Below are positions 1 through 64,000 of a stretch of DNA of 64,000 nt, one piece after another; the first letter of the stretch is position 1, and every line of letters begins with the position of its first letter. The translations under genes and the position numbers were made by a program. The stretch comes from Anaerocolumna cellulosilytica (GTDB lineage: Bacteria > Bacillota > Clostridia > Lachnospirales > Lachnospiraceae): positions 2,419,501 to 2,483,500 of the forward strand of contig NZ_AP023367.1 of NCBI RefSeq assembly GCF_014218335.1. The letters are read 5' to 3'. The notes under the pieces are model-generated. The model was not told the DNA's origin and ran no database searches. It was given only the letters and a program-made list of their open reading frames with translations.

Positions 1-3000
1 CCCAGTGTTCCTCATCATTAGTAGCAGTACATGAAGCCTGCAAGAGTATACTCTCAGGAGAATGCGAGTATGCCCTTGCCGCTGGTGTTAATTTTTTAAT
101 TCCCAAGGATTATTATATCCTGCTTAGCCAAATGGAGGCAGTATCAAAGGATGGCAGTTGTAAGACTTTTGATAAAGAAGCGAATGGCTTTGTATCAGGC
201 GAAGGGATTGGTGTTTTGCTGTTAAAGAGACTGTCTGATGCCATTAAAGACAGGGATAATATACACTGTATTATTAAAGCCAGTGAAGTAAATCATGACG
301 GACGTTCAGCAAGCCTCACAGCTCCTAATAGTAAATCACAAACGGATTTAATAAAAAATTGTATAAATAAAGCAGCTATAAATCCTGAAACAATTACTTA
401 TGTGGAGACTCACGGGACAGGAACTCCCATCGGGGATCCAATAGAGATAAAAGGCTTGACCGATGCATTTTTAGAGTTTAGTAACCGGAAAAGTTATTGT
501 GCTCTTGGTGCGGTCAAAAGCAATATTGGACATCTGGAATCGGCTGCAGGGATGGCTGGTATGATAAAAGTCATTATGGCTATGAAAAATAAAATCATAC
601 CTGGTAATTTACACTTTAATGAAAAAAATCCATTCATTAATTTTGCCGATTCTCCCTTTTATGTATTAGATAAACCGACTGAGTGGCTGGTAAAAGGTCA
701 TCCTTTAAGAGCAGCCGTAAGTTCTTTTGGAATGGGAGGAACCAATGCCCATGTAATATTGGAACAACCGCCGGAGTATGAAGGGTCAGAAATTGTTAAA
801 GACAAGGAGTATCCGGTTATACTGTCGGCAAAGAGTAAGGAAGCATTAAAGATGAGCGTTAACAGGCTTTTAGAATACCTAAAGAAAGCGAAAGACCTAT
901 CTCTTGAGAATGTTTCCTATACCTTGAGTACAGGGAGGTATCATTTTAACAATCGGATTGCCATAGCAGTAGATAGTGTTGGAGACCTAATCGCTGCTTT
1001 ACAGGAGGTTTCTGCGAATGATTTGAAAGAACTTTCATCAAACCGGATATTTTATAACAAAGCGGAAGGCAGTGATGCTATATCTTATCTGAGTATTCAG
1101 GATAAGAGCCCGATTCCTGTGTCCGTAATTTTGCCGTATTACAATAAACAGACATTGGATTTTGTAATAAGGACAATAAACGATGGATTCATAGAAAATC
1201 CAGTATTTTATGAACTATTAAATGAATATAAAGAGATTTTACTTACGATGGGAATCAACCTAAATCATTACTTTACAGGTAACGCCTTATTGTATAGTGA
1301 ATCAGAGACCGTCCTTTGTGTTTATGTATTTATCATTTGCTTATGCAGATGGTTACAAGCATTTGGATTTGTCATAAACAAACTAGTTTCAACAAATGAT
1401 ACACATGGAATTAGAGAAGTATTAAGTGGACAAAAAACGCTGCAAGAAGGTGTATCCTACGTATTAGAGCACGTCAGAGTGCATGAAGTAAGTACGGAAG
1501 ATGAGGAAATCTTAATATCCCTAGTGGAGAATAACAACGGATACATAATTAATTTAAACAATGGATTTGAACAAATTATAACAGATAGGGAAAGCAATCC
1601 AGAACTAATCTTCTCCATTAGCAGGGAAGAGAATGATGGGATAGATGGATTGATACAGATGCTGTCCTCACTGTATGTAAAAGGAGAAGCGGTGCAATTT
1701 AAAGCTCTGTATGCTAAGTCAGTGAGAAAGATTTCCTTACCTGCCTATGCATTTCAGATGAAACGTTATTGGCATAATAAGAATAATTCAATGAAGACGG
1801 CAGCCGCAGAAATAGAAGCAGGATATCAGCTTGCAGAAAAGTATAAGGCAGAAGATTTCTTTTATAAATGGTACTGGCAGGAAGCCTCACCAAATGAAGC
1901 TCTCATACCGGTTGAAGGAGCAGTATGGATTATATTCACTACTTCCGGTTATCTCTCAGACTTAATTCAAAATAGTCTTAAAGAAAGAAAACAAAGGATT
2001 GTATTAGTTTTTAAAGATGTGAGCTTCCGTAAAAGAAACAGTAATGAGTACGAGATGAATCCTAGTAAGCAAGAAGATTATAAAACTGTTTTTTTGGATG
2101 TTATAGAGAAATTCCAAAGCGTGGATGCTGTAATTAACCTTTGGAGTTATAAACAGGAGTCAGAGGATACTTATTATGATAACACGGTAGAGCTTTTTGG
2201 AATGGCATTGGGACTTTCTGAAATCGCTTCTAAGGATAAAGAAATAAATCTATTAACCATAACAGACAATGGGTTCTCACTAGAGGATGTAAATAAGCAA
2301 CCTGTCCATATAAGCAGCTACCCTGTCCACTTATTATCAAGATTAATAACCGGTGAAATCAAAAATATTGCTGCTAGAAGTGTTGATTTGGACAATAACA
2401 AACTTTCAAGGGAACAATTGGATAAGCTCCTTTTTGAGTATTCCTTTACCAGGAACGGATATAGTGAACTTGCTTTTAGAAACGACAAAGCCTTTATACG
2501 AAAGTTAAAAAAAGAGGGGTTGGAGCATACCCATCAAAAAGAGTCTGTTTGGGTAGAAGGAGGGATTTATGTAATTACCGGAGGCGCATCCGGTATTGGA
2601 ACAGAGATTGGTATACATATAGCTAAGGCAGTAAAAGCAACTATCATTTTAATTGGAAGAACGCAGTTGCCTGCTCCGGCTGAATTTGAAGCATTCCTTA
2701 AAAAGGGGACGGACAGCCACAGGATGGCAAAGATAGAAAATATACTTAAAATTAAAAAAGTCGGTGCAGATGTTATCTATTATAAAGCTGATATAACAAA
2801 TGAAGAAAGTACCTTTAGAACGTTTGAAAATATCTTTGCGGTATATGGGCAGATTACAGGTGTTTTTCACTGTGCAGGGAGCAAAAAGGATTCTGTAATT
2901 ACTGTGAAATCTTTCTCCGATTTTAAGGAAGTTATTTCTATAAAAGCATGTGGTTTAAGTTATATAAAAACAGCTGTTAGCAATCATCCGGTTGACTTTA

Positions 3001-3650
3001 TTATAGCCTTTTCATCAATAGCAGCACTTTATGGTACACCTGGCCAGAGTGATTATTCAGCAGCCAACGCAGTAATGGATGCTTTTGTGTCAGATTGGGC
3101 ATTAACAGAGAAAGCGTTTGTAACCTCAATCAACTGGACGCTATGGGAGGGAGCCGGTATGGATATACCTTCACTTGCTAAACGAAAAATGGCAGGCGAT
3201 GGTTTAAGGGCGATTACAATTACAGAAGGCCTGCATGCTTTGGAAATTATATTAAAGCATAGAAAACAGGCGAATTATATTGTTATGGATCTTATGAGAC
3301 CGGAAGAGTTCTTAATGGATTTGGAACATAGTAAAGAGAGAACGCCCATGTCTTATAAAAACGGAATCATAGCTTTGCCCTTGAATGAAATAGCGGAGAA
3401 TGTAGTGTCAGATAGAGCTTTACTTGTAAAAGAGACAAAGGAATTCTTAACCCGGATGCTTGCAAAATTATTATATCTTGATGACTTGGAACTGGATACA
3501 AGGAGGAGTCTAGATGAATATGGCATGGATTCCCTGTCTATTAAGGAAGCGCTAACAGCTCTGGAACAACAGTATAATACAGTGTTGGAACCATCCTTAT
3601 TTGAAGAACACCCAAGTATTGAAGCACTGGCCGAATATTTGTCGACCCGC
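1..3650 (+). other. PKS module M1: KS(partial)-relicAT-KR-ACP
   Basis: The KS triad is complete as far as seen, with Gln instead of the usual Ala before the Cys (QCSSSL). The AT region keeps only the flanking linkers: the start is KS-AT-linker-like and the end is a post-AT linker reading LPAYAFQMKRYW, while the position of GHSxG reads as unrelated VSTNDTHG. The KR has both catalytic residues and keeps an Asp in the stereocontrol loop (KKD), compatible with a B-type KR. Confidence 0.85.
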
Positions 3651-3926
3651 TTTGAGAAGAAGGTATTGAAATCTGAGAAGATTGAGATATACCATTCAGA
3701 AGCACTGGTAAAAAATGACATAAAAGAAAGAGTAAACCCTGAACATTTGGATACCAGTGAATATGATGGAAATGAAAACAGCCATAGCAAAGATGAAGTA
3801 GAAGAATTATATAAAGAACTATATGAGGGGGTTATAGATGCCTCCGATGCAAAAGACAAAATATTAAGGTTTCTCAAGAATACCGGTGACAGTGAAGAAA
3901 TGCAGTATGAAAAAACAGGATATTGA
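1..3926 (+). CDS. Modular type I PKS, partial: KS-(relic AT)-KR-ACP (module M1)
   Basis: The reading frame is open from base 3, so this is the 3' part of a longer gene. The first ATG, at 132, is internal: codons upstream of it encode the KS nucleophile motif QCSSSL with Cys at 6-8. The visible 1307 residues hold the rest of a KS (His of HGTGT at 411, His of NIGHLE at 531), a KS-AT linker and relic AT without GHSxG (about 800-1780), a ketoreductase with its structural half (about 1860-3200) and an ACP (about 3430-3650). The KR has a Rossmann glycine motif near 2580, Ser 3015 and Tyr 3054; the ACP Ser is at 3531. The C terminus carries a short helical, acidic docking-like tail. The enzyme would extend a chain held on an upstream protein and reduce the beta-keto group to a hydroxyl. 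It ends 31 bases before the preferred start of the next PKS gene and is surely co-transcribed with it. Malonyl loading cannot come from its own AT. Confidence 0.95.
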   Translation, partial: QCSSSLVAVHEACKSILSGECEYALAAGVNFLIPKDYYILLSQMEAVSKDGSCKTFDKEANGFVSGEGIGVLLLKRLSDAIKDRDNIHCIIKASEVNHDGRSASLTAPNSKSQTDLIKNCINKAAINPETITYVETHGTGTPIGDPIEIKGLTDAFLEFSNRKSYCALGAVKSNIGHLESAAGMAGMIKVIMAMKNKIIPGNLHFNEKNPFINFADSPFYVLDKPTEWLVKGHPLRAAVSSFGMGGTNAHVILEQPPEYEGSEIVKDKEYPVILSAKSKEALKMSVNRLLEYLKKAKDLSLENVSYTLSTGRYHFNNRIAIAVDSVGDLIAALQEVSANDLKELSSNRIFYNKAEGSDAISYLSIQDKSPIPVSVILPYYNKQTLDFVIRTINDGFIENPVFYELLNEYKEILLTMGINLNHYFTGNALLYSESETVLCVYVFIICLCRWLQAFGFVINKLVSTNDTHGIREVLSGQKTLQEGVSYVLEHVRVHEVSTEDEEILISLVENNNGYIINLNNGFEQIITDRESNPELIFSISREENDGIDGLIQMLSSLYVKGEAVQFKALYAKSVRKISLPAYAFQMKRYWHNKNNSMKTAAAEIEAGYQLAEKYKAEDFFYKWYWQEASPNEALIPVEGAVWIIFTTSGYLSDLIQNSLKERKQRIVLVFKDVSFRKRNSNEYEMNPSKQEDYKTVFLDVIEKFQSVDAVINLWSYKQESEDTYYDNTVELFGMALGLSEIASKDKEINLLTITDNGFSLEDVNKQPVHISSYPVHLLSRLITGEIKNIAARSVDLDNNKLSREQLDKLLFEYSFTRNGYSELAFRNDKAFIRKLKKEGLEHTHQKESVWVEGGIYVITGGASGIGTEIGIHIAKAVKATIILIGRTQLPAPAEFEAFLKKGTDSHRMAKIENILKIKKVGADVIYYKADITNEESTFRTFENIFAVYGQITGVFHCAGSKKDSVITVKSFSDFKEVISIKACGLSYIKTAVSNHPVDFIIAFSSIAALYGTPGQSDYSAANAVMDAFVSDWALTEKAFVTSINWTLWEGAGMDIPSLAKRKMAGDGLRAITITEGLHALEIILKHRKQANYIVMDLMRPEEFLMDLEHSKERTPMSYKNGIIALPLNEIAENVVSDRALLVKETKEFLTRMLAKLLYLDDLELDTRRSLDEYGMDSLSIKEALTALEQQYNTVLEPSLFEEHPSIEALAEYLSTRFEKKVLKSEKIEIYHSEALVKNDIKERVNPEHLDTSEYDGNENSHSKDEVEELYKELYEGVIDASDAKDKILRFLKNTGDSEEMQYEKTGY

Positions 3927-3957
3927 TTAAATGATTCGAGTGAGGGGGAACGCTATC

Positions 3958-6900
3958 ATGAACGACTTTATGATTGAGTATATTTCTGATTTAGTTGAAA
4001 AAAGACAGATACATTACAAGGTAGCAGCCGAGATGGTGAAAGAGATAAACAAGCGGGAAAAAGGAAGGTCAATTGCAAAGTCTTTTTTTGAGAATAATAG
4101 AGATATTGCCGTCATTGGTATGGCAGTAAAGTTCCCCTATGCCGGCAATTTAGAAGAGTTTTGGGAAGTATTAAAAAACGGTGTGTCCTGTATTACTGAG
4201 ATACCTTCCTTACGATGGCCATTAGAGTCTTTTTATGATCCGACGAAACAAAAGGAAAATACAAGTTATTCAAAGTGGGGGGGATTTATTGAAGGTATCG
4301 AAAAGTTTGATGCAGATTTCTTTCATATTTCCGATGAAGAAGCAAAAAATCTTGATCCTCAGCAAAGAATATTTCTTCAGATAGCCTATGAGGCTTTTCT
4401 TATGGCAGGATATCCAATGAAGAGATTATGGGGTTCTAATACAGGGGTTTTCGTAGGAAACCGTGCCGGCGTATACAAAGGCAGTGAGGCATCATCGAAT
4501 AAATACAAGGTTATCAATAATATGGCTAATTTTATACCTGCTAGGATATCTGATTTTTTTAGCTTAAAAGGACCTAGTATTAATATTGATACGGCATGCT
4601 CCTCTTCGTTGGTCAGCGTCCATATGGCTTGTCAGAGTCTTTTGACGGGAGAATGTGATATGGCAATAGCAGGCGGTATTGAGCTTAAGGTTTCACCACG
4701 CTCTTATATTTCACTAAGCTTTGCTGGAGCATTATCTCCTGATGATAAAAGCTATGTTTTTGATAAAAAGGCCAACGGATTTGTACCTGGAGAAGGGGGA
4801 GGGGCAGTTATATTAAAACCCTTACGACAGGCATATAAGGATGGAGATATTGTACTAGGCATTATTAAGGGCTCAGCGGTTAATAATGATGGTCATACCA
4901 TGGGAATAACAAGCCCTAATCTGGAAGGACAAAAGGATGTTTTAAGAAAAGCTTATAGGCAATGCAGTGTTTCACCGGAAGATATTAGCTATATAGAAAC
5001 GCATGGAACAGGAACTACCATTGGTGACCCAATTGAAATAAAAGCATTAAAGCAAACATTCGGTGCATTTACAAATAAAAAAGCATTTTGTGCCGTGGGT
5101 TCTGTAAAAACGAATATGGGTCACCTGGATACGGCGGCGGGAATAGCAAGTTTAATAAAAGTAATTTTATCATTACAACATAAGCAGCTGCCGGCAACCT
5201 TAAATTGTGATGAACCTAATCCTAGATTTGAAATAATTGATTCTCCGTTTTATGTTAATACGAAACTGTCAAACTGGCATTCTTACAATAATAAAAGCAG
5301 ATTTGCTGCCATCAGCTCATTCGGATTTGGCGGAACGAACTGCCATATGGTTATAGCGGAAGGTACAAATGAAAATTTAGTTAGACAAGCCAACCATAAC
5401 GCCAGCCAATTGTTTGTATTGTCTGCGAAATCAGAGGATAGTCTTATGCAGTTGATTGATTCCTATGTCATGTATCTTGAGGAAGCCAGAGAGTATGACT
5501 TGGAAGCAATCTGTAGCTGTGCCTATTTGGAAAGAGATTTTTTTAAGCATAGAATTGCGGTTATTACATCCTCTGTGGAGGATCTAAAGGAAAGATTACA
5601 GGAAATTAAGTTATCGGGCAATCAAAACCCATATTTATATAAAGGATACCTAGAAAGAAAATTTGTGAAAGCGCCTGTCTTTTTATTTACCGGGCAGGGT
5701 GCAATTTATAAAGGCGTTTCTAAAGTATTATCGGAAAAAAGCAGTGTTTATAAAAAGAGTCTAACAGAATGTGAAGAGATCTTAAGACCACATATGAATA
5801 AGTCCTTAACAGACTACCTCTTCTTAGAAGACTCAGTACGTGGAGAATTACAGCAAACAGAAATAATGCAGCCGGTAACATTTGCAGTGGGGTATTCGTT
5901 ATACAAAATGTGGGAAGCAATGGGGCTGCAGCCGGAAGTAGCTATGGGACATAGTGTAGGAGAATACATAGCGTGTTGCATCGCCGGTATGATTGACTTA
6001 AAAGATGCCCTAGAGCTTTTAGTGTGCCGTGGTAAATTAATGCAGAAGCTGGACACTATAGGAACTATGGCAGCCGTATTTACGGATTCTTCCGTAATCA
6101 ATCCTATTATTGACAGGCTGTCATATGAGGAGAGGCAACGTATTGGAATTGCAGCCTTTAATAGTCCTGCTAATACGGTCTTATCCGGTAAAGCTGACAT
6201 ATTAGAGAAGATTCTTGGAATATTAAAACAGTCCGGCATCCATTCCCAATATTTAAGGGTGTCCCATGCATTTCATTCAAAACTTATGGAACCAATGTTA
6301 GGTGAGTTTGGGAAAGCTCTTGACAAGATAACGTTTAAGAAATCACATATCCCCGTTATGTCAAATGTAACCGGTGAGTTAATCTATGAAATTGATAAAG
6401 AGTATCTGTTAAGACATGTGCAGGAACCAGTACATTTTGCAAGTGGTATTAAAAAACTACATGAGCTGGGATACTGTACCTACTTAGAAATCGGACCGGG
6501 AGAGACACTTACCAATTTGGTAAAGAGTAATCTAAACAATGACTACCGAGCAATCAAAACGTTAATAAAAGGCAGTGACGATATCGAGTCAATATTGCAG
6601 GCAAGAGGTTCACTGTTTTGTGCCGGTTATAATCTTCCGGAGTATTTTATTAACAAATCATCACAACGAAAGAGGGTAATACTGCCCGGTTACCAATTTC
6701 AGGAAAAGAGCTATTGGACAGAGCAAAATCACAAAGCCGAACAGATTAAGGGTGAGTTTGCTACTAATCCTAATAGTATACTTAATACCAGTGATAAGAA
6801 TGCTCTTTCCTTCAAGGTAAATATGAAGACTGACAGTACAGCCGTTTATTATAAGAAGTTTTATTGGGATGAAGTCTTCTTAAAGGATCATGTCGTACTT

Positions 6901-9900
6901 GGCAAAGCTATGATTGCAGGTATGGTTTGGCTGGAAGCGGTAAGAACCACTGTGAAAGATTTTATGAATAGGGAAATATCGGGGCTGCAGGAAGTGAGCT
7001 TTCTAAAACCTCTTGTTATAGAAATGAATGAAGTCAAGGAGGTTGAAATAACTGTTGTAAAAAGAGACACAGACCTTGCTGAATTTCAGGTTAAAAGCTT
7101 AGATGATGATGGGGATTGGATTATACATACCAAAGGATTGGCTGTAAGTACAGCTAACAACCTTAATTCAGTAAAAAGCAATAACGTGTTTGCGTTAACA
7201 AACATACTAAGAACGTTAGAGCTAAGGAAAGACAGAACACAAATATATGATATATTTCTGAATAAGATAGGAATTTATCATGGGCCCTTTTTTAGAGGAG
7301 TTAATCAGGTTTACTATAGCGAACATACAGATTTGATAGTAACTGAATTAAATCTGTTGGATGCAGATAGTAAGAGTATAACAGAAGACATGGAGATTGC
7401 CAAAATATATCCCTTAGATACAAGATTGCATCCGGGACTTTTGGATAGTGCTATGCAAGGTATGATAGTTACTGTTATAGATAAAAAGGGAGCTATAATC
7501 AATGACTCTGCCTTTATACCATTTTATTTCAAAAGAATAGAACTTTACTCTGGCGTTGGTGGAAAGTGTTTTGCTATCGCACAGATCAAGAAGAAAAATG
7601 ATGAGTTGATTCAATATGATATTACAATCGTCAATGATAAAGGAGACAATCTGCTCAGAATTACGGATGCTTATGCAAAAAAAGTTCCTAAGAAGGAGAA
7701 CCAGATAAAGGCTGTTCTAGAAAAACAAAACTTAGTACTGGAGGAAGAAAATATTCCTGCGGTCATGTGTTACAAATATCCTGTTTTAAATAAGCTTCCT
7801 TCGCTGGATGCAGATGTGCCTTATTCGAAAGGAACTTTTTTGGTATTTGCTGATAATTCAAACATATGCCGGGAGGTTATATCACAGTTAAACAGTCAGG
7901 GAAAGCATTTGATAAGAGTAGGATATGGTAAAGAATATTGGAAAGACGGGTTAGATACCTATTATATAAATCCCATACAGGAAGAAGACTATCAGGCATT
8001 ATTTCATGATTTAAAAAAGGAAAGAATTGAATTTGAAGGTATCATACATATGTGGAGCCTTCAAGAGAATGAATATGAAGCGGATACTCTAAGTAGCAAT
8101 AGGATAATAGATATTTATGAACAGAAGAAAGTAAGCGGCATTCACTCCATATTTTATATTGCTAAGGCATTTACAAAGGCACATTGGATTAAGACAAGAT
8201 TTTTTGTTTTAACGAGGGCTATCTACCCAATGCTAACGGATAGCGTAGAGATTGATATCTGCCAAGCACCAATACTAGGATTAATAAGAACTATAAGGAA
8301 TGAAATACCAATGCTTAACTGTCAGATAATTGAGAATGACAGATATAATGAGCTGTCTGGGGCTAGGCTTTATACAAAGGAAATTCTATCCGATACGGGG
8401 AACGGTCATGTGCTTATCAGAAATGGGGAGCGGTATGAAATTCAATATACAGATGTAGAGCCAAAAACAGAAGGTGTTTTTAATCAATTTAGAACTGGAG
8501 GTGTTTACCTAGTACTGGGAGGTCTTGGTGGCATAGGCCTTGCGTTAGCCGGTCATCTTGCCAAAAACCAAAGTAAAATCCACCTTGTACTTATTAGCCG
8601 AAATGATAGGAAAGATAAGAAAGAAACAGAACAGTTAAACTTCATACGGAGTAAGGTATTAAGTCTTACTATCATAAGTGCTGATGTAACAGATTTAAAT
8701 AAAATGGCTCAGGTTGTAAATGGAATTAGATCCCAATATGGGCAAATTCATGGAATTATCTATGCAGCCGGGATAATTGCAGATTCTTTTATAATTAATA
8801 AAGAGTTAGCTACCTTCCAAAAAGTAGTAGACACCAAAGCCAAAGGTGTTCTTATAATAGATGAATTAACAAAAAATGACCAATTAGATTTTTTTGTTAT
8901 GTTTTCAAGCATTGCTTCCATTCAAGGAATTATAGGGCAAGCAGATTATGCTTCGGCAAATGCCTTTTTGGATTGTTTTAGTTGGTACCGAAGACAGAAC
9001 AATAGGACTGGTAAAAGTATTTGTATTAATTGGGGACTATGGTCAAAGGTTGGTATGGGAAATAATGCGCTGACATTGGAGAACGCCAGAAAAGAAAGGG
9101 TGCAGCTCATTGATCCTATAGAAGGTGTGGAAGCATTTTTTCATTCAATTTCTATAAATAAAGGGCAGATAATCATTTATAAAGGGGAGCGGCCAAGTAT
9201 GGATGAGAAAAAGGAAAAGGTAGAAAAGCCATTGGTGGATAGAAAAAAAATAAGTGATAACATGAAAAAACTATTAATGCAGATGGTTTTAGAAGCAGTA
9301 GAAAAAACTGAAATAGCACAGGTCGAATGGGAAGAAAGTACTTTTCTTGAGATGGGCATGGACTCTGCTGATTTAGTTAAAATGATTGCGAACCTAGAAT
9401 TGAAACTAGGACTTAAACTATATCCCACATTATTCTTTGAATACCCCACAGTAGATGAACTCTCCAATTATCTTTCAGTGGAATGCGCCAACCAAACATA
9501 TACAGGACAAGTAAGTATATTGAACAGCGAGGTATCAAACGATGAGCAATTTACAATTCATAAAGCGGCCTTTCGTCTCGATGATATATTGAATAAAACA
9601 AAGCAGGTTGAGGCAGTACCGGAAGCATTATATACAGAAAGAATATCGGATAACAGAGCAGCTAAAGCCCCGTTAGAAGATACATTGAAACAGATAGAAA
9701 AAAGCACAAGTAGAGAAGAAGAGCCAGTAAAAGAGGTGGATGCAACAGTAGATACAGATATGGCTATTATCGGTTATGCTCTAAAACTACCGGGTGCAAA
9801 TAATGAAGAAGAATTTTGGGAGAATCTTAAAGATGGCGTGGATTCTGTCACTAAGGTTCCGGATAATCGATGGGATGCAGATAAATTATATAGTGCAGAT

Positions 9901-12900
9901 TCCCAAGCGTATGGGAAGACCTATTGCAGACAGGGTGGATTCATACAGGATATAGAAGCATTTGATCCTTTGTTTTTTAATATTTCTCCACTGGAAGCCA
10001 ATGTTTTAGATACCAAACAAAGACTTATGCTGGAAGTGGCATGGGAAAGTATCGAACATGCAGGCTACAGCGGTAAGAAACTGCCGAAAAGAACCGGCGT
10101 CTTTGTTGGAACCTCCTATAATAATTATTACTCAAATATTCCAGAAGGAGAGAATGAAACTCCATTTGCCAGCTTAGGTAACGGCAATCCGGTAGTAGCA
10201 AACAGGTTGTCCCATCTGTTTAATATTAGCGGTCCTAGTATGGTGGTGGATACATATTGTTCTTCTTCCTTAGTAGCAATTCATTTAGCTTGCCAGAGCA
10301 TTTTGACAGGTGAATGCGAAATGGCTTTAGTCGGTGGTGCTCATACACTCTCACCCAATCATTATGCTGTTATGAGCAGGGTACAGGCATTATCAGCGAC
10401 AGGCAGATGTAAAAGCTTTGATGATGCCGCAGATGGATATGTACCGGGAGAAGGTGCTGCGGCCATACTTATTAAGCCTTACAGGAAAGCTTTAGAAGAG
10501 GGGGACTATATTCATGCTGTTATTAAGTCAACAGCAGTAAATCATTGCGGGCACTCAAATAACCTGACATCACCAAATGCAACTTCTCAGGAAGAAGTGG
10601 TTTATGAGACATACAAAAAAAGAAATATCAATCCGGAGACCATTTCCTATATTGAGGCACACGGAACGGGTACTTCCTTAGGAGATCCGGTTGAAATAAA
10701 AGGGATTACCGGCGGCTTTCAACAGTTTACGGACAAAAGAAATTTCTGTGCGATTGGTTCTGTAAAAACAAACATTGGACATTTGGAACCTGCGTCCGGT
10801 ATAGCAGGAATCATAAAAGTAATATTGGCTCTCAAGCATAAGACCTTACCTCCCACGTTGAACTTTAGGAAAGCGAACCGTTTTATTAATTTTAATGAGA
10901 CACCTTTTTATATTAACGATAAAGCAAGTTATTGGCATACGATATATCAAAAACGCAGAGCAGGCGTCAGCGCTTTTGGATTAACGGGTACAAACGCTCA
11001 CATTGTATTAGAGGAAGCACCTGCTAGAGTAGCGGGGGAAACGGAGAAAAAGTCTTCCTACATCATAGCCTTATCAGCCAAAAACAGGGAATCAGTTACA
11101 ATGCTGATTAACAGATACGGCGATTTTCTAAACACTAATAAGAAGTGTTTGGCTGCTGACTTAATGCAGACATCGTTACTGGGAAGAATACATTTTAATT
11201 ACCGTGTTGCTGTTGTTGCCCCTTCAAAAGAAGGCTTAGAAGATAAACTCCACCTGCTATCTGTCATACAAGAGAAAGAATTAAAAGATAAAAAGCTTCC
11301 TGGCATCTTTGTACAAAGAGAAGTTACTCAGCATAAGCTGGCATGGGTATTTTCAGACAGCCTTTATTACAACGCTGAGATTGTTGAATTAATGTCTTTA
11401 AATAGTTTCAAAATTCCATATGATTTTGTCATGAAAAAAGTAGAGAGTTATAGTGGTTTTTTGGGCAGACAAGAAACTCCTTACAGGAATTCACCTCTAT
11501 TACAGGGGTTTGCATTACAGTATGCCATATCCTGTATGCTGCATACGTTTGGGGTAATGCCGGACATACTGACCGGTTATGGTTATGGCAAGTTTTTAGC
11601 AGCGGCAATATCCGGAATATTATCTGTTGAAGATGCATTATATCTATCTTTTCTGGACGGGGAAGGCAGCAACAAGGAAGCAAATGATAGAAAAAACTTA
11701 AAGGAAATGCTTCAAGGAGTGAATATTAATAAGGCGCAGATACCAATTGTATCAGAATACCAAAAGCGAATTTTGTATGAGGAAAAACCAGACTTTGAAT
11801 TCTTTTTAAACAACACAGCTATTAATCAGGCAAGAAAAGTTCTTGATCAGTTATGTACGGAGGATAAGCGTTATATGGTACATATAGCTAAGGGGAATTT
11901 TTACAGATATAGTGAAAAAGAAATCTATTGTGTAGAACCCAATGAAGATTTATTACCTGGTATATATCGTGCTTTAGCAGCACTGTATGTTAGCGGATTA
12001 GATGTTAAATGGGAAGCCTTATACGAAAATGAAGCGAAACATAGAATACCAATTCCCACTTATCCTTTCAACAAAAGCGGGCACTGGCTTCAGATATATA
12101 ATTACGAAGCGACAGATAAGATATTAACAGAGAAGGAATCGAGTAAAGAAGAGCATAGAAAGAGTGCTGTTTCACCTAATCACTTTAAAAGTGCGTTACC
12201 TCATGCCTCCGTTTATAACAGTGAAGTTATATTTACTGAAAAAAATTGGGTAGTGGAACAATCTGATGCAAAGGAAGCTATTACTGAGAGTGGAGTCTGG
12301 GTGATTTTTGAGGATGCCTATTCTGTTTCGGATGAGATTATAAAGTATATTCAGGCTAAGAATGGCTGCTTAATTGTTGTAAGAGAAGGTAAGGATTATC
12401 AAAAAATTGATAGCAGACACTACGTTGTAAATTGTTTGAGAGAAGATGACTTTAATAAAGTTATACAGGAGATCAAAAAGGATTTTGGATACATCACCTA
12501 TCTAATAAATCTCTTTAGTTGTTCTGAGCCCAAAGAATGCCTTGTTGACTCAGTAGTCTTAAAACAGAGTTTTTATCAAACGAATTATGCCATGTTCTTT
12601 CTAGCAAAAGCAATAGCACAGCATATAGAGAGTAACTATCCTGAAATAATTCTCGTATCTACAGATGCACTGTATCTTAAAGAGGCGGTCTATGCAGCAT
12701 TAGAAAAATCAACATTACCGGCACTTTTAAAGGTAATCCGGTCAGAATTCGCCTGTAGATGTAAGCTGTTAGATTTTGCCTGGGAAGAATTTGATTCTAA
12801 ATCTTGTGCAGAAATAATTATAGAGGAACTTAAGGCTGGTGAAAATAATTCAATATTGATGTATCGAAACGGAATACGCTATAGAGAGGAAGTTAAGAAG

Positions 12901-15900
12901 AGCCGGTTAGACCATCATAACAGATTACGCCCCTTAAAAAACAGAGGAGTCTATATCGTAGTTGGGGGAAGCACCGGAATAGGACTTCATACGGCTGAGT
13001 ATCTTGCTAAAAGGGCAAATGCAAGATTAGTTATTATAGGAAGAACAAAGCTTCCGGGAAAAGAAGAATGGAAAAATATAGCAGAAAAGTATAAAACGGA
13101 AGAAGCGTTATCTTTTAGAATTAAGAGTCTGTTAAAGCTTGAACAGGCCGGAGGCACCGTCAGATATTATGATGCAGATATAACAGATTTTGAAAGAATG
13201 ACACAGGTTATAGGAGAGGTTAAAAATGAGTGGGGCAGCATTAACGGTGTCATAAACAGCGGTGGAATAAAAGAAGACAAACTTATCCGCTATAAGGACT
13301 TTGAGATATATAAGAGCGTAATACATAATAAGGCTGTTGGTACTTATATATTAGATACTGTAACGGGTCATGAAGAATTAGACTTCTTTGTTATGTATTC
13401 TTCTATATCAGCTTTTACCGGAAATGCAGGACAAGCTGATTATGCTTCAGCCAATGCTTTTTTGGATAATTACGCATGGAAGATGAGAGCTCGAACTGGA
13501 AGAAATTATATATCTATTAATTGGCCCTACTGGAAAGAGGGTGGAATGGTTATGCCGGAAGGGGCGGTAAGAGCCATGATAAACCAAGGCATATTGCCTC
13601 TTGAAACCAAGGAAGGCCTTTCGGCTCTGGAACAAATTCTCATGCAGGAATATCCGTTAAGTAATGTGGCAGTGTTAAAGCAGACTGTTTCAATGGATCA
13701 GGATGAGGAAATAAAAATAGCTTCTGTGGAAGAGGAAAATGAGATGGATATAGAGCTGTATTCAGCATCCAAACTAAATAGAAGTTATGACGTATCAAAT
13801 TATAATGTAAGTATAAAGCAGGACATAGATACGGATTTTAAGGTGAATGCAAATAATCAGTTAAGTATAAACAATCATGTAGGTTTAAATCATCATATAG
13901 GTTTAAATGATGCTACAAGTACAAAGATTGACACAGGTGCACAGATAGAAGTTGTCATCTTCACAATGTTAAAAGAACTGCTACTTATGAAAGAGGAACA
14001 ACTCAACAAGGCCACCCGGTTTGATGAATGTGGTTTAGATTCCTTAATGCTTCAAAAATGTGTACAGTATCTGGAGAAAAAACTCAGGTGCAGTATTGAA
14101 CCAGGTATATTTTTTGAATACCCAACCATTGATAAGTTATCAGAATATCTAAAAGAACATGTAGATTTATCTTTTATGGTTGAGGAGTTTAAGAAAAGCT
14201 CTTTTGAACCAAGGGTAAAAACCCTTGCTGCTGAAATAAAGCAGGAGCAAAAGGTTGAGGAATGTGTAACTGTATATAAAAGTATGGAAGCAATATCAAA
14301 GGTGCCAGACAATAAAAAAGAGGATATCGCTATCATCGGAATGGCTTTAAGATTTCCCGGTGCCGATTCGCCGGAAGCCTTTTGGGAGAATTTATCTGAG
14401 GGGAAACATGCCATTCATGCAGGTCTTGATACCAGATGGAAGAAGGAAGATATCTGTAGGCAATTTAGCATAGAGGTAGATAAGCTGGATAAAGTATACA
14501 CCTGTGTAGGAGGTTATCTGGAGGAGGTTGATACCTTTGATGCTTCTTTTTTCGGAATTTCAGAGGAAGAAGCACCATATATAGATCCTCAGCACCGTAT
14601 CTTACTTGAAACGGTATGGAAAAGCATTGAACATGCCGGATATTCTGCTCAGACACTTTGGGGAAGTAATACCGGAGTATTTGTTGGAGCTAGAGGCTGT
14701 GTGTATCAAACAGATATGGATACTTCTAACAGTGACTTGGTAAGGGCTTCTTTAACTGGAAAACTGGGTAATTTTAATAGTGCAAGAATATCTGATTTTT
14801 ATAATTTAAAAGGTCCTAGTATAGTTATCGATACAGCATGCTCATCCTCACTTGTCAGCACTCATTATGCGTGTAAAAGTATTTTGGATGGTGAATGTAG
14901 CCTGGCGATTTCCTGTGGCGTGGAAATAAAGTCATCTCCTGATAATGTAATAGGGTTATCTGCCTCAAAAGCTTTATCAGCAGATGGAAAGAGTTATGTT
15001 TTTGATCAGAGAGCCAGTGGTTTTGTTGCCGGCGAAGGTGCCGGTGCAATTGTATTAAAATCAATGAGAAAAGCCATTGAGGACGGAGATACCATCTATG
15101 CTGTAATAAAAGGGTCTGCTGTAAATAACGACGGGCACACGATGGGAATTACGACTCCGGATCTTGAAGGGCAGAAAGCGGTAATAGAAGCGGCTCTAGA
15201 AAATGCAGAGGTGGATGCCGCAACAATCTCATATATAGAAGCCCATGGAACGGGTACGATGTTAGGAGATCCCATTGAAGTAAAGGCATTGACGAAAGCC
15301 TTTGAAAAGTATACGGAGCATAAAGGGTATTGTGGTATTGGCTCTGTAAAAACGAATATTGGACATCTGGATACGGCAGCAGGCATAGCAAGTATTATAA
15401 AAGTCATTCTGGCACTGCAACATAAAAAGATACCGCCAACCTTAAACATTGAAATACCAAACAAACGCTTCCGATTTGTGGATTCTCCTTTTTATCCTGT
15501 AGCATATCTAGAAGACTGGAAGCTGGTTCAGGGAGTAAGAAGAGCCGGTGTCAGCTCCTTTGGTTTTGGCGGAACCAACTGTCATATGATACTGGAAGAG
15601 GGCAGGGAGAATCAGTATCTGGATCAGGAAGAGAATGACAGAAGCAGACAACTATTTTTATTATCTGCCAAGTCTGGTGGAGCATTAGAAAAAGCAGCCG
15701 AAACGTATGCCAATTACTTAGCAAAGAGGGAGAGCGAAAACTTAGGAAACATATGCTATACCACCGGAACAAGCCGGCGTTTTTTTGATAACAGATTAGC
15801 TCTGATTTGTTCGGATACCAAGGAGCTAAAAGAAAAGTTAAAAGGTATAGAGTTTCTTACCGGAGAAAGTAAGACACCCGGTAAGGTAACCTTTTTATTC

Positions 15901-18900
15901 ACGGGACAAGGTGCTCTGTATTCGAATCTGGCAAAGGAACTATATGAGAGACAGCCGGTGTTCAAAGAAGCACTGAATTCGTGTGACCGGATATTCAACC
16001 AACTGAGCGGAACCTCCTTACTAGCCTTACTATATGAATCGGATGGTACAGTTCTAAAAGAAACCGCAGTAACCCAGCCTGTTACCTTTGCAATATCCTA
16101 TGCTCTTGCCAGGATGTGGATGGCTTTTGGCGTAACACCAGAGGCGGTACTGGGACACAGTGCAGGAGAATATGCAGCCGCCTGCATCGCCGGAACTTTT
16201 AGTCTGGAAGACGGCTTAAAGTTAATTACCTGGCGGGGAAAGCTGATGCAGGAAAAGTGCAGACGAGGAGCTATGGCAGCACTTATGTGCAGCAGAGAAA
16301 GGGCAGAAGACTTCCTTAAGGAGTTAACAGAAGAAGAACAGAAAACGGTATCCATCGGTGCGTACAATGGGGAGACGAATACCGTCATCTCGGGTGAGCA
16401 GGAAACGATTGCAATACTTATCAAAAAAGCAGAGGCCGAGAAGATACGTGCTGTGTATCTTGAAGTATCCCACGGATTTCATTCCCCTATGATGCTTCCC
16501 ATGCTAAGAGACTATGAGAAGATATTAGAAGAAGTGGACTTTAGAGAGAATCAGATACCGATTATAAACGGCGTAACGGGAGAAAGGATAAAAGACCAAA
16601 TCCTTTCAAAGGAATACTGGTTACAGCATGTGCTTGCGCCTGTAAACTTTTATAAAGCCATAAAGACCTGTGAAGCAGAGGGGATGGAGATACTCTTAGA
16701 AGTCGGAGCAGGTAATATACTAAGTAATATGGCTAAGAAGATAATAAATAAGAAAGACATATGTATTATGCCGACTCTAGTCAGAGGGGGTTCGGACTGG
16801 CATACAATACAGGAAGCAATGGCTTCGTTGTATGTAAGAGGTGTCACACTAAAGTATGAGGTGTATGACAAGGGATATCAAAGAAGACGTATTGCATTGC
16901 CGACCTACCCTTTTAATGGTAAAAAGTACTGGGCAACACGTAAAACGGCGCTAAAAAGAGAAGTGGAAATCGGTACAGATACCAATAGAGCTTTTGATTT
17001 GCCGGTATGCTTTCATTCCTGTGAACTGCTAACTATGGAGAAAACCGTATTGACCTTTGAATTTCTTAATGAGGACAGGTTTTTAAAGGATCATATCATT
17101 GGAGGACAGTCTACGATTGCCGGAGTTATTTACTGGGATCTTGCATTGCAGGCAGCAGGCTATGCAATAGGGACTGAGTACATTACCTTAAGGGAAGTTA
17201 CCTTAAAAGCGGAATGGAAAAGCAGTTCCCAAAAGACATTTGCAGGAAGAGTAATTGTCAGCAGGCAAAATGGCGAATACCGATTCGTTATTGAAAGCAA
17301 GGATGAGAAAGGAGTTAGTACGAAGCATTGTACCGGTAAGATTCAAACAGACTCAAATAAGGATATCGATTGTGCGGAGATTAAGGTATTAAAGAACAAG
17401 TTGAATAAAGAAGTAATAGTGTCAGAAGATATTTACGCAGCATTTTCAGAAAAGGAGATGGCATACGGTTCAGCTTTTAAAAGTATTCAAAAGGTATGGA
17501 TTGATGATATGGAGTGCCTTGCAAGAATTAATTTGCCTGATGCAGCAAAGTCTTTTTCCCAAAGGTTTAAATACAACCCGTCCATAGTAGATGGTGCCTT
17601 GCAGGCAGTTATTTGTACACAGCCTATAAAAAAGCAATCGGGTAACAATGCTTACCTGCCGTTTTTTATTGAAGAGGTTACCTGCTATAAGGCATTACCG
17701 GAGTCTTGTTACAGTCATATCAGAGTAGTGGAGGATACAAGCGGCGGGGAGCTTATTAAAGCAAATGTGGATATTCGTAATGAGCAAGGGGAGTTACTTA
17801 TAGGAATTAAAAATTTCTGTTTGAAAAAGTTGAATACCGGTACATTATTTTCAAAGTCTGTTATAAAATCTCAAGTTAAGCTTACAGCTCCTGTATGGAA
17901 AGAAAGGAGCATAACGCCGTTAAAAGATAAAGTGATATTGCCCGAAAAGCTAGTGTTATTTATGGATTTTAATAGAGAACATGAGGTCTTTGCACAAAAA
18001 CTAAGGGATAAATCCCTTGATGTTGTAAGTGTATATATGGGAGATGAATTCGAAGAAATAGCTGAGAATAAATACGTTATTGATGTTGGGAATAAGAAAA
18101 GTTATACCAAGCTGTTTGAACTGTTAAAGGATAAGGAGTTTCAAGCAGCAGACATATGTCACTTATGGAATTATACCACAGAGCAAAAACAAGTGTCCAG
18201 TTTGGAGGAATTGGAAAAAAGCCTGACCCTAGGAGCCTACAGTCTATATTTTATAGTGCAGGCACTATATGAGTTAAGAATAAAAGCAAATATAAAAATT
18301 ATCTGTAATCACTCCGTGGTATTTAAAGAGGAATCCGTAGTACCTGAAAAGGCAGTATTACTTGGTATTGCAAATGTAATGAATCAGGAAAATGTCGGTG
18401 TCAAATGTTTTAGTATTGATTCACTAAAAGAAGAGTGCAGCCTTTACGATGTATTCCTAACGGAAGTAAATAATACTACAGAGCATCTTGTGGTATACAG
18501 AGAAAAGAAACGATGGACATGGGAGCTTGAACGCATAAAAGAAGATGGATTACTGACTGGGATAAACTTTAAGACAGGCGGTACCTATTTAATAACCGGA
18601 GGATTAGGTGGTATCGGTATTGAGATTGCAAAATGGATAGCAGAAAGCCATAAATGCAAGATTGCATTACTGGGACGAAGCAGGCAGGAAGATTTACCAG
18701 AGACGGAACTTCAGATTATGGAACAGCTTAATTCTATGGGAGCAAATGTCAGGTATTATAGTGCTGATGTATCGGATGAAGACAGTTTGAAGGCTGGAAT
18801 TAACAGGGTAACGGAGGAACTTGGCAATATAACAGGTATTATTCATGGAGCAGGCATTGTAAAGGACTGTATTTCAGTAAACAGTACACTCTCTAAAGTT

Positions 18901-21900
18901 AAGGAAGTATTTGCACCAAAGGTTAGAGGAACGTGGCTTTTGAACAAATTGTTCTGTAATAAAGAATTGGACTTTATGATATTATTCTCCGGAATGGTAT
19001 GTTTTTACCCTAATGCAGGACAAAGTGCTTATACCGGGGCAAATATGTATATGGATGCTTTTGCACACAACAGACAATACCAAGAGCAGCAGAGAACAGC
19101 CGTTGTTAACTGGTGGTTTTGGGGAGAAACGGGAATGGCTGCAAAACCGGATATAACAGAAGCCTTAAAAAGAAGAAAGCTGATTCCCTTAACTAACACA
19201 GAAGGGGTACAAGCCTTTCGCCAGATGTTGTCTTTGGGCAGGGTGCAAACCCTTGTAACTAAAATAGAGGAGGAATCAACGGGTAAAGAAGCAAAAAAGG
19301 AAAGCAGAGACAAGAGTGCAAAGACTGACGGAATTCGATTCATAAAACAGGAGAGAAATATAGCTAGTCTTCAAACCTCTATTACTACATATTTAACTGA
19401 GAAAATGGAGCAGCTAGCAGAGATAACAATAGACTTTAGTGATAGGGATACAGCCTTTTTAGATATGGGTGTGGATTCTATATTTTTAATTAACTTAAGC
19501 GGTGAATTGGAGAAAGATGCCGGTATTATGCTATATCCTACTGTGTTTTTTGAGCATAACAATCTGACTAAACTATCGGCTTATTTAGAAAGTGATTACA
19601 GAGAAGAATTTGAGAAAATGTTCATGTCACAACAGGATGCTGTGCTAGTTGAAGAGGAAAAGTACAGCATTCAAAAGGAGGAACCGGAACTTCTAAGTGA
19701 ACTGTATGATGTGGAGGCTGGTACAAAAGCATGCGAAATCAGGGGTTTGGAAGAACAAGAGGAAGAAGTAAGTAGTGAGCATATGAAAGCCGTATTATTT
19801 ACCGGACCTGGCAACTTCAATCATTTAGTAATTGATCAGATGCAAATGCCAAAACCGGGTCCGAGTGAGGTTATAATTAAAGTAAAGGCTTCGGGAGTTA
19901 ATTTTTCGGATGTCTTAACAGTTCTTGGAAATTATCCCAATGCATCGACAGTGTATCCTTATGTGTTAGGGAACGAAGTATCCGGGATTGTACAAGAGAT
20001 TGGCAGTCAAGTTAAAAATTATAAGATTGGACAGGAGGTAATAGGTCTAACCAATGGAACAGGGGGATTTGCCCAGTTTGTGAATGTAGATGAGAGTACG
20101 GTGTGGGAAAAGCCTCAATATATGGATTTTGCACAGGCCGCTTCCTTGCCCATCGTATTCTTAACGGCTTATCATTGTCTGCATTATTTAGGAAAGATAC
20201 AAGAAAATGATACGATTTTGATAAGAGGAGCAGCCGGTGGTGTGGGACTAATGGCTATTCAGCTTGCAAAAGCTGCCAAAGCAAAAATAATCGGTGCCGT
20301 TGGTTCAAAGGAGAAGGCTGCGTATTTAAAAAGTATTGGAGTTGATTATCCGGTTAATTATTTAGAAGAAGACATTATTGCGTATGTAAAGCAAGTAACA
20401 AAGCAAAAAGGTGTTGACCTGCTTTTGACCTCCTCAGCAGGCGGTGAAATTGAAGAATTAATGAAACTGGTTGCGTCTAACGGAAGATTTTTAGAGATGG
20501 GAATGGCCGGTCTTCGAACGGCACCTAAGATAGACCTTGGTATTTTTGTTAACAATCAAAGCTTCTTTAGTATGGACTTAAAGAGGCTTCGCAGTGAGCT
20601 ACTTAATCACCATGCAGGTGTCATGCGTAAAATGCTAAGAAACAAACAGTTACAGCCTATCCATATAAAGGAATTCCCCTACACCGATATCGGTTCTGCT
20701 TTTAGCTATATGGCTTCAAGAAGAAATATTGGTAAGGTAATAGTAACGTTTCCGGAGATAAAAGTACCGGATAAGAACAAGATAGACGGTATAGAAAAGA
20801 ATGACGTAACCTGTCAGGACATAGCTGTTATTGGGATGTCAGGAGCCTTTCCGGAAGCACCGAATTTAGAGCAGTACTGGGAGAATTTGTGTCAGTCAAA
20901 GGATTCTGTGGGGAGTTTTCCGGAACACCGGAGAGCATTACTTGGTTTACCAGAGGATTATGATTTGAGGAGCCTGAAAGGAGGCTTCTTAGAGAACATA
21001 GACCTATTTGACCCTATGTTCTTTCATATTTCTCCCGCAGAAGCTATAGTCATGGATCCGCAGCAAAGATTATTTATGCTAAAGACTTGGGAGGCTATTG
21101 AAAGCGCAGGTTATGGAGGGACAGGAGTCTTGCCGGAAGATACTTCGGTATACGTAGGGGTATCAAGAAGGGATTATCATAAAATTTTAGAGGATATACC
21201 GAATCAATCAGGGGGGTATTCTGTGATTGGTAATACCCATTCTGTTCTTGCCAGCAGAATTTCTTACTGGCTTAACCTGAAAGGTCCCGCAATTGCCGTG
21301 GATACAGCGTGTTCCTCCTCCATTGTTGCATTGCATCTTGCCTGCGAAAGTATTTTATCAGGTCAATGCAGTGCAGCCATTGCAGGCGGTATCAATTTAT
21401 TGATAACACCGGATAGTGTGAAAGCTTTTCAAACAATGAATGCGTTGTCAGTAGATGCAAAATGCAAACCCTTCGACAAATCAGCAGATGGTTTTGTTTC
21501 TTCAGAAGGTGTTGGTGTACTGGTGTTAAAGGCTCTAGAACGTGCAGTAGAAGATGGGGATAGGATTCATGCTGTTATAAAAGGCAGTGCGCTAAACAAT
21601 GATGGTGCATCTAATGGAATTACGGCACCAAATCCGGCTGCACAGGCAGAGGTCATTGAAAAAGCTTTGGAAAAGGCTGGTGTCACACCCGAAACAATTT
21701 CATATATGGAGACTCACGGTACCGGCACCTACATTGGTGATCCCATTGAAATTGAGGCTCTAAGTAAGGTATATGAGGGAGCATTGAAGAAATCTTCAAC
21801 GCCAATCGGTTCAGTGAAATCCAATATTGGACACGCCGAAGCGGCAGCAGGGATATCCAGTGTCATAAAGGTAATTTTGTCTATGAAAAATAGGATACTT

Positions 21901-23625
21901 CCGCCTTCCATACATTTTCATGTTATGAATCCTATCTTGTGTCTTCAAAAGACACCCTTCTTTGTCAATGAAAAGGTCAGGTCTTGGGATGGAGATATTT
22001 TACGGGCAGGTGTCAGCTCCTTTGGATTTAGCGGTACCAACGGGCATGTCATTATTGAGGGAGCAGATGGGACAAATAACCATAGTGTCAATGTTGATAC
22101 AAAAGAATATATACCGTATTGCTTTACATTATCAGCAGCTAATAAACAGGTGTTGAAAAAGTTTGCCCAGCTGTTTATTGATATGCTTCAAACAAACCGG
22201 AATATGAATTTAGGCGACCTGTGTTTTACAACGGCGGTCGGCAAAAGACAGTTGAATACAAGGCTTGCCATTGTCGCAGACACTGTAGAGGAATTACAAG
22301 AGAAGCTTATACAGTATTGTGCTTCTTCTGAAAGGGAGCATCCCAAAAAAACCGGCAAAAAAATTGCGCTAAATTACAGTGGTTTTTCAGATAGTGCGGC
22401 AACTCTTGCTACTACTTTTGATAGCAGGATATTTACAGATAGTATGGAGAAATGCTACGAAATGTTGCAGGACTTTAAGACAGAAGAATATAAGGAGAAG
22501 GAAGAAGACTTAAAGCGCTTGTTTTTAGTATATGCAACCGGTCAGGTGCTAGAGAGCCTTGGAATCATACCTGCGTATATTATAGCAGGCGGTGCTGAAA
22601 TTCTTGGAGCTATGGCATTGTCCGGCGGAATATCCGTAAAAGAAGCGATTATGCTTATTATACAAGGCAAGGGTACGGTAGAGGTAAAAGACGGAAGATA
22701 CCCGGTTGTATCAGTACTAAAACATAAGATAATTACCAGTAATCCACAGTTGCTGCACTGCTATACGGAGATAAAACAAATAGATGTTTCTAATAAACAG
22801 ATTTTGGATTATATAGATAGTAGTAAAGCAGACAATATCCTTTGCTTTGAAAATGAACAAAAAATTGGAATAACGGATACTATAGTGGAATCGGTACAAT
22901 TGGACAATCCGTTCATCCACTGTCTCCTTGCAGAACGAAAGGATTTCTTGGAGGTAATAGCCAGTCTGTATGTTAAGGGATACGACCTAGTATTACAGGG
23001 GTTGTATCATTCACGAAAGTATAAACGTGTAAGCCTTCCCACGTATCCGTTTCAGTTAAAATCCTATTGGCTTGCGTGTTCGGTAAAAAACGCCTGCACC
23101 GAGGAAAAGATAGAAATACCTGTAATTGACACTAAAAATATTGTTAGCGAAGTGCATGTAGATAGAGAGCTGCGAGATAAAGAAACAGAAGTTCTAATTA
23201 AAGTGAAAGAGCTTATAGCGAAGCTTTTAATTACAGAGTCTTGTGATTTGGATGTAGAAACTGATTTCGGTGAGTATGGTATGGATTCAATGCTGATAAA
23301 AGAAGCTACGTTATTATTTGAGAGGGAATTTAACATGGTTATTGAATCAAGTATATTTATTGAATACCCTACAATAGCAGCATTAGCAGAATATGTAGCA
23401 GGCAGGGAAAAAACTGCCATAAGAGACAATAGGAAAGCAGAGGGGACAAAAGAAGCAGACACAGACGGTATATGCCTATATGGAGATGGGAATGAGGAAG
23501 GGACGGGAAAAGATTCTCTGCCGTCTGTTATCAGTGAGTTTTTGAATGGCAATTTAGATAGGGAAAGTGCAGCTATGAGGATAGCAGAACAAATAAATAA
23601 CAGAGGCATACTGCGTTTCTCCTAA
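3958..23625 (+). CDS. Giant modular PKS, four modules (M2-M5), about 6555 aa
   Basis: Four consecutive extension modules on one polypeptide. Domain order: docking helix, KS-AT-DH-KR-ACP (M2), KS-relicAT-KR-ACP (M3), KS-AT-DH-KR*-ACP-ER (M4), KS-relicAT-ACP (M5), docking tail. I prefer the ATG at 3958 (MNDFMIEY) over the in-frame ATG at 3931 because a GAGGGGG ribosome site sits about 8 bases before it and the product then starts at the docking helix. All four KS domains have Cys-His-His; all four ACPs have the DS phosphopantetheine site. The C-terminal tail (FLNGNLDRESAAMRIAEQ) resembles the N-terminal helix of the next protein and probably docks to it. An Asn/His-rich linker lies at about 13780-13930. 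The gene is followed by a 69-base gap without an obvious terminator. The assignment as PKS is certain; which modules extend and which only pass the chain is not. Confidence 0.97.
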   Translation: MNDFMIEYISDLVEKRQIHYKVAAEMVKEINKREKGRSIAKSFFENNRDIAVIGMAVKFPYAGNLEEFWEVLKNGVSCITEIPSLRWPLESFYDPTKQKENTSYSKWGGFIEGIEKFDADFFHISDEEAKNLDPQQRIFLQIAYEAFLMAGYPMKRLWGSNTGVFVGNRAGVYKGSEASSNKYKVINNMANFIPARISDFFSLKGPSINIDTACSSSLVSVHMACQSLLTGECDMAIAGGIELKVSPRSYISLSFAGALSPDDKSYVFDKKANGFVPGEGGGAVILKPLRQAYKDGDIVLGIIKGSAVNNDGHTMGITSPNLEGQKDVLRKAYRQCSVSPEDISYIETHGTGTTIGDPIEIKALKQTFGAFTNKKAFCAVGSVKTNMGHLDTAAGIASLIKVILSLQHKQLPATLNCDEPNPRFEIIDSPFYVNTKLSNWHSYNNKSRFAAISSFGFGGTNCHMVIAEGTNENLVRQANHNASQLFVLSAKSEDSLMQLIDSYVMYLEEAREYDLEAICSCAYLERDFFKHRIAVITSSVEDLKERLQEIKLSGNQNPYLYKGYLERKFVKAPVFLFTGQGAIYKGVSKVLSEKSSVYKKSLTECEEILRPHMNKSLTDYLFLEDSVRGELQQTEIMQPVTFAVGYSLYKMWEAMGLQPEVAMGHSVGEYIACCIAGMIDLKDALELLVCRGKLMQKLDTIGTMAAVFTDSSVINPIIDRLSYEERQRIGIAAFNSPANTVLSGKADILEKILGILKQSGIHSQYLRVSHAFHSKLMEPMLGEFGKALDKITFKKSHIPVMSNVTGELIYEIDKEYLLRHVQEPVHFASGIKKLHELGYCTYLEIGPGETLTNLVKSNLNNDYRAIKTLIKGSDDIESILQARGSLFCAGYNLPEYFINKSSQRKRVILPGYQFQEKSYWTEQNHKAEQIKGEFATNPNSILNTSDKNALSFKVNMKTDSTAVYYKKFYWDEVFLKDHVVLGKAMIAGMVWLEAVRTTVKDFMNREISGLQEVSFLKPLVIEMNEVKEVEITVVKRDTDLAEFQVKSLDDDGDWIIHTKGLAVSTANNLNSVKSNNVFALTNILRTLELRKDRTQIYDIFLNKIGIYHGPFFRGVNQVYYSEHTDLIVTELNLLDADSKSITEDMEIAKIYPLDTRLHPGLLDSAMQGMIVTVIDKKGAIINDSAFIPFYFKRIELYSGVGGKCFAIAQIKKKNDELIQYDITIVNDKGDNLLRITDAYAKKVPKKENQIKAVLEKQNLVLEEENIPAVMCYKYPVLNKLPSLDADVPYSKGTFLVFADNSNICREVISQLNSQGKHLIRVGYGKEYWKDGLDTYYINPIQEEDYQALFHDLKKERIEFEGIIHMWSLQENEYEADTLSSNRIIDIYEQKKVSGIHSIFYIAKAFTKAHWIKTRFFVLTRAIYPMLTDSVEIDICQAPILGLIRTIRNEIPMLNCQIIENDRYNELSGARLYTKEILSDTGNGHVLIRNGERYEIQYTDVEPKTEGVFNQFRTGGVYLVLGGLGGIGLALAGHLAKNQSKIHLVLISRNDRKDKKETEQLNFIRSKVLSLTIISADVTDLNKMAQVVNGIRSQYGQIHGIIYAAGIIADSFIINKELATFQKVVDTKAKGVLIIDELTKNDQLDFFVMFSSIASIQGIIGQADYASANAFLDCFSWYRRQNNRTGKSICINWGLWSKVGMGNNALTLENARKERVQLIDPIEGVEAFFHSISINKGQIIIYKGERPSMDEKKEKVEKPLVDRKKISDNMKKLLMQMVLEAVEKTEIAQVEWEESTFLEMGMDSADLVKMIANLELKLGLKLYPTLFFEYPTVDELSNYLSVECANQTYTGQVSILNSEVSNDEQFTIHKAAFRLDDILNKTKQVEAVPEALYTERISDNRAAKAPLEDTLKQIEKSTSREEEPVKEVDATVDTDMAIIGYALKLPGANNEEEFWENLKDGVDSVTKVPDNRWDADKLYSADSQAYGKTYCRQGGFIQDIEAFDPLFFNISPLEANVLDTKQRLMLEVAWESIEHAGYSGKKLPKRTGVFVGTSYNNYYSNIPEGENETPFASLGNGNPVVANRLSHLFNISGPSMVVDTYCSSSLVAIHLACQSILTGECEMALVGGAHTLSPNHYAVMSRVQALSATGRCKSFDDAADGYVPGEGAAAILIKPYRKALEEGDYIHAVIKSTAVNHCGHSNNLTSPNATSQEEVVYETYKKRNINPETISYIEAHGTGTSLGDPVEIKGITGGFQQFTDKRNFCAIGSVKTNIGHLEPASGIAGIIKVILALKHKTLPPTLNFRKANRFINFNETPFYINDKASYWHTIYQKRRAGVSAFGLTGTNAHIVLEEAPARVAGETEKKSSYIIALSAKNRESVTMLINRYGDFLNTNKKCLAADLMQTSLLGRIHFNYRVAVVAPSKEGLEDKLHLLSVIQEKELKDKKLPGIFVQREVTQHKLAWVFSDSLYYNAEIVELMSLNSFKIPYDFVMKKVESYSGFLGRQETPYRNSPLLQGFALQYAISCMLHTFGVMPDILTGYGYGKFLAAAISGILSVEDALYLSFLDGEGSNKEANDRKNLKEMLQGVNINKAQIPIVSEYQKRILYEEKPDFEFFLNNTAINQARKVLDQLCTEDKRYMVHIAKGNFYRYSEKEIYCVEPNEDLLPGIYRALAALYVSGLDVKWEALYENEAKHRIPIPTYPFNKSGHWLQIYNYEATDKILTEKESSKEEHRKSAVSPNHFKSALPHASVYNSEVIFTEKNWVVEQSDAKEAITESGVWVIFEDAYSVSDEIIKYIQAKNGCLIVVREGKDYQKIDSRHYVVNCLREDDFNKVIQEIKKDFGYITYLINLFSCSEPKECLVDSVVLKQSFYQTNYAMFFLAKAIAQHIESNYPEIILVSTDALYLKEAVYAALEKSTLPALLKVIRSEFACRCKLLDFAWEEFDSKSCAEIIIEELKAGENNSILMYRNGIRYREEVKKSRLDHHNRLRPLKNRGVYIVVGGSTGIGLHTAEYLAKRANARLVIIGRTKLPGKEEWKNIAEKYKTEEALSFRIKSLLKLEQAGGTVRYYDADITDFERMTQVIGEVKNEWGSINGVINSGGIKEDKLIRYKDFEIYKSVIHNKAVGTYILDTVTGHEELDFFVMYSSISAFTGNAGQADYASANAFLDNYAWKMRARTGRNYISINWPYWKEGGMVMPEGAVRAMINQGILPLETKEGLSALEQILMQEYPLSNVAVLKQTVSMDQDEEIKIASVEEENEMDIELYSASKLNRSYDVSNYNVSIKQDIDTDFKVNANNQLSINNHVGLNHHIGLNDATSTKIDTGAQIEVVIFTMLKELLLMKEEQLNKATRFDECGLDSLMLQKCVQYLEKKLRCSIEPGIFFEYPTIDKLSEYLKEHVDLSFMVEEFKKSSFEPRVKTLAAEIKQEQKVEECVTVYKSMEAISKVPDNKKEDIAIIGMALRFPGADSPEAFWENLSEGKHAIHAGLDTRWKKEDICRQFSIEVDKLDKVYTCVGGYLEEVDTFDASFFGISEEEAPYIDPQHRILLETVWKSIEHAGYSAQTLWGSNTGVFVGARGCVYQTDMDTSNSDLVRASLTGKLGNFNSARISDFYNLKGPSIVIDTACSSSLVSTHYACKSILDGECSLAISCGVEIKSSPDNVIGLSASKALSADGKSYVFDQRASGFVAGEGAGAIVLKSMRKAIEDGDTIYAVIKGSAVNNDGHTMGITTPDLEGQKAVIEAALENAEVDAATISYIEAHGTGTMLGDPIEVKALTKAFEKYTEHKGYCGIGSVKTNIGHLDTAAGIASIIKVILALQHKKIPPTLNIEIPNKRFRFVDSPFYPVAYLEDWKLVQGVRRAGVSSFGFGGTNCHMILEEGRENQYLDQEENDRSRQLFLLSAKSGGALEKAAETYANYLAKRESENLGNICYTTGTSRRFFDNRLALICSDTKELKEKLKGIEFLTGESKTPGKVTFLFTGQGALYSNLAKELYERQPVFKEALNSCDRIFNQLSGTSLLALLYESDGTVLKETAVTQPVTFAISYALARMWMAFGVTPEAVLGHSAGEYAAACIAGTFSLEDGLKLITWRGKLMQEKCRRGAMAALMCSRERAEDFLKELTEEEQKTVSIGAYNGETNTVISGEQETIAILIKKAEAEKIRAVYLEVSHGFHSPMMLPMLRDYEKILEEVDFRENQIPIINGVTGERIKDQILSKEYWLQHVLAPVNFYKAIKTCEAEGMEILLEVGAGNILSNMAKKIINKKDICIMPTLVRGGSDWHTIQEAMASLYVRGVTLKYEVYDKGYQRRRIALPTYPFNGKKYWATRKTALKREVEIGTDTNRAFDLPVCFHSCELLTMEKTVLTFEFLNEDRFLKDHIIGGQSTIAGVIYWDLALQAAGYAIGTEYITLREVTLKAEWKSSSQKTFAGRVIVSRQNGEYRFVIESKDEKGVSTKHCTGKIQTDSNKDIDCAEIKVLKNKLNKEVIVSEDIYAAFSEKEMAYGSAFKSIQKVWIDDMECLARINLPDAAKSFSQRFKYNPSIVDGALQAVICTQPIKKQSGNNAYLPFFIEEVTCYKALPESCYSHIRVVEDTSGGELIKANVDIRNEQGELLIGIKNFCLKKLNTGTLFSKSVIKSQVKLTAPVWKERSITPLKDKVILPEKLVLFMDFNREHEVFAQKLRDKSLDVVSVYMGDEFEEIAENKYVIDVGNKKSYTKLFELLKDKEFQAADICHLWNYTTEQKQVSSLEELEKSLTLGAYSLYFIVQALYELRIKANIKIICNHSVVFKEESVVPEKAVLLGIANVMNQENVGVKCFSIDSLKEECSLYDVFLTEVNNTTEHLVVYREKKRWTWELERIKEDGLLTGINFKTGGTYLITGGLGGIGIEIAKWIAESHKCKIALLGRSRQEDLPETELQIMEQLNSMGANVRYYSADVSDEDSLKAGINRVTEELGNITGIIHGAGIVKDCISVNSTLSKVKEVFAPKVRGTWLLNKLFCNKELDFMILFSGMVCFYPNAGQSAYTGANMYMDAFAHNRQYQEQQRTAVVNWWFWGETGMAAKPDITEALKRRKLIPLTNTEGVQAFRQMLSLGRVQTLVTKIEEESTGKEAKKESRDKSAKTDGIRFIKQERNIASLQTSITTYLTEKMEQLAEITIDFSDRDTAFLDMGVDSIFLINLSGELEKDAGIMLYPTVFFEHNNLTKLSAYLESDYREEFEKMFMSQQDAVLVEEEKYSIQKEEPELLSELYDVEAGTKACEIRGLEEQEEEVSSEHMKAVLFTGPGNFNHLVIDQMQMPKPGPSEVIIKVKASGVNFSDVLTVLGNYPNASTVYPYVLGNEVSGIVQEIGSQVKNYKIGQEVIGLTNGTGGFAQFVNVDESTVWEKPQYMDFAQAASLPIVFLTAYHCLHYLGKIQENDTILIRGAAGGVGLMAIQLAKAAKAKIIGAVGSKEKAAYLKSIGVDYPVNYLEEDIIAYVKQVTKQKGVDLLLTSSAGGEIEELMKLVASNGRFLEMGMAGLRTAPKIDLGIFVNNQSFFSMDLKRLRSELLNHHAGVMRKMLRNKQLQPIHIKEFPYTDIGSAFSYMASRRNIGKVIVTFPEIKVPDKNKIDGIEKNDVTCQDIAVIGMSGAFPEAPNLEQYWENLCQSKDSVGSFPEHRRALLGLPEDYDLRSLKGGFLENIDLFDPMFFHISPAEAIVMDPQQRLFMLKTWEAIESAGYGGTGVLPEDTSVYVGVSRRDYHKILEDIPNQSGGYSVIGNTHSVLASRISYWLNLKGPAIAVDTACSSSIVALHLACESILSGQCSAAIAGGINLLITPDSVKAFQTMNALSVDAKCKPFDKSADGFVSSEGVGVLVLKALERAVEDGDRIHAVIKGSALNNDGASNGITAPNPAAQAEVIEKALEKAGVTPETISYMETHGTGTYIGDPIEIEALSKVYEGALKKSSTPIGSVKSNIGHAEAAAGISSVIKVILSMKNRILPPSIHFHVMNPILCLQKTPFFVNEKVRSWDGDILRAGVSSFGFSGTNGHVIIEGADGTNNHSVNVDTKEYIPYCFTLSAANKQVLKKFAQLFIDMLQTNRNMNLGDLCFTTAVGKRQLNTRLAIVADTVEELQEKLIQYCASSEREHPKKTGKKIALNYSGFSDSAATLATTFDSRIFTDSMEKCYEMLQDFKTEEYKEKEEDLKRLFLVYATGQVLESLGIIPAYIIAGGAEILGAMALSGGISVKEAIMLIIQGKGTVEVKDGRYPVVSVLKHKIITSNPQLLHCYTEIKQIDVSNKQILDYIDSSKADNILCFENEQKIGITDTIVESVQLDNPFIHCLLAERKDFLEVIASLYVKGYDLVLQGLYHSRKYKRVSLPTYPFQLKSYWLACSVKNACTEEKIEIPVIDTKNIVSEVHVDRELRDKETEVLIKVKELIAKLLITESCDLDVETDFGEYGMDSMLIKEATLLFEREFNMVIESSIFIEYPTIAALAEYVAGREKTAIRDNRKAEGTKEADTDGICLYGDGNEEGTGKDSLPSVISEFLNGNLDRESAAMRIAEQINNRGILRFS
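4090..9475 (+). other. PKS module M2: KS-AT-DH-KR-ACP
   Basis: The KS Cys codon is at 4597 (DTACSSSL). The AT has Ser 5953 in GHSVGEY and the HAFH motif ending at His 6274, which by family knowledge indicates malonyl-CoA. The DH has His 6889 (HVVLGKAMIA, the usual terminal Pro replaced by Ala) and Asp 7444 (HPGLLDSAMQ). The KR has GGLGGIG near 8520, Ser 8908 and Tyr 8947. The ACP Ser is at 9364. All enzymes look functional, giving an alpha,beta-unsaturated unit. Confidence 0.9.
9750..14160 (+). other. PKS module M3: KS-relicAT-KR-ACP
   Basis: The KS Cys is at 10258 in DTYCSSSL, with Tyr before the Cys. The AT fold is still recognisable (about 11050-12100) but GHSVG has become GYGYG, the nucleophile Ser being Gly at 11581, and the HAFH region is not found. 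The KR is intact (GGSTGIG near 12965, Ser 13402, Tyr 13441). The ACP Ser is at 14041. Expected chemistry is beta-keto to beta-hydroxyl, with the extender supplied from another AT. Confidence 0.87.
15481..16916 (+). repeat. AT cassette repeat, copy 1 (in M4)
   Basis: This stretch matches 33399-34834 at a constant offset of 17918 with no gap that I can see. Comparing the two translations by eye gives about 14 differences in roughly 478 residues. It covers the very end of the KS, the KS-AT linker, the whole AT and the post-AT linker up to TYPFN, after which the two modules diverge at once. Confidence 0.92.
19780..20755 (+). other. Enoylreductase (MDR family) domain placed after the ACP of M4
   Basis: The segment begins KAVLFTGPGNFNHLVIDQ, has the MDR pattern GVNFSDVLTVLGNYP, the NADPH-binding loop RGAAGGVGLMAIQLAK and ends KVIVTFPE, covering about 325 residues, the normal length of a PKS enoylreductase. 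It sits between the M4 ACP and the M5 KS. In ordinary cis-AT modules this domain lies between DH and KR. It could act on the enoyl chain on the preceding ACP or on a neighbouring module. Confidence 0.9.
20815..23400 (+). other. PKS module M5: KS-relicAT-ACP
   Basis: The KS Cys is at 21310 (DTACSSSI), with HGTGT and NIGHAE. The AT relic (about 22100-23080) keeps the flanking linkers, including LPTYPFQLKSYW, but the nucleophile region reads IAGGAEILGAM, so Ser is lost. There is no reductive domain. The ACP Ser is at 23287. If it extends, it leaves a beta-keto group; it could instead be a pass-through module. Confidence 0.85.
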
Positions 23626-23694
23626 TTTTGCGGGGCATGCAAATTGTGCCTGCGGCTAAAGTTTGCAGGTTTCGGAAAGGGCATGGGTATTTAT

Positions 23695-26600
23695 ATGGAA
23701 AATATAATTAATGCCGTACTTAAAATGTTGGAAAATAAAAGTATTGATGCGGAGGGGGCATTGTCCCTGCTGAATGAAGTGAGAACAGCTTATTCACAAA
23801 CCATTTGTGAGAGCACTTCCGTAAAGTCAGAGCTACCTTGTGATAATGATAATAAAGTAGCAGTTATAGGCATAGCGCTCAGATTTCCAGGAGCTGATAA
23901 CCCGGAAGAATTTTGGCAACGTTTAGAGGAAGGTGCGGATTGCATTACAGAATTTCCGAAAGAAAGGTATCCCTTTGAGGAATTTTATAGCGAAAATTTA
24001 CAGCAGTCAGGTAAAAGCTATTCTAAATGGGGCGGTTTTATTGAGAATATCAAGGAATTTCCAACTGGTTTTTTTAAGATAGACAAAGAAGAGGCTAAAT
24101 ATATTGATCCCCAGCAAAGAATTTTTTTAGAGATAGCTTGTGAGGCATTTCAAACAGCAGGTTATTCAAAGAAAAAGCTATCGGGAACAAAAACAGGTGT
24201 TATCGTAGGTGCCAGAAAAAGTGGATATGATACATCAGAGGATGAAATCGGGTCACCTAAAAGCATTACCGGATCTATAACGAATTTTATAGCTACCAGG
24301 GTTTCTGATTACTTTAATCTAAAAGGCTCCAGCTTGGCCATAGATACCGCCTGCTCCTCTTCTTTGGTAGCAATACATTATGCTTGTAATATGTTAAAAA
24401 ATCAGGAATGTGATATGGCTTTGGCAGGCGGGATAGACTTAAAAATAACGCCAGTGCCCTATGTAACACTTAGTGATGCAAAAGCACTTTCTCAAAGTGG
24501 AAGGTGTTATGCCTTTGATAAACGTGCAGATGGATTTGTACCGGGTGAAGGAGGGGGAGCAGTCCTCTTAAAACCTCTGAATAAAGCTCTCTTAGAGGGA
24601 GATTTTATCTATGCTGTTATATCCGGGTCAGAGGTTAATAACGACGGTCATACAATGGGGATTACTACCCCTAACTTTGAAGGACAGAAGGAACTTCTAA
24701 GACAAGCTTATAAGAAAGCAAAAGTACATCCGATGGAAGTTTCGTATATGGAAGCCCATGGAACAGGGACGTTAATAGGTGACCCGATTGAAATAAAAGC
24801 ACTAAGTGAATTCTATAAGGAATACACAGACAGAAAGAGTTTTTGTGCGATTGGTTCGGTGAAAACCAATATTGGTCATCTGGATACTGCGGCAGGTATC
24901 GCTGGCTTTATAAAAGCAGTTCTTTCCTTGTATTACAAAAAGCTAGTCCCTACCTTGCATTGTGATACCCCAAATCCAAGGTTAAATCTGGTGAGTTCGC
25001 CGTTTTATCCAGTCACTGCCTTAACGGATTTTAGACCCATTGGAAAGATAAGAAGAGCAGCTGTTAGTTCTTTTGGTTTTGGAGGAACAAATTGCCATGT
25101 TATTATGGAAGAAAATAGCAGCATGCCTAAAGAAGATATAGACGCCAAAGAGGAAGGGGATTATCTGTTGACTCTTTCAGCAGAAAATGCATTAAATCTC
25201 AGTAAATTGAGCTATCTTTATCGAAAAATATTAGAAACTAATCCTGCTATTCAACTTAAAAATTTTTGTTATACAGCAAATACCGCAAGAGAATTTCTTC
25301 CCTTTCGTGCAGCCTTTTACATAAAGAATAAAAAGGAGGCGATAGATAAGTTAAAATTTGCAGAAAATCCAGAGAATAATGACGGCAGCCAGTATGGGGT
25401 ATGTACGGAGGAAGAGAGAGAGAATGTGACTCCTTCTGTTGCCATGGTATTTCCAGGACAAGGCTCCCAATACAGTCATATGGCAAAAAGGTTGTATCAT
25501 ACACTACCCGAATTCAAAAAAGCGTTTGATTTGTGTGACGGATATGCTTTTCCTCATTTGAAGGTTTCTTTAAAAGAAGTAATCTTTCAGAAAGAAAAAG
25601 AGGAACTGCTAAACCAGACATGTTTTACACAGCCCGCTCTATTCACTATATGCTATGGGTTGGCACAAGTCTTTTTAAAATGCGGTGTAAAACCGAAAGT
25701 CGTTCTTGGACATAGCGTTGGTGAATTCGTGGCTGCTTGTATAGCAGGAATTCTCACCCTAAAGGATGCAATTGCCTTGGTTTGTATGCGAGGAGCATTG
25801 ATTCAAAAATTACCGCAGACCGGAAGCATGTTAATTGCCCGCGAACAGTATAGCAAGATAGAAGAAATCATACAGGAGCTGACGGAAGAAGAGAAGAAAC
25901 AAATATCCATTGCTGCAATTAACAGTCCGTCAAATACGGTTGTATCAGGGGACAACCAAGTTATTGATTCGATGGTTTTGTTATTACAAAGCAGGTTAGT
26001 ACGCTGTACTAAATTAAATGTTTCACATGCTTTTCACTCCCTGCTTATGGAACCAATACTGCAAGAGTATATGCAAATGCTTAACAACCTGTCATTTCAT
26101 CCTGTTAATATTCCATTCATATGTAATGTTACCGGAGAATTGTTAAGGAAGGGTACCTTGGACAAAGAATATATGGGCAGACATTTGATACAGAGAGTAA
26201 TGTTTGAAAAAAGCATAGAAACAGCTCTTTCTATCGGTGTCAATATTTTTCTGGAAGTTGGGCCCGGTACAACAGCATCCAGTATGATGAAAGACATAAT
26301 AAGAGATAAAAATGGAACACACATCCTTCACACGCTGGATAGAAAAAATGATGATGTAGCGACAATATACCGAGCAGCTGCGAAGTTATTTACCCGAGGC
26401 GTTAATATTGAATTCCAAAACCTTGAGTATCGTAAGGTAAGAACGGAAAGAATACCAACCTGTCCTCTAGTAAAAGAGACCTGTTGGATAGAGCAGCACA
26501 GATCAGTCAGATTGAAGCAGGTTAAAACAAATGAAGAGATAATAGAGAGTATCAGTAAAAACAATCCATTATTGGAAGATCACATCGTAAAGCAAAATAA

Positions 26601-29600
26601 GATATTTCCGGGAGCTGCCTTATGGGAAGTGGTTATGCGAAATGCGACCCTGCAATACAAAAGGAAGGTAACCGGCTTAAAGCAGATAAAACATATTTCT
26701 CAACTTGCACTTACGACCGGAAATCAATTACATATTAAAATTAACTATGAGAAAGAGACTAGCGGTAATTTCAAGGTACTCTATTGCACTGATCTGAAAA
26801 AAGACTGGAAACTTTGTGCCAGCGGTACGATTGATTTTGAGCAGCATGCGGCAGAGGAATACCTAGATGTAGAAGGTCTTATCAGAGAATTTAAGGAGTC
26901 GGACTATACAGTTAAGGAATTATACAATCAGTTTAGTCAAAAGGGTGTTGATTATGGAGACACTTTTCAAAGTATTGAAAAAGTTTGGACGAAGGATAAT
27001 CAGGTAATTGCAAAACTAAAAATTCCGGAACGTATGAATGATAAAGAACACCTGTATCATCCCGGTTTTGTTGATGGGGGTCTGCAATCTATTATAGGAC
27101 TAAAACAAGAGAGCCAAAAGGACGCCTATATACCCTTTTTTGTAAATCAAGTCAGAATGCAACAGCCATTACCCTGTGAAGGGTATAGTGTTTTAACTAT
27201 GACGGGTAATAGCAAGGAAGTGCTTACCGTTGATGTTGTAATAACTGATATGGCAGGAAATGTGAATTTAAGAATTACAAAGCATGCCTTTAAAAAGATA
27301 AGGGAAAAAACAAGTACCAGTACTTCCTTAAGTGAAATTATGGGCAAAGGGTATTTCTATATACCCAAATACATAGAAAAACCAACTGACATAATGGGGA
27401 GTAAGGAGTCCTATTCGGTAGTTTTATTCGGAGATAATGATACCAGTATACAACGTATTATTAAGGGCTTTCATGCGCATACTGTGCCTGTAATTTGCTG
27501 CTGCAAGGGCAAAGATTACAAGGAAATGAATGGACAGACAGTAGAAATGGACTTTCAATCTGCTTCACATTACACGCTGTTGTTTGATAAGGTAAAGGGA
27601 GAAGGCTTTCAAAATATTAAAATAATTAACCTTTTACCAAAGACATATGTTTCGGATATAAGCCGGGAACGTGATAAGTATTTTACTTGTTCGGAAGAGG
27701 TATTAGCAGACTTTACCCGGTTGCTTCAAGCAATAGAGAAGATACCGAATAATAACGTAACGGAGATAATTTCAGTATCTGTTGAGGATTCCGGCAATGC
27801 TTCTATGTTTGATACAACGAAATCCGTTATTGCAGGCTTTATGAAATCAGCACAAAGAGAATATGTAAATATAAGATTTAAGCTTTTACAAGCAGATACC
27901 ACAGAAGGTTTGTATGAATATATTATAAAGGAAATTAACAATAAAGATACGGATAGCATGATTCAGTACTTAGGAGGCAGGAGAAAGGTACAATCGCTTG
28001 AGCCGGTTCAAAAAAGCCAATATTTAATTGAGGGAATAGAAATAAAAAAAGATGGTACTTATATCATTACCGGAGGACTGCACGGAATCGGCTTTCAACT
28101 GGCAGAATATATTTCTGAAAAGTATGGTGCAGATTTAATTCTGATTAGCAGGAGTAGTTTTCCTGACAAAAGTACGTGGCAGAAGGTTCTTGAAAAAACA
28201 GCAGAGCAAGATGAGACCGCTATGAGAATAAGGGCCTTACAGAAAATGAATCGGAATGGTTCATGGATTGATATTATTAATCTCGATGTTTCAAAGGAAG
28301 CTCAGATTGAGACTCTTTGTGACCAGCTATTAACTAAACGGCATGTAGACGGCATCTTTCATTTGGCTGGAGTACTTAGAGATTCCCTGATAAAGAATAA
28401 ATTTATTGCCGATATCGGGAAAGTTTGTGCGCCAAAGATACGGGGCAGTATACACATAACAGAAGCTTTTAAAAGCTTCAACCCCTCCTTTATCATATTA
28501 TTTTCCAGTATAGCGTCCTTTTTTGGAAGTGTCGGTCAGGCAGACTATGCTGCTGCCAATGGTTTTATGGATGATTACGCAGACTACATAACCACGAATC
28601 TGGGCATAAAAGCCATAGCAATTAATTGGACCATGTGGGATTCTGTTGGAATGGGAGCACGCAGTGGACAAGTTGATGCCAAAAAAAGCATAGGGCTTAC
28701 CCCTTATTCAATTGAAGGTGGATTTGAAGCACTTGAGCAAATATTAAAGCTTTCTGTTAGTCAGGTGATTGCTTTTAATAACCCTATTGAAGCGCTTAAA
28801 GCAAGCGTAGAAGAAAAGGACACAAAGGGGGAAAGGGAGGAGAAGTTAGAAGCAGGGTCAGTAGATAGGGAAGAACTGGAACTCGCACTTGAAAAGGAGT
28901 TAACAGAAAAGGTTGCAGAGATTTTGGATGTTGGTACAGAAGACATTAACAGTTCTGTTAACTTTATGGAGCTTGGTCTGGATTCTGTTTCTATTGTTGA
29001 TTTTACAACCTGGGTGGGGGAACGGATAAAAGAGGAACTTTACCCCACGCTATTATTTGAGTATTCAACAATAAAGGAATTAACAGCCTACCTTTTGGAA
29101 AACCATTGGGAGTCTTTTGGAACGCCAAGGAACTCAAAACCGGTGACAGCAACAGATGGTACTACTGCACAGGTAACGTATACGGCAGCAGATGTAAAAT
29201 CCATGGAAGTGTACAAAGAAAATACAGTAAAAATGGATACAGTAAAAGAAAAAAAAAGTAAAAAAGAAATCGTCATAGATGAAAAGAGTAAAGAAGAAAT
29301 AATAAAAGAAGATACAGCTGCTTTAGAATCAACAGACATAGCAATCATCGGATTTTCAGGGATGTTTCCTGGTGCAAAAGATACGGATCGTTACTGGGAG
29401 AATCTAAAATGCGGCATCAATTCCATTACTACACCACCTCTTAGCAGATTCCCGGATGCTTCTAAGGCTGATATTCTTGGAGGTTTTTTGGAAGGGGTAG
29501 ACCTTTTTGACCCTCTATTCTTTAATATATCACCCACTGAGACTGTGTTTATTGACCCACAGCAAAGACTTTTTCTGGAAAGTGTTTTTAAGACTCTTGA

Positions 29601-32130
29601 TATGGCCGGTTATAGCCAGAGAAGGCTTAAGCACAAAAAGGTGGGGGTCTATGTAGGGGCAAGTCAGGTAGAATATAAAAAGCTATGTGAAAACAGTGGA
29701 ATTACAAGTCCCTACATGGGTCTTGGAAATTCTCTTTGTGTAATCGCTAACAGGGTATCTTATTTACTAAATTTGAAGGGCCCCAGTATGGCAGTTGACT
29801 CAGCGTGTTCCTCTTCTTTGGTAGCCTTGGAGATTGCTTGCAGAGCAATACAGAATAAGGAAGTAGATATGGCGGTTGCAGGTGGGGTTCAACTTTACTT
29901 TACTACAGATTCGTTTCAAGTGTTTAAAGCAGCAGGGATGTTATCCAGTGAGGGAAAATGCAAAACTTTCGATGCAGCGGCAGATGGATATGTAAGAGGA
30001 GAGGGCGTAGGGGCAGTACTATTAAAGCCATATGATAAAGCGGTTTCAGAGGGTGATTTAATATATGCCGTAATAAAAGGAATTGCAGTTAATCATGACG
30101 GCAACGATAAAGTCGGAATTAGTGCTCCCAATCCGAACGGTCAAAAGGAAGTAATACTTGAAGCAATCAAAAAAGCAGGAATACATCCGGAAGATATCAG
30201 TTATTTTGAGGCACATGGCACAGGAACCGCTTTGGGGGATCCGGTGGAAATACGGGGTTTGTCACAGGCATACGGTGCTTATACGAACAAAAAATCATTT
30301 TGTGCAATCAGTACGGCTAAAACCTCCATCGGACACTTGGAAGCTTGTGCAGGGATGGCAGGATTGATAAAAACCATATTAATGTTTCAGCACAAGGAGC
30401 TTCCTAAAAGCCTTCATTTTAATAAACAAAATCCCCATATCCCATTTATTTCGTCTCCTTTTTATATCAATGACAAACTAAAACACTGGGATAGCAACTC
30501 TAAAAAAAGATATGCTGCCGTTAGTTCTTTTGGTTTTGGCGGAACCAACTGTCATGTAGTACTTTCTGAGCATATACAAGAGATTAAGGAGATAGTAAGG
30601 GAAGATGAAAAAAAACCACAGGTATTGGCTTTGTCTGCAAGAAGTCAGGGTGCTTTAGAGGAGATGATAAAAGATTTTTTTCGGTTTGTTAAAAAGAATT
30701 CTTATGTATCACTAAAAGATATCTGTTATTCACTCAATACCGGAAGGGATATGTATGAATATAAGGCATGTTTTGTTGCGGAATCGCTTCCTGTTCTAAA
30801 AGAAAAATTAGAACGAACCGTACAAAAGGGCATTAAGAGTATGGCAGATTCTCAGTATATTATGTATGGTGACAATAGCAGCAAATCAGAACGATTCGCA
30901 GTTATGTTAAATCAAGAGGTACATAATCATAATAAGCAAGGGGAGCTGAAAAGCTTAAAGGATTTTGATGTATTTCTACTATGCAACGAGGTGGAAGAGA
31001 TTATATCTCAGATTACAGGTAAAAGCCTTGAGGAGCTTATAAATCAGGAGCAATACAGTTGGGACTGGCTATCTTTTATCACAGGCTATATAAAGATTAA
31101 AACTCTGAAACAATTGGGCCTAGAGCCGTCAGTTTATATAGTATCTGAATCTCAAAAATTACTGGCGAGTGTATTAACTGATACCACTACCTTAATAGAA
31201 GCAATTACAATTTTGCATCATCAAGAGCAGGCGTGTATAACACTTAATTTAAAAAAGACAGTAATTATGGAAGATGGAAGACTACAGGGAGCATCTATGG
31301 GGTATTTAAGAGATAGGCAAATAGAAAATGTATTTGTATTTAATGAGAATATGATTCATATCAATACCAAACCGCTGGAAGATACCTTTATAAAACTATG
31401 GGATACAACTAGTTATACCTTATCACACATGGCAGCCCTGGCCTTTACCTTAGGTTATGAACTGGACTGGTTAGCTTATTACCGGAATGAAACATGCAAC
31501 CGGGTAGTACTTCCAGCATATCCATTTCAGAAAAAAAGTTATTTTATTCCTTCTACAAAACAGAAAGAGGCTCAAAGTATGGAAGAGTCTCGTAGGAAAG
31601 AAGAGCTTTCCGGTAAGAAAGACACCGAAGAGGTTCTTATGGGAGTCGAAATGGAACTTCTTTCTGATAATAAGCAGGATTCCTCAAAAAGTAAGTACAA
31701 GATGCAGCCTCATAAATCCTATCAGGATATGACACTTTTATTAACGGGCATATTATCCAAACTATTAACTTTGAAAGAGGAAGAAGTTAATATTCATTTG
31801 GATTTTAGGAACTATGGATTGGATTCGTTACTAATAGCAGATGCAGTAAAGGCCATAGAAGAGAACTTACATATAGCATTACCACATTCTATATTTATGG
31901 AGTATAAAACCGTAGAAGAGTTATCCGGTTACTTAAGTGAGAATTATGGTAAGCCGGTACCCGATGATATAAAACCAATAAATGTTCCGATTCATAAAAA
32001 CCAGGAAGAGCAGCGAACCATCAAGGAACGAAGAATGGTTATCCTAAAAGAGGTGGCAGAGGGAGTAACGAATAAAACAGTAGCTCTCAATGCACTGTTG
32101 CACTTAGAGGGAGGTGAACGACAATGCTGA
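23695..32130 (+). CDS. Modular PKS, two modules (M6-M7), about 2811 aa
   Basis: Order: docking helix, KS-AT-DH-KR-ACP (M6), lysine/glutamate-rich linker, KS-relicAT-ACP (M7), docking tail. The frame is open from a TTG at 23644, but I place the start at the ATG at 23695 because the protein then opens with MENIINAVLKMLENKSID, a helix of the same type as the starts of the flanking PKS proteins; an ATG at 23683 is the alternative. Both KS domains and both ACPs have their catalytic residues. The charged linker at about 29200-29330 joins M6 to M7. The last bases overlap the next gene (ATG at 32124, stop at 32128-32130), so translation of the two is probably coupled. The C-terminal tail (ILKEVAEGVTNKTVALNALL) again looks like a docking segment. 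Confidence 0.96.
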   Translation: MENIINAVLKMLENKSIDAEGALSLLNEVRTAYSQTICESTSVKSELPCDNDNKVAVIGIALRFPGADNPEEFWQRLEEGADCITEFPKERYPFEEFYSENLQQSGKSYSKWGGFIENIKEFPTGFFKIDKEEAKYIDPQQRIFLEIACEAFQTAGYSKKKLSGTKTGVIVGARKSGYDTSEDEIGSPKSITGSITNFIATRVSDYFNLKGSSLAIDTACSSSLVAIHYACNMLKNQECDMALAGGIDLKITPVPYVTLSDAKALSQSGRCYAFDKRADGFVPGEGGGAVLLKPLNKALLEGDFIYAVISGSEVNNDGHTMGITTPNFEGQKELLRQAYKKAKVHPMEVSYMEAHGTGTLIGDPIEIKALSEFYKEYTDRKSFCAIGSVKTNIGHLDTAAGIAGFIKAVLSLYYKKLVPTLHCDTPNPRLNLVSSPFYPVTALTDFRPIGKIRRAAVSSFGFGGTNCHVIMEENSSMPKEDIDAKEEGDYLLTLSAENALNLSKLSYLYRKILETNPAIQLKNFCYTANTAREFLPFRAAFYIKNKKEAIDKLKFAENPENNDGSQYGVCTEEERENVTPSVAMVFPGQGSQYSHMAKRLYHTLPEFKKAFDLCDGYAFPHLKVSLKEVIFQKEKEELLNQTCFTQPALFTICYGLAQVFLKCGVKPKVVLGHSVGEFVAACIAGILTLKDAIALVCMRGALIQKLPQTGSMLIAREQYSKIEEIIQELTEEEKKQISIAAINSPSNTVVSGDNQVIDSMVLLLQSRLVRCTKLNVSHAFHSLLMEPILQEYMQMLNNLSFHPVNIPFICNVTGELLRKGTLDKEYMGRHLIQRVMFEKSIETALSIGVNIFLEVGPGTTASSMMKDIIRDKNGTHILHTLDRKNDDVATIYRAAAKLFTRGVNIEFQNLEYRKVRTERIPTCPLVKETCWIEQHRSVRLKQVKTNEEIIESISKNNPLLEDHIVKQNKIFPGAALWEVVMRNATLQYKRKVTGLKQIKHISQLALTTGNQLHIKINYEKETSGNFKVLYCTDLKKDWKLCASGTIDFEQHAAEEYLDVEGLIREFKESDYTVKELYNQFSQKGVDYGDTFQSIEKVWTKDNQVIAKLKIPERMNDKEHLYHPGFVDGGLQSIIGLKQESQKDAYIPFFVNQVRMQQPLPCEGYSVLTMTGNSKEVLTVDVVITDMAGNVNLRITKHAFKKIREKTSTSTSLSEIMGKGYFYIPKYIEKPTDIMGSKESYSVVLFGDNDTSIQRIIKGFHAHTVPVICCCKGKDYKEMNGQTVEMDFQSASHYTLLFDKVKGEGFQNIKIINLLPKTYVSDISRERDKYFTCSEEVLADFTRLLQAIEKIPNNNVTEIISVSVEDSGNASMFDTTKSVIAGFMKSAQREYVNIRFKLLQADTTEGLYEYIIKEINNKDTDSMIQYLGGRRKVQSLEPVQKSQYLIEGIEIKKDGTYIITGGLHGIGFQLAEYISEKYGADLILISRSSFPDKSTWQKVLEKTAEQDETAMRIRALQKMNRNGSWIDIINLDVSKEAQIETLCDQLLTKRHVDGIFHLAGVLRDSLIKNKFIADIGKVCAPKIRGSIHITEAFKSFNPSFIILFSSIASFFGSVGQADYAAANGFMDDYADYITTNLGIKAIAINWTMWDSVGMGARSGQVDAKKSIGLTPYSIEGGFEALEQILKLSVSQVIAFNNPIEALKASVEEKDTKGEREEKLEAGSVDREELELALEKELTEKVAEILDVGTEDINSSVNFMELGLDSVSIVDFTTWVGERIKEELYPTLLFEYSTIKELTAYLLENHWESFGTPRNSKPVTATDGTTAQVTYTAADVKSMEVYKENTVKMDTVKEKKSKKEIVIDEKSKEEIIKEDTAALESTDIAIIGFSGMFPGAKDTDRYWENLKCGINSITTPPLSRFPDASKADILGGFLEGVDLFDPLFFNISPTETVFIDPQQRLFLESVFKTLDMAGYSQRRLKHKKVGVYVGASQVEYKKLCENSGITSPYMGLGNSLCVIANRVSYLLNLKGPSMAVDSACSSSLVALEIACRAIQNKEVDMAVAGGVQLYFTTDSFQVFKAAGMLSSEGKCKTFDAAADGYVRGEGVGAVLLKPYDKAVSEGDLIYAVIKGIAVNHDGNDKVGISAPNPNGQKEVILEAIKKAGIHPEDISYFEAHGTGTALGDPVEIRGLSQAYGAYTNKKSFCAISTAKTSIGHLEACAGMAGLIKTILMFQHKELPKSLHFNKQNPHIPFISSPFYINDKLKHWDSNSKKRYAAVSSFGFGGTNCHVVLSEHIQEIKEIVREDEKKPQVLALSARSQGALEEMIKDFFRFVKKNSYVSLKDICYSLNTGRDMYEYKACFVAESLPVLKEKLERTVQKGIKSMADSQYIMYGDNSSKSERFAVMLNQEVHNHNKQGELKSLKDFDVFLLCNEVEEIISQITGKSLEELINQEQYSWDWLSFITGYIKIKTLKQLGLEPSVYIVSESQKLLASVLTDTTTLIEAITILHHQEQACITLNLKKTVIMEDGRLQGASMGYLRDRQIENVFVFNENMIHINTKPLEDTFIKLWDTTSYTLSHMAALAFTLGYELDWLAYYRNETCNRVVLPAYPFQKKSYFIPSTKQKEAQSMEESRRKEELSGKKDTEEVLMGVEMELLSDNKQDSSKSKYKMQPHKSYQDMTLLLTGILSKLLTLKEEEVNIHLDFRNYGLDSLLIADAVKAIEENLHIALPHSIFMEYKTVEELSGYLSENYGKPVPDDIKPINVPIHKNQEEQRTIKERRMVILKEVAEGVTNKTVALNALLHLEGGERQC
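23850..29095 (+). other. PKS module M6: KS-AT-DH-KR-ACP
   Basis: The KS Cys is at 24352. The AT has Ser 25714 (GHSVGEF) and HAFH ending at His 26035, hence malonyl-type. The DH has His 26581 (HIVKQNKIFP, Gly of the usual HxxxGxxxxP replaced by Gln) and Asp 27073. The KR has GGLHGIG near 28075, Ser 28507 and Tyr 28546. The ACP Ser is at 28984. It should deliver an alpha,beta-unsaturated unit. Confidence 0.9.
29330..31955 (+). other. PKS module M7: KS-relicAT-ACP
   Basis: The KS Cys is at 29806 (DSACSSSL). The AT relic (about 30620-31545) aligns with intact ATs around the nucleophile, where GHSVG is replaced by VSESQ and the Ser position holds Glu (codon 31147); the post-AT linker LPAYPFQKKSYF is kept. 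No reductive domain. The ACP Ser is at 31825. Confidence 0.85.
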
Positions 32131-35100
32131 AAAATATTGAACTTATATTAGCAGAGCTTGAAGAGGGCAAATTAACTCCTGATAAAGCCTATTCTATGAT
32201 ATATGAGAAAAAAGGTAAGGAAACCTCCGGTATAGAGGAAGGGAATAATGAGATAGCTGTTATCGGACTTTCCTGCCGTTTTCCCAATGCAGACACAATG
32301 GATGCTTATTGGGATATTTTAAGTGAGGGCAAATCCTGTATAAAGGCCATACCAAAAGAACGTTGGGATTTTAATCATGAGCTTGAGAAGAAGGGAATCA
32401 AACCTACTTCTTCGATGTGCAGAGTTGGTGGATTTCTTAAAGAGATAGAGAACTTTGATGCTGCCTTTTTTGATATCTCCAACCAGGAAGCCTGCCTTAT
32501 TGACCCCCAACAGCGGCTGCTGCTTGAGGTGGTACAGGAAGGAATCGAACATGCAGGGTATTGTCATAAAAGTTTCTCAGGAAGTAACACCGGAATTTTT
32601 ATTGGTGCCAGAGATGGAAAGTATGAGCCGGTAACAGCAGATGAACATAAGAATGCCCGGGTTCGATTAACTGGTACTCTGGGGAATTTTAATGCCGCTC
32701 GTATATCCAATTACTTTAATCTAAAAGGGCCCAGTTTGGTATATGATACTGCTTGTTCCTCCTCTTTAATAAGTACGCATTATGCCTGTAAGAGTATTTT
32801 AGCAGGAGAATGTGACATGGCAATTGCAGGAGGTGTTCACTTATGTGTGAATGCAGATACTTATATATCACTTAACCTAATGAATCAAACACTCTCTAAG
32901 AATGGAAAATGCTATGCCTTTGATAGAAGGGCAGAGGGATTCGTACCTGGAGAAGGGGTCGGAATTGTTGTTCTGAAACCGTTAAATAAGGCAATAAAAG
33001 ACAGGGATACTATATATGCGGTTATTAAAGGCTCTGCCGTCAATAATGATGGGTACACCATCGGAGAGACAACACCGGATTTGGATGCAGAACAGCAAGT
33101 CCTGGAAAGGGCTTTACAAGATGCTAAGGTGGACGCAGCAACGATTTCCTTAATTGAGGCACATGGAACGGGAACCATGATTGGAGATCCCATTGAGGTA
33201 AGAGCCCTTGCAAAAGCATTTAATGAATATACGGACAAGAAATCCTTTTGTGCTTTAGGAAGCGTTAAGACCAATATAGGACATTTGGATACGGCAGCAG
33301 GCATAGCAAGCCTGATAAAGGTTATTCTAGCTTTATATTATAAAAAGATACCCCCTACACAAAACATAGATATGCCAAATCCCAGAATTAATTTTGTAGA
33401 TTCTCCTTTTTATCCTGCGGCATATTTAGAAGACTGGAAGCCGGTTCAGGGAGTAAGAAGAGCCGGTGTAAACTCCTTTGGTTTTGGCGGAACCAACTGT
33501 CATATGATACTGGAAGAGGGCAGGGAGAATCAGTATCTGGATCAGGAAGAGAATGACAGAAGCAGACAACTATTTTTATTATCTGCCAAGTCTGGTGAAG
33601 CATTAGAAAAAGCAGCCGAAACGTATGCCAATTACTTAGCAAAGAGGGAGAGCGAAAACTTAGGAAACATATGCTATACCACCGGAACAAGCCGGCGTTT
33701 TTTTGATAACAGATTAGCTCTGATTTGTTCGGATACCAGGGAGCTAAAAGAAAAGTTAAAAGGTATAGAGTTTCTTACCGGAGAATGTAAGACACCCGGT
33801 AAGGTAACCTTTTTATTCACGGGACAAGGTGCTCTGTATTCGAATCTGGCAAAGGAACTATATGAGAGACAGCCGGTGTTCAAAGAAGCACTGAATTCGT
33901 GTGACCGGATATTCAACCAACTGAGCGGAACCTCCTTACTAGCCTTACTATATGAATCGGATGGTACAGTTCTAAAAGAAACCGCAGTAACCCAGCCTGT
34001 TACCTTTGCAGTATCCTATGCTCTTGCCAGGATGTGGATGGCTTTTGGCGTAACACCAGAGGCGGTACTGGGACACAGTGCAGGAGAATATGCAGCCGCC
34101 TGCATCGCCGGAACTTTTAGTTTGGAAGACGGCTTAAAGTTAATTACCTGGCGGGGAAAGCTGATGCAGGAAAAGTGCAGACGAGGAGCTATGGCAGCAC
34201 TTATGTGCAGCAGAGAAAGGGCCGAAGACTTCCTTAAGGAGTTAACAGAAGAAGAACAGAAAACGGTATCCATCGGTGCGCACAATGGGGAGACGAATAC
34301 CGTCATCTCGGGTGAGCAGGAAACGATTGCAGTACTTATCAAAAAAGCAGAGGCCGAGAAGATACGTGCTGTGTATCTTGAAGTATCCCACGGATTTCAT
34401 TCTCCTATGATGCTTCCCATGCTAAGAGACTATGAGAAGATATTAGAAGAAGTGGACTTTAGAGAGAATCAGATACCGATTATAAATGGCGTAACGGGAG
34501 AACGGATAAAAGGCCAAATCCTTTCAAAAGAATACTGGTTACAGCATGTGCTTGCACCTGTAAACTTTTATAAAGCCATAAAGATCTGTGAAGCAGAGGA
34601 GATGGAGATACTCTTAGAAGTCGGAGCAGGTAATATACTAAGTAATATGGCTAAGAAGATAATAAATAAGAAAGACATATGTATTATGCCGACTCTAGTC
34701 AGAGGGGTACCGGACTGGCATACAATACAGGAAGCAATGGCTTCGTTGTATGTAAGAGGTGTCACATTAGAGTACGAGGTGTATGATAAAGGATATCAAA
34801 GAAGACGTATTGCATTGCCGACCTACCCTTTTAACGTTAAAAAACAGCAAGAGTCCATTGGCAATGTTAGCAAGGAAGATGTAATACTATCACCAAAACC
34901 TATCAGAGAAGAAAAATATAAGATATTCCAAACTGTTAAGGCAAAAGATAAAGTTGAACATTTGTTAATGCAGATGATCGCAAAGGTTTCAACAGTAACA
35001 TCAGATAGCATCACTGCTACAGATACCTTTTTGAATATGGGACTTGATTCTAACTCCTTAATCTATATCGCTTCTGAGATAGAAAAGGAATTTCACATAA

Positions 35101-38100
35101 CCTTCGTTCCTTCGGCTTTCTTTGAATATCAGTCCATTGAGAAACTGGCGGAGTTTTTAACAGAAGAATATGGGGATAAACTGCATCTTTGTAAGGAAAA
35201 AACAGATACGGTAAAAGTCCCGGTGGCACAACCTATGATATCCTCTGATGTGGAAAAAGACCAAAGTGAGTGGCAGAGAACAAGTACTAATGATATTGCT
35301 GTTATCGGTATGGCAGGGCAATTTCCGGAAGCAGAAAATCTGGAGATTTTTTGGGATAATCTTAAAAGGGGTATGGACTGCGTAACAGATATTCCGGCTT
35401 CCAGACTAGATTTGGAAACCTATTACAATTGTGATAAAAAAGCAGAAAATAAAACCTATCTTAAAAGAACCGGTTTATTAAAAACGGTAGAACTCTTTGA
35501 TCCGGAGTTCTTTAATATATCTCCGAAAGAAGCAAAAGACATGGATCCGCAGCAGAGACTTTTATTACAGGGAGCATATCATACACTGGAATCAGGAGGA
35601 TATGCAGGGGATTGTCTGAGCGGAAGTGATACCGGGATATTTGTGGGAGTAGCGCATACCCAATATAAAGAAGAAATTCCCTATATTAATACCTTTACAC
35701 CACTAGGGAATCACGAGGCAATGCTTGCTAACAGATTGTCTTACTTTCTGAATTTTAACGGGCCATCTATGGTGGTTAACACCCAGTGTTCTTCTTCTTT
35801 GGTTGCTGTCCATCTGGCTTGCAAAAGTATATTAAACGGTGAGTGTACACAGGCATTGGCAGGGGGTGTTATGGCGGTCTTTAACCCGATATATTACCTA
35901 AGTGGAAGTAAGTTGCAGGCCTTTTCTTTGGAAGGGAAATGTAAAACGTTTGATAAACAGGCGGACGGCTATGTTCCGGGGGAAGGTTACGGAATGGTTT
36001 TGCTAAAGCCCCTTAAGAAGGCTTTAGAGGATTCGGATAAAATATTTGCGGTTATTAAAGGGTCAGCAGTGAATCATGGCGGAAAAGCCAACAACGTATC
36101 GGCACCAAATGCTAAGGCTCAGGAAATGGTTATCAATGGGGCTCTTGCGAATGCAGGTTTAACGGCAGATGATATCTCCTATATTGAGGCGCATGGAACG
36201 GGTACTGTGTTAGGAGATCCGGTGGAGATACGGGCACTTACTGCTGCTTATCAAAGAGAGACAAAAAAAAGAGGCTATTGTGGAATCGGTTCTTTAAAAT
36301 CAAATATCGGGCATTTAGAATCAGCAGCCGGTATAGCCGGAATCATTAAGGTTATTCTTTCTATGCAGCATAAGGAATTGCCTCCCACCATACATTTCAA
36401 CCAGCTTAATCCGTTTATAGATATACTTAACTCACCATTTTATATTAACGATACGTTAGGGGAATGGAAATGTGAGGGTCCAAGGCGGGCAGGAGTTAGT
36501 TCATTTGGTATGGGAGGAACCAATGCACACATTATTTTGGAGGAAGCACCTGTAAGTAAGAAAGCGAAACTAAAAGATAGAAAAAGGGATTCATATAATA
36601 TCTTAACCCTTTCTGCAAAACATAAAGAAGGGTTAGAAGAGCTTGCCGTCTCCTATAAGGAATTGTTGAAGACAGATAACTCTTATGACTTACAGGATAT
36701 ATGTTATAGTGCCGGTACCGGGAGAGGCCATTATGAGTATCGTTTGGCACTAGTTGCGGATACTAAAAATCAGGCAATTGAAGCATTAGGGAATTTCGTT
36801 CAGGGTATGCAGGATACCGGTTCCTATTACTATGGAGAAAAGCAAAATGTACTTAAAATATCACTTTGGTGTACCGGTAATTTAAAAAAGGAGACTTGTG
36901 CAAAAATAATGGTACAACTGTACCAAGAGGTAGAACGGTACCAAGCCATTATTGACAGCATCTCTAAGGTTCTTGAGAAACATGGTATTAGCTTTTTGAA
37001 ATACATAAAGGAAAAAGAGTGGTTTCTGAGGGAACAAAAGACGAAGGATGAACAGGTTTGGCGATTCATGGCATTTGTTTACGAATATGCTTTAGGGAAA
37101 CTTCTGGAAGCTGTGAAAATAATTCCTGCTGCAATAGGTTGCGAGGAAGAGGGGGTATACACAGCAGCTTGTCTAACTGGTTTTCTGGATGTGGAAGAGG
37201 CTGTTTTATTACTCCTAAAGGATAAGGCAGAGAGTACCGGGAAAATGAATGAAATAAGGGAGGCATTAAGAGAAGGATGGCGTGAAGATACAGATTGTAC
37301 CATATACTTAGGGTATCTTACAGGTGCAGAAAGCAGTGATACAAATACGTATATGCCAACTAACAAATATGCGGCAGAAGAAGATGAAATCACTAAAAAG
37401 TCGTGTAATCTGTATGCCCAGATTCTTACCTACTTATATGCAATGGGTGCAGATATTGATTGGCGTTGTGTATATGAACAGCATAGGGCTAAAAAGGTGG
37501 AGTTACCCTTATATCCTTTTAGAAAGAAAAGCTTCTGGCTTCAGAAAGCTGAAAAGAAGGATAGTGTGAAATTGAGCGAATCTTCTCAACCTGATTTATG
37601 GGATGTAAGGGGAGCTAGCGTGAAAGAGGAAGTATATGATATCAGGATATTAAAACAAGATGAGAATCTCAGAAGTTTTAAACTGGAACAAAATACTACC
37701 TTAAATCAGCTTTTTAGTCAACACAAAGTACAAAATGAGCAAATCATGCCTGCTACCGGATACGTGGATATTATGCTGTTCCTGCTAGAAAAATATTATG
37801 AGAAATTACCATCTGTATTTAAAGCGGTAACAATCTTAGACAGGATTACCTATGAACACTTAAAAGATGGTGCATTATTAATCGAATGTGAAGAAAGTAA
37901 TAAGGGGATAGACTTTTCAATTTACCGCAGAGCTTATGAGGGGAAAGACTCCAAAAAGACAAAATGTGTTACGGGAAAGGCTATTTTTCTAAAGCCAGAA
38001 CTACAGGAGCCTTTACCTGTCGGGAGGATAGAGGATACAGACACTGAGAATGCAAAGGCGATAGAAGGTAAGGAAATCTATAGAGCCTATGAAGGTATAG

Positions 38101-41100
38101 GAATGGATTACGGTAACTCCTTTAAAGGCATACAATCCATCCTTATCAGTCAAAATAGCTTTGTTACCTATTTGCATTTGGAGGAACAAAAACCCTTAGC
38201 CTATTTCCACTGCCACCAGGGAATGTTAGACAGTGGGTTACAATCTATAATCGCTGCCTCGCTCTTAAAAGAAGAGGACACAGCAGAGACTTATTTTCCT
38301 TTTTATTATCAAAGCATTGCATTTTTTGGAAAGCTGCAAGAAAAAGATTACATATGCTATGGGAAGATAAAAGAAGAAGCTGGTAATGTCTCATCTAATA
38401 TAAAATGTGATATCAATATATACAGTTTAGATGGTAAAAGGCTAATTGCCATAGAAGATTTTACAGTGATGAAAAAGCAAAAATACCCGCAGACAGATAA
38501 GAAAATCACATTGTCTGAAGATACGTTTCGTTTCTTATATGGACTGCGGTGGGAAAAGATGAATCTGGAGGCATATAAAAGGGCAAGACCTGAATCTGGT
38601 AAATGGCTGGTATTTTCTTCGGACACCCCATGGACAGCGTCCCTTATCAAAGAATTCTATCGCCATGGACAGAATTGTATCAGACTTTCTGCAACAGATA
38701 ACAAAAGACATCTTTTGGAAAGGTTAAAGCAGGAATATGCGGACATAAAAGGAATTATCTATAATGGGGTTTCTGATACTAAAGGCAACCCTCTAATCTC
38801 AGAAGCTTGTTTTTACGGAGAGGAAAGTACTGCACTCAGAGAATTATTTCAATTGGCGAAAAGCCTGGCAGATCATACAGGCAAGTCCATAGATTTTATT
38901 ACCATTTCCGGGGATGCCATGGACATCGAGAACAAACAGACAGAAGTAAATCCGTTAAGTGCCTCCTTATGGGGATTAACTAAAGTAATGGATTTGGAAA
39001 TTAAAAATCTGAAAGCAAGATGTATTGATTTTGATTTAAGCGGTATAAATGAATCCTTGTATTGTGTTAGTGCAGTTAGAGAAATTATATATGGTGTTGA
39101 TAAGTATGTTTTATATAGCGGAGGTAACAGGTACATATCAGGGGTATACCCTCTTAAAAAGGAAGTGGAAAAAACCTCAAAGATTAGGGCGAACGGCGTA
39201 TATCTTATAACTGGAGGACTTGGTGACATTGCTTTAGAGACCGGTAAGTATTTAGCAAAGCAATATCAAGTCAAATTAGCCTTCTTAACAAGAACGGCCT
39301 TACCGGACAGAAAGTATTGGGAGCATACGATACAAGGCAGTAGCAGAGACAGTAAAAGAATAAAAGCAATTCAGGAAATAGAAGCACTGGGCAGTGAAGT
39401 TAAAATACTTACTTGTGATGTTACCAAAGAAGAAGAGGTTAAAGCTAGCATTGATTTAGTAAAAGCAAGCTATGGAAGAATCAATGGAGTCTTTCATATG
39501 GCAGGCATTATAAAAGACAGGATTATTATATTTAAGTCTTGGGAGGATATGGTGGAAGTAATGGCACCTAAAGTGATTGGAGGTGAGCTGTTATGCAAGC
39601 TGTTAGTAAAGGACCGTCCGGATTTTATGGTGTGGTATTCCTCAATCTCTGCTATAACAGGCAATCTAGGTCAGGGAGATTATGCCGCTGCTAATGCTTA
39701 TCTGGATGCATTGGCTTCAAAATATAAAAGTGCTCACAACATTATTTCAATCAATTGGACTTTATGGGAACAAATCGGTATGGGTACCAATCTGGTGGAT
39801 AGACAAAAGGCAAATGGTGTCAAACCCATAAGAAACCAAACCGCAATGGAAGTGATGGAATATAGCCTTTTAGGGCAGTATAAGCAGGTTCTTGCAGCGA
39901 ATCTAGAAGAATATGTAAGTGTCAAACCTATAAAGGAGGAGGCTGCATCAGCAAAAGAGCCTGCTGTCATTTCATATGCAGAGAATAGAAGTATCAGTCC
40001 ACAGGAGGCAAAAGTAAAGATAGCCGTCTATATAGTAAAATTTTTATGTAATACCCTGGAATATGGAGAAGAGGATATAGGTACGGATACCAGTTTCTCT
40101 GAACTTGGAATTGACTCTATTCTTGGAGTGGAATTAATTCAAAAGATAGAAGAGGTGCTAAAGGTTTCTTTTAATCCAACCATTATTTATGACTATCCTA
40201 ACATTGCGCTTTTATCTGAATACATTGCAGCCAATTACTTGGAAGAAGTAAAAGAGAGTAGTATCGATAATGAAGCAAAGGTTATAGCAGCAGAAATAGA
40301 TACATCTGAGGAAAGTGTTCTCTATAAAACCGCTGTGAATGAACCCATTTATTCCTGCAATGTGATATATGAAGAAAAGGAAATATACGACAAAGAGAAA
40401 TCGCATGACAAAAAAGGGATGTATGACGAAAATGCTACCTATGATAAAAAGGATTTATATAATGTAGAGGATATTGCCATTATAGGAATGTCTTATACCT
40501 TTCCAGGAATGGACGAGGAAAAGGATTTTCTACAGTTACTAGCAAAAGGCGATAACGGAATTAAACCGTTTCCAAAAGACCGGGGATTAAGTCCACGTGA
40601 AAGGGAGGATAAGGAGGAAGACTTCTTTGGAGGGTATATAGAGAAGGTCTATGATTTTGATCCGCTGTTTTTTAATATAACACCAAAGGAAGCGGAATTA
40701 ATGGATCCGCAGCAGCGGAAGATATTAAAGATTACATGGGAAGCAGTTGAAATAGCAGGCTATGCCAACCGGATACAGGGCTCTGAGACAGGGGTATTTA
40801 TCGGAATAAGCACCAATGAATATCAAACGATTGCAGGAGAGCATCATTCTCAGGTAGGAACTGGTAACGCGTTGTCCATTGCAGCTAACAGAATTTCCTA
40901 TTTCTTCGATTTAAAGGGTCCGAGCCTTTCAATTGATACGGCTTGTTCCTCCTCACTGGTAGCAGTGGATGCAGCCTGTGCAAATATTAGACTTGGCAAT
41001 TGTGAGATGGCAATTGCCGGAGGCGTCAATTTAATCCTCACATACAATACAACGAAAGTATTCAAAGAAGCAGGCATGTTATCTAGAGATGGAAAGTGCA

Positions 41101-44100
41101 AGACCTTTGATAATACAGCAGATGGATATGTACGAGGAGAAGGATGTGGGGCGGTTTTATTAAAACCCTTGAAGCAGGCACTGTTAGACCGTGATAATAT
41201 AGTAGCCGTTATTAAAGGCAGTGCGGTTAATCAGGATGGGCATACCAACGGTTTAACAGCTCCTAATGGATTAGCGCAGGAAAAGGTAATCAGAAAGGCT
41301 CTAAAAATGGCAGAGGTAAACCCGGAGGACATAACCTATATCGAAGCCCATGGCACGGGAACACCCCTTGGGGATCCCATAGAGCTTAGAGCTTTGACCA
41401 CTGTGTTTAGAGACTTTACGGACAAAAACGGATTTTGTGCCGTCGGTTCCCTTAAGACCAATATAGGGCATCTAGAGCCTGCTTCAGGGATTGCGTCACT
41501 TATTAAAGTTATTTTGTCATTGAAAAATAAAGTAATATTTCCTTCCTTACATTTTAATAAACTTAATAATCACATAGAAATAGCAGATTCACCTTTTTAT
41601 TTTCCGGATAAAGCTAAATCATGGTCCGGTATAGTAGGTAAAAGAAGGGCAGGCGTCAGTTCCTTCGGATTTGGCGGAACCAACGCTCATGTAATCCTTG
41701 AAGAGGCACCTGAATGCATGGATATGCCGGTAAGGAATCAGGAATTATCCTATCTATTTACAGTGTCAGCTGGGAATACGGCCTCTTTATTCCATAATGT
41801 GGAAAAATTGTATCGCTTTTTACAGCAGCCTATGGAGAAATTCATAGCCGGAATCAGCTATACGTTAACCGCCAGGCGGAAACATTTTTCGCATCGGATA
41901 GTATTTTTGGCAAAGGATATGGCTGAAATTGTTTATAAGCTGGAATATATCTTATCGGTAAGAAGTGAACAGAGTAACAATCAATACGGATATTCCGTTG
42001 TTAAGACCAATAAAATTGCCAATACGTTCGGAAGCAACACTTTAGAACCGGAAATTTTACTTGGACTTCAAACAGAGAACCCCCATAGTATGGTGCGTGC
42101 ACAGACATTAGAAAAATTAATACAGATATATCTGTCAGGCGAAAAAATAGAGTGGGAGAATCTATTTACAGAAGAAGAAAAAATCATGGTTCCGCTGCCG
42201 GCGTATGGATTTCATGAAGAAAGATATTTTACCAATAAGGGTTATACGGAGTTTAAAGTCACAAGTGAACAAGACGGTCCGAATGAGGAAGATGCTAATA
42301 CTTCTTATGGTATTAATACAGAAGTGATAGAAACTATAGCTGAGGAAGTTTTACAATCTGATAGTTATTCCATAGAAGCTTTAACAGACCGGATTGGCGG
42401 TATCTTTACAAAGGAGCTCATTAATAAGTTAAACTTTAAGGAAAGTCAGATTGATATAGATTCCAGCTTAATGGATTACGGCTTTGACTCCATCTTCGCA
42501 GTATCGGCAGTTAATTTGTATGAGGAAAAGGCAGGCATACAGTTAGATCCAACCATTTTATTTGACTTTGCATCCATCAGGGAATTTTCTTTGTACCTTG
42601 CAAAAGAGTATACAAGGGAGTTTCAAAGGTATTTTTCGGAAATAGAAGACAACATGGAAGATAGTAAAAAAGATGTTGCAGGAATTACCGAACAAAAGCA
42701 AGTATATAAAGAAGATGCTATGATTATTAATGATTTCGAAAATGTTATGCCGGAAGAAAAGGCCTTTAACAAGCAATGGCAGGAAGGAATGGATATAGCC
42801 GTTATAGGATATGCCGGAAGATTTCCGAAAAGTGAAAACATTTCAGAATACTGGGAGAATCTAAAAACAGGCTTTGACGGAATCTCTTCCTTGCCAAAAG
42901 AACGTTATACTTATGGGAAAGCAGAAAAAAGTGATGCCCTAAAGCAGGTATTATCCGGCTATGTTAGAGATGCCCACAGTTTTGACCCTCTGCTTTTTAA
43001 TATTTCCGGAAAAGAAGCAGATTATATGGACCCACAGCAAAGGCTTATGTTGGAAGTAGTATGGGAGACCTTAGAACAGGCAGGATATAACGGAAAAGAG
43101 CTTTCTGAGATAAAAACGGGCGTTTTTATCGGGGCAAGTAATAAGGACTACTCTTATTTAATCAGTGAAGAAGGGGAGTTTAACCCTTATATGGGAACTG
43201 GCAATGCCTTATCGGTTATTGCGAATCGGATATCGTATAGCTTTAATTTGAAAGGACCAAGTATGGCAATTGACACAGCCTGCTCCTCCTCTTTAGTAGC
43301 TATCCATTTGGCTTGTCAGAGTCTTAAGACAGGTGAATGCCAGGCTGCCATTGCGGGTGGTGTAAATCTTTTGCTGGATTATGATAATCAAGCGATATTT
43401 GAAAAAGCAGGGATGATTGCAAAGGATTACCATTGTAAAACCTATGATGAATCCGCCAATGGCTATGTAAGAGCAGAGGGGGTTGGTGCTGTCTTGCTAA
43501 AACCCCTGACCGACGCAAGGAGAGACGGAGACACAATCCATGCTGTCATAAAGGGAACCGGCGTAAATCAAGATGGTAAATCAAACGGATTAACAGTACC
43601 CAATGCCAAATCACAGATTGAGCTTTTATGTGAAACATGGGAGAGGGCAGGAATTCAGCCACAATCCATCAGCTATCTTGAGAATCACGGAACTGGGACT
43701 TCCTTAGGAGATCCCATTGAGATAAGGGGAATTACCGAAGCATTCAAGCGTTATACGGATAAAAAGGCTTTCTGCGCTATAGGTTCTGTGAAAAGTAATA
43801 TAGGACACTTGGAGCCAGCCTCAGGCATTGCAGGCATCCTCAAAGTAATATTGGCTATGAAGTATGGCTCTCTTCCTCCAACCATACACTTTAGAAAGCC
43901 AAATAAAAAAATTAATTTTACGGATTCACCAATTTATGTAAATGATAGATTTGCATCTTGGCAAACCATAGACGGAACGCCAAGAAGAGCTGGTATCAGC
44001 TCCTTTGGCTTTGGAGGAACGAATGCACATATTGTATTAGAAGAACCCCAGAATATAACTCCAGAACACAGGAAAGAGTTAACCCAAAAAGCGTGTCTGT

Positions 44101-45515
44101 TTACCCTGTCAGGAAGAAGTCAGAAGCAACTTCAAAAATATGTAACTGATATTACTGCCTATATTCGGAAAAATAAAGAAATTGAGCCATATGACCTATG
44201 CTATACTCTGGCCACCGGCAGGCAGCAGATGGGTCATACGGTGGCCGTATGTTTTCAGAACAAAGAAGAGCTGCTTCTTAAGTTAGGCCAGATGATACAA
44301 AACCAATTGAATAGTAGCGGGAGTATTATGAGCAGCAGTTATGAGGTGAAACAACGACAGCCCATGGTTTTTATGTATACCGGGCAAGGATCTCAATATA
44401 AGGGGGCAGGATATGAACTTTATAAGACAGAACCTGTATTTAAGTCAGCACTGGATAAATGTGAACAATTACTTATGCCATACATTAATCATAAACTAAC
44501 AGATTTATTATATGCAAAGGAATATGATGCTGCCTTACTGAACCAGACCAATATAGCACAGCCGCTTATCTTCTCCTTTGGGTATGCGTTAACTAACTTA
44601 TTAAAGGAATGGGGCATTAGACCGGATATTGTTATGGGACATAGTGTGGGTGAGTATGTAGCGGCTGTTACAGCAGGAATACTTTCTCTGGAAGATGGGA
44701 TGAAACTCATTGCAGAAAGAGGACGGATTATGAATTGTGTAGAAGAAGAGGGGCAAATGTATGCTGTTTTTGCAGATGTCGATTTGGTTAAAACCTACTT
44801 AAAAGAGTATTCTCCCAAGAGTGTAAGTATTGCTGCAATCAATACTGCGAATAACGTTGTAATATCAGGGGCTTCGGATGTGGTACGGGAACTGGCGGAA
44901 CGATTAACAAAGGACAACATAAAAGTTACTAGATTGGCTGTATCAAATGCATTTCATTCACCGATTATGAATTCCATTACAGAGGAATTCAGAGCATTAG
45001 CAAATACGATTGGATATAAAAAACCAGCAATTCCAATCGTATCAAATGTTGATGCCGATATCTTTATGAATAAAACCTTTCATGCCGAGTATCTGGTTAA
45101 GCATTTACTACAGCCTGTGAAGTTTATGGACAGTATAAAACTGCTGTATGAAAAGGGGTATAGAGTTTTCGTTGAAATAGCGGGCGGTCAGACTTTGGTT
45201 AATATGTGCAAGGATATACTAAAGGATAAAAAGGATTTTCAACTGATACCAACACTACGTTCTTATAAAAGCAGCCGGGAATCCATTAACGAAGCACTGG
45301 GACAATTTTATACCTTAGGCTGTAAAGTGGACTGGAATAAGGTTTATTTCTGGAATAAAGGCCGGAAAATACCCCTCCCCCCCTATCCTTTTGATAAAAA
45401 AACGTATTGGTTTAAGGATTTAGGGGAGAGAAAGGAAGGTTGTAAGACAGAAGCTGAAATTAAGAAGGAAGCAGCAGATGGCTTAATATTAAAGGGTAAA
45501 AGAATCAATGCATAG
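32124..45515 (+). CDS. Giant modular PKS, M8-M10 plus KS-AT of M11, 4463 aa
   Basis: Order: docking helix, KS-AT-ACP (M8), KS-relicAT-DH-KR-ACP (M9), KS-ACP without AT (M10), KS-AT (first part of M11). The ATG at 32124 is preceded by GGGAGGTGA and overlaps the upstream stop. The N terminus MLKNIELILAELEEGKLTPD is docking-like. The protein ends shortly after the AT post-linker (LPPYPFDKKTYW) without ACP and without the docking tail found on the other PKS proteins; the missing M11 domains are on the next two genes. The linker before the M10 KS (about 40340-40460) has short imperfect Tyr-Asp-Lys-rich repeats. M8 carries the second copy of the near-identical AT cassette. Eighteen bases separate this gene from the free-standing dehydratase gene. 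Confidence 0.97.
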   Translation: MLKNIELILAELEEGKLTPDKAYSMIYEKKGKETSGIEEGNNEIAVIGLSCRFPNADTMDAYWDILSEGKSCIKAIPKERWDFNHELEKKGIKPTSSMCRVGGFLKEIENFDAAFFDISNQEACLIDPQQRLLLEVVQEGIEHAGYCHKSFSGSNTGIFIGARDGKYEPVTADEHKNARVRLTGTLGNFNAARISNYFNLKGPSLVYDTACSSSLISTHYACKSILAGECDMAIAGGVHLCVNADTYISLNLMNQTLSKNGKCYAFDRRAEGFVPGEGVGIVVLKPLNKAIKDRDTIYAVIKGSAVNNDGYTIGETTPDLDAEQQVLERALQDAKVDAATISLIEAHGTGTMIGDPIEVRALAKAFNEYTDKKSFCALGSVKTNIGHLDTAAGIASLIKVILALYYKKIPPTQNIDMPNPRINFVDSPFYPAAYLEDWKPVQGVRRAGVNSFGFGGTNCHMILEEGRENQYLDQEENDRSRQLFLLSAKSGEALEKAAETYANYLAKRESENLGNICYTTGTSRRFFDNRLALICSDTRELKEKLKGIEFLTGECKTPGKVTFLFTGQGALYSNLAKELYERQPVFKEALNSCDRIFNQLSGTSLLALLYESDGTVLKETAVTQPVTFAVSYALARMWMAFGVTPEAVLGHSAGEYAAACIAGTFSLEDGLKLITWRGKLMQEKCRRGAMAALMCSRERAEDFLKELTEEEQKTVSIGAHNGETNTVISGEQETIAVLIKKAEAEKIRAVYLEVSHGFHSPMMLPMLRDYEKILEEVDFRENQIPIINGVTGERIKGQILSKEYWLQHVLAPVNFYKAIKICEAEEMEILLEVGAGNILSNMAKKIINKKDICIMPTLVRGVPDWHTIQEAMASLYVRGVTLEYEVYDKGYQRRRIALPTYPFNVKKQQESIGNVSKEDVILSPKPIREEKYKIFQTVKAKDKVEHLLMQMIAKVSTVTSDSITATDTFLNMGLDSNSLIYIASEIEKEFHITFVPSAFFEYQSIEKLAEFLTEEYGDKLHLCKEKTDTVKVPVAQPMISSDVEKDQSEWQRTSTNDIAVIGMAGQFPEAENLEIFWDNLKRGMDCVTDIPASRLDLETYYNCDKKAENKTYLKRTGLLKTVELFDPEFFNISPKEAKDMDPQQRLLLQGAYHTLESGGYAGDCLSGSDTGIFVGVAHTQYKEEIPYINTFTPLGNHEAMLANRLSYFLNFNGPSMVVNTQCSSSLVAVHLACKSILNGECTQALAGGVMAVFNPIYYLSGSKLQAFSLEGKCKTFDKQADGYVPGEGYGMVLLKPLKKALEDSDKIFAVIKGSAVNHGGKANNVSAPNAKAQEMVINGALANAGLTADDISYIEAHGTGTVLGDPVEIRALTAAYQRETKKRGYCGIGSLKSNIGHLESAAGIAGIIKVILSMQHKELPPTIHFNQLNPFIDILNSPFYINDTLGEWKCEGPRRAGVSSFGMGGTNAHIILEEAPVSKKAKLKDRKRDSYNILTLSAKHKEGLEELAVSYKELLKTDNSYDLQDICYSAGTGRGHYEYRLALVADTKNQAIEALGNFVQGMQDTGSYYYGEKQNVLKISLWCTGNLKKETCAKIMVQLYQEVERYQAIIDSISKVLEKHGISFLKYIKEKEWFLREQKTKDEQVWRFMAFVYEYALGKLLEAVKIIPAAIGCEEEGVYTAACLTGFLDVEEAVLLLLKDKAESTGKMNEIREALREGWREDTDCTIYLGYLTGAESSDTNTYMPTNKYAAEEDEITKKSCNLYAQILTYLYAMGADIDWRCVYEQHRAKKVELPLYPFRKKSFWLQKAEKKDSVKLSESSQPDLWDVRGASVKEEVYDIRILKQDENLRSFKLEQNTTLNQLFSQHKVQNEQIMPATGYVDIMLFLLEKYYEKLPSVFKAVTILDRITYEHLKDGALLIECEESNKGIDFSIYRRAYEGKDSKKTKCVTGKAIFLKPELQEPLPVGRIEDTDTENAKAIEGKEIYRAYEGIGMDYGNSFKGIQSILISQNSFVTYLHLEEQKPLAYFHCHQGMLDSGLQSIIAASLLKEEDTAETYFPFYYQSIAFFGKLQEKDYICYGKIKEEAGNVSSNIKCDINIYSLDGKRLIAIEDFTVMKKQKYPQTDKKITLSEDTFRFLYGLRWEKMNLEAYKRARPESGKWLVFSSDTPWTASLIKEFYRHGQNCIRLSATDNKRHLLERLKQEYADIKGIIYNGVSDTKGNPLISEACFYGEESTALRELFQLAKSLADHTGKSIDFITISGDAMDIENKQTEVNPLSASLWGLTKVMDLEIKNLKARCIDFDLSGINESLYCVSAVREIIYGVDKYVLYSGGNRYISGVYPLKKEVEKTSKIRANGVYLITGGLGDIALETGKYLAKQYQVKLAFLTRTALPDRKYWEHTIQGSSRDSKRIKAIQEIEALGSEVKILTCDVTKEEEVKASIDLVKASYGRINGVFHMAGIIKDRIIIFKSWEDMVEVMAPKVIGGELLCKLLVKDRPDFMVWYSSISAITGNLGQGDYAAANAYLDALASKYKSAHNIISINWTLWEQIGMGTNLVDRQKANGVKPIRNQTAMEVMEYSLLGQYKQVLAANLEEYVSVKPIKEEAASAKEPAVISYAENRSISPQEAKVKIAVYIVKFLCNTLEYGEEDIGTDTSFSELGIDSILGVELIQKIEEVLKVSFNPTIIYDYPNIALLSEYIAANYLEEVKESSIDNEAKVIAAEIDTSEESVLYKTAVNEPIYSCNVIYEEKEIYDKEKSHDKKGMYDENATYDKKDLYNVEDIAIIGMSYTFPGMDEEKDFLQLLAKGDNGIKPFPKDRGLSPREREDKEEDFFGGYIEKVYDFDPLFFNITPKEAELMDPQQRKILKITWEAVEIAGYANRIQGSETGVFIGISTNEYQTIAGEHHSQVGTGNALSIAANRISYFFDLKGPSLSIDTACSSSLVAVDAACANIRLGNCEMAIAGGVNLILTYNTTKVFKEAGMLSRDGKCKTFDNTADGYVRGEGCGAVLLKPLKQALLDRDNIVAVIKGSAVNQDGHTNGLTAPNGLAQEKVIRKALKMAEVNPEDITYIEAHGTGTPLGDPIELRALTTVFRDFTDKNGFCAVGSLKTNIGHLEPASGIASLIKVILSLKNKVIFPSLHFNKLNNHIEIADSPFYFPDKAKSWSGIVGKRRAGVSSFGFGGTNAHVILEEAPECMDMPVRNQELSYLFTVSAGNTASLFHNVEKLYRFLQQPMEKFIAGISYTLTARRKHFSHRIVFLAKDMAEIVYKLEYILSVRSEQSNNQYGYSVVKTNKIANTFGSNTLEPEILLGLQTENPHSMVRAQTLEKLIQIYLSGEKIEWENLFTEEEKIMVPLPAYGFHEERYFTNKGYTEFKVTSEQDGPNEEDANTSYGINTEVIETIAEEVLQSDSYSIEALTDRIGGIFTKELINKLNFKESQIDIDSSLMDYGFDSIFAVSAVNLYEEKAGIQLDPTILFDFASIREFSLYLAKEYTREFQRYFSEIEDNMEDSKKDVAGITEQKQVYKEDAMIINDFENVMPEEKAFNKQWQEGMDIAVIGYAGRFPKSENISEYWENLKTGFDGISSLPKERYTYGKAEKSDALKQVLSGYVRDAHSFDPLLFNISGKEADYMDPQQRLMLEVVWETLEQAGYNGKELSEIKTGVFIGASNKDYSYLISEEGEFNPYMGTGNALSVIANRISYSFNLKGPSMAIDTACSSSLVAIHLACQSLKTGECQAAIAGGVNLLLDYDNQAIFEKAGMIAKDYHCKTYDESANGYVRAEGVGAVLLKPLTDARRDGDTIHAVIKGTGVNQDGKSNGLTVPNAKSQIELLCETWERAGIQPQSISYLENHGTGTSLGDPIEIRGITEAFKRYTDKKAFCAIGSVKSNIGHLEPASGIAGILKVILAMKYGSLPPTIHFRKPNKKINFTDSPIYVNDRFASWQTIDGTPRRAGISSFGFGGTNAHIVLEEPQNITPEHRKELTQKACLFTLSGRSQKQLQKYVTDITAYIRKNKEIEPYDLCYTLATGRQQMGHTVAVCFQNKEELLLKLGQMIQNQLNSSGSIMSSSYEVKQRQPMVFMYTGQGSQYKGAGYELYKTEPVFKSALDKCEQLLMPYINHKLTDLLYAKEYDAALLNQTNIAQPLIFSFGYALTNLLKEWGIRPDIVMGHSVGEYVAAVTAGILSLEDGMKLIAERGRIMNCVEEEGQMYAVFADVDLVKTYLKEYSPKSVSIAAINTANNVVISGASDVVRELAERLTKDNIKVTRLAVSNAFHSPIMNSITEEFRALANTIGYKKPAIPIVSNVDADIFMNKTFHAEYLVKHLLQPVKFMDSIKLLYEKGYRVFVEIAGGQTLVNMCKDILKDKKDFQLIPTLRSYKSSRESINEALGQFYTLGCKVDWNKVYFWNKGRKIPLPPYPFDKKTYWFKDLGERKEGCKTEAEIKKEAADGLILKGKRINA
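32250..35175 (+). other. PKS module M8: KS-AT-ACP
   Basis: The KS Cys is at 32754. The AT has Ser 34077 (GHSAGEY) and HGFH ending at His 34398, as in M4. The ACP follows the AT directly, with Ser 35049. Its relatives M2, M4 and M6 all have DH and KR, so these were lost here or never present. Confidence 0.9.
33399..34834 (+). repeat. AT cassette repeat, copy 2 (in M8)
   Basis: Direct copy of 15481-16916 (constant offset 17918). The first 60 or so bases are less alike, then identity is close to complete until TYPFN, where this copy runs on as VKKQQES against GKKYWAT in M4. The copies share the same orientation and reading phase. Confidence 0.92.
35290..40235 (+). other. PKS module M9: KS-relicAT-DH-KR-ACP
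   Basis: The KS Cys is at 35787 in NTQCSSSL, the same unusual Gln as in M1. The AT relic (about 36590-37550) reads IGCEEEGVY where GHSVGEY is expected. The DH has His 37722 (HKVQNEQIMP) and Asp 38229 (HQGMLDSGLQ). The KR has Ser 39642 and Tyr 39681, but its nucleotide loop reads GGLGDIAL, with the third Gly replaced by Ala. The ACP Ser is at 40116. Confidence 0.86.
40465..42610 (+). other. PKS module M10: KS-ACP, AT deleted
   Basis: The KS Cys is at 40944 (DTACSSSL), with HGTGT and NIGHLE. Between KS and ACP only about 170 residues remain: the KS-AT linker start, then a shortened join to a post-AT linker (LPAYGFHEERYF). The ACP Ser is at 42489 (GFDSIFA). Confidence 0.87.
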
Positions 45516-47545
45516 GTACAGGGAGAAAGCAGAATGGAGAATCAGAATCTAGGAACCTACAAAACTGTATTATCAGCAGAGCAGGATATAGTATCAGACC
45601 ATAAGTTTCAGAAGGATTACGTTGTACCGGCAGCAGTTTACTTGGCTATGGTTAAGGAAGCTTTTGTAATTAACACTTCTTCCAATGAGTTGGAATTTTT
45701 AGAAGTTTCTATATTAAATGCCTTAATCATAGAACAGGATGTGCCTGTAAATGTTTTTGTCGAGCTGGAACAAGACGGTGCGGTATATCGATTTAAGGTA
45801 GTAAGTCAGAAACTGGATAAAAATAGCTTGCATGTATATGGGAAAATAAGAGAATCCTCTTTTCAGAGAGAGGATTCCTTACTCCTTACAGAAATTCAGG
45901 CACGATGTAAGGAGTTTATTGAAAAAGAGGCGTTTTATAAAAGATATGAACGGAGTGGTATTTATTATGGGAAATATTATAAAACCGTTCAGGAGGTACA
46001 TCAGAATATCTTTGAATTTATATCGGTAATCGAATCTGAGAAGATAAATGATAAAAGCCCTTTATATCCACTCTCCATATTCCCAGCCTACATGGACGGA
46101 GCTATACAATCCATAGGGTCCATTTACAGAGGAGATGAAAAGATTATATATGTGCCGAGCTTCATCAAAAGAATCAGAATATTAAAAATTCCTACAGGTA
46201 AATGTTATTGTTATGGAACAACGTATACAGATAGTTCTAAAAATCCTGAAAAGCTAGTATATGACTTAACCGTATGTGATGAAAGAGGGATGGTTGTCAT
46301 GGAATTGTCACAGTTTGAGATGAAGAGATACATAATAGGTCTTAGATAATGGGTTTTCAAACACACCCTGGCAAGAAACAGTATCTCATCGATAAAGAGG
46401 GAGTACTTTATGGAAACATTTGAAATTGAATTAAATCTTTTAGAGCATGATGTAGTTAAGGATCATGTGATTTCCGGTTTGACTATCCTTCCCGCTGCTG
46501 CCTATATGGAACTAGTACTTGCTAACTTTGAGCATTTCAATGCAGAGTATGGTGTAACGCTAAAAAGAATTAAATTTAATACACCGATGATATTTTCAAA
46601 CAGCAGTACAAAAAAAGTACATATTACTTATGAAAATGCAGGAAGCCTTTATAAATTCCAAGTATTGTCCCTAAATGAAGAGGGTGGTTTTATAGGGCAT
46701 GTAGAAGGTCAGGTGGAAGAAGCAAAGGAAGAGTTATCACCTTGCAATCTCTTAAACGTGAATGAAAGTGATGGAAAATACCTTGGGAAAGAAGAGGTAT
46801 ATGAAATGTATAAGGAAGCCGGACTTTCCTACGGGCCATTTTTTAGATGTATTGAGAGTATTTGGATGCATGAGAAAGAAGTGTCTGCAAAGTTAGGTAT
46901 TCCAACTGGAAGAACGGATAAGAACAGGGTCTATCTTCTTCACCCGGCAGTATTAGACAGTGCCTTTCAGGCAGCGGGGCTGCATACATTTTATGAGCAA
47001 GGAAACAGGGTTTATTTACCATATTATATAGAAGAGATTATTTACCGGAAACCTTTTGAAGAGATATCTATATGCCGCAGCAAGCAAAGGGATACGAATT
47101 CAGAACAATCACCTGTCAAACGATATGATATCTCTCTGTATGACACGAAAGGAAATGGCTGTGTACATATAAGGGGACTTACGATAAAGTCACTGGATAA
47201 ACCGGTAGGTAGCTCAAGTAAAGCGGAGGAATCCCAAGTAGTGTCATACAGCAAAGAGAAGACGCTAAGCGACACGAAAGTAAAGCCAAAAACCATTGAT
47301 GGTAGTAATAAATCGGAAGTAGCAGATAAGGTGATTGAGGTATTATCAGAAGTGTTACATATTGATAAGAGCGAATTTGATTTAAGAGCTGTCTTTGGTG
47401 ATTACGGCGTAGATTCCATTATTGTAGAAGAGCTTTTGGGAAAACTGAATGGGGAATTCGACGTTATACTGGATGCCACGATACTATTTGATTATCCCAC
47501 CATAGATGCATTAAGTGAGTATTTGACAAAGATAGCTGGTAAGTC
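42785..47545 (+). other. PKS module M11, split: KS-AT / DH / DH-ACP
   Basis: KS (Cys 43281, HGTGT after Asn) and AT (Ser 44643 in GHSVGEY; NAFH ending at His 44955) are at the end of the 4463-aa protein. A free-standing DH (His 45600, Asp 46095) is the next gene, and a second DH (His 46464, Asp 46956) with the ACP (Ser 47415) starts the gene after that. No ketoreductase belongs to this module. Confidence 0.8.
45534..46349 (+). CDS. Free-standing PKS dehydratase-fold protein, 271 aa
   Basis: A single hot-dog dehydratase domain of the type I PKS kind, encoded alone. The N-terminal half has His23 in HKFQKDYVVPA (HxxxGxxxxP with Lys for Gly) and the C-terminal half has Asp188 in FPAYMDGAIQS, so both catalytic residues are present. 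The ATG follows GGGAGA and lies 18 bases after the 4463-aa PKS gene; another DH-starting PKS gene begins 60 bases downstream. It has no docking helix, which suggests tight complex formation with the flanking M11 pieces. It may dehydrate, isomerise a double bond, or form a ring ether as some DH relatives do; the lack of a ketoreductase in M11 makes isomerase-type action worth considering, but this is inference. Confidence 0.85.
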   Translation: MENQNLGTYKTVLSAEQDIVSDHKFQKDYVVPAAVYLAMVKEAFVINTSSNELEFLEVSILNALIIEQDVPVNVFVELEQDGAVYRFKVVSQKLDKNSLHVYGKIRESSFQREDSLLLTEIQARCKEFIEKEAFYKRYERSGIYYGKYYKTVQEVHQNIFEFISVIESEKINDKSPLYPLSIFPAYMDGAIQSIGSIYRGDEKIIYVPSFIKRIRILKIPTGKCYCYGTTYTDSSKNPEKLVYDLTVCDERGMVVMELSQFEMKRYIIGLR

Positions 47546-49970
47546 TATTAAGGCAGCTAAGGAAGTGACGAAAAGCAATCTTTCTCAATTCACAATTCCT
47601 GCAAGTAATGAAGGAGAAAGAGCGGTAAAAGAAATCGTATTAACTGGTAACAAAACTAAAAATGAGTTACCTGAATTGGAAAAAGAGAAGGGAGAGGGGG
47701 CATATGAGATTGCAGTAATCGGTATGTCCGGTCGATTCCCTGAAACAGAGGATGAGGAAGAATTTTGGGATTTCATATGTGAAGGAAAGTCAGCAATTAC
47801 TGAAATTCCTAAAAGCAGATGGAATAACGATACCTTCTATTCAGAAGATTCAGACGCGCCGGGCAAAACAGATTGTAAGTACGGGAGCTTTCTTCACGGT
47901 ATTGACGAATTCGACCCAACTTTTTTTGGAATCTCTGTTAATAAAGCACCGATGATGGATCCCCAACAAAGGTTAATGCTAGAAGTAGCCTGGAAGGCAG
48001 TGGAGGACGCAGGTTACAGCAATGGAAGCCTGGCTAAAACCAGAACAGGGGTGTATATAGGAATTTGTAACAATGAATATGTCCATCTTGGTGAGAAAGC
48101 CTATGAAAAACTATCGCCTCACGTAGCAGCCGGCAATGCTTTTTCTATTGTTGCGAATAGGATATCCTACGTCTTAGATGTTAACGGGCCTAGCATGGCT
48201 ATCGATTCCGCTTGCTCCTCCTCCATGGTAGCACTGCATAATGGATGTAGGGATATTATTGCAGGGGAATGTGAAATGGCATTAGTCGGTGGCGTTAATC
48301 TTACCTTAGCACCTGAGAATCACATTATCTTCTCAAAAGCAAAAGTGTTATCAACGGATGGAAAAATAAGATCCTTTGATGAACAGGCAAATGGTTATAT
48401 AAGGGGGGAAGGAGTCGGTGCCCTACTTTTAAAACCACTTACTAAGGCATTGGAGGATGGTGACAATATTCATGCTGTAATTAAAAGCACCTCTATAATG
48501 CATGCAGGAAAGTCAAACGGTCTAAATACACCAAATCCTGTTTCTCAGAAAAAGGCGATACAGGAAGCTTATATAAAATCCGGTATCGCTATGGAATCAA
48601 TATCTTACATAGAAACACATGGTTCAGGGACAGAGCTTGGGGACTATTCTGAATTCAGGGCAATGTCCGATGCTTTTAAACAGATGACAAATAAAAAGCA
48701 ATTTTGTGCAATAGCAACGGTAAAGGCAAATATCGGTCATGCAGAATCGGCCGCTGGGGTTTTAGCAATTATAAAAGTAATTTTGTCATTACAAAAGCGT
48801 AAACTTCCACCCTTAATTCATTTTGAAAGAAAGAACAAAAAAATTGATATGGTTAATTCGCCCTTTTATGTGAATAGTAAATTATCCGATTGGATACCGA
48901 ATGGAGAAATCCGTAGAGCAGGGATAAATTGTTTTGGCTTTGGCGGTACTTATGCACATGTAATCTTAGAAGAATATGTTGACAAGTCTGATGACAGTAG
49001 AAAAGAGAATGATAAAGGGTATCTGCTTACGTTGTCTTCTCAAAGTAAAGAAACATTAGTAGAGATAAGTAAACATATAAAAGAGTATATTGATAAAAGA
49101 GGAGCAGAAATGAATCTTTCCGACTTGTGTTATACTCTGGCAAGCAAAAGGGAGCATTACAATTATCGGATAGCACTGGAAGGTGAAACAGTAGGTGAGC
49201 TAAAAGAAAAACTGGAGGATCTAGCAGAGAATGGGGTCGGTAGCAAGGAAATTTTTTATGGTGGCAAGGAGAATAAAAGGCCGAAGCAGCTTCTTATCTT
49301 TCATCAGGCAGCACCCGGTATAAATGACATAGTATGTTTTTACAATAGCTCCTTCTTGTATCAAAAAATAGTTCAGGAGCTGGTGAATGAATTGCCTGCT
49401 GATTATAAAGAAACCATTCAAAAATATGTGATAGACCAGAACTATAACCCAATGATAGGCGAAGAAGAGGAATGGGTGCTGGCAATTGTTCATAATGAGG
49501 CAGTATACCATACGCTAAAACAGATAGGAGTGAAAGTAAATGGTCTGTATGGTGTAGGTAAAATTGGTGTGACTTCTTCGCTGCTTATAGCAGGAGTTAT
49601 CAATTCCAAGGATTTGAATCTGATATACAGAGATAAGATGACTCCAATCAATCGAGACAGTAGTACGAACGAATTATTGAAGTGGTTCATGGAAGGAATA
49701 GACATTACGGTTCCGGAACCAATTACAATCAGTCAGTGGTTGGAGCATTGGAATGAGGAGGCGTTAGCAAGTCTTATACAAAGGCAGCCAAAGCTTAACC
49801 TTATAAAAAGTGAAACATTATCTACTTTTAAGGGCTTTAAAAGGGCAGTGGCAGAGTGTTATGTACAAGGAATGAACCTAAACTGGACAAGTTATTATAT
49901 GGGAGAACAGCATAAAACGGTTAGTGCCCCGGGATATGTGTTTAGCCATAAAACTTATTGGCATATATGA
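46410..49970 (+). CDS. PKS: DH-ACP (end of M11) and KS-relicAT (M12), 1186 aa
   Basis: The protein begins at once with a dehydratase whose motifs are canonical: His19 in HVISGLTILP and Asp183 in HPAVLDSAFQ. An ACP follows with Ser336, then a KS (about 432-860) with Cys602 in DSACSSSM, HGSGT instead of HGTGT and NIGHAES, then a relic AT to the end. In the relic the nucleophile motif reads LYGVG, Ser being replaced by Gly (codon 49551); the last residues are the post-AT linker APGYVFSHKTYW. There is no ACP, thioesterase, reductase or condensation domain after it, so how the chain leaves is not visible. The ATG at 46410 follows GAGGGAG. The next gene starts 15 bases downstream. Confidence 0.94.
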   Translation: METFEIELNLLEHDVVKDHVISGLTILPAAAYMELVLANFEHFNAEYGVTLKRIKFNTPMIFSNSSTKKVHITYENAGSLYKFQVLSLNEEGGFIGHVEGQVEEAKEELSPCNLLNVNESDGKYLGKEEVYEMYKEAGLSYGPFFRCIESIWMHEKEVSAKLGIPTGRTDKNRVYLLHPAVLDSAFQAAGLHTFYEQGNRVYLPYYIEEIIYRKPFEEISICRSKQRDTNSEQSPVKRYDISLYDTKGNGCVHIRGLTIKSLDKPVGSSSKAEESQVVSYSKEKTLSDTKVKPKTIDGSNKSEVADKVIEVLSEVLHIDKSEFDLRAVFGDYGVDSIIVEELLGKLNGEFDVILDATILFDYPTIDALSEYLTKIAGKSIKAAKEVTKSNLSQFTIPASNEGERAVKEIVLTGNKTKNELPELEKEKGEGAYEIAVIGMSGRFPETEDEEEFWDFICEGKSAITEIPKSRWNNDTFYSEDSDAPGKTDCKYGSFLHGIDEFDPTFFGISVNKAPMMDPQQRLMLEVAWKAVEDAGYSNGSLAKTRTGVYIGICNNEYVHLGEKAYEKLSPHVAAGNAFSIVANRISYVLDVNGPSMAIDSACSSSMVALHNGCRDIIAGECEMALVGGVNLTLAPENHIIFSKAKVLSTDGKIRSFDEQANGYIRGEGVGALLLKPLTKALEDGDNIHAVIKSTSIMHAGKSNGLNTPNPVSQKKAIQEAYIKSGIAMESISYIETHGSGTELGDYSEFRAMSDAFKQMTNKKQFCAIATVKANIGHAESAAGVLAIIKVILSLQKRKLPPLIHFERKNKKIDMVNSPFYVNSKLSDWIPNGEIRRAGINCFGFGGTYAHVILEEYVDKSDDSRKENDKGYLLTLSSQSKETLVEISKHIKEYIDKRGAEMNLSDLCYTLASKREHYNYRIALEGETVGELKEKLEDLAENGVGSKEIFYGGKENKRPKQLLIFHQAAPGINDIVCFYNSSFLYQKIVQELVNELPADYKETIQKYVIDQNYNPMIGEEEEWVLAIVHNEAVYHTLKQIGVKVNGLYGVGKIGVTSSLLIAGVINSKDLNLIYRDKMTPINRDSSTNELLKWFMEGIDITVPEPITISQWLEHWNEEALASLIQRQPKLNLIKSETLSTFKGFKRAVAECYVQGMNLNWTSYYMGEQHKTVSAPGYVFSHKTYWHI
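47705..49960 (+). other. Terminal PKS module M12: KS-relicAT without ACP
   Basis: KS Cys codon at 48213. Variants near the active site (DSAC, HGSGT, GGTYAH in place of GGTNAH) set it apart from the other eleven KSs. The AT remnant has no nucleophile. With no carrier protein on the same chain, this KS must hand on to a separate ACP or act as a transferase or release domain. Confidence 0.85.
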
Positions 49971-49985
49971 AAAAGGAGTATACGT

Positions 49986-51110
49986 ATGAAAATAAATGAA
50001 ATATACCTGGAGTGTCATCGAATCGTTGATAATCCTATCAAATATATGAAGGAAGAAAAAGAAAAAACGGGGCAGAAATATATAGGCTATATCTGTATCT
50101 TCCCACCGGAAGAATTATTACACGCTTCCGGTTATATACCGGTTAGAATCATGGGGTTTTCAAATAAGTTTATCAATTCTGAAAAATATATAACAAGCAA
50201 TTGTTGTGAATATGTAAAAAGTATGATTGACTTTTTAAGTTCTGAGGACGCTGAGATCTTAGATGGGGTTGTATTTGGACATTGCTGCGACACTTTGCAG
50301 GTTACGGCAAACATAGCACCTACTATTACAAACAAAAATATTTTTGTATATAATGTACCGGCTAATCTGGATTCAGAAGCTGCTTTTAATTATGTCAAAA
50401 AGGAAATATGTAATTTTAGATCGGAGCTGGAAGAGACCTTAAGCATACAGCTTAAGGAAGAAAAAATGGAAGAAAGTTACAATACATATAAAGAAAACAG
50501 ACGATTGCTTAAGGAATTGTATCGGCTTAGAAAGGATAATACAGGGCTAATAAGCGGTTATGACAGCTTAGCAGTGATTATGGCAGGACTCTATATGCCG
50601 AAAGAAAAACATAATGAGCTGCTGCGAGAATTGTTAAACCAGTTGGAGAATGAAACCCAGCAACAATTAAAAAGTGAGAAAAAGAAAATTCTCATATCCG
50701 GCATACTTAATCTTAACTTAAATATTATTAAAGCAATTGAAGAAAGTGATGCGATTGTCATGAACGATGATTTATGCGAGGGTGCCAGAATGATTCCAAG
50801 AAATGAAGTTTGTGAATATAAGTATCCCGATGCTTTTGCAGAGAATACCACCAGCTTATTTTGTCCGGTAAAAAACTATAAACATAGTAGTTATGAACAA
50901 ATTCTTAGAGATAAATATACGGAAACGGGCTGTAACGGAATAATATTTGTTTATTTTCCATTCTGTGACCCGCAATTTATGGAGTATGCATATGTAAAAA
51001 AGAAGTTTGCAGAGGAAAAAATAAAAACACTGTTAATTGAAACAGTAATTAATACCAATAACTTTGCTCAATTACAAACTAGAATTGAGGCATTTGTGGA
51101 ATCATTATAG
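49986..51110 (+). CDS. 2-hydroxyacyl-CoA dehydratase / benzoyl-CoA reductase family subunit, 374 aa
   Basis: Member of the HgdB/FldC/BcrC superfamily of iron-sulfur enzymes, which use an ATP-activated electron to dehydrate 2-hydroxyacyl-CoA or reduce aryl-CoA in anaerobes. The family pattern PPEELLHASGYIPVRI is at residues 39-54. Candidate cluster ligands are Cys73/Cys74 (SNCCEYVKSM), Cys100/Cys101 (GHCCDT) and Cys327 (FCDP). Length fits the smaller subunit of the known pairs. It starts 15 bases after the last PKS gene behind AAAAGGAG and is followed after 18 bases by the larger subunit. The activator ATPase (HgdC/FldI type) these enzymes need is not in the window. The position suggests work on a polyketide starter, extender or product thioester; the substrate is unknown. 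Confidence 0.88.
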   Translation: MKINEIYLECHRIVDNPIKYMKEEKEKTGQKYIGYICIFPPEELLHASGYIPVRIMGFSNKFINSEKYITSNCCEYVKSMIDFLSSEDAEILDGVVFGHCCDTLQVTANIAPTITNKNIFVYNVPANLDSEAAFNYVKKEICNFRSELEETLSIQLKEEKMEESYNTYKENRRLLKELYRLRKDNTGLISGYDSLAVIMAGLYMPKEKHNELLRELLNQLENETQQQLKSEKKKILISGILNLNLNIIKAIEESDAIVMNDDLCEGARMIPRNEVCEYKYPDAFAENTTSLFCPVKNYKHSSYEQILRDKYTETGCNGIIFVYFPFCDPQFMEYAYVKKKFAEEKIKTLLIETVINTNNFAQLQTRIEAFVESL

Positions 51111-51128
51111 AGAGGATGGTGCATTTAG

Positions 51129-52472
51129 TTGAATCAATTGCAAAAGAAATCAAATAGTAATATGGCAGATTTGTCTCGTTCCACAAGAATGCTGAATAAT
51201 TTATTATTACAGCATTATAACGGAATGCATAAATTAAAGGAAAAAAAGCAGCCGGTAGCATGGGTTGGAGTAGATATTCCGGCATATCTATTTAGAGCAA
51301 TGGGGATTGTTCCTGTGTATCCCCAAATCCATGCGGCGTTTCAGGCGCAGCGTAATTCTGTAAAAACAATGATTGATAATTTAGAAAGTAGATGGGAAAT
51401 TCCCCACAACATCTGCGGAGAAGTAAAAGGTGTGATTGGGGCGGTACTCTGTGAGAACGGAACGGCATTTGACATACCAAAACCGGACATATTAATTACT
51501 TCTAATAGTACCTGCGGACAAATATCAAAAGGCTTTAGCTTTATCAGTAAACATATGGGAGTTGATTTAATAGATTTGGATTTTCCTTTTATTTATAATC
51601 AGGCAAATGAGGACATGCTTCAATATGCGTCAATTCAGATAGATGAAATGTTTGGTATTCTAGAAAATAAAATAGGGCATAAACTTGATGTAAACAACCT
51701 GCTTGAAAGTTATGCCAATATTCAAACCTTTTCTGAGATGTGGGGAGAGATTTGCGAAGCGAATATAGTAACGCCTGCTCCTGTGAATGCTCTGGATTTA
51801 TACATGTACACTTCCTGCTTTCTTACAATGGATACGGAGGATAAATTACTTTCAATGCTGGCTGCTCTGTACAATGAAGTATTTAGTCAGGTGGAAAGAA
51901 ACAAGCAGATTGAAAATGAAGAAAAGTATAGAATCCTTTGGCATTACCTGCCTATATATTCGAAGAAAAGATTTTTCAAACAACTATTTGATGAACATAA
52001 GGTATCCTTAGTAACCGGCACCTATTTAGCCATGCATGATGAATTAAACAGTCCCGTGAATTTTGACTTTCATTATCCTGTGACAAAAGAACAAATCGAG
52101 AATGCCAAGCTTTGGCTAAAGTATACCAAGCAGAATGAAACCTATGAACAAGTAAGAAAAGAAATGATTGAATATACGGCAGAATCCATGCTGATGTCAG
52201 ATGTACATCGCGGGGGCCAGCATAAATTTAATCAAATTAAAAAAATGGTGGAAAAGTATCGTATCGACGGAGTGATTCTGCATAATGACAGAAGCTGCCG
52301 ACCCCAGTCCCTGCCCCAATACGATATAAGAAGCAGAATTTTAGAAGAGTTAAAGGTACCCGTTCTATTATTTGATTCAGATACCATGGATGAAAGATAT
52401 TTTTCAGAATCACAAATTACAACTAGATTTGAAGCCTTCATTGAAAGAATGGCTTTAAACAAAGGCTTTTAA
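51129..52472 (+). CDS. 2-hydroxyacyl-CoA dehydratase / benzoyl-CoA reductase family subunit, 447 aa
   Basis: Partner of the preceding gene. The diagnostic end motif NDRSCRPQSLPQYD (Cys390) matches the NRSCKP-type signature of the larger subunits such as BcrB, FldB and HgdA. Other candidate ligands are Cys96 (NICGEVK) and Cys129 (TCGQISK). The start is a TTG at 51129, about 12 bases after GAGAGGA; the next in-frame ATG, at 51162, has no ribosome site. A heterodimer with the 374-aa protein is expected, each subunit binding a [4Fe-4S] cluster. I cannot tell dehydratase from reductase by eye, because the discrimination lies in substrate-site residues I cannot align here. Confidence 0.86.
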   Translation: MNQLQKKSNSNMADLSRSTRMLNNLLLQHYNGMHKLKEKKQPVAWVGVDIPAYLFRAMGIVPVYPQIHAAFQAQRNSVKTMIDNLESRWEIPHNICGEVKGVIGAVLCENGTAFDIPKPDILITSNSTCGQISKGFSFISKHMGVDLIDLDFPFIYNQANEDMLQYASIQIDEMFGILENKIGHKLDVNNLLESYANIQTFSEMWGEICEANIVTPAPVNALDLYMYTSCFLTMDTEDKLLSMLAALYNEVFSQVERNKQIENEEKYRILWHYLPIYSKKRFFKQLFDEHKVSLVTGTYLAMHDELNSPVNFDFHYPVTKEQIENAKLWLKYTKQNETYEQVRKEMIEYTAESMLMSDVHRGGQHKFNQIKKMVEKYRIDGVILHNDRSCRPQSLPQYDIRSRILEELKVPVLLFDSDTMDERYFSESQITTRFEAFIERMALNKGF

Positions 52473-52556
52473 AATGGAGTTATGATAGTTTCCCCCAAGT
52501 GTAACAGTTTCATTTAAATAGCAAAGAGGGTAAGTATAAAAAAAGGGAGATGAGGT

Positions 52557-53108
52557 ATGTATACAGAAAAATCAATGATAGGTTTATTCATATTATTTTT
52601 TGTTCTCATGATAATTTCAGCAGTAAAAATGACATATGATTATAAGAAAAAAGGGAGACTTACTCTGCCGGGCTCGGTCATATTACTTGTATGGTTTTGC
52701 GTGCATGGCCTTATTATGGATTATGCCACCTGTAACTCTATCTATGAACAGGCGGATAACTTTCTCTTAAGAACTACGGGCATTCTTTTAATTGTTTCGG
52801 GTCTTGTTATTATGGTAATCGCTATGATTAACTTTGGAACTTTTACCAGAACCATGGGAGTTAATACTAATGAACTTATTACCACGGGATTGTACAGGTA
52901 TACAAGAAATCCTCAATATGTGGGTTACGGTATTACGGTGATAGGGTTTAATGTGGCATGGTTTACGCCAATATCGGTAGTTTCCATGATTACGTATTTA
53001 ATCATGATTTATATTACGATAGTGATAGAAGAGAAGAATCTAAAAAGAATTTATGGTGAGGATTTTACTTCCTTTTGCAATACAACTCCAAGATTTATAG
53101 GGTTATAA
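52557..53108 (+). CDS. Isoprenylcysteine carboxyl methyltransferase-like membrane protein, 183 aa
   Basis: Four to five hydrophobic segments and the family's conserved C-terminal pattern: GLYRYTRNPQYVGYG (residues about 112-126), then EEKNLKRIYGEDF and PRFIG. This is the ICMT/phospholipid-methyltransferase-like family, which transfers a methyl group from S-adenosylmethionine, often onto a carboxylate or another lipophilic substrate at the membrane. It is 84 bases after the dehydratase pair and in the same direction, with GGGAGATGAGG before the ATG. In this setting methyl esterification of a polyketide acid is a reasonable idea; a housekeeping lipid role is the alternative. Confidence 0.8.
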   Translation: MYTEKSMIGLFILFFVLMIISAVKMTYDYKKKGRLTLPGSVILLVWFCVHGLIMDYATCNSIYEQADNFLLRTTGILLIVSGLVIMVIAMINFGTFTRTMGVNTNELITTGLYRYTRNPQYVGYGITVIGFNVAWFTPISVVSMITYLIMIYITIVIEEKNLKRIYGEDFTSFCNTTPRFIGL

Positions 53109-53138
53109 AACTTTTAGTATAGGCTGATTGTTAAAATA

Positions 53139-53168
53139 TTGACAGTAAATGGAAAAATGTGATAAACT
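53139..53168 (+). promoter_or_regulatory. Probable sigma-A promoter for the ABC transporter genes
   Basis: TTGACA at 53139-53144, an 18-base spacer and TAAACT at 53163-53168, in a 155-base gap before the transporter. It suggests the exporter can be transcribed apart from the PKS. Confidence 0.5.
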
Positions 53169-53263
53169 ATTTTGAGTCAAAGTAAAATATTCCTATTAGT
53201 TCACTATATATGCCAGAATTGGAATTGGCAGAGGTTTTTTCTCAGTAAAAGGAGGGGATGCGA

Positions 53264-54220
53264 ATGATTAAGAAAAGGGAGGAAGCTTTTCTTAGTGTGG
53301 AAGGATTAAATAAAAGATATCAAGAGCTCATAGCTGTTGATAACGTTCATTTCACTGTGAACAAGGGTGAAATATTTGGTTTTCTCGGGCCAAATGGTGC
53401 AGGAAAGACAACAACCATACGAATGTTGTGTGGGTTAATCAAGGCCGATTCCGGAAATGTCAAGTTAGATGGACATCTTTTGGCAAATGATTATAAGAAA
53501 GTGAAGCATCTTATCGGCTTATGTCCTCAGGAAATCATAATATGGGAATTGTTAACGTGTCTGGAACAGTTGGTTTTTACCGGTATGTCCTATGGATTAG
53601 ATTCTGATACGGCTAAGAAAAAAGGGAATCAGATTCTAGAAGACCTAGGACTTGGCGATAAAAGAAATAAGCTTGCTAAGACTCTGTCAGGGGGAATGCA
53701 AAGAAGACTTAATATAGCTTTAGCATTAGTACATGACCCAAAGCTTATCATTCTGGATGAACCTCAGGCAGGGCTTGACCCTCAAAGCAGAATTCTTGTC
53801 AGAGACTATATTAAAGAATTAGCAAAAGAAAAGACAGTAATTCTTACCACCCATGATATGGATGAAGCTGACCGATTATCCGACAGGATTGCAATTATAG
53901 ACCATGGAAAAATCCTATATACTGACACACCTGAACAATTAAAGAAAAAATCCGGTGAGGGAGATATTCTGCAAATACGGATAAAAAATATCAATCAACA
54001 GTCCGCTGCAAAGCTTTTAAATGCCATACCCCAGGAAGTGAAAGAGAAAAAGTATTCTGATGGATACTTGTTTTTAAGTGCAAAAAATATACTTGAACTT
54101 GTGCCAAAGGTAAGTACCATTATGGAAAATAATAAGATCCAGGTTGAGGATATGACCGTAAGAAAACGTACGCTAGAGGATGTATTCATAGCGGTTACGG
54201 GAAGGGGGCTTAGAGAATGA
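53264..54220 (+). CDS. ABC transporter ATP-binding protein (drug/ABC-2 exporter type), 318 aa
   Basis: A single nucleotide-binding domain with Walker A GPNGAGKTT (residues 42-50), signature LSGGMQ (141-146), Walker B LIILDEP (161-167) and H-loop His197, followed by a C-terminal extension of about 100 residues typical of DrrA-like exporters. I use the ATG at 53264: the AAGGAGGGG ribosome site is about 6 bases from it but only 1-2 bases from the upstream in-frame ATG at 53258. It overlaps the permease gene by four bases (ATGA). The pair probably exports the polyketide and so protects the producer. Confidence 0.92.
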   Translation: MIKKREEAFLSVEGLNKRYQELIAVDNVHFTVNKGEIFGFLGPNGAGKTTTIRMLCGLIKADSGNVKLDGHLLANDYKKVKHLIGLCPQEIIIWELLTCLEQLVFTGMSYGLDSDTAKKKGNQILEDLGLGDKRNKLAKTLSGGMQRRLNIALALVHDPKLIILDEPQAGLDPQSRILVRDYIKELAKEKTVILTTHDMDEADRLSDRIAIIDHGKILYTDTPEQLKKKSGEGDILQIRIKNINQQSAAKLLNAIPQEVKEKKYSDGYLFLSAKNILELVPKVSTIMENNKIQVEDMTVRKRTLEDVFIAVTGRGLRE

Positions 54221-55350
54221 AATTTTTAGCATCGTTTATCAAAGCATTTAAAGAAAATATGAGAGATTGGAAGGCACTCCTTCTGGTACTCCTTTTTTCA
54301 CCTTTTTTCGTATTTTTGATATGGCTGTTTTATGGAGGAGAGGCTACTACTTATAAGGTAGGTATTGCGAATCTGGATTCCGGCCAGAAAACCCAGGAGC
54401 TGATTCGTGAAATTGAAACTTTGAAAATGGATGAAGCCAAGCTATTCGACGTAAAGTATTATAATAATGCAGAAGAACTGACTAAAAAGCTAAAGGATAA
54501 AACCATTGATTTGGGACTTGTAATACCGGCGGATTATTCCACTAAGTTGGAAAATCAGTTACACGGTGAAGATATACCTACTGTTGATATGTATGGAAGT
54601 ATGGGAAATGTAAAATATACCATCGCTGCCTTGTTTATTACTAACAGTATTTATGAACAGGGAATGACAGTGCAGGAGATGGAATTTCCCTCCTACATAA
54701 CGGAAACCTTTGTAGAGAAAAATACAAATATGAATGAATTTGACGGGTATGTGCCCGGTTTGATTTCATTGGCTGTATTAATGACTATTTTCACATCATC
54801 AGCTTCCATTGTAAGAGAAAATGATAAGCGTACCCTAATGCGGTTAAAATTAAGCCCACTTGGCTCTTTTAACTTCTTAAGTGGAATAACTGTTGTTCAG
54901 GGAATAATTGCTGTAGTGGCACTTACCATATCTTATTGGACTGCTTTAGGACTTGGTTATCAAGCCGCCGGTTCCTTTGCTACAGTGTTGGTAGTGGGTA
55001 TTTTATCCAGTTTGTCAATGGTTTCGGTGAGTTTGATTATAGGAAGCTTTCTGAATACAGTTTTCGATGTATTAACCATTGGCTGTTTCCCATTCTTTGT
55101 TATGATGTTCTTTTCCGGAAGTATGTTCCCTATGACAAAGATAAATATGATAGAAATATTCGGTCATCCCCTGGGGATTACTGATTTAATACCTCTCACA
55201 CACACCGCTTCGGCCTTTAACAAAATTCTTAATTTCGGCTCCGGTCTTTCAGATGTACTTTTTGAAATCGTTATGATATGTATACTTACTGTGGTTTATT
55301 TTGGTGCAGGAATTATGCTGTACCAGAAGAGAAAGTTATCAAAGGCGTAA
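54217..55350 (+). CDS. ABC-2 type permease, 377 aa
   Basis: One N-terminal membrane segment (residues about 20-40), a soluble extracytoplasmic region of about 150 residues, then five to six hydrophobic segments in the C-terminal half (about 185-370), the layout of ABC-2/DrrB/YhfN-like exporters. Its ATG overlaps the stop of the ATPase gene, so the two are made together, and its own stop overlaps the next ATG (TAATG). It is the membrane partner of the ATPase. Confidence 0.9.
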   Translation: MKFLASFIKAFKENMRDWKALLLVLLFSPFFVFLIWLFYGGEATTYKVGIANLDSGQKTQELIREIETLKMDEAKLFDVKYYNNAEELTKKLKDKTIDLGLVIPADYSTKLENQLHGEDIPTVDMYGSMGNVKYTIAALFITNSIYEQGMTVQEMEFPSYITETFVEKNTNMNEFDGYVPGLISLAVLMTIFTSSASIVRENDKRTLMRLKLSPLGSFNFLSGITVVQGIIAVVALTISYWTALGLGYQAAGSFATVLVVGILSSLSMVSVSLIIGSFLNTVFDVLTIGCFPFFVMMFFSGSMFPMTKINMIEIFGHPLGITDLIPLTHTASAFNKILNFGSGLSDVLFEIVMICILTVVYFGAGIMLYQKRKLSKA

Positions 55351-55907
55351 TGAGTATATATATCAAAGGCTATCCTGAATTTAATATCATTGACCCTATC
55401 GCGGTAGACATCACTACGAATAACATGAAAGCCATTCAAACTGCAATAGAAGACGGATTTTTAGTAAATCAGCCACTTCTATTATATGGAATGGAGGGCT
55501 TATGGATTTATCCTGTTATGTTAGCCATATGTTATAATCATATTGAAACCATAGAATTATTGGTTTCAAAAAAAGCAAAATTGGACATAAAGAAAGAACA
55601 TGCCTTTTTATATGCTTTAAAATATTCTAATATGGAAACAGTAAAGGCGGTATTAAAGTTAGGGGCTAAGAGTGATGTAAAGGACAGAATAGGAAAAAAC
55701 ATGTACAGTTACGCATTAGAGACAGGAGAAACGAAAATTGAAAAGTATGAATTATTACAGGAACTAGGTTATTCTGTGAAAGATTATGCTTCCGATAGTG
55801 CATTTATGGCCATGATTCTATATGACTATGAAACACTGAATTATTTTATAAGTCATGGTTTAGATATGAATAGAATAAGCTCAGGTGAATCAGCCGAAGG
55901 AATATGA
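55350..55907 (+). CDS. Ankyrin-repeat protein, 185 aa
   Basis: Contains about three ankyrin-like helix pairs: MLAICYNHIETIELLVSKKA, FLYALKYSNMETVKAVLKLG and a third near the end (YETLNYFISHGLDMN). I start it at 55350, where the A of the ATG is the last base of the permease stop codon, with AAAGG just upstream; a longer in-frame form from 55278 would run inside the permease gene. Ankyrin proteins act through protein-protein contacts; no enzymatic motif is visible. Translational coupling to the exporter suggests a function linked to transport or immunity, but this is a guess. A hairpin terminator follows. Confidence 0.75.
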   Translation: MSIYIKGYPEFNIIDPIAVDITTNNMKAIQTAIEDGFLVNQPLLLYGMEGLWIYPVMLAICYNHIETIELLVSKKAKLDIKKEHAFLYALKYSNMETVKAVLKLGAKSDVKDRIGKNMYSYALETGETKIEKYELLQELGYSVKDYASDSAFMAMILYDYETLNYFISHGLDMNRISSGESAEGI

Positions 55908-55999
55908 TATAAACATATTGTAATATAGAATAACACAGCACACATGATTGGAAAAAAAGTCGGACAATGTATGGAGCCCTTTGTTATACTGAGTTTGTC

Positions 56000-56036
56000 T
56001 AAGCTTAATCGATTATATAATAATCGGTTAAGCTTA
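56000..56036. terminator. Hairpin terminator between convergent genes
   Basis: An almost perfect inverted repeat: 17-base arms (TAAGCTTAATCGATTAT and its partner with one G-T wobble) around a three-base loop, then ATTTG. It lies between the end of the ankyrin gene and the stop of the oppositely oriented XRE gene, so it could end transcription from both sides. It closes the PKS-exporter block. The T run is short. Confidence 0.7.
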
Positions 56037-56076
56037 TTTGTACATATGACTGCCTGAAAGTAGGTAAATTAATTAT

Positions 56077-56292
56077 TTAGTTAGGATATGGTTTTTTCTG
56101 GTTGGTTCTATCGAGCAAATAATCTACACTAGTCTGGTAAAAATCTGCGAGTTTTATTAGGACATGAACTGGAATACTAACTTTTCCACATTCATAATCA
56201 CTATAGACTCTTTGGCTACAATTTAAATATTCAGATATTTGCTTTTGCGTTAAATCTCTATCTGTTCTTAAATTTCTTACTCTTTCATACAT
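56077..56292 (-). CDS. XRE-family HTH repressor, copy 1, 71 aa
   Basis: A compact Cro/C1-type helix-turn-helix protein: LTQKQISEYLNCSQRVYSDYE is the DNA-binding unit, followed by PVHVLIKLADFYQTSVDYLLDRT. I use the ATG at 56292 (MYERVRN) because its paralogue next door starts the same way and a GGGGGTAAAG site precedes it; an upstream ATG at 56307 would add five residues. The gene is preceded by two palindromic sites at the same spacing as in front of its paralogue, which suggests autoregulation. Confidence 0.88.
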   Translation of the reverse strand: MYERVRNLRTDRDLTQKQISEYLNCSQRVYSDYECGKVSIPVHVLIKLADFYQTSVDYLLDRTNQKKPYPN

Positions 56293-56321
56293 ATGCTTTA
56301 CCCCCATAAACGATTATATCC

Positions 56322-56365
56322 TAGCGAATGTACCACTATAGTATTTTAGCGGTATGTTCACTAAA
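56322..56365. promoter_or_regulatory. Operator pair in front of XRE copy 1
   Basis: Two imperfect palindromes, 56322-56338 (TAGCGAATGTACCACTA) and 56345-56365 around TTAGCGGTATGTTCACTAA, centres 25 bases apart. A TATAAT on the minus strand (56318-56313) lies four bases from the first. The same elements at the same spacing occur before XRE copy 2. Confidence 0.65.
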
Positions 56366-56370
56366 ACAAA

Positions 56371-56589
56371 TTATGAAGGGGGATATGGCTTTTTATATTT
56401 TGTTCTATTCAGCAAATAATCAATGTTGGTTTTATGAAAATCAGCAAGTTTAATAAGTATCTGTGTTGGAACATCAACTTCGCCACGTTCATAATTGCTA
56501 TAAACTCTTTGACTACAGTTAAGATATTCGGCCATTTGGTACTGAGTTAAATCTTTGTCCACCCTTAAATTACGAATTCTTTCATACAT
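56371..56589 (-). CDS. XRE-family HTH repressor, copy 2, 72 aa
   Basis: Paralogue of the neighbouring repressor: MYERIRNLRVDKDLTQYQMA against MYERVRNLRTDRDLTQKQIS, and both end with KKPYP. The HTH unit is LTQYQMAEYLNCSQRVYSNYE. The start ATG is preceded by GAGGTGA on the minus strand. It lies divergently to the small gene at 56716, with two near-perfect palindromes in the shared promoter region, so it probably represses both itself and that gene. Confidence 0.9.
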   Translation of the reverse strand: MYERIRNLRVDKDLTQYQMAEYLNCSQRVYSNYERGEVDVPTQILIKLADFHKTNIDYLLNRTKYKKPYPPS

Positions 56590-56608
56590 ATTTAATCACC
56601 TCATGAAA

Positions 56609-56663
56609 ATTATAACTTAGCGGTCATTCCGCTATTGACTTTTAGCGGAAATACCGCTAAAAT
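56609..56663. promoter_or_regulatory. Divergent promoter with two palindromic operators
   Basis: Plus strand: TTGACT (56635-56640), 17 bases, TAAAAT (56658-56663), reading toward the gene at 56716. Minus strand: TATAAT at 56614-56609, toward XRE copy 2. The palindrome TAGCGGTCATTCCGCTA (56618-56634) covers the minus-strand promoter, and TTAGCGGAAATACCGCTAA (56642-56660) fills the spacer of the plus-strand promoter. Binding of the XRE protein there would block both. Confidence 0.75.
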
Positions 56664-56715
56664 AAATTGAGATTATTATATGCAATAAAAAAATTCTAAA
56701 AACGAGAGGGTTTAT

Positions 56716-56991
56716 ATGGAATCAATTATTAAAAAATTATATTATGGAAGTCTTAATCCTGACGAATGGATAATTAAAAAAGAACCTGAATACCAAAAAT
56801 TGAATGAGCAGATTGTAATTCTCTTGGATAAGTTGAAGCAGTTGACGAACCAAGAAATATTTGAAAATATTTCCGAATTGATGGAAATAACAACTGAAAC
56901 AAATTCTTTAGAAACTGCACACTCATTTTCGTTTGGCTTTAAATATGGTGCAATAATGATGATGGAAATACTAAAGAATGAAAAAGAATAA
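56716..56991 (+). CDS. Small hypothetical protein, 91 aa (possibly DUF6809-like)
   Basis: Begins MESIIKKLYYGSLNPDEWII and is mostly alpha-helical and charged, with no signal peptide or membrane segment. From memory it resembles small Firmicutes proteins (DUF6809) often found near XRE regulators in mobile or prophage-like regions; I cannot verify this. GAGAGGG lies about 9 bases before the ATG. It is transcribed divergently from XRE copy 2 through a promoter overlaid by an operator, so it is probably the repressor's target. Confidence 0.7.
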   Translation: MESIIKKLYYGSLNPDEWIIKKEPEYQKLNEQIVILLDKLKQLTNQEIFENISELMEITTETNSLETAHSFSFGFKYGAIMMMEILKNEKE

Positions 56992-57130
56992 AAATTCCAA
57001 AGTAGCAAAGCAAGAAGTCCATTAGTCAGTACAGACATATTGAGCTTCTTTTTTGTAGTAATCAAGTTAGAGTAATATAACATTTAATTACAAAGATTGG
57101 TTATTTAACACTATGTTTTTCAGTAGAAAT

Positions 57131-57140
57131 TTGGTATAAT
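57131..57140 (+). promoter_or_regulatory. Extended -10 promoter for the GNAT gene
   Basis: TGG directly before TATAAT (57135-57140) fits an extended -10 element about 70 bases before the ATG at 57209. I see no good -35 hexamer. The rest of the 217-base gap from 56992 holds nothing I can name. Confidence 0.45.
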
Positions 57141-57208
57141 GTAAAGAAAAATATGGTGATTCGTTCATATGAGAAAGATAAATTAAGCTTGATTATAGGA
57201 GACAAAAC

Positions 57209-58048
57209 ATGGAAAATTGTAAGGAAATAATTCAGGCAATAGAAGCATACTGTTTAAATCAATTAGGAGTATATGAATCAAGACCTTTTGGTAAATATCC
57301 GATTTGCTATCGGGTAATGGGAAAAATATTTGCACAGTTTAATCCCGAAGCAAGCTTCTTTAAAATAACATTAAAATCTGAGCCGGAAAAGGCAAATTTT
57401 TACAGGCAGCTTTATCCGGAAATTATAGTTCGCGGATACCATTGTCCACCTGTGCAGCAGCCATATTGGAATACTATTGATTTAGATGCCTTTTCCAATA
57501 TGGAAATGCTATTTCAGATGATTGATGAAGCATATGATGCGGTCGTGGAAAAATTCAGTAAAAAGGTCAAAACACAGTTGTTAACATTGACAAAACTGGA
57601 GTATAAAGATACCAATGGGGAGAATCCTGATTTTGCCATGCTTTGTGACAGATTGGACGGTGCTCTTAATGAAATCGTTGGGGGTAAACAGCAGAGAAGT
57701 CATTACGAACAATATAACAAAAGAGATAGTATTCAAGATGTAATGGTTGTTTATCAGGAGGGTCAGCCGGTTGCATGCGGTGCTTTTAAAATGTATGACG
57801 AAGATCATGCGGAATTAAAACGTATTTATACAGAACCGTCTAATCGAAATATGGGATTGGCGGCAGAATTGATAAGGCGTTTAGAGGCTAAAGCAAAGAT
57901 TAAAGGATATAAATGGTGTATTTTAGAAACTGGCAGGCAGATGGAAGCAGCTTGTCATGTTTATAAAAAAGCAGGATATAAGATAATTCCAAATTACGGA
58001 CAGTATGCAGATATGCCAGATTCAATTTGCATGGAACGAAAAATATAA
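57209..58048 (+). CDS. YjbR/MmcQ-like domain fused to GNAT acetyltransferase, 279 aa
   Basis: Residues 1-120 look like the MmcQ/YjbR fold (RPFGKYPICYRVMGKIFAQF, then KITLKSEPEKANFYRQLYPE). Residues about 130-279 are a GNAT domain with the acetyl-CoA loop RNMGLAAEL (near residue 212) and the end pattern CHVYKKAGYKIIPNYGQY. The enzyme would transfer an acetyl group from acetyl-CoA to a small molecule or protein; the substrate is unknown. The start ATG follows TATAGGAGAC. The gene stands alone with its own promoter. Confidence 0.85.
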   Translation: MENCKEIIQAIEAYCLNQLGVYESRPFGKYPICYRVMGKIFAQFNPEASFFKITLKSEPEKANFYRQLYPEIIVRGYHCPPVQQPYWNTIDLDAFSNMEMLFQMIDEAYDAVVEKFSKKVKTQLLTLTKLEYKDTNGENPDFAMLCDRLDGALNEIVGGKQQRSHYEQYNKRDSIQDVMVVYQEGQPVACGAFKMYDEDHAELKRIYTEPSNRNMGLAAELIRRLEAKAKIKGYKWCILETGRQMEAACHVYKKAGYKIIPNYGQYADMPDSICMERKI

Positions 58049-58145
58049 GATAGCTGTCAACTTGTTTGGGGTTATTACAATGAATTTCTATTCCATCTAT
58101 GATTAAAGTAGTATGAAATATTTTGTGATGTAAAGGATAACATTT

Positions 58146-58286
58146 ATGAAATGGATAGAAAAGTTCAAAGAATGTTATGCCCCCTTATGAGGCATTAATC
58201 GATTTTTTCTAGAAAGAATCCGTAACTATAAAGTATATAATAACGATCCCTGCTTTGATAAAATTTCCGGTTGGAATATGGTTTAT
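58146..58286 (+). pseudogene. Decayed 5' fragment of a copy of the zinc-ribbon gene at 59891
   Basis: The start (ATGAAATGGATAGAAAAGTT) equals the first 20 bases of the intact gene, and similarity goes on through GAAAGAATCCG, AACTATAAAGTATATAATAAC and CTTTGATAAAA. It has a two-base loss near codon 8, an internal loss of roughly 36 bases and in-frame stops, and it ends after about 140 bases. The similarity extends about 20 bases upstream of the ATG. The bases between here and the hydrolase gene (58287-58469) show nothing I can support. Confidence 0.8.
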
Positions 58287-58469
58287 TAAGGTAAAGTTCG
58301 AACTAAACTGTTAATTTATAAATTGTATGTATAAAGAGGTCAAAGCAATGGATTTTATTACTATTGACATATATTAATAGGCAAGAGTAACTAAAAAACT
58401 ATGGAGGGTAATACCTCACAGTGGAGTTAGTTTGAATAATAAAACTTTTTTCAAACTCTTGATTTATAC

Positions 58470-58485
58470 GTGTGCTAAAGCACAC
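58470..58485. promoter_or_regulatory. Perfect inverted repeat before the hydrolase gene
   Basis: GTGTGC, TAAA, GCACAC. It lies 14 bases upstream of the preferred ATG and could be an operator or an RNA hairpin in the leader. It argues against the GTG inside it being the start codon. Confidence 0.4.
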
Positions 58486-58498
58486 AGATTGGAATAAA

Positions 58499-59191
58499 AT
58501 GAAAGCTGAAAGCATTAAAATTAATAATATCCCAGCCATTATATGGGGTGAAAAATCAGACAAGCTATACATTCATGTTCATGGGAAAATGTCTTGCAAA
58601 GAACAGGCAGAGCATTTTGCTAAAATAGCAGATAAAAAGGGCTATCAAACACTTAGTTTTGATTTGCCGGAACATGGTGAAAGAAAAGAGAGTAATTATC
58701 GTTGTGACATCTGGAATGGTATGCATGACCTTACTGAGATTGGTAACTACGCATTTTCAAAGTGGCGTGATGTTTCATTGTTTGCTTGCAGTCTCGGTGC
58801 ATACTTCAGTTTAAATACTTATGCAGACAGAAATTTTAGGAACTGTCTTTTCCAATCGCCTGTGTTAGACATGGAATACCTTATTCAGCAAATGTTTTGT
58901 TGGTTTGATATAACTGAGGAAAAGTTATATCTGGAAAAAGAAATTCCTACACCTGTTGATTTATTGCGTTGGGATTATTATCAGTATATCAAAAAACATC
59001 CAATTAAAAAATGGAATATCCCTACTTCAATACTTTATGGAGGAAAAGACAATTTGCAATCAGTAGAAGTTATTCAAAAGTTTGTGAAATCCCATGACTG
59101 CAAACTGTCAATTTCTCAAAGCAGTGAACATCCCTTTATGGAAAAAGGGGATATAGAAATTGTTCGCATATGGCTTGAAGAAAACCTATGA
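58499..59191 (+). CDS. Alpha/beta hydrolase, 230 aa
   Basis: Serine hydrolase fold: oxyanion region VHGK (residues 27-30), nucleophile Ser98 in ACSLG (first Gly of GxSxG replaced by Ala), acid Asp184 in YGGKDNL and His211 in SSEHPFM. The start at 58499 follows GGA at a normal distance; the frame is also open from a GTG at 58472 inside an inverted repeat. It is far from the PKS genes and separated by unrelated ones, so I do not take it as the missing PKS thioesterase, although this is not excluded. Substrate unknown. Confidence 0.82.
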   Translation: MKAESIKINNIPAIIWGEKSDKLYIHVHGKMSCKEQAEHFAKIADKKGYQTLSFDLPEHGERKESNYRCDIWNGMHDLTEIGNYAFSKWRDVSLFACSLGAYFSLNTYADRNFRNCLFQSPVLDMEYLIQQMFCWFDITEEKLYLEKEIPTPVDLLRWDYYQYIKKHPIKKWNIPTSILYGGKDNLQSVEVIQKFVKSHDCKLSISQSSEHPFMEKGDIEIVRIWLEENL

Positions 59192-59242
59192 GCATAATGT
59201 AAAGCTTGTTATTTTTAGTAGGCGCAAAAGGAGAGATTATAT

Positions 59243-59626
59243 ATGGAGAAAAACTTACATTCAATACTTGCGGTGTTTCCTACACCGAATATCGAAGAAA
59301 CCGCCAGGTATTATTACGAAGTTATGGGATTTAGAATTGTTAAATATTTAGATGTAAAAGAACCCCACATATGCCTTTACCGTGATAGTGTGGAAATAAT
59401 ATTGACTAAAGCAAATAGTGAAAAAGTCCATACAAATAGGGAACTATACGGTTATGGGGAAGATGCTTATTTTGTAGCAGACAATCAAGAAGCATTACAA
59501 AATGAGTTTATCAGTAAGGGAGCTAAGATTGTTCGTCCGCTCCATGTGACGGATTATAATAATAAAGAATTTGTGTTAGAAGATATAGATGGACGGTGGA
59601 TTGCTTTTGGAATGAAACAAAAATAA
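59243..59626 (+). CDS. VOC-family (glyoxalase/bleomycin-resistance-like) protein, 127 aa
   Basis: Starts with the typical beta-strand and helix AVFPTPNIEETARYYYEVMGF and ends with KEFVLEDIDGRWIAFGM, the paired beta-alpha-beta-beta-beta pattern of the VOC superfamily. Members bind metals or drugs, or isomerise small molecules. GGAGA precedes the ATG. It lies 51 bases after the hydrolase gene in the same orientation and may share a transcript. The precise role cannot be read from the sequence. Confidence 0.82.
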   Translation: MEKNLHSILAVFPTPNIEETARYYYEVMGFRIVKYLDVKEPHICLYRDSVEIILTKANSEKVHTNRELYGYGEDAYFVADNQEALQNEFISKGAKIVRPLHVTDYNNKEFVLEDIDGRWIAFGMKQK

Positions 59627-59890
59627 CACATCAATAAATAAGCATATTTCAAGAGCCATTCAGACAGCAGAAACTGGAGATAGTATTATTAAATAGCTAT
59701 GACCAAAATACTAAATTAGCATATATAAGCGAAAAACTTGGTAGTGGGTTAATGGATAATATCGCTGCTTATAATTAAGATGAGGGTGAACACATAATAC
59801 TAAGATACTGGATATATTTATAAGTGTGAAACAAACAAAATTTCACAAATTCAAATTTGCAAGGATTTGTAATATGAAAGGATACCGTTT

Positions 59891-60844
59891 ATGAAATGGA
59901 TAGAAAAGTTCCCAAAGAATGTTAAGCCTACGTATGAGGAATTAATAGAGTTTTTACCAGAAAGAATCCGAGAGCTGTTTTTAATCTTTGACAATAAAAT
60001 GGTAACTAACTATAAAGTATATAATAACTACCCCCGCTTTGATAAAACTTACGGCTGGAAGTATGGTTATTGCCGAAACTACCGCATTGAACTGCTGTCT
60101 GTTACAATCGTCGACGATTCTTTCGAAGTTTTAGGTATTACTGTAAAAGATGAAAAATCTTTCAATGTCATGCTTGAAAAATGCAAAGCAAAGTATGATG
60201 ATGGCTATGAAGAAAGATATGCCTTACTAACAGCAGCTAAGAAGGCTAATCAAATTAATAGGACAAAAACTCGCTTAGACCGTGAGAAAAAAGAACTTAC
60301 GGATTTAACTAAAAATATCGATTCATCAAAATTTAATAAATGCAAATGGGCTGAAAAAGTATCGAGAAATAAGTTAATCAAACTATATCAAGACGAAGCG
60401 AAAGGACTTCTTGAAGAGGACTTGCTTGATGATATCGGTTACACATTTTATACTCGGTGTAAACAAGCAAGAGATACTCGCGAACATTTAGAAAAAGGCG
60501 AAATAATATGCCATTTCTGTGGCGCAGTACATAAATCCACCAGCTATACGGCATTGGTAGCCTGTCCATGTGGATATTACTATACCTATCGTGAATATCG
60601 CCGCAGCTGTAACGCAAATAATGTACCTGGAGGACGCGCAACAGAAATATTTAAAGCATTTACAGACAATTGGTTAAAGTGTAAATCAGCAAGAGAGAAG
60701 ATGTTGGTGATAGATGAGTTAGTTCACGAATGTCATGTTAGTGCGATGACGGGCCTTAAAGGCAGAAGCGTATGTATGAATTTAGTAGAAGGTACTCTAT
60801 CTCAGATAAAGAATATGCTTGAGATGTTAGCAGGACATGAATGA
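59891..60844 (+). CDS. Hypothetical protein with C-terminal zinc-ribbon-like region, 317 aa
   Basis: I do not recognise a named family with certainty. The first 110 residues (FPERIRELF-like start, YGWKYGYCRNYRIELLSV, VLGITVKDEKSFNVMLEK) recall DUF3788-type small-fold proteins. Residues 110-165 are charged and probably coiled. The C-terminal half has CHFCG followed by CPCG (about residues 210-230), a likely zinc site, then YREYRRSCNANNVPGGRA. AAAGGAT lies before the ATG. A damaged partial copy lies at 58146-58286, so the gene has been duplicated locally. No membrane segments. Confidence 0.7.
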   Translation: MKWIEKFPKNVKPTYEELIEFLPERIRELFLIFDNKMVTNYKVYNNYPRFDKTYGWKYGYCRNYRIELLSVTIVDDSFEVLGITVKDEKSFNVMLEKCKAKYDDGYEERYALLTAAKKANQINRTKTRLDREKKELTDLTKNIDSSKFNKCKWAEKVSRNKLIKLYQDEAKGLLEEDLLDDIGYTFYTRCKQARDTREHLEKGEIICHFCGAVHKSTSYTALVACPCGYYYTYREYRRSCNANNVPGGRATEIFKAFTDNWLKCKSAREKMLVIDELVHECHVSAMTGLKGRSVCMNLVEGTLSQIKNMLEMLAGHE

Positions 60845-61020
60845 AAAAGAAATGTTCCAAAGAATTAGGAGAGACCGTTGCATATATTAACTTTGTAAAA
60901 TGAGAATGTTTGGTGTTTGGTAATAGTTTGTTCGGCCTTTTATGTAAAAACGGTAAGTTAAATTTGCAGATTATATATGATATTGGTTTGTAAATGCGAA
61001 GTAAAAAAATTATGTTATAG

Positions 61021-61569
61021 GTGGTGGTTAAAATTTATTTATATCATTATTTCGATAAAACAATCGGGCCATTTGTCAACTTGTCTGAACTATCAATTGA
61101 TGAAGCAAAATCCATTCTAAATACGCTAAAAGTAACGAGACCTAATTCACAATGTGCTCAAAGACACGATAAATATGTGGAGTATAGGCATAATTGTGAG
61201 AGTATAATCCGGTCAGAGTTTAAGAAAAAGGGGGGAATTATAAATAGAAAATCACCCCATTACATGGTGATTGAGCATAGTCCATGGTTAAGTACTTGGT
61301 TTGAAAATGGTACTTTTATTAGAATTCCTATTGAAGAATTTGATAGTATGACTATTTCATTTACTTACGGTGATTCAATGCCTACATTTAGCCCGACGAT
61401 TCATGATGGTAGGGAATATCGAAAAAAGCTTTATACATATGATGAAATACTAAAAATTATTGAGAAGTATGGATTACCGCAGGATTGGAATGATGATGGG
61501 AAAAACGGTCCGGAACGATATATTGAGGCGCATGTATGGAGTGATGAAACAATTGATAAGTATCGTTAA
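61021..61569 (+). CDS. Hypothetical protein, 182 aa
   Basis: Not recognised. A soluble mixed alpha/beta protein starting VVKIYLYHYFDKTIGPFVNLSEL and containing HYMVIEHSPWLSTWFENG and SFTYGDSMPTFSPTIHDGREYRKKLYTYDEIL. The start is taken as the GTG at 61021; the sequence around it (ATAGGTGGTGG) could itself be the ribosome site, so the true start may differ by a few codons. The 176 bases upstream hold nothing I can name. Confidence 0.6.
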   Translation: MVVKIYLYHYFDKTIGPFVNLSELSIDEAKSILNTLKVTRPNSQCAQRHDKYVEYRHNCESIIRSEFKKKGGIINRKSPHYMVIEHSPWLSTWFENGTFIRIPIEEFDSMTISFTYGDSMPTFSPTIHDGREYRKKLYTYDEILKIIEKYGLPQDWNDDGKNGPERYIEAHVWSDETIDKYR

Positions 61570-61573
61570 TAAG

Positions 61574-61633
61574 CATAATCCATAATGAACGATAACGGGT
61601 TCGTTGATAAGCTCTTCGTTCATAAAGATTATG
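61574..61633. terminator. Long imperfect hairpin after the 182-aa gene
   Basis: Arms pair as CATAATC with its complement and, after a small internal loop, ATGAACGA with its complement, around a loop of about 20 bases. It starts five bases after the stop codon, so transcript ending or mRNA stabilisation is plausible, but there is no T run. Confidence 0.35.
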
Positions 61634-61806
61634 AAAACAAGGGGATTGTTACGGCTATTGTAATGAACTAATTTATATTAAGGTAAGAAAATATAAAAGG
61701 TATAGTAATTTCAAGTGCAACCGAAATGCAACTGATGGTTGCGTAATAGTTGGTTTGGGCAACAAGGATTTTCTGTTAAAATGTTCGTAGAAAGGAGGTA
61801 TACAAA

Positions 61807-62157
61807 ATGAGCATTAATATTCCATTGTTACTTGGAGGTTTTTTAATCTATCTCGCTATTACAGCCGTTATTATTATCCTTGTTGTACTGGTTATCCGAG
61901 CACTTCTGAAATATATTCGCACAAGCGACGTGCGAATAGAAAAAGAAAGAGTAAAAAAGTCGCTTGGTGAGGCACTAAAGGAAAACCGTACTCGTTGCAA
62001 AATGACACAGGAATTTGTTGCGGAAAGTATTGGTGTCAGCCGGCAAGCTGTATCGAAATGGGAAAACGGCACTTCTGACCCAAGCACTTCAAATCTTTTG
62101 GCACTCGCAAATCTGTACAGTATCTCAGCAGAAGATTTGCTGAAAGAAGTCGAGTAA
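61807..62157 (+). CDS. Membrane-anchored XRE-type HTH regulator, 116 aa
   Basis: One strongly hydrophobic segment (residues about 6-33, LLLGGFLIYLAITAVIIILV) is followed by a basic region and a Cro/C1 helix-turn-helix (residues about 52-112) with CKMTQEFVAESIGVSRQAVSKWENG. The HTH type is that of short clostridial XRE regulators; the N-terminal membrane anchor is uncommon for that fold. AAAGGAGG lies 8 bases before the ATG. No partner sensor is visible, so it may respond to envelope state by itself. Confidence 0.85.
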   Translation: MSINIPLLLGGFLIYLAITAVIIILVVLVIRALLKYIRTSDVRIEKERVKKSLGEALKENRTRCKMTQEFVAESIGVSRQAVSKWENGTSDPSTSNLLALANLYSISAEDLLKEVE

Positions 62158-62281
62158 CACGGCTTAAGTTAGTCGACATATAACAACATGTCAATTTCAG
62201 TGCAAACAAATTTCTATCCTATTTTTAATTTAGTAAAAAAGATTAGTAGATAAATCGAAATTTGATGAGGTGATATTTAGA

Positions 62282-63043
62282 ATGGATAGATATAGAAATT
62301 TATTAGATAACTTTGTCATGCAAAGTAAAAACATTTTAGGTGATAACCTTGTAGGCATATACCTTCATGGTTCCGCTGTGATGGGATGTTTTAACTATAA
62401 GAAAAGTGATATTGATTTACTTATTGTTATTAAGAATGAGAATTCAAATGAAGATAAACGAGACTATATGAACATGGTTGTTGAACGAAATAGGGAAGCA
62501 CCAAAAAAGGGGATAGAGCTTAGTATTGTTAAAGAAAGTGTTTGTAACCCATTTGAATATCCAACACCTTTTGAACTTCATTTTTCTATAGCACATTTAA
62601 ATTGGTATCAAACAAATCCTGAGGATTATGTTGAAAAGATGAAAGGGACAGATAAGGATTTAGCAGCACATATTAAAATTATTTATCACAGAGGAAAAAC
62701 GGTCTATGGAAAAGAAATTAAATCCGTTTTTTCAGAAGTAAGTAGAGAAGATTATATGGATAGTATTTGGATCGATATAGAGAATGCAAAAGATGAGATA
62801 ATAAAAAATCCAATGTATATCATACTGAATTTATGCAGAGTATTAGCGTACAAAAAGGATAATTTGGTATTATCAAAGCAGGAAGGTGGCGTATGGGGAA
62901 TAGAGAACATAGCAGATTCTAAATATAAAAAGCTGATTTCAAATGCATTGGTAGAGTATCAAACTGGGGAAGAAATGGTTTTGGATAAATCCTTGGCAAG
63001 CATATATGCTGAATATATGTTAGAGCAAATTAAAAGCGCGTAA
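62282..63043 (+). CDS. Aminoglycoside adenylyltransferase (AadA)-like nucleotidyltransferase, 253 aa
   Basis: Nucleotidyltransferase motif GS at residues 30-31 with Asp43 and Asp45 (KKSDIDLLIV), followed by an all-helical C-terminal half (NPMYIILNLCRVLAYKKDNLVLSKQEGG) as in AadA/ANT(3'')-type enzymes and DUF4111. Such enzymes adenylylate streptomycin or spectinomycin; many chromosomal relatives have no shown resistance role. I use the ATG at 62282, 9 bases after GATGAGGTG, rather than the GTG at 62270 inside that site. Confidence 0.8.
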   Translation: MDRYRNLLDNFVMQSKNILGDNLVGIYLHGSAVMGCFNYKKSDIDLLIVIKNENSNEDKRDYMNMVVERNREAPKKGIELSIVKESVCNPFEYPTPFELHFSIAHLNWYQTNPEDYVEKMKGTDKDLAAHIKIIYHRGKTVYGKEIKSVFSEVSREDYMDSIWIDIENAKDEIIKNPMYIILNLCRVLAYKKDNLVLSKQEGGVWGIENIADSKYKKLISNALVEYQTGEEMVLDKSLASIYAEYMLEQIKSA

Positions 63044-63169
63044 ATACCATTACCATTTGCTTAAGACAAGAATCGCAATGTGAAAAAACAGAAAACCAGA
63101 ATATAAGTCTGTGGAGTATAGCAGACAAATTCATTACTGAAAATTTCATATTATACAAGGAGAAAGAGG

Positions 63170-63796
63170 ATGACAGAGTTTACTATCGGTGAGGTTATGC
63201 CATTTGGAGGTTATCATTGGCGAATTCTTGATATACAAGGAAATGCGGCCTTGCTTATAACGGAATGTATAATCGAACAGCACCCCTATAATAATAGTCC
63301 TGGTGATGTAACATGGGCTGACTGCTCGTTAAGAAAATATCTTAACGGTGAGTTTTATAATAAATTCACTGTGGCCGAACAGTCAAGAATTATTCCTGTA
63401 TTGAACAAAAACCATGACAATCAGTGGTACGGTTCAAGAGGTGGTGAAGATACAAGAGATTACATATTTCTATTAAGCATTGAAGAAGTGGCATGTAAAT
63501 ACTTTGGTGACAGTAGTAAAAACCTTGAGAACCGCAGCCCCAAACAACGATACTGGTTTCAAAAGCAAGACAAAAACAACGATAAGCGAAGAGCGACATT
63601 CGATGGATATAGATGGTGGTGGTGGCTTCGGTCGTCGGGGCGTGACAATAGAAGAGCTGTCTATATCCATGGCGATGGCAATATAGGTATACAGGGAAAC
63701 GGTACCTTTCGCTATAGTAGTAATACTATTCATCCTTCAACCGGTGATAACAGCGGAGGAGTTCGTCCAGCTCTGTGGCTGAGCCTGGAATTATAG
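63170..63796 (+). CDS. FGE/C-type-lectin-like protein (DUF6273-like), 208 aa
   Basis: Starts FTIGEVMPFGGYHWRILDIQ and ends with GGVRPALWLSLEL. Between them are WADCSLRKYLNGEF and a Trp cluster WWWWLRSSG. This is the pattern of DUF6273 proteins, which share the formylglycine-enzyme/C-type-lectin fold and usually bind ligands. The last 60 residues look like the variable region of diversity-generating retroelement targets, but no reverse transcriptase or template repeat is in the window. AAGGAGA precedes the ATG. Confidence 0.7.
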   Translation: MTEFTIGEVMPFGGYHWRILDIQGNAALLITECIIEQHPYNNSPGDVTWADCSLRKYLNGEFYNKFTVAEQSRIIPVLNKNHDNQWYGSRGGEDTRDYIFLLSIEEVACKYFGDSSKNLENRSPKQRYWFQKQDKNNDKRRATFDGYRWWWWLRSSGRDNRRAVYIHGDGNIGIQGNGTFRYSSNTIHPSTGDNSGGVRPALWLSLEL

Positions 63797-63872
63797 ACCT
63801 TTGGGGCACTTTTTAACTGGTTGGATTATTATTACAACATAAATGGTATCAACGTAAAGGAGAAAATTAATA

Positions 63873-64000
63873 ATGAGTAAGTACGAGAACGCAATGAAAC
63901 TGATGGAGGAGCGATGTGGAAATGGCAAGGAAGAAGTGATTGCCCTTGCCACAATTTCGCTATCTACAAGTGCTGCCGGAAATCCCCGCCCCACTGTCCG
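63873..64000 (+). CDS. Pyridoxamine 5'-phosphate oxidase-like flavoprotein, 5' end only
   Basis: The frame opens at an ATG preceded by AAAGGAGA and runs off the window after 42 codons: MSKYENAMKLMEERC, then VIALATISLSTSAAGNPRPTV. The GNPRPTVR-type strand is the start of the split beta-barrel of PNPOx-family flavin-binding proteins. Only the first fifth or so is visible, so function within the family cannot be said. Confidence 0.6.
   Translation, partial: MSKYENAMKLMEERCGNGKEEVIALATISLSTSAAGNPRPTV

Follow-up and report, generated by a model that had tools for sequence, protein, structure and literature searches.

The window analysed here is a stretch of 64,000 nucleotides from the single-contig genome of Anaerocolumna cellulosilytica (5,430,627 bases), covering genome positions 2419501-2483500; subtraction of 2419500 converts a genome coordinate into a window coordinate. 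The window cuts a longer PKS line that begins at genome position 2391347, ~28 kb before the window, and ends at window position 49970. The complete line consists of seven large proteins (A to G) and one free-standing DH, with 17 KS domains and seven intact ATs, and the frames of all seven large proteins are open over ~78 kb. We number the modules K01-K17 over the whole line, the M1-M12 of the preliminary description of this DNA being K06-K17.

According to the domain search, proteins A (K01, KS-relic-DH-KR-ACP-ACP; K02, KS-relic-KR-ACP) and B (K03, KS-AT-DH-KR-MT-ACP; K04, KS-relic-OYE-KR-ACP) are encoded upstream of the window, and the C-terminal part of protein C (K05, KS-AT-DH-KR-ACP; K06, KS-relic-KR-ACP) lies within it. 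The PKS features in the window are all on the forward strand. K06 (M1), the end of protein C, occupies positions 1..3926, with the linker and relic AT at ~945-1877; its KS starts 493 bases ahead of position 1, and the AT-bearing partner, K05, is upstream. Protein D comprises K07 (M2, KS-AT-DH-KR-ACP, 4099..9756, intact AT 5677-6627), K08 (M3, KS-relic-KR-ACP, 9757..14319, relic ~11254-12111, KR catalytic residues kept), K09 (M4, KS-AT-DH-KR-ACP-ER, 14320..20817, intact AT 15889-16845) and K10 (M5, KS-relic-ACP, 20818..23625, relic ~22300-23112). The enoyl reductase of K09 (19858-20745) is placed after the ACP and not between DH and KR. Protein E carries K11 (M6, KS-AT-DH-KR-ACP, 23851..29334, intact AT 25447-26406) and K12 (M7, KS-relic-ACP, 29335..32130, relic ~30802-31569), and protein F carries K13 (M8, KS-AT-ACP, 32247..35288, intact AT 33807-34763), K14 (M9, KS-relic-DH-KR-ACP, 35289..40466, relic ~36771-37598), K15 (M10, KS-ACP, 40467..42791, linker only with no AT remnant) and, at its end, K16 (M11, KS-AT, 42792..45515, intact AT 44367-45263). 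The free-standing DH (45534..46349) lies between K16 and the next ACP and is followed by protein G (46410..49970), which consists of DH-ACP and then K17 (M12, KS-relic, linker and relic ~48993-49967). The ACP of K16 is encoded on this next protein, and M11 is apparently spread over three proteins (KS-AT, free DH and DH-ACP; 42792-49970). The line ends with the KS and relic AT of K17 without an ACP or thioesterase; two thioesterase genes are present upstream of the line, as is an FkbH gene.

The preliminary description had assigned intact ATs to M2, M4, M6, M8 and M11 and relic or missing ATs to M1, M3, M5, M7, M9, M10 and M12. This is borne out: the former match PF00698 with 147.5-204.4 bits and the latter give no PF00698 match at E 0.001, M10 being a case of a missing AT and not of a relic. 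Over the whole line both catalytic motifs, GHSxGE[YF] and S[HN]xFHS, are found in 7/7 ATs and neither of them in any of the 10 other modules. Behind the KSs of K01, K02, K04, K06, K08, K10, K12, K14 and K17, the alignment to the seven ATs extends over the linker, some of the AT core and the YPF-like motif that follows the AT. The serine of GHSxG and the histidine of FHS are absent from all nine relics, and the corresponding region of K15 is the linker alone. From K02 to K14, that is over 13 modules, AT and non-AT modules strictly alternate. An alternating run of at least 13 occurs in 17 of the 19,448 possible placements of seven ATs in 17 modules, a figure to be taken as a rough guide only, the modules being kin by descent.

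The relics are half-way states in a cis-to-trans series of lengths, measured from the KS to the next domain found, with overlapping loci of one genome counted twice in places. The KS-to-DH length is 466-487 aa in five AT modules of the line, 323 in K01 and 367 in K14; in other loci its median is 482 where an AT is present (33 modules) and 197 where there is none (48 modules). The KS-to-ACP length is 379 aa in K10, 388 in K12 and 230 in K15, the medians in other loci being 500 (15 modules with AT) and 219 (35 without), and the KS-to-KR length is 564 aa in K02, 596 in K06 and 642 in K08, with medians in other loci of 722 (25 with AT) and 420.5 (14 without); in K04 it reaches 941, an extra domain included. 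Some AT-less modules elsewhere equal the relics in length, e.g., 371 aa in a Bacillus relic. The extra domain of K04, which follows the relic AT and precedes the KR, belongs to the NADH:flavin oxidoreductase (old yellow enzyme) family (PF00724, 4.6e-35; L011 ~10339-11226, genome 2410339-2411226) and is, to our knowledge, an unusual partner within a PKS module. The possibility that the relic regions represent some other domain type was ruled out, since the K08 relic matches, at the sequence level, proteins of known KS-AT or AT structure (CurL 4mz0, 6e-22; ZmaA 4qbu, 4.6e-14) and Pfam at E 0.001 finds no other domain in these regions apart from the one in K04. As a probe against 299 genomes of the family, drawn from a larger group, the K08 relic matched its own genome and five others, in the latter weakly (29-44% over short stretches), and yielded no orthologs.

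The line does not conform to a cis-AT PKS with an AT in every elongation module (10 of 17 modules are without one), nor to a trans-AT PKS from which ATs are absent throughout, in view of the seven intact ATs. AT-bearing and AT-less modules stand together in one line (7/17 vs 10/17), as in hybrid cis/trans-AT PKSs, of which kirromycin is an example (PMC5818483) and in which, according to the accessible parts of the sources, the AT-less modules need an outside AT. Such hybrids account for 122 PKSs and 351 PKS-NRPSs in a set of 8799 lines (PMC10394414), and the clostridial lines CcelB, CpapD and CpapF are also mixed (PMC3250452). The earlier statement that no line of this kind had been described is thus too broad for mixed lines as such, going by the portions of these two papers at hand, and stands for the regular alternation: no paper was recognised as describing it in our literature search, most subscription journals lying outside its scope. 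Unlike the known hybrids, the present line shows a 13-module alternation, nine half-eroded ATs and a cluster without a discrete AT. With trans-AT PKSs, e.g., that of bacillaene (PMC11907408, in the part available), it has in common the AT-less modules, trans-type ACP scores, a PfaD-family gene and the LPTYPF exchange point, and it differs from them in its seven intact cis ATs and the lack of a discrete AT gene in the cluster. Three further mixed lines are present in one Holophagae genome (G299), which was reached via a KS resembling the query and so gives no estimate of frequency for all lines: the first repeats a no-AT, AT order three times over six KSs (L109, L110; G299:C30:208001-248000), the second reads AT, none, none, AT, none, AT, and the third relic, AT, none. 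Mixed cis/trans lines are already known; the regular alternation with half-eroded ATs is, as far as our literature search goes, new among them.

The relic modules retain the catalytic equipment for chain extension. As had been noted from the window, they keep complete KS triads (Cys and both His in 17/17 KSs of the line, with the His motifs HG[TS]GT and [NS][IM]GH also in 17/17) and ACP serines (17/17 ACPs aligned). Non-elongating KS0 modules are defined by the loss of a catalytic KS His, and none of the 17 KSs shows this loss. In an alignment judged by eye, the KRs of the relic modules K01, K02, K04, K06, K08 and K14 retain Lys, Ser, Tyr and Asn; a KR acts on the keto group that results from condensation in its own module, and it is therefore very probable that these six modules carry out an elongation and that their ACPs require an extender unit. 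In K03, an AT module with a methyltransferase domain (L010 12027-18920), the catalytic Tyr of the KR is replaced by His (SNHTGAN). The preliminary description had also considered that the second module of each pair might only pass the chain, i.e., that relic modules hand it on without elongating. The reduced architecture of K10 and K12 (only KS, relic and ACP) and of K15 (only KS and ACP) would suit such a role, whereas the 17 intact KS triads and the six relic modules with their own catalytic-residue-bearing KRs speak against it; it is unlikely for these six modules, and as an account of the relic modules in general we regard it as highly improbable. No reductive domain stands behind the KS in K10, K12, K15 or K17, the last being also without ACP, and the KR argument does not extend to these four; here elongation is suggested by the KS triad together with the ACP where there is one, which counts against the explanation that we favour below. 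The sequence features of the KSs do not divide as cleanly as had been proposed: NNDG[HY]T[MI]G and GGTNCH[MV] do occur in M2, M4, M6 and M8, but they are not private to them, as M7 has GGTNCHV, K04 GGTNCHS and M5 NNDG, and M11 has an intact AT yet a KS of another type (NQDG, GGTNAHI).

The ancestry of the domains was examined in a tree of 203 KSs and in smaller trees with 26 of the 37 KSs of 11 chosen loci, the 17 KSs of the line and eight (in one tree seven) others of the genome. The predicted grouping of the M2, M4, M6 and M8 KSs was recovered, joined by K03 and K05, with a support of 0.999 in the large tree and 99 in the smaller ones. The same group also holds five KSs of L022-L025, which belong to other phyla (Desulfobacterales, Flavobacterium, Streptomyces), that are AT-less in the sense of having no AT match behind the KS, four of their frames ending within 350 aa; on their own, the KSs of K03, K05, K07, K09, K11 and K13 group weakly (0.76 in the 203-KS tree, 79 in a smaller tree). 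The KS of K16, behind which an intact AT lies, groups with those of K02, K12 and K15, i.e., with KSs of non-AT modules; the KSs of K01, K04, K06, K08 and K14 fall together with one from Holophagae, and K10 is loosely placed. The ten non-AT KSs together with K16 and two Holophagae KSs form one group at 90 in one smaller tree, and the 203-KS tree joins nine of these at 0.796; the grouping is absent from the other smaller tree, and a constraint to one clade of all ten non-AT KSs, with the K09/K13 tract described below left out, is not rejected (p-AU 0.065). The seven ATs form one cis-type group apart from the discrete ATs (0.958; 0.951 for the six without K16). In the ACP tree the six AT modules K03-K13 make up one group (81 SH-aLRT) and seven other ACPs, including that of K16, another (81), while the ACPs of K01, K14 and K15 are unplaced.

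If modules had been copied in pairs, as was supposed from the window, the partners should mirror each other in the KS tree. They do so for K03-K04/K05-K06, where K03 pairs with K05 and K04 with K06, and here the tree supports duplication of an AT module together with its relic neighbour. For K07-K08/K11-K12 and K09-K10/K13-K14 the best trees do not bear it out: K09/K13 are sisters at 98 and K07/K11 at 83, but K10/K14 and K08/K12 are not sisters. With the K09/K13 tract left out, however, neither K10 and K14 (p-AU 0.165) nor K08 and K12 (p-AU 0.451) are rejected when held together. The tract just mentioned comprises the C-terminus of the KS, the linker, the AT and the post-AT linker, at 15475..16925 in M4 (K09) and 33393..34843 in M8 (K13), both on the forward strand; the two copies of 1,451 bases are 97.7% identical in DNA and end just after LPTYPF, and the KSs before the tract share ~61% amino-acid identity. 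Judged from these identities, the tract is a natural exchange of an AT cassette. LPTYPF has been proposed as a point of recombination in trans-AT systems (PMC11260071, in the part accessible to us).

We consider that the locus probably encodes a hybrid cis/trans-AT line in which chain elongation takes place in the relic modules too, with a discrete transferase charging them in trans. Seven modules would load malonyl via their embedded ATs; the other ten would have lost the AT, nine keeping a remnant and one being trimmed clean, and the KS of each of these ten would condense a malonyl unit put on the ACP by a transferase from outside the module, which may be FabD or one of the discrete ATs encoded at other PKS loci of the genome. 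Malonyl as the unit is suggested by the FHS-type motifs of the ATs, and we infer both the loading in trans and the enzyme responsible. In favour of trans supply we count the cis-to-trans length series, the trans-type ACPs, the position of the AT-module KSs among AT-less KSs and the PfaD-family gene ~4 kb upstream of the line (TIGR02814, 575 bits vs a cut-off of 449). PfaD-type trans-acting enoyl reductases are frequent, though not universal, in trans-AT PKSs. In an HMM test whose training sets comprised, after removal of duplicates, 61 cis and 91 trans ACPs (cross-validated AUC 0.95; the training loci are related and the test is not independent of ancestry), 17/17 ACPs score as trans-type with -10.5 to -23.0 bits; the ACPs of the AT modules do so too, and it counts against trans supply that the test does not tell relic from AT modules. 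The absence of a discrete AT from the cluster also weighs against it: no AT match beyond the seven cis ATs is present in genome positions 2379501-2493500. Most trans-AT lines have a discrete AT in the cluster. The genome as a whole does contain four discrete ATs, all outside the cluster, namely a 309-aa frame near a FabF-like KS and an ACP, which we take to be FabD, and three more that are divided between two further PKS loci and have frame lengths of 775, 475 and 421 aa. Also in favour of trans supply is the make-up of a second locus in this genome, a PKS-NRPS (4.48-4.55 Mb; L005-L007, 4494000-4553999), where a single cis AT stands beside two relic ATs and two discrete ones; the longer relic has GIGIG instead of GHSxG and no His region, and the other relic is shorter. 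According to the part of PMC6164871 available, a malonyl-CoA:ACP transacylase rescued a DEBS module with a null AT in vitro, which makes a FabD-type supply possible.

The preliminary description had also raised the possibility that the upstream AT loads both ACPs, so that the intact AT of a pair would serve not only the ACP of its own module but also the one in the relic module on the same polypeptide, and the bimodule would be the loading unit. Proteins B-F each combine at least one intact AT with relic modules in a cluster without a discrete AT, and an AT-less/AT order recurs three times in the first Holophagae line, the KSs of which are similar to those of the relic modules described here. 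Protein A, in contrast, is devoid of ATs and contains only KR-bearing relic modules (K01, K02), which this mechanism fails to explain, and protein G has a relic only; sharing within a polypeptide is therefore not the whole story, while a trans-acting source could serve all relic modules. Discrete ATs do exist in the genome, and one AT would have to serve the ACPs of two groups in the tree, which is weak evidence. Taken together, we regard such sharing as possible and yet rather unlikely, and we would only tentatively entertain the idea that an embedded AT charges two ACPs per polypeptide as its normal state, with the partner AT kept as a scaffold only.

A parallel to the relic modules, which we count in favour of the preferred explanation, is found in the amicoumacin synthase. 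The open frames of a Bacillus safensis S-11 locus (L088, genome G303), of 3039, 900, 1501, 2416 and 2141 aa, match by size AmiI-AmiM of B. safensis CB729 (3029, 889, 1500, 2410 and 2136 aa; PMC12366304, in the part consulted), and an eroded AT lies behind the first KS of the 2416-aa frame, AmiL. A search for this relic in 44 genomes of the genus gave a match in 14: ten, including G303, hold the relic with 61-100% identity, in G314 and G342 the line is present with an AT of greater length, and the matches in the remaining two are weak and lie elsewhere. In G314 and G342 this AT is near full length, with GRGFG for GHSxG and AYQS for AFHS, and the AT of the first AmiL module is dead or eroded in 12/12 Bacillus genomes of the set that hold the line (L119 6975-8054; L133; L135). 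A PF00698 search outside the ami line found one AT of 316-324 aa, which we take to be FabD, in each of 11 genomes (the ten with the relic and G342; completeness of the assemblies unstated), and further discrete ATs in G314. As in the Anaerocolumna line, the first module of AmiL consists of KS, dead or eroded AT and ACP and is followed by an AT module in one protein; unlike it, AmiL has one such module among the five of an NRPS-PKS with a known product (PMC4894447, PMC12366304, PMC5055758). The dead AT is not mentioned in the portions of these three publications that were available.

The line has five KSs, one of them in the module with the dead or eroded AT, and the available part of the published amicoumacin scheme proposes five malonate residues (PMC4894447). 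On this analogy the dead-AT module should elongate, with malonyl from FabD or from a neighbour's AT, which again speaks against a mere passing on of the chain. A dead-AT module can thus apparently be served without a dedicated trans-AT, and the case fits FabD and the neighbour's AT equally: the position of the module (eroded in ten genomes, dead in G342) before intact AT modules, with a sole discrete AT of FabD size, favours sharing, and the lack of any other discrete AT in the 11 genomes counts against trans supply.

The varying degree of AT erosion among the modules and the KR of K03 without its Tyr might also be taken for signs of a decaying line, no longer functional and in the course of losing its ATs. 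This we regard as the least probable of the readings and a very remote one, as the seven large frames are open over their whole length, the KS and ACP sites are kept, and in AmiL purifying selection acts on what is left of the AT core, if less strongly than on the KS. The median dN/dS over 45 pairs from ten genomes is 0.29 for the core, 0.05 for the KS and 0.23 for the linker, and the core has three gap columns in 180 aa; the set includes G321, whose AmiL frame is short (1290 aa), and the values describe the AmiL relic alone, there being no K08 orthologs among the 299 family genomes.

The origin of trans-AT from cis-AT lines and the service of a neighbour by an embedded AT are, as far as we know, open questions, and the present line displays intact, half-eroded and fully trimmed ATs next to each other. 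The amicoumacin parallel adds a known product and Bacillus hosts, convenient for laboratory work, in which it can be asked who loads a dead-AT module. If bimodule loading were true, AmiL, whose product is known, would provide another example of it, and the Holophagae line might be one as well. Either AT sharing or FabD supply would, if true, be of use in engineering.

Directly after the PKS, at window positions 49986-52472, lie two adjacent genes of the 2-hydroxyacyl-CoA dehydratase / benzoyl-CoA reductase family; the subunits that they encode resemble HadC and HadB, with scores below the NCBIfam cut-offs, and point to a possible tailoring step of the radical type.
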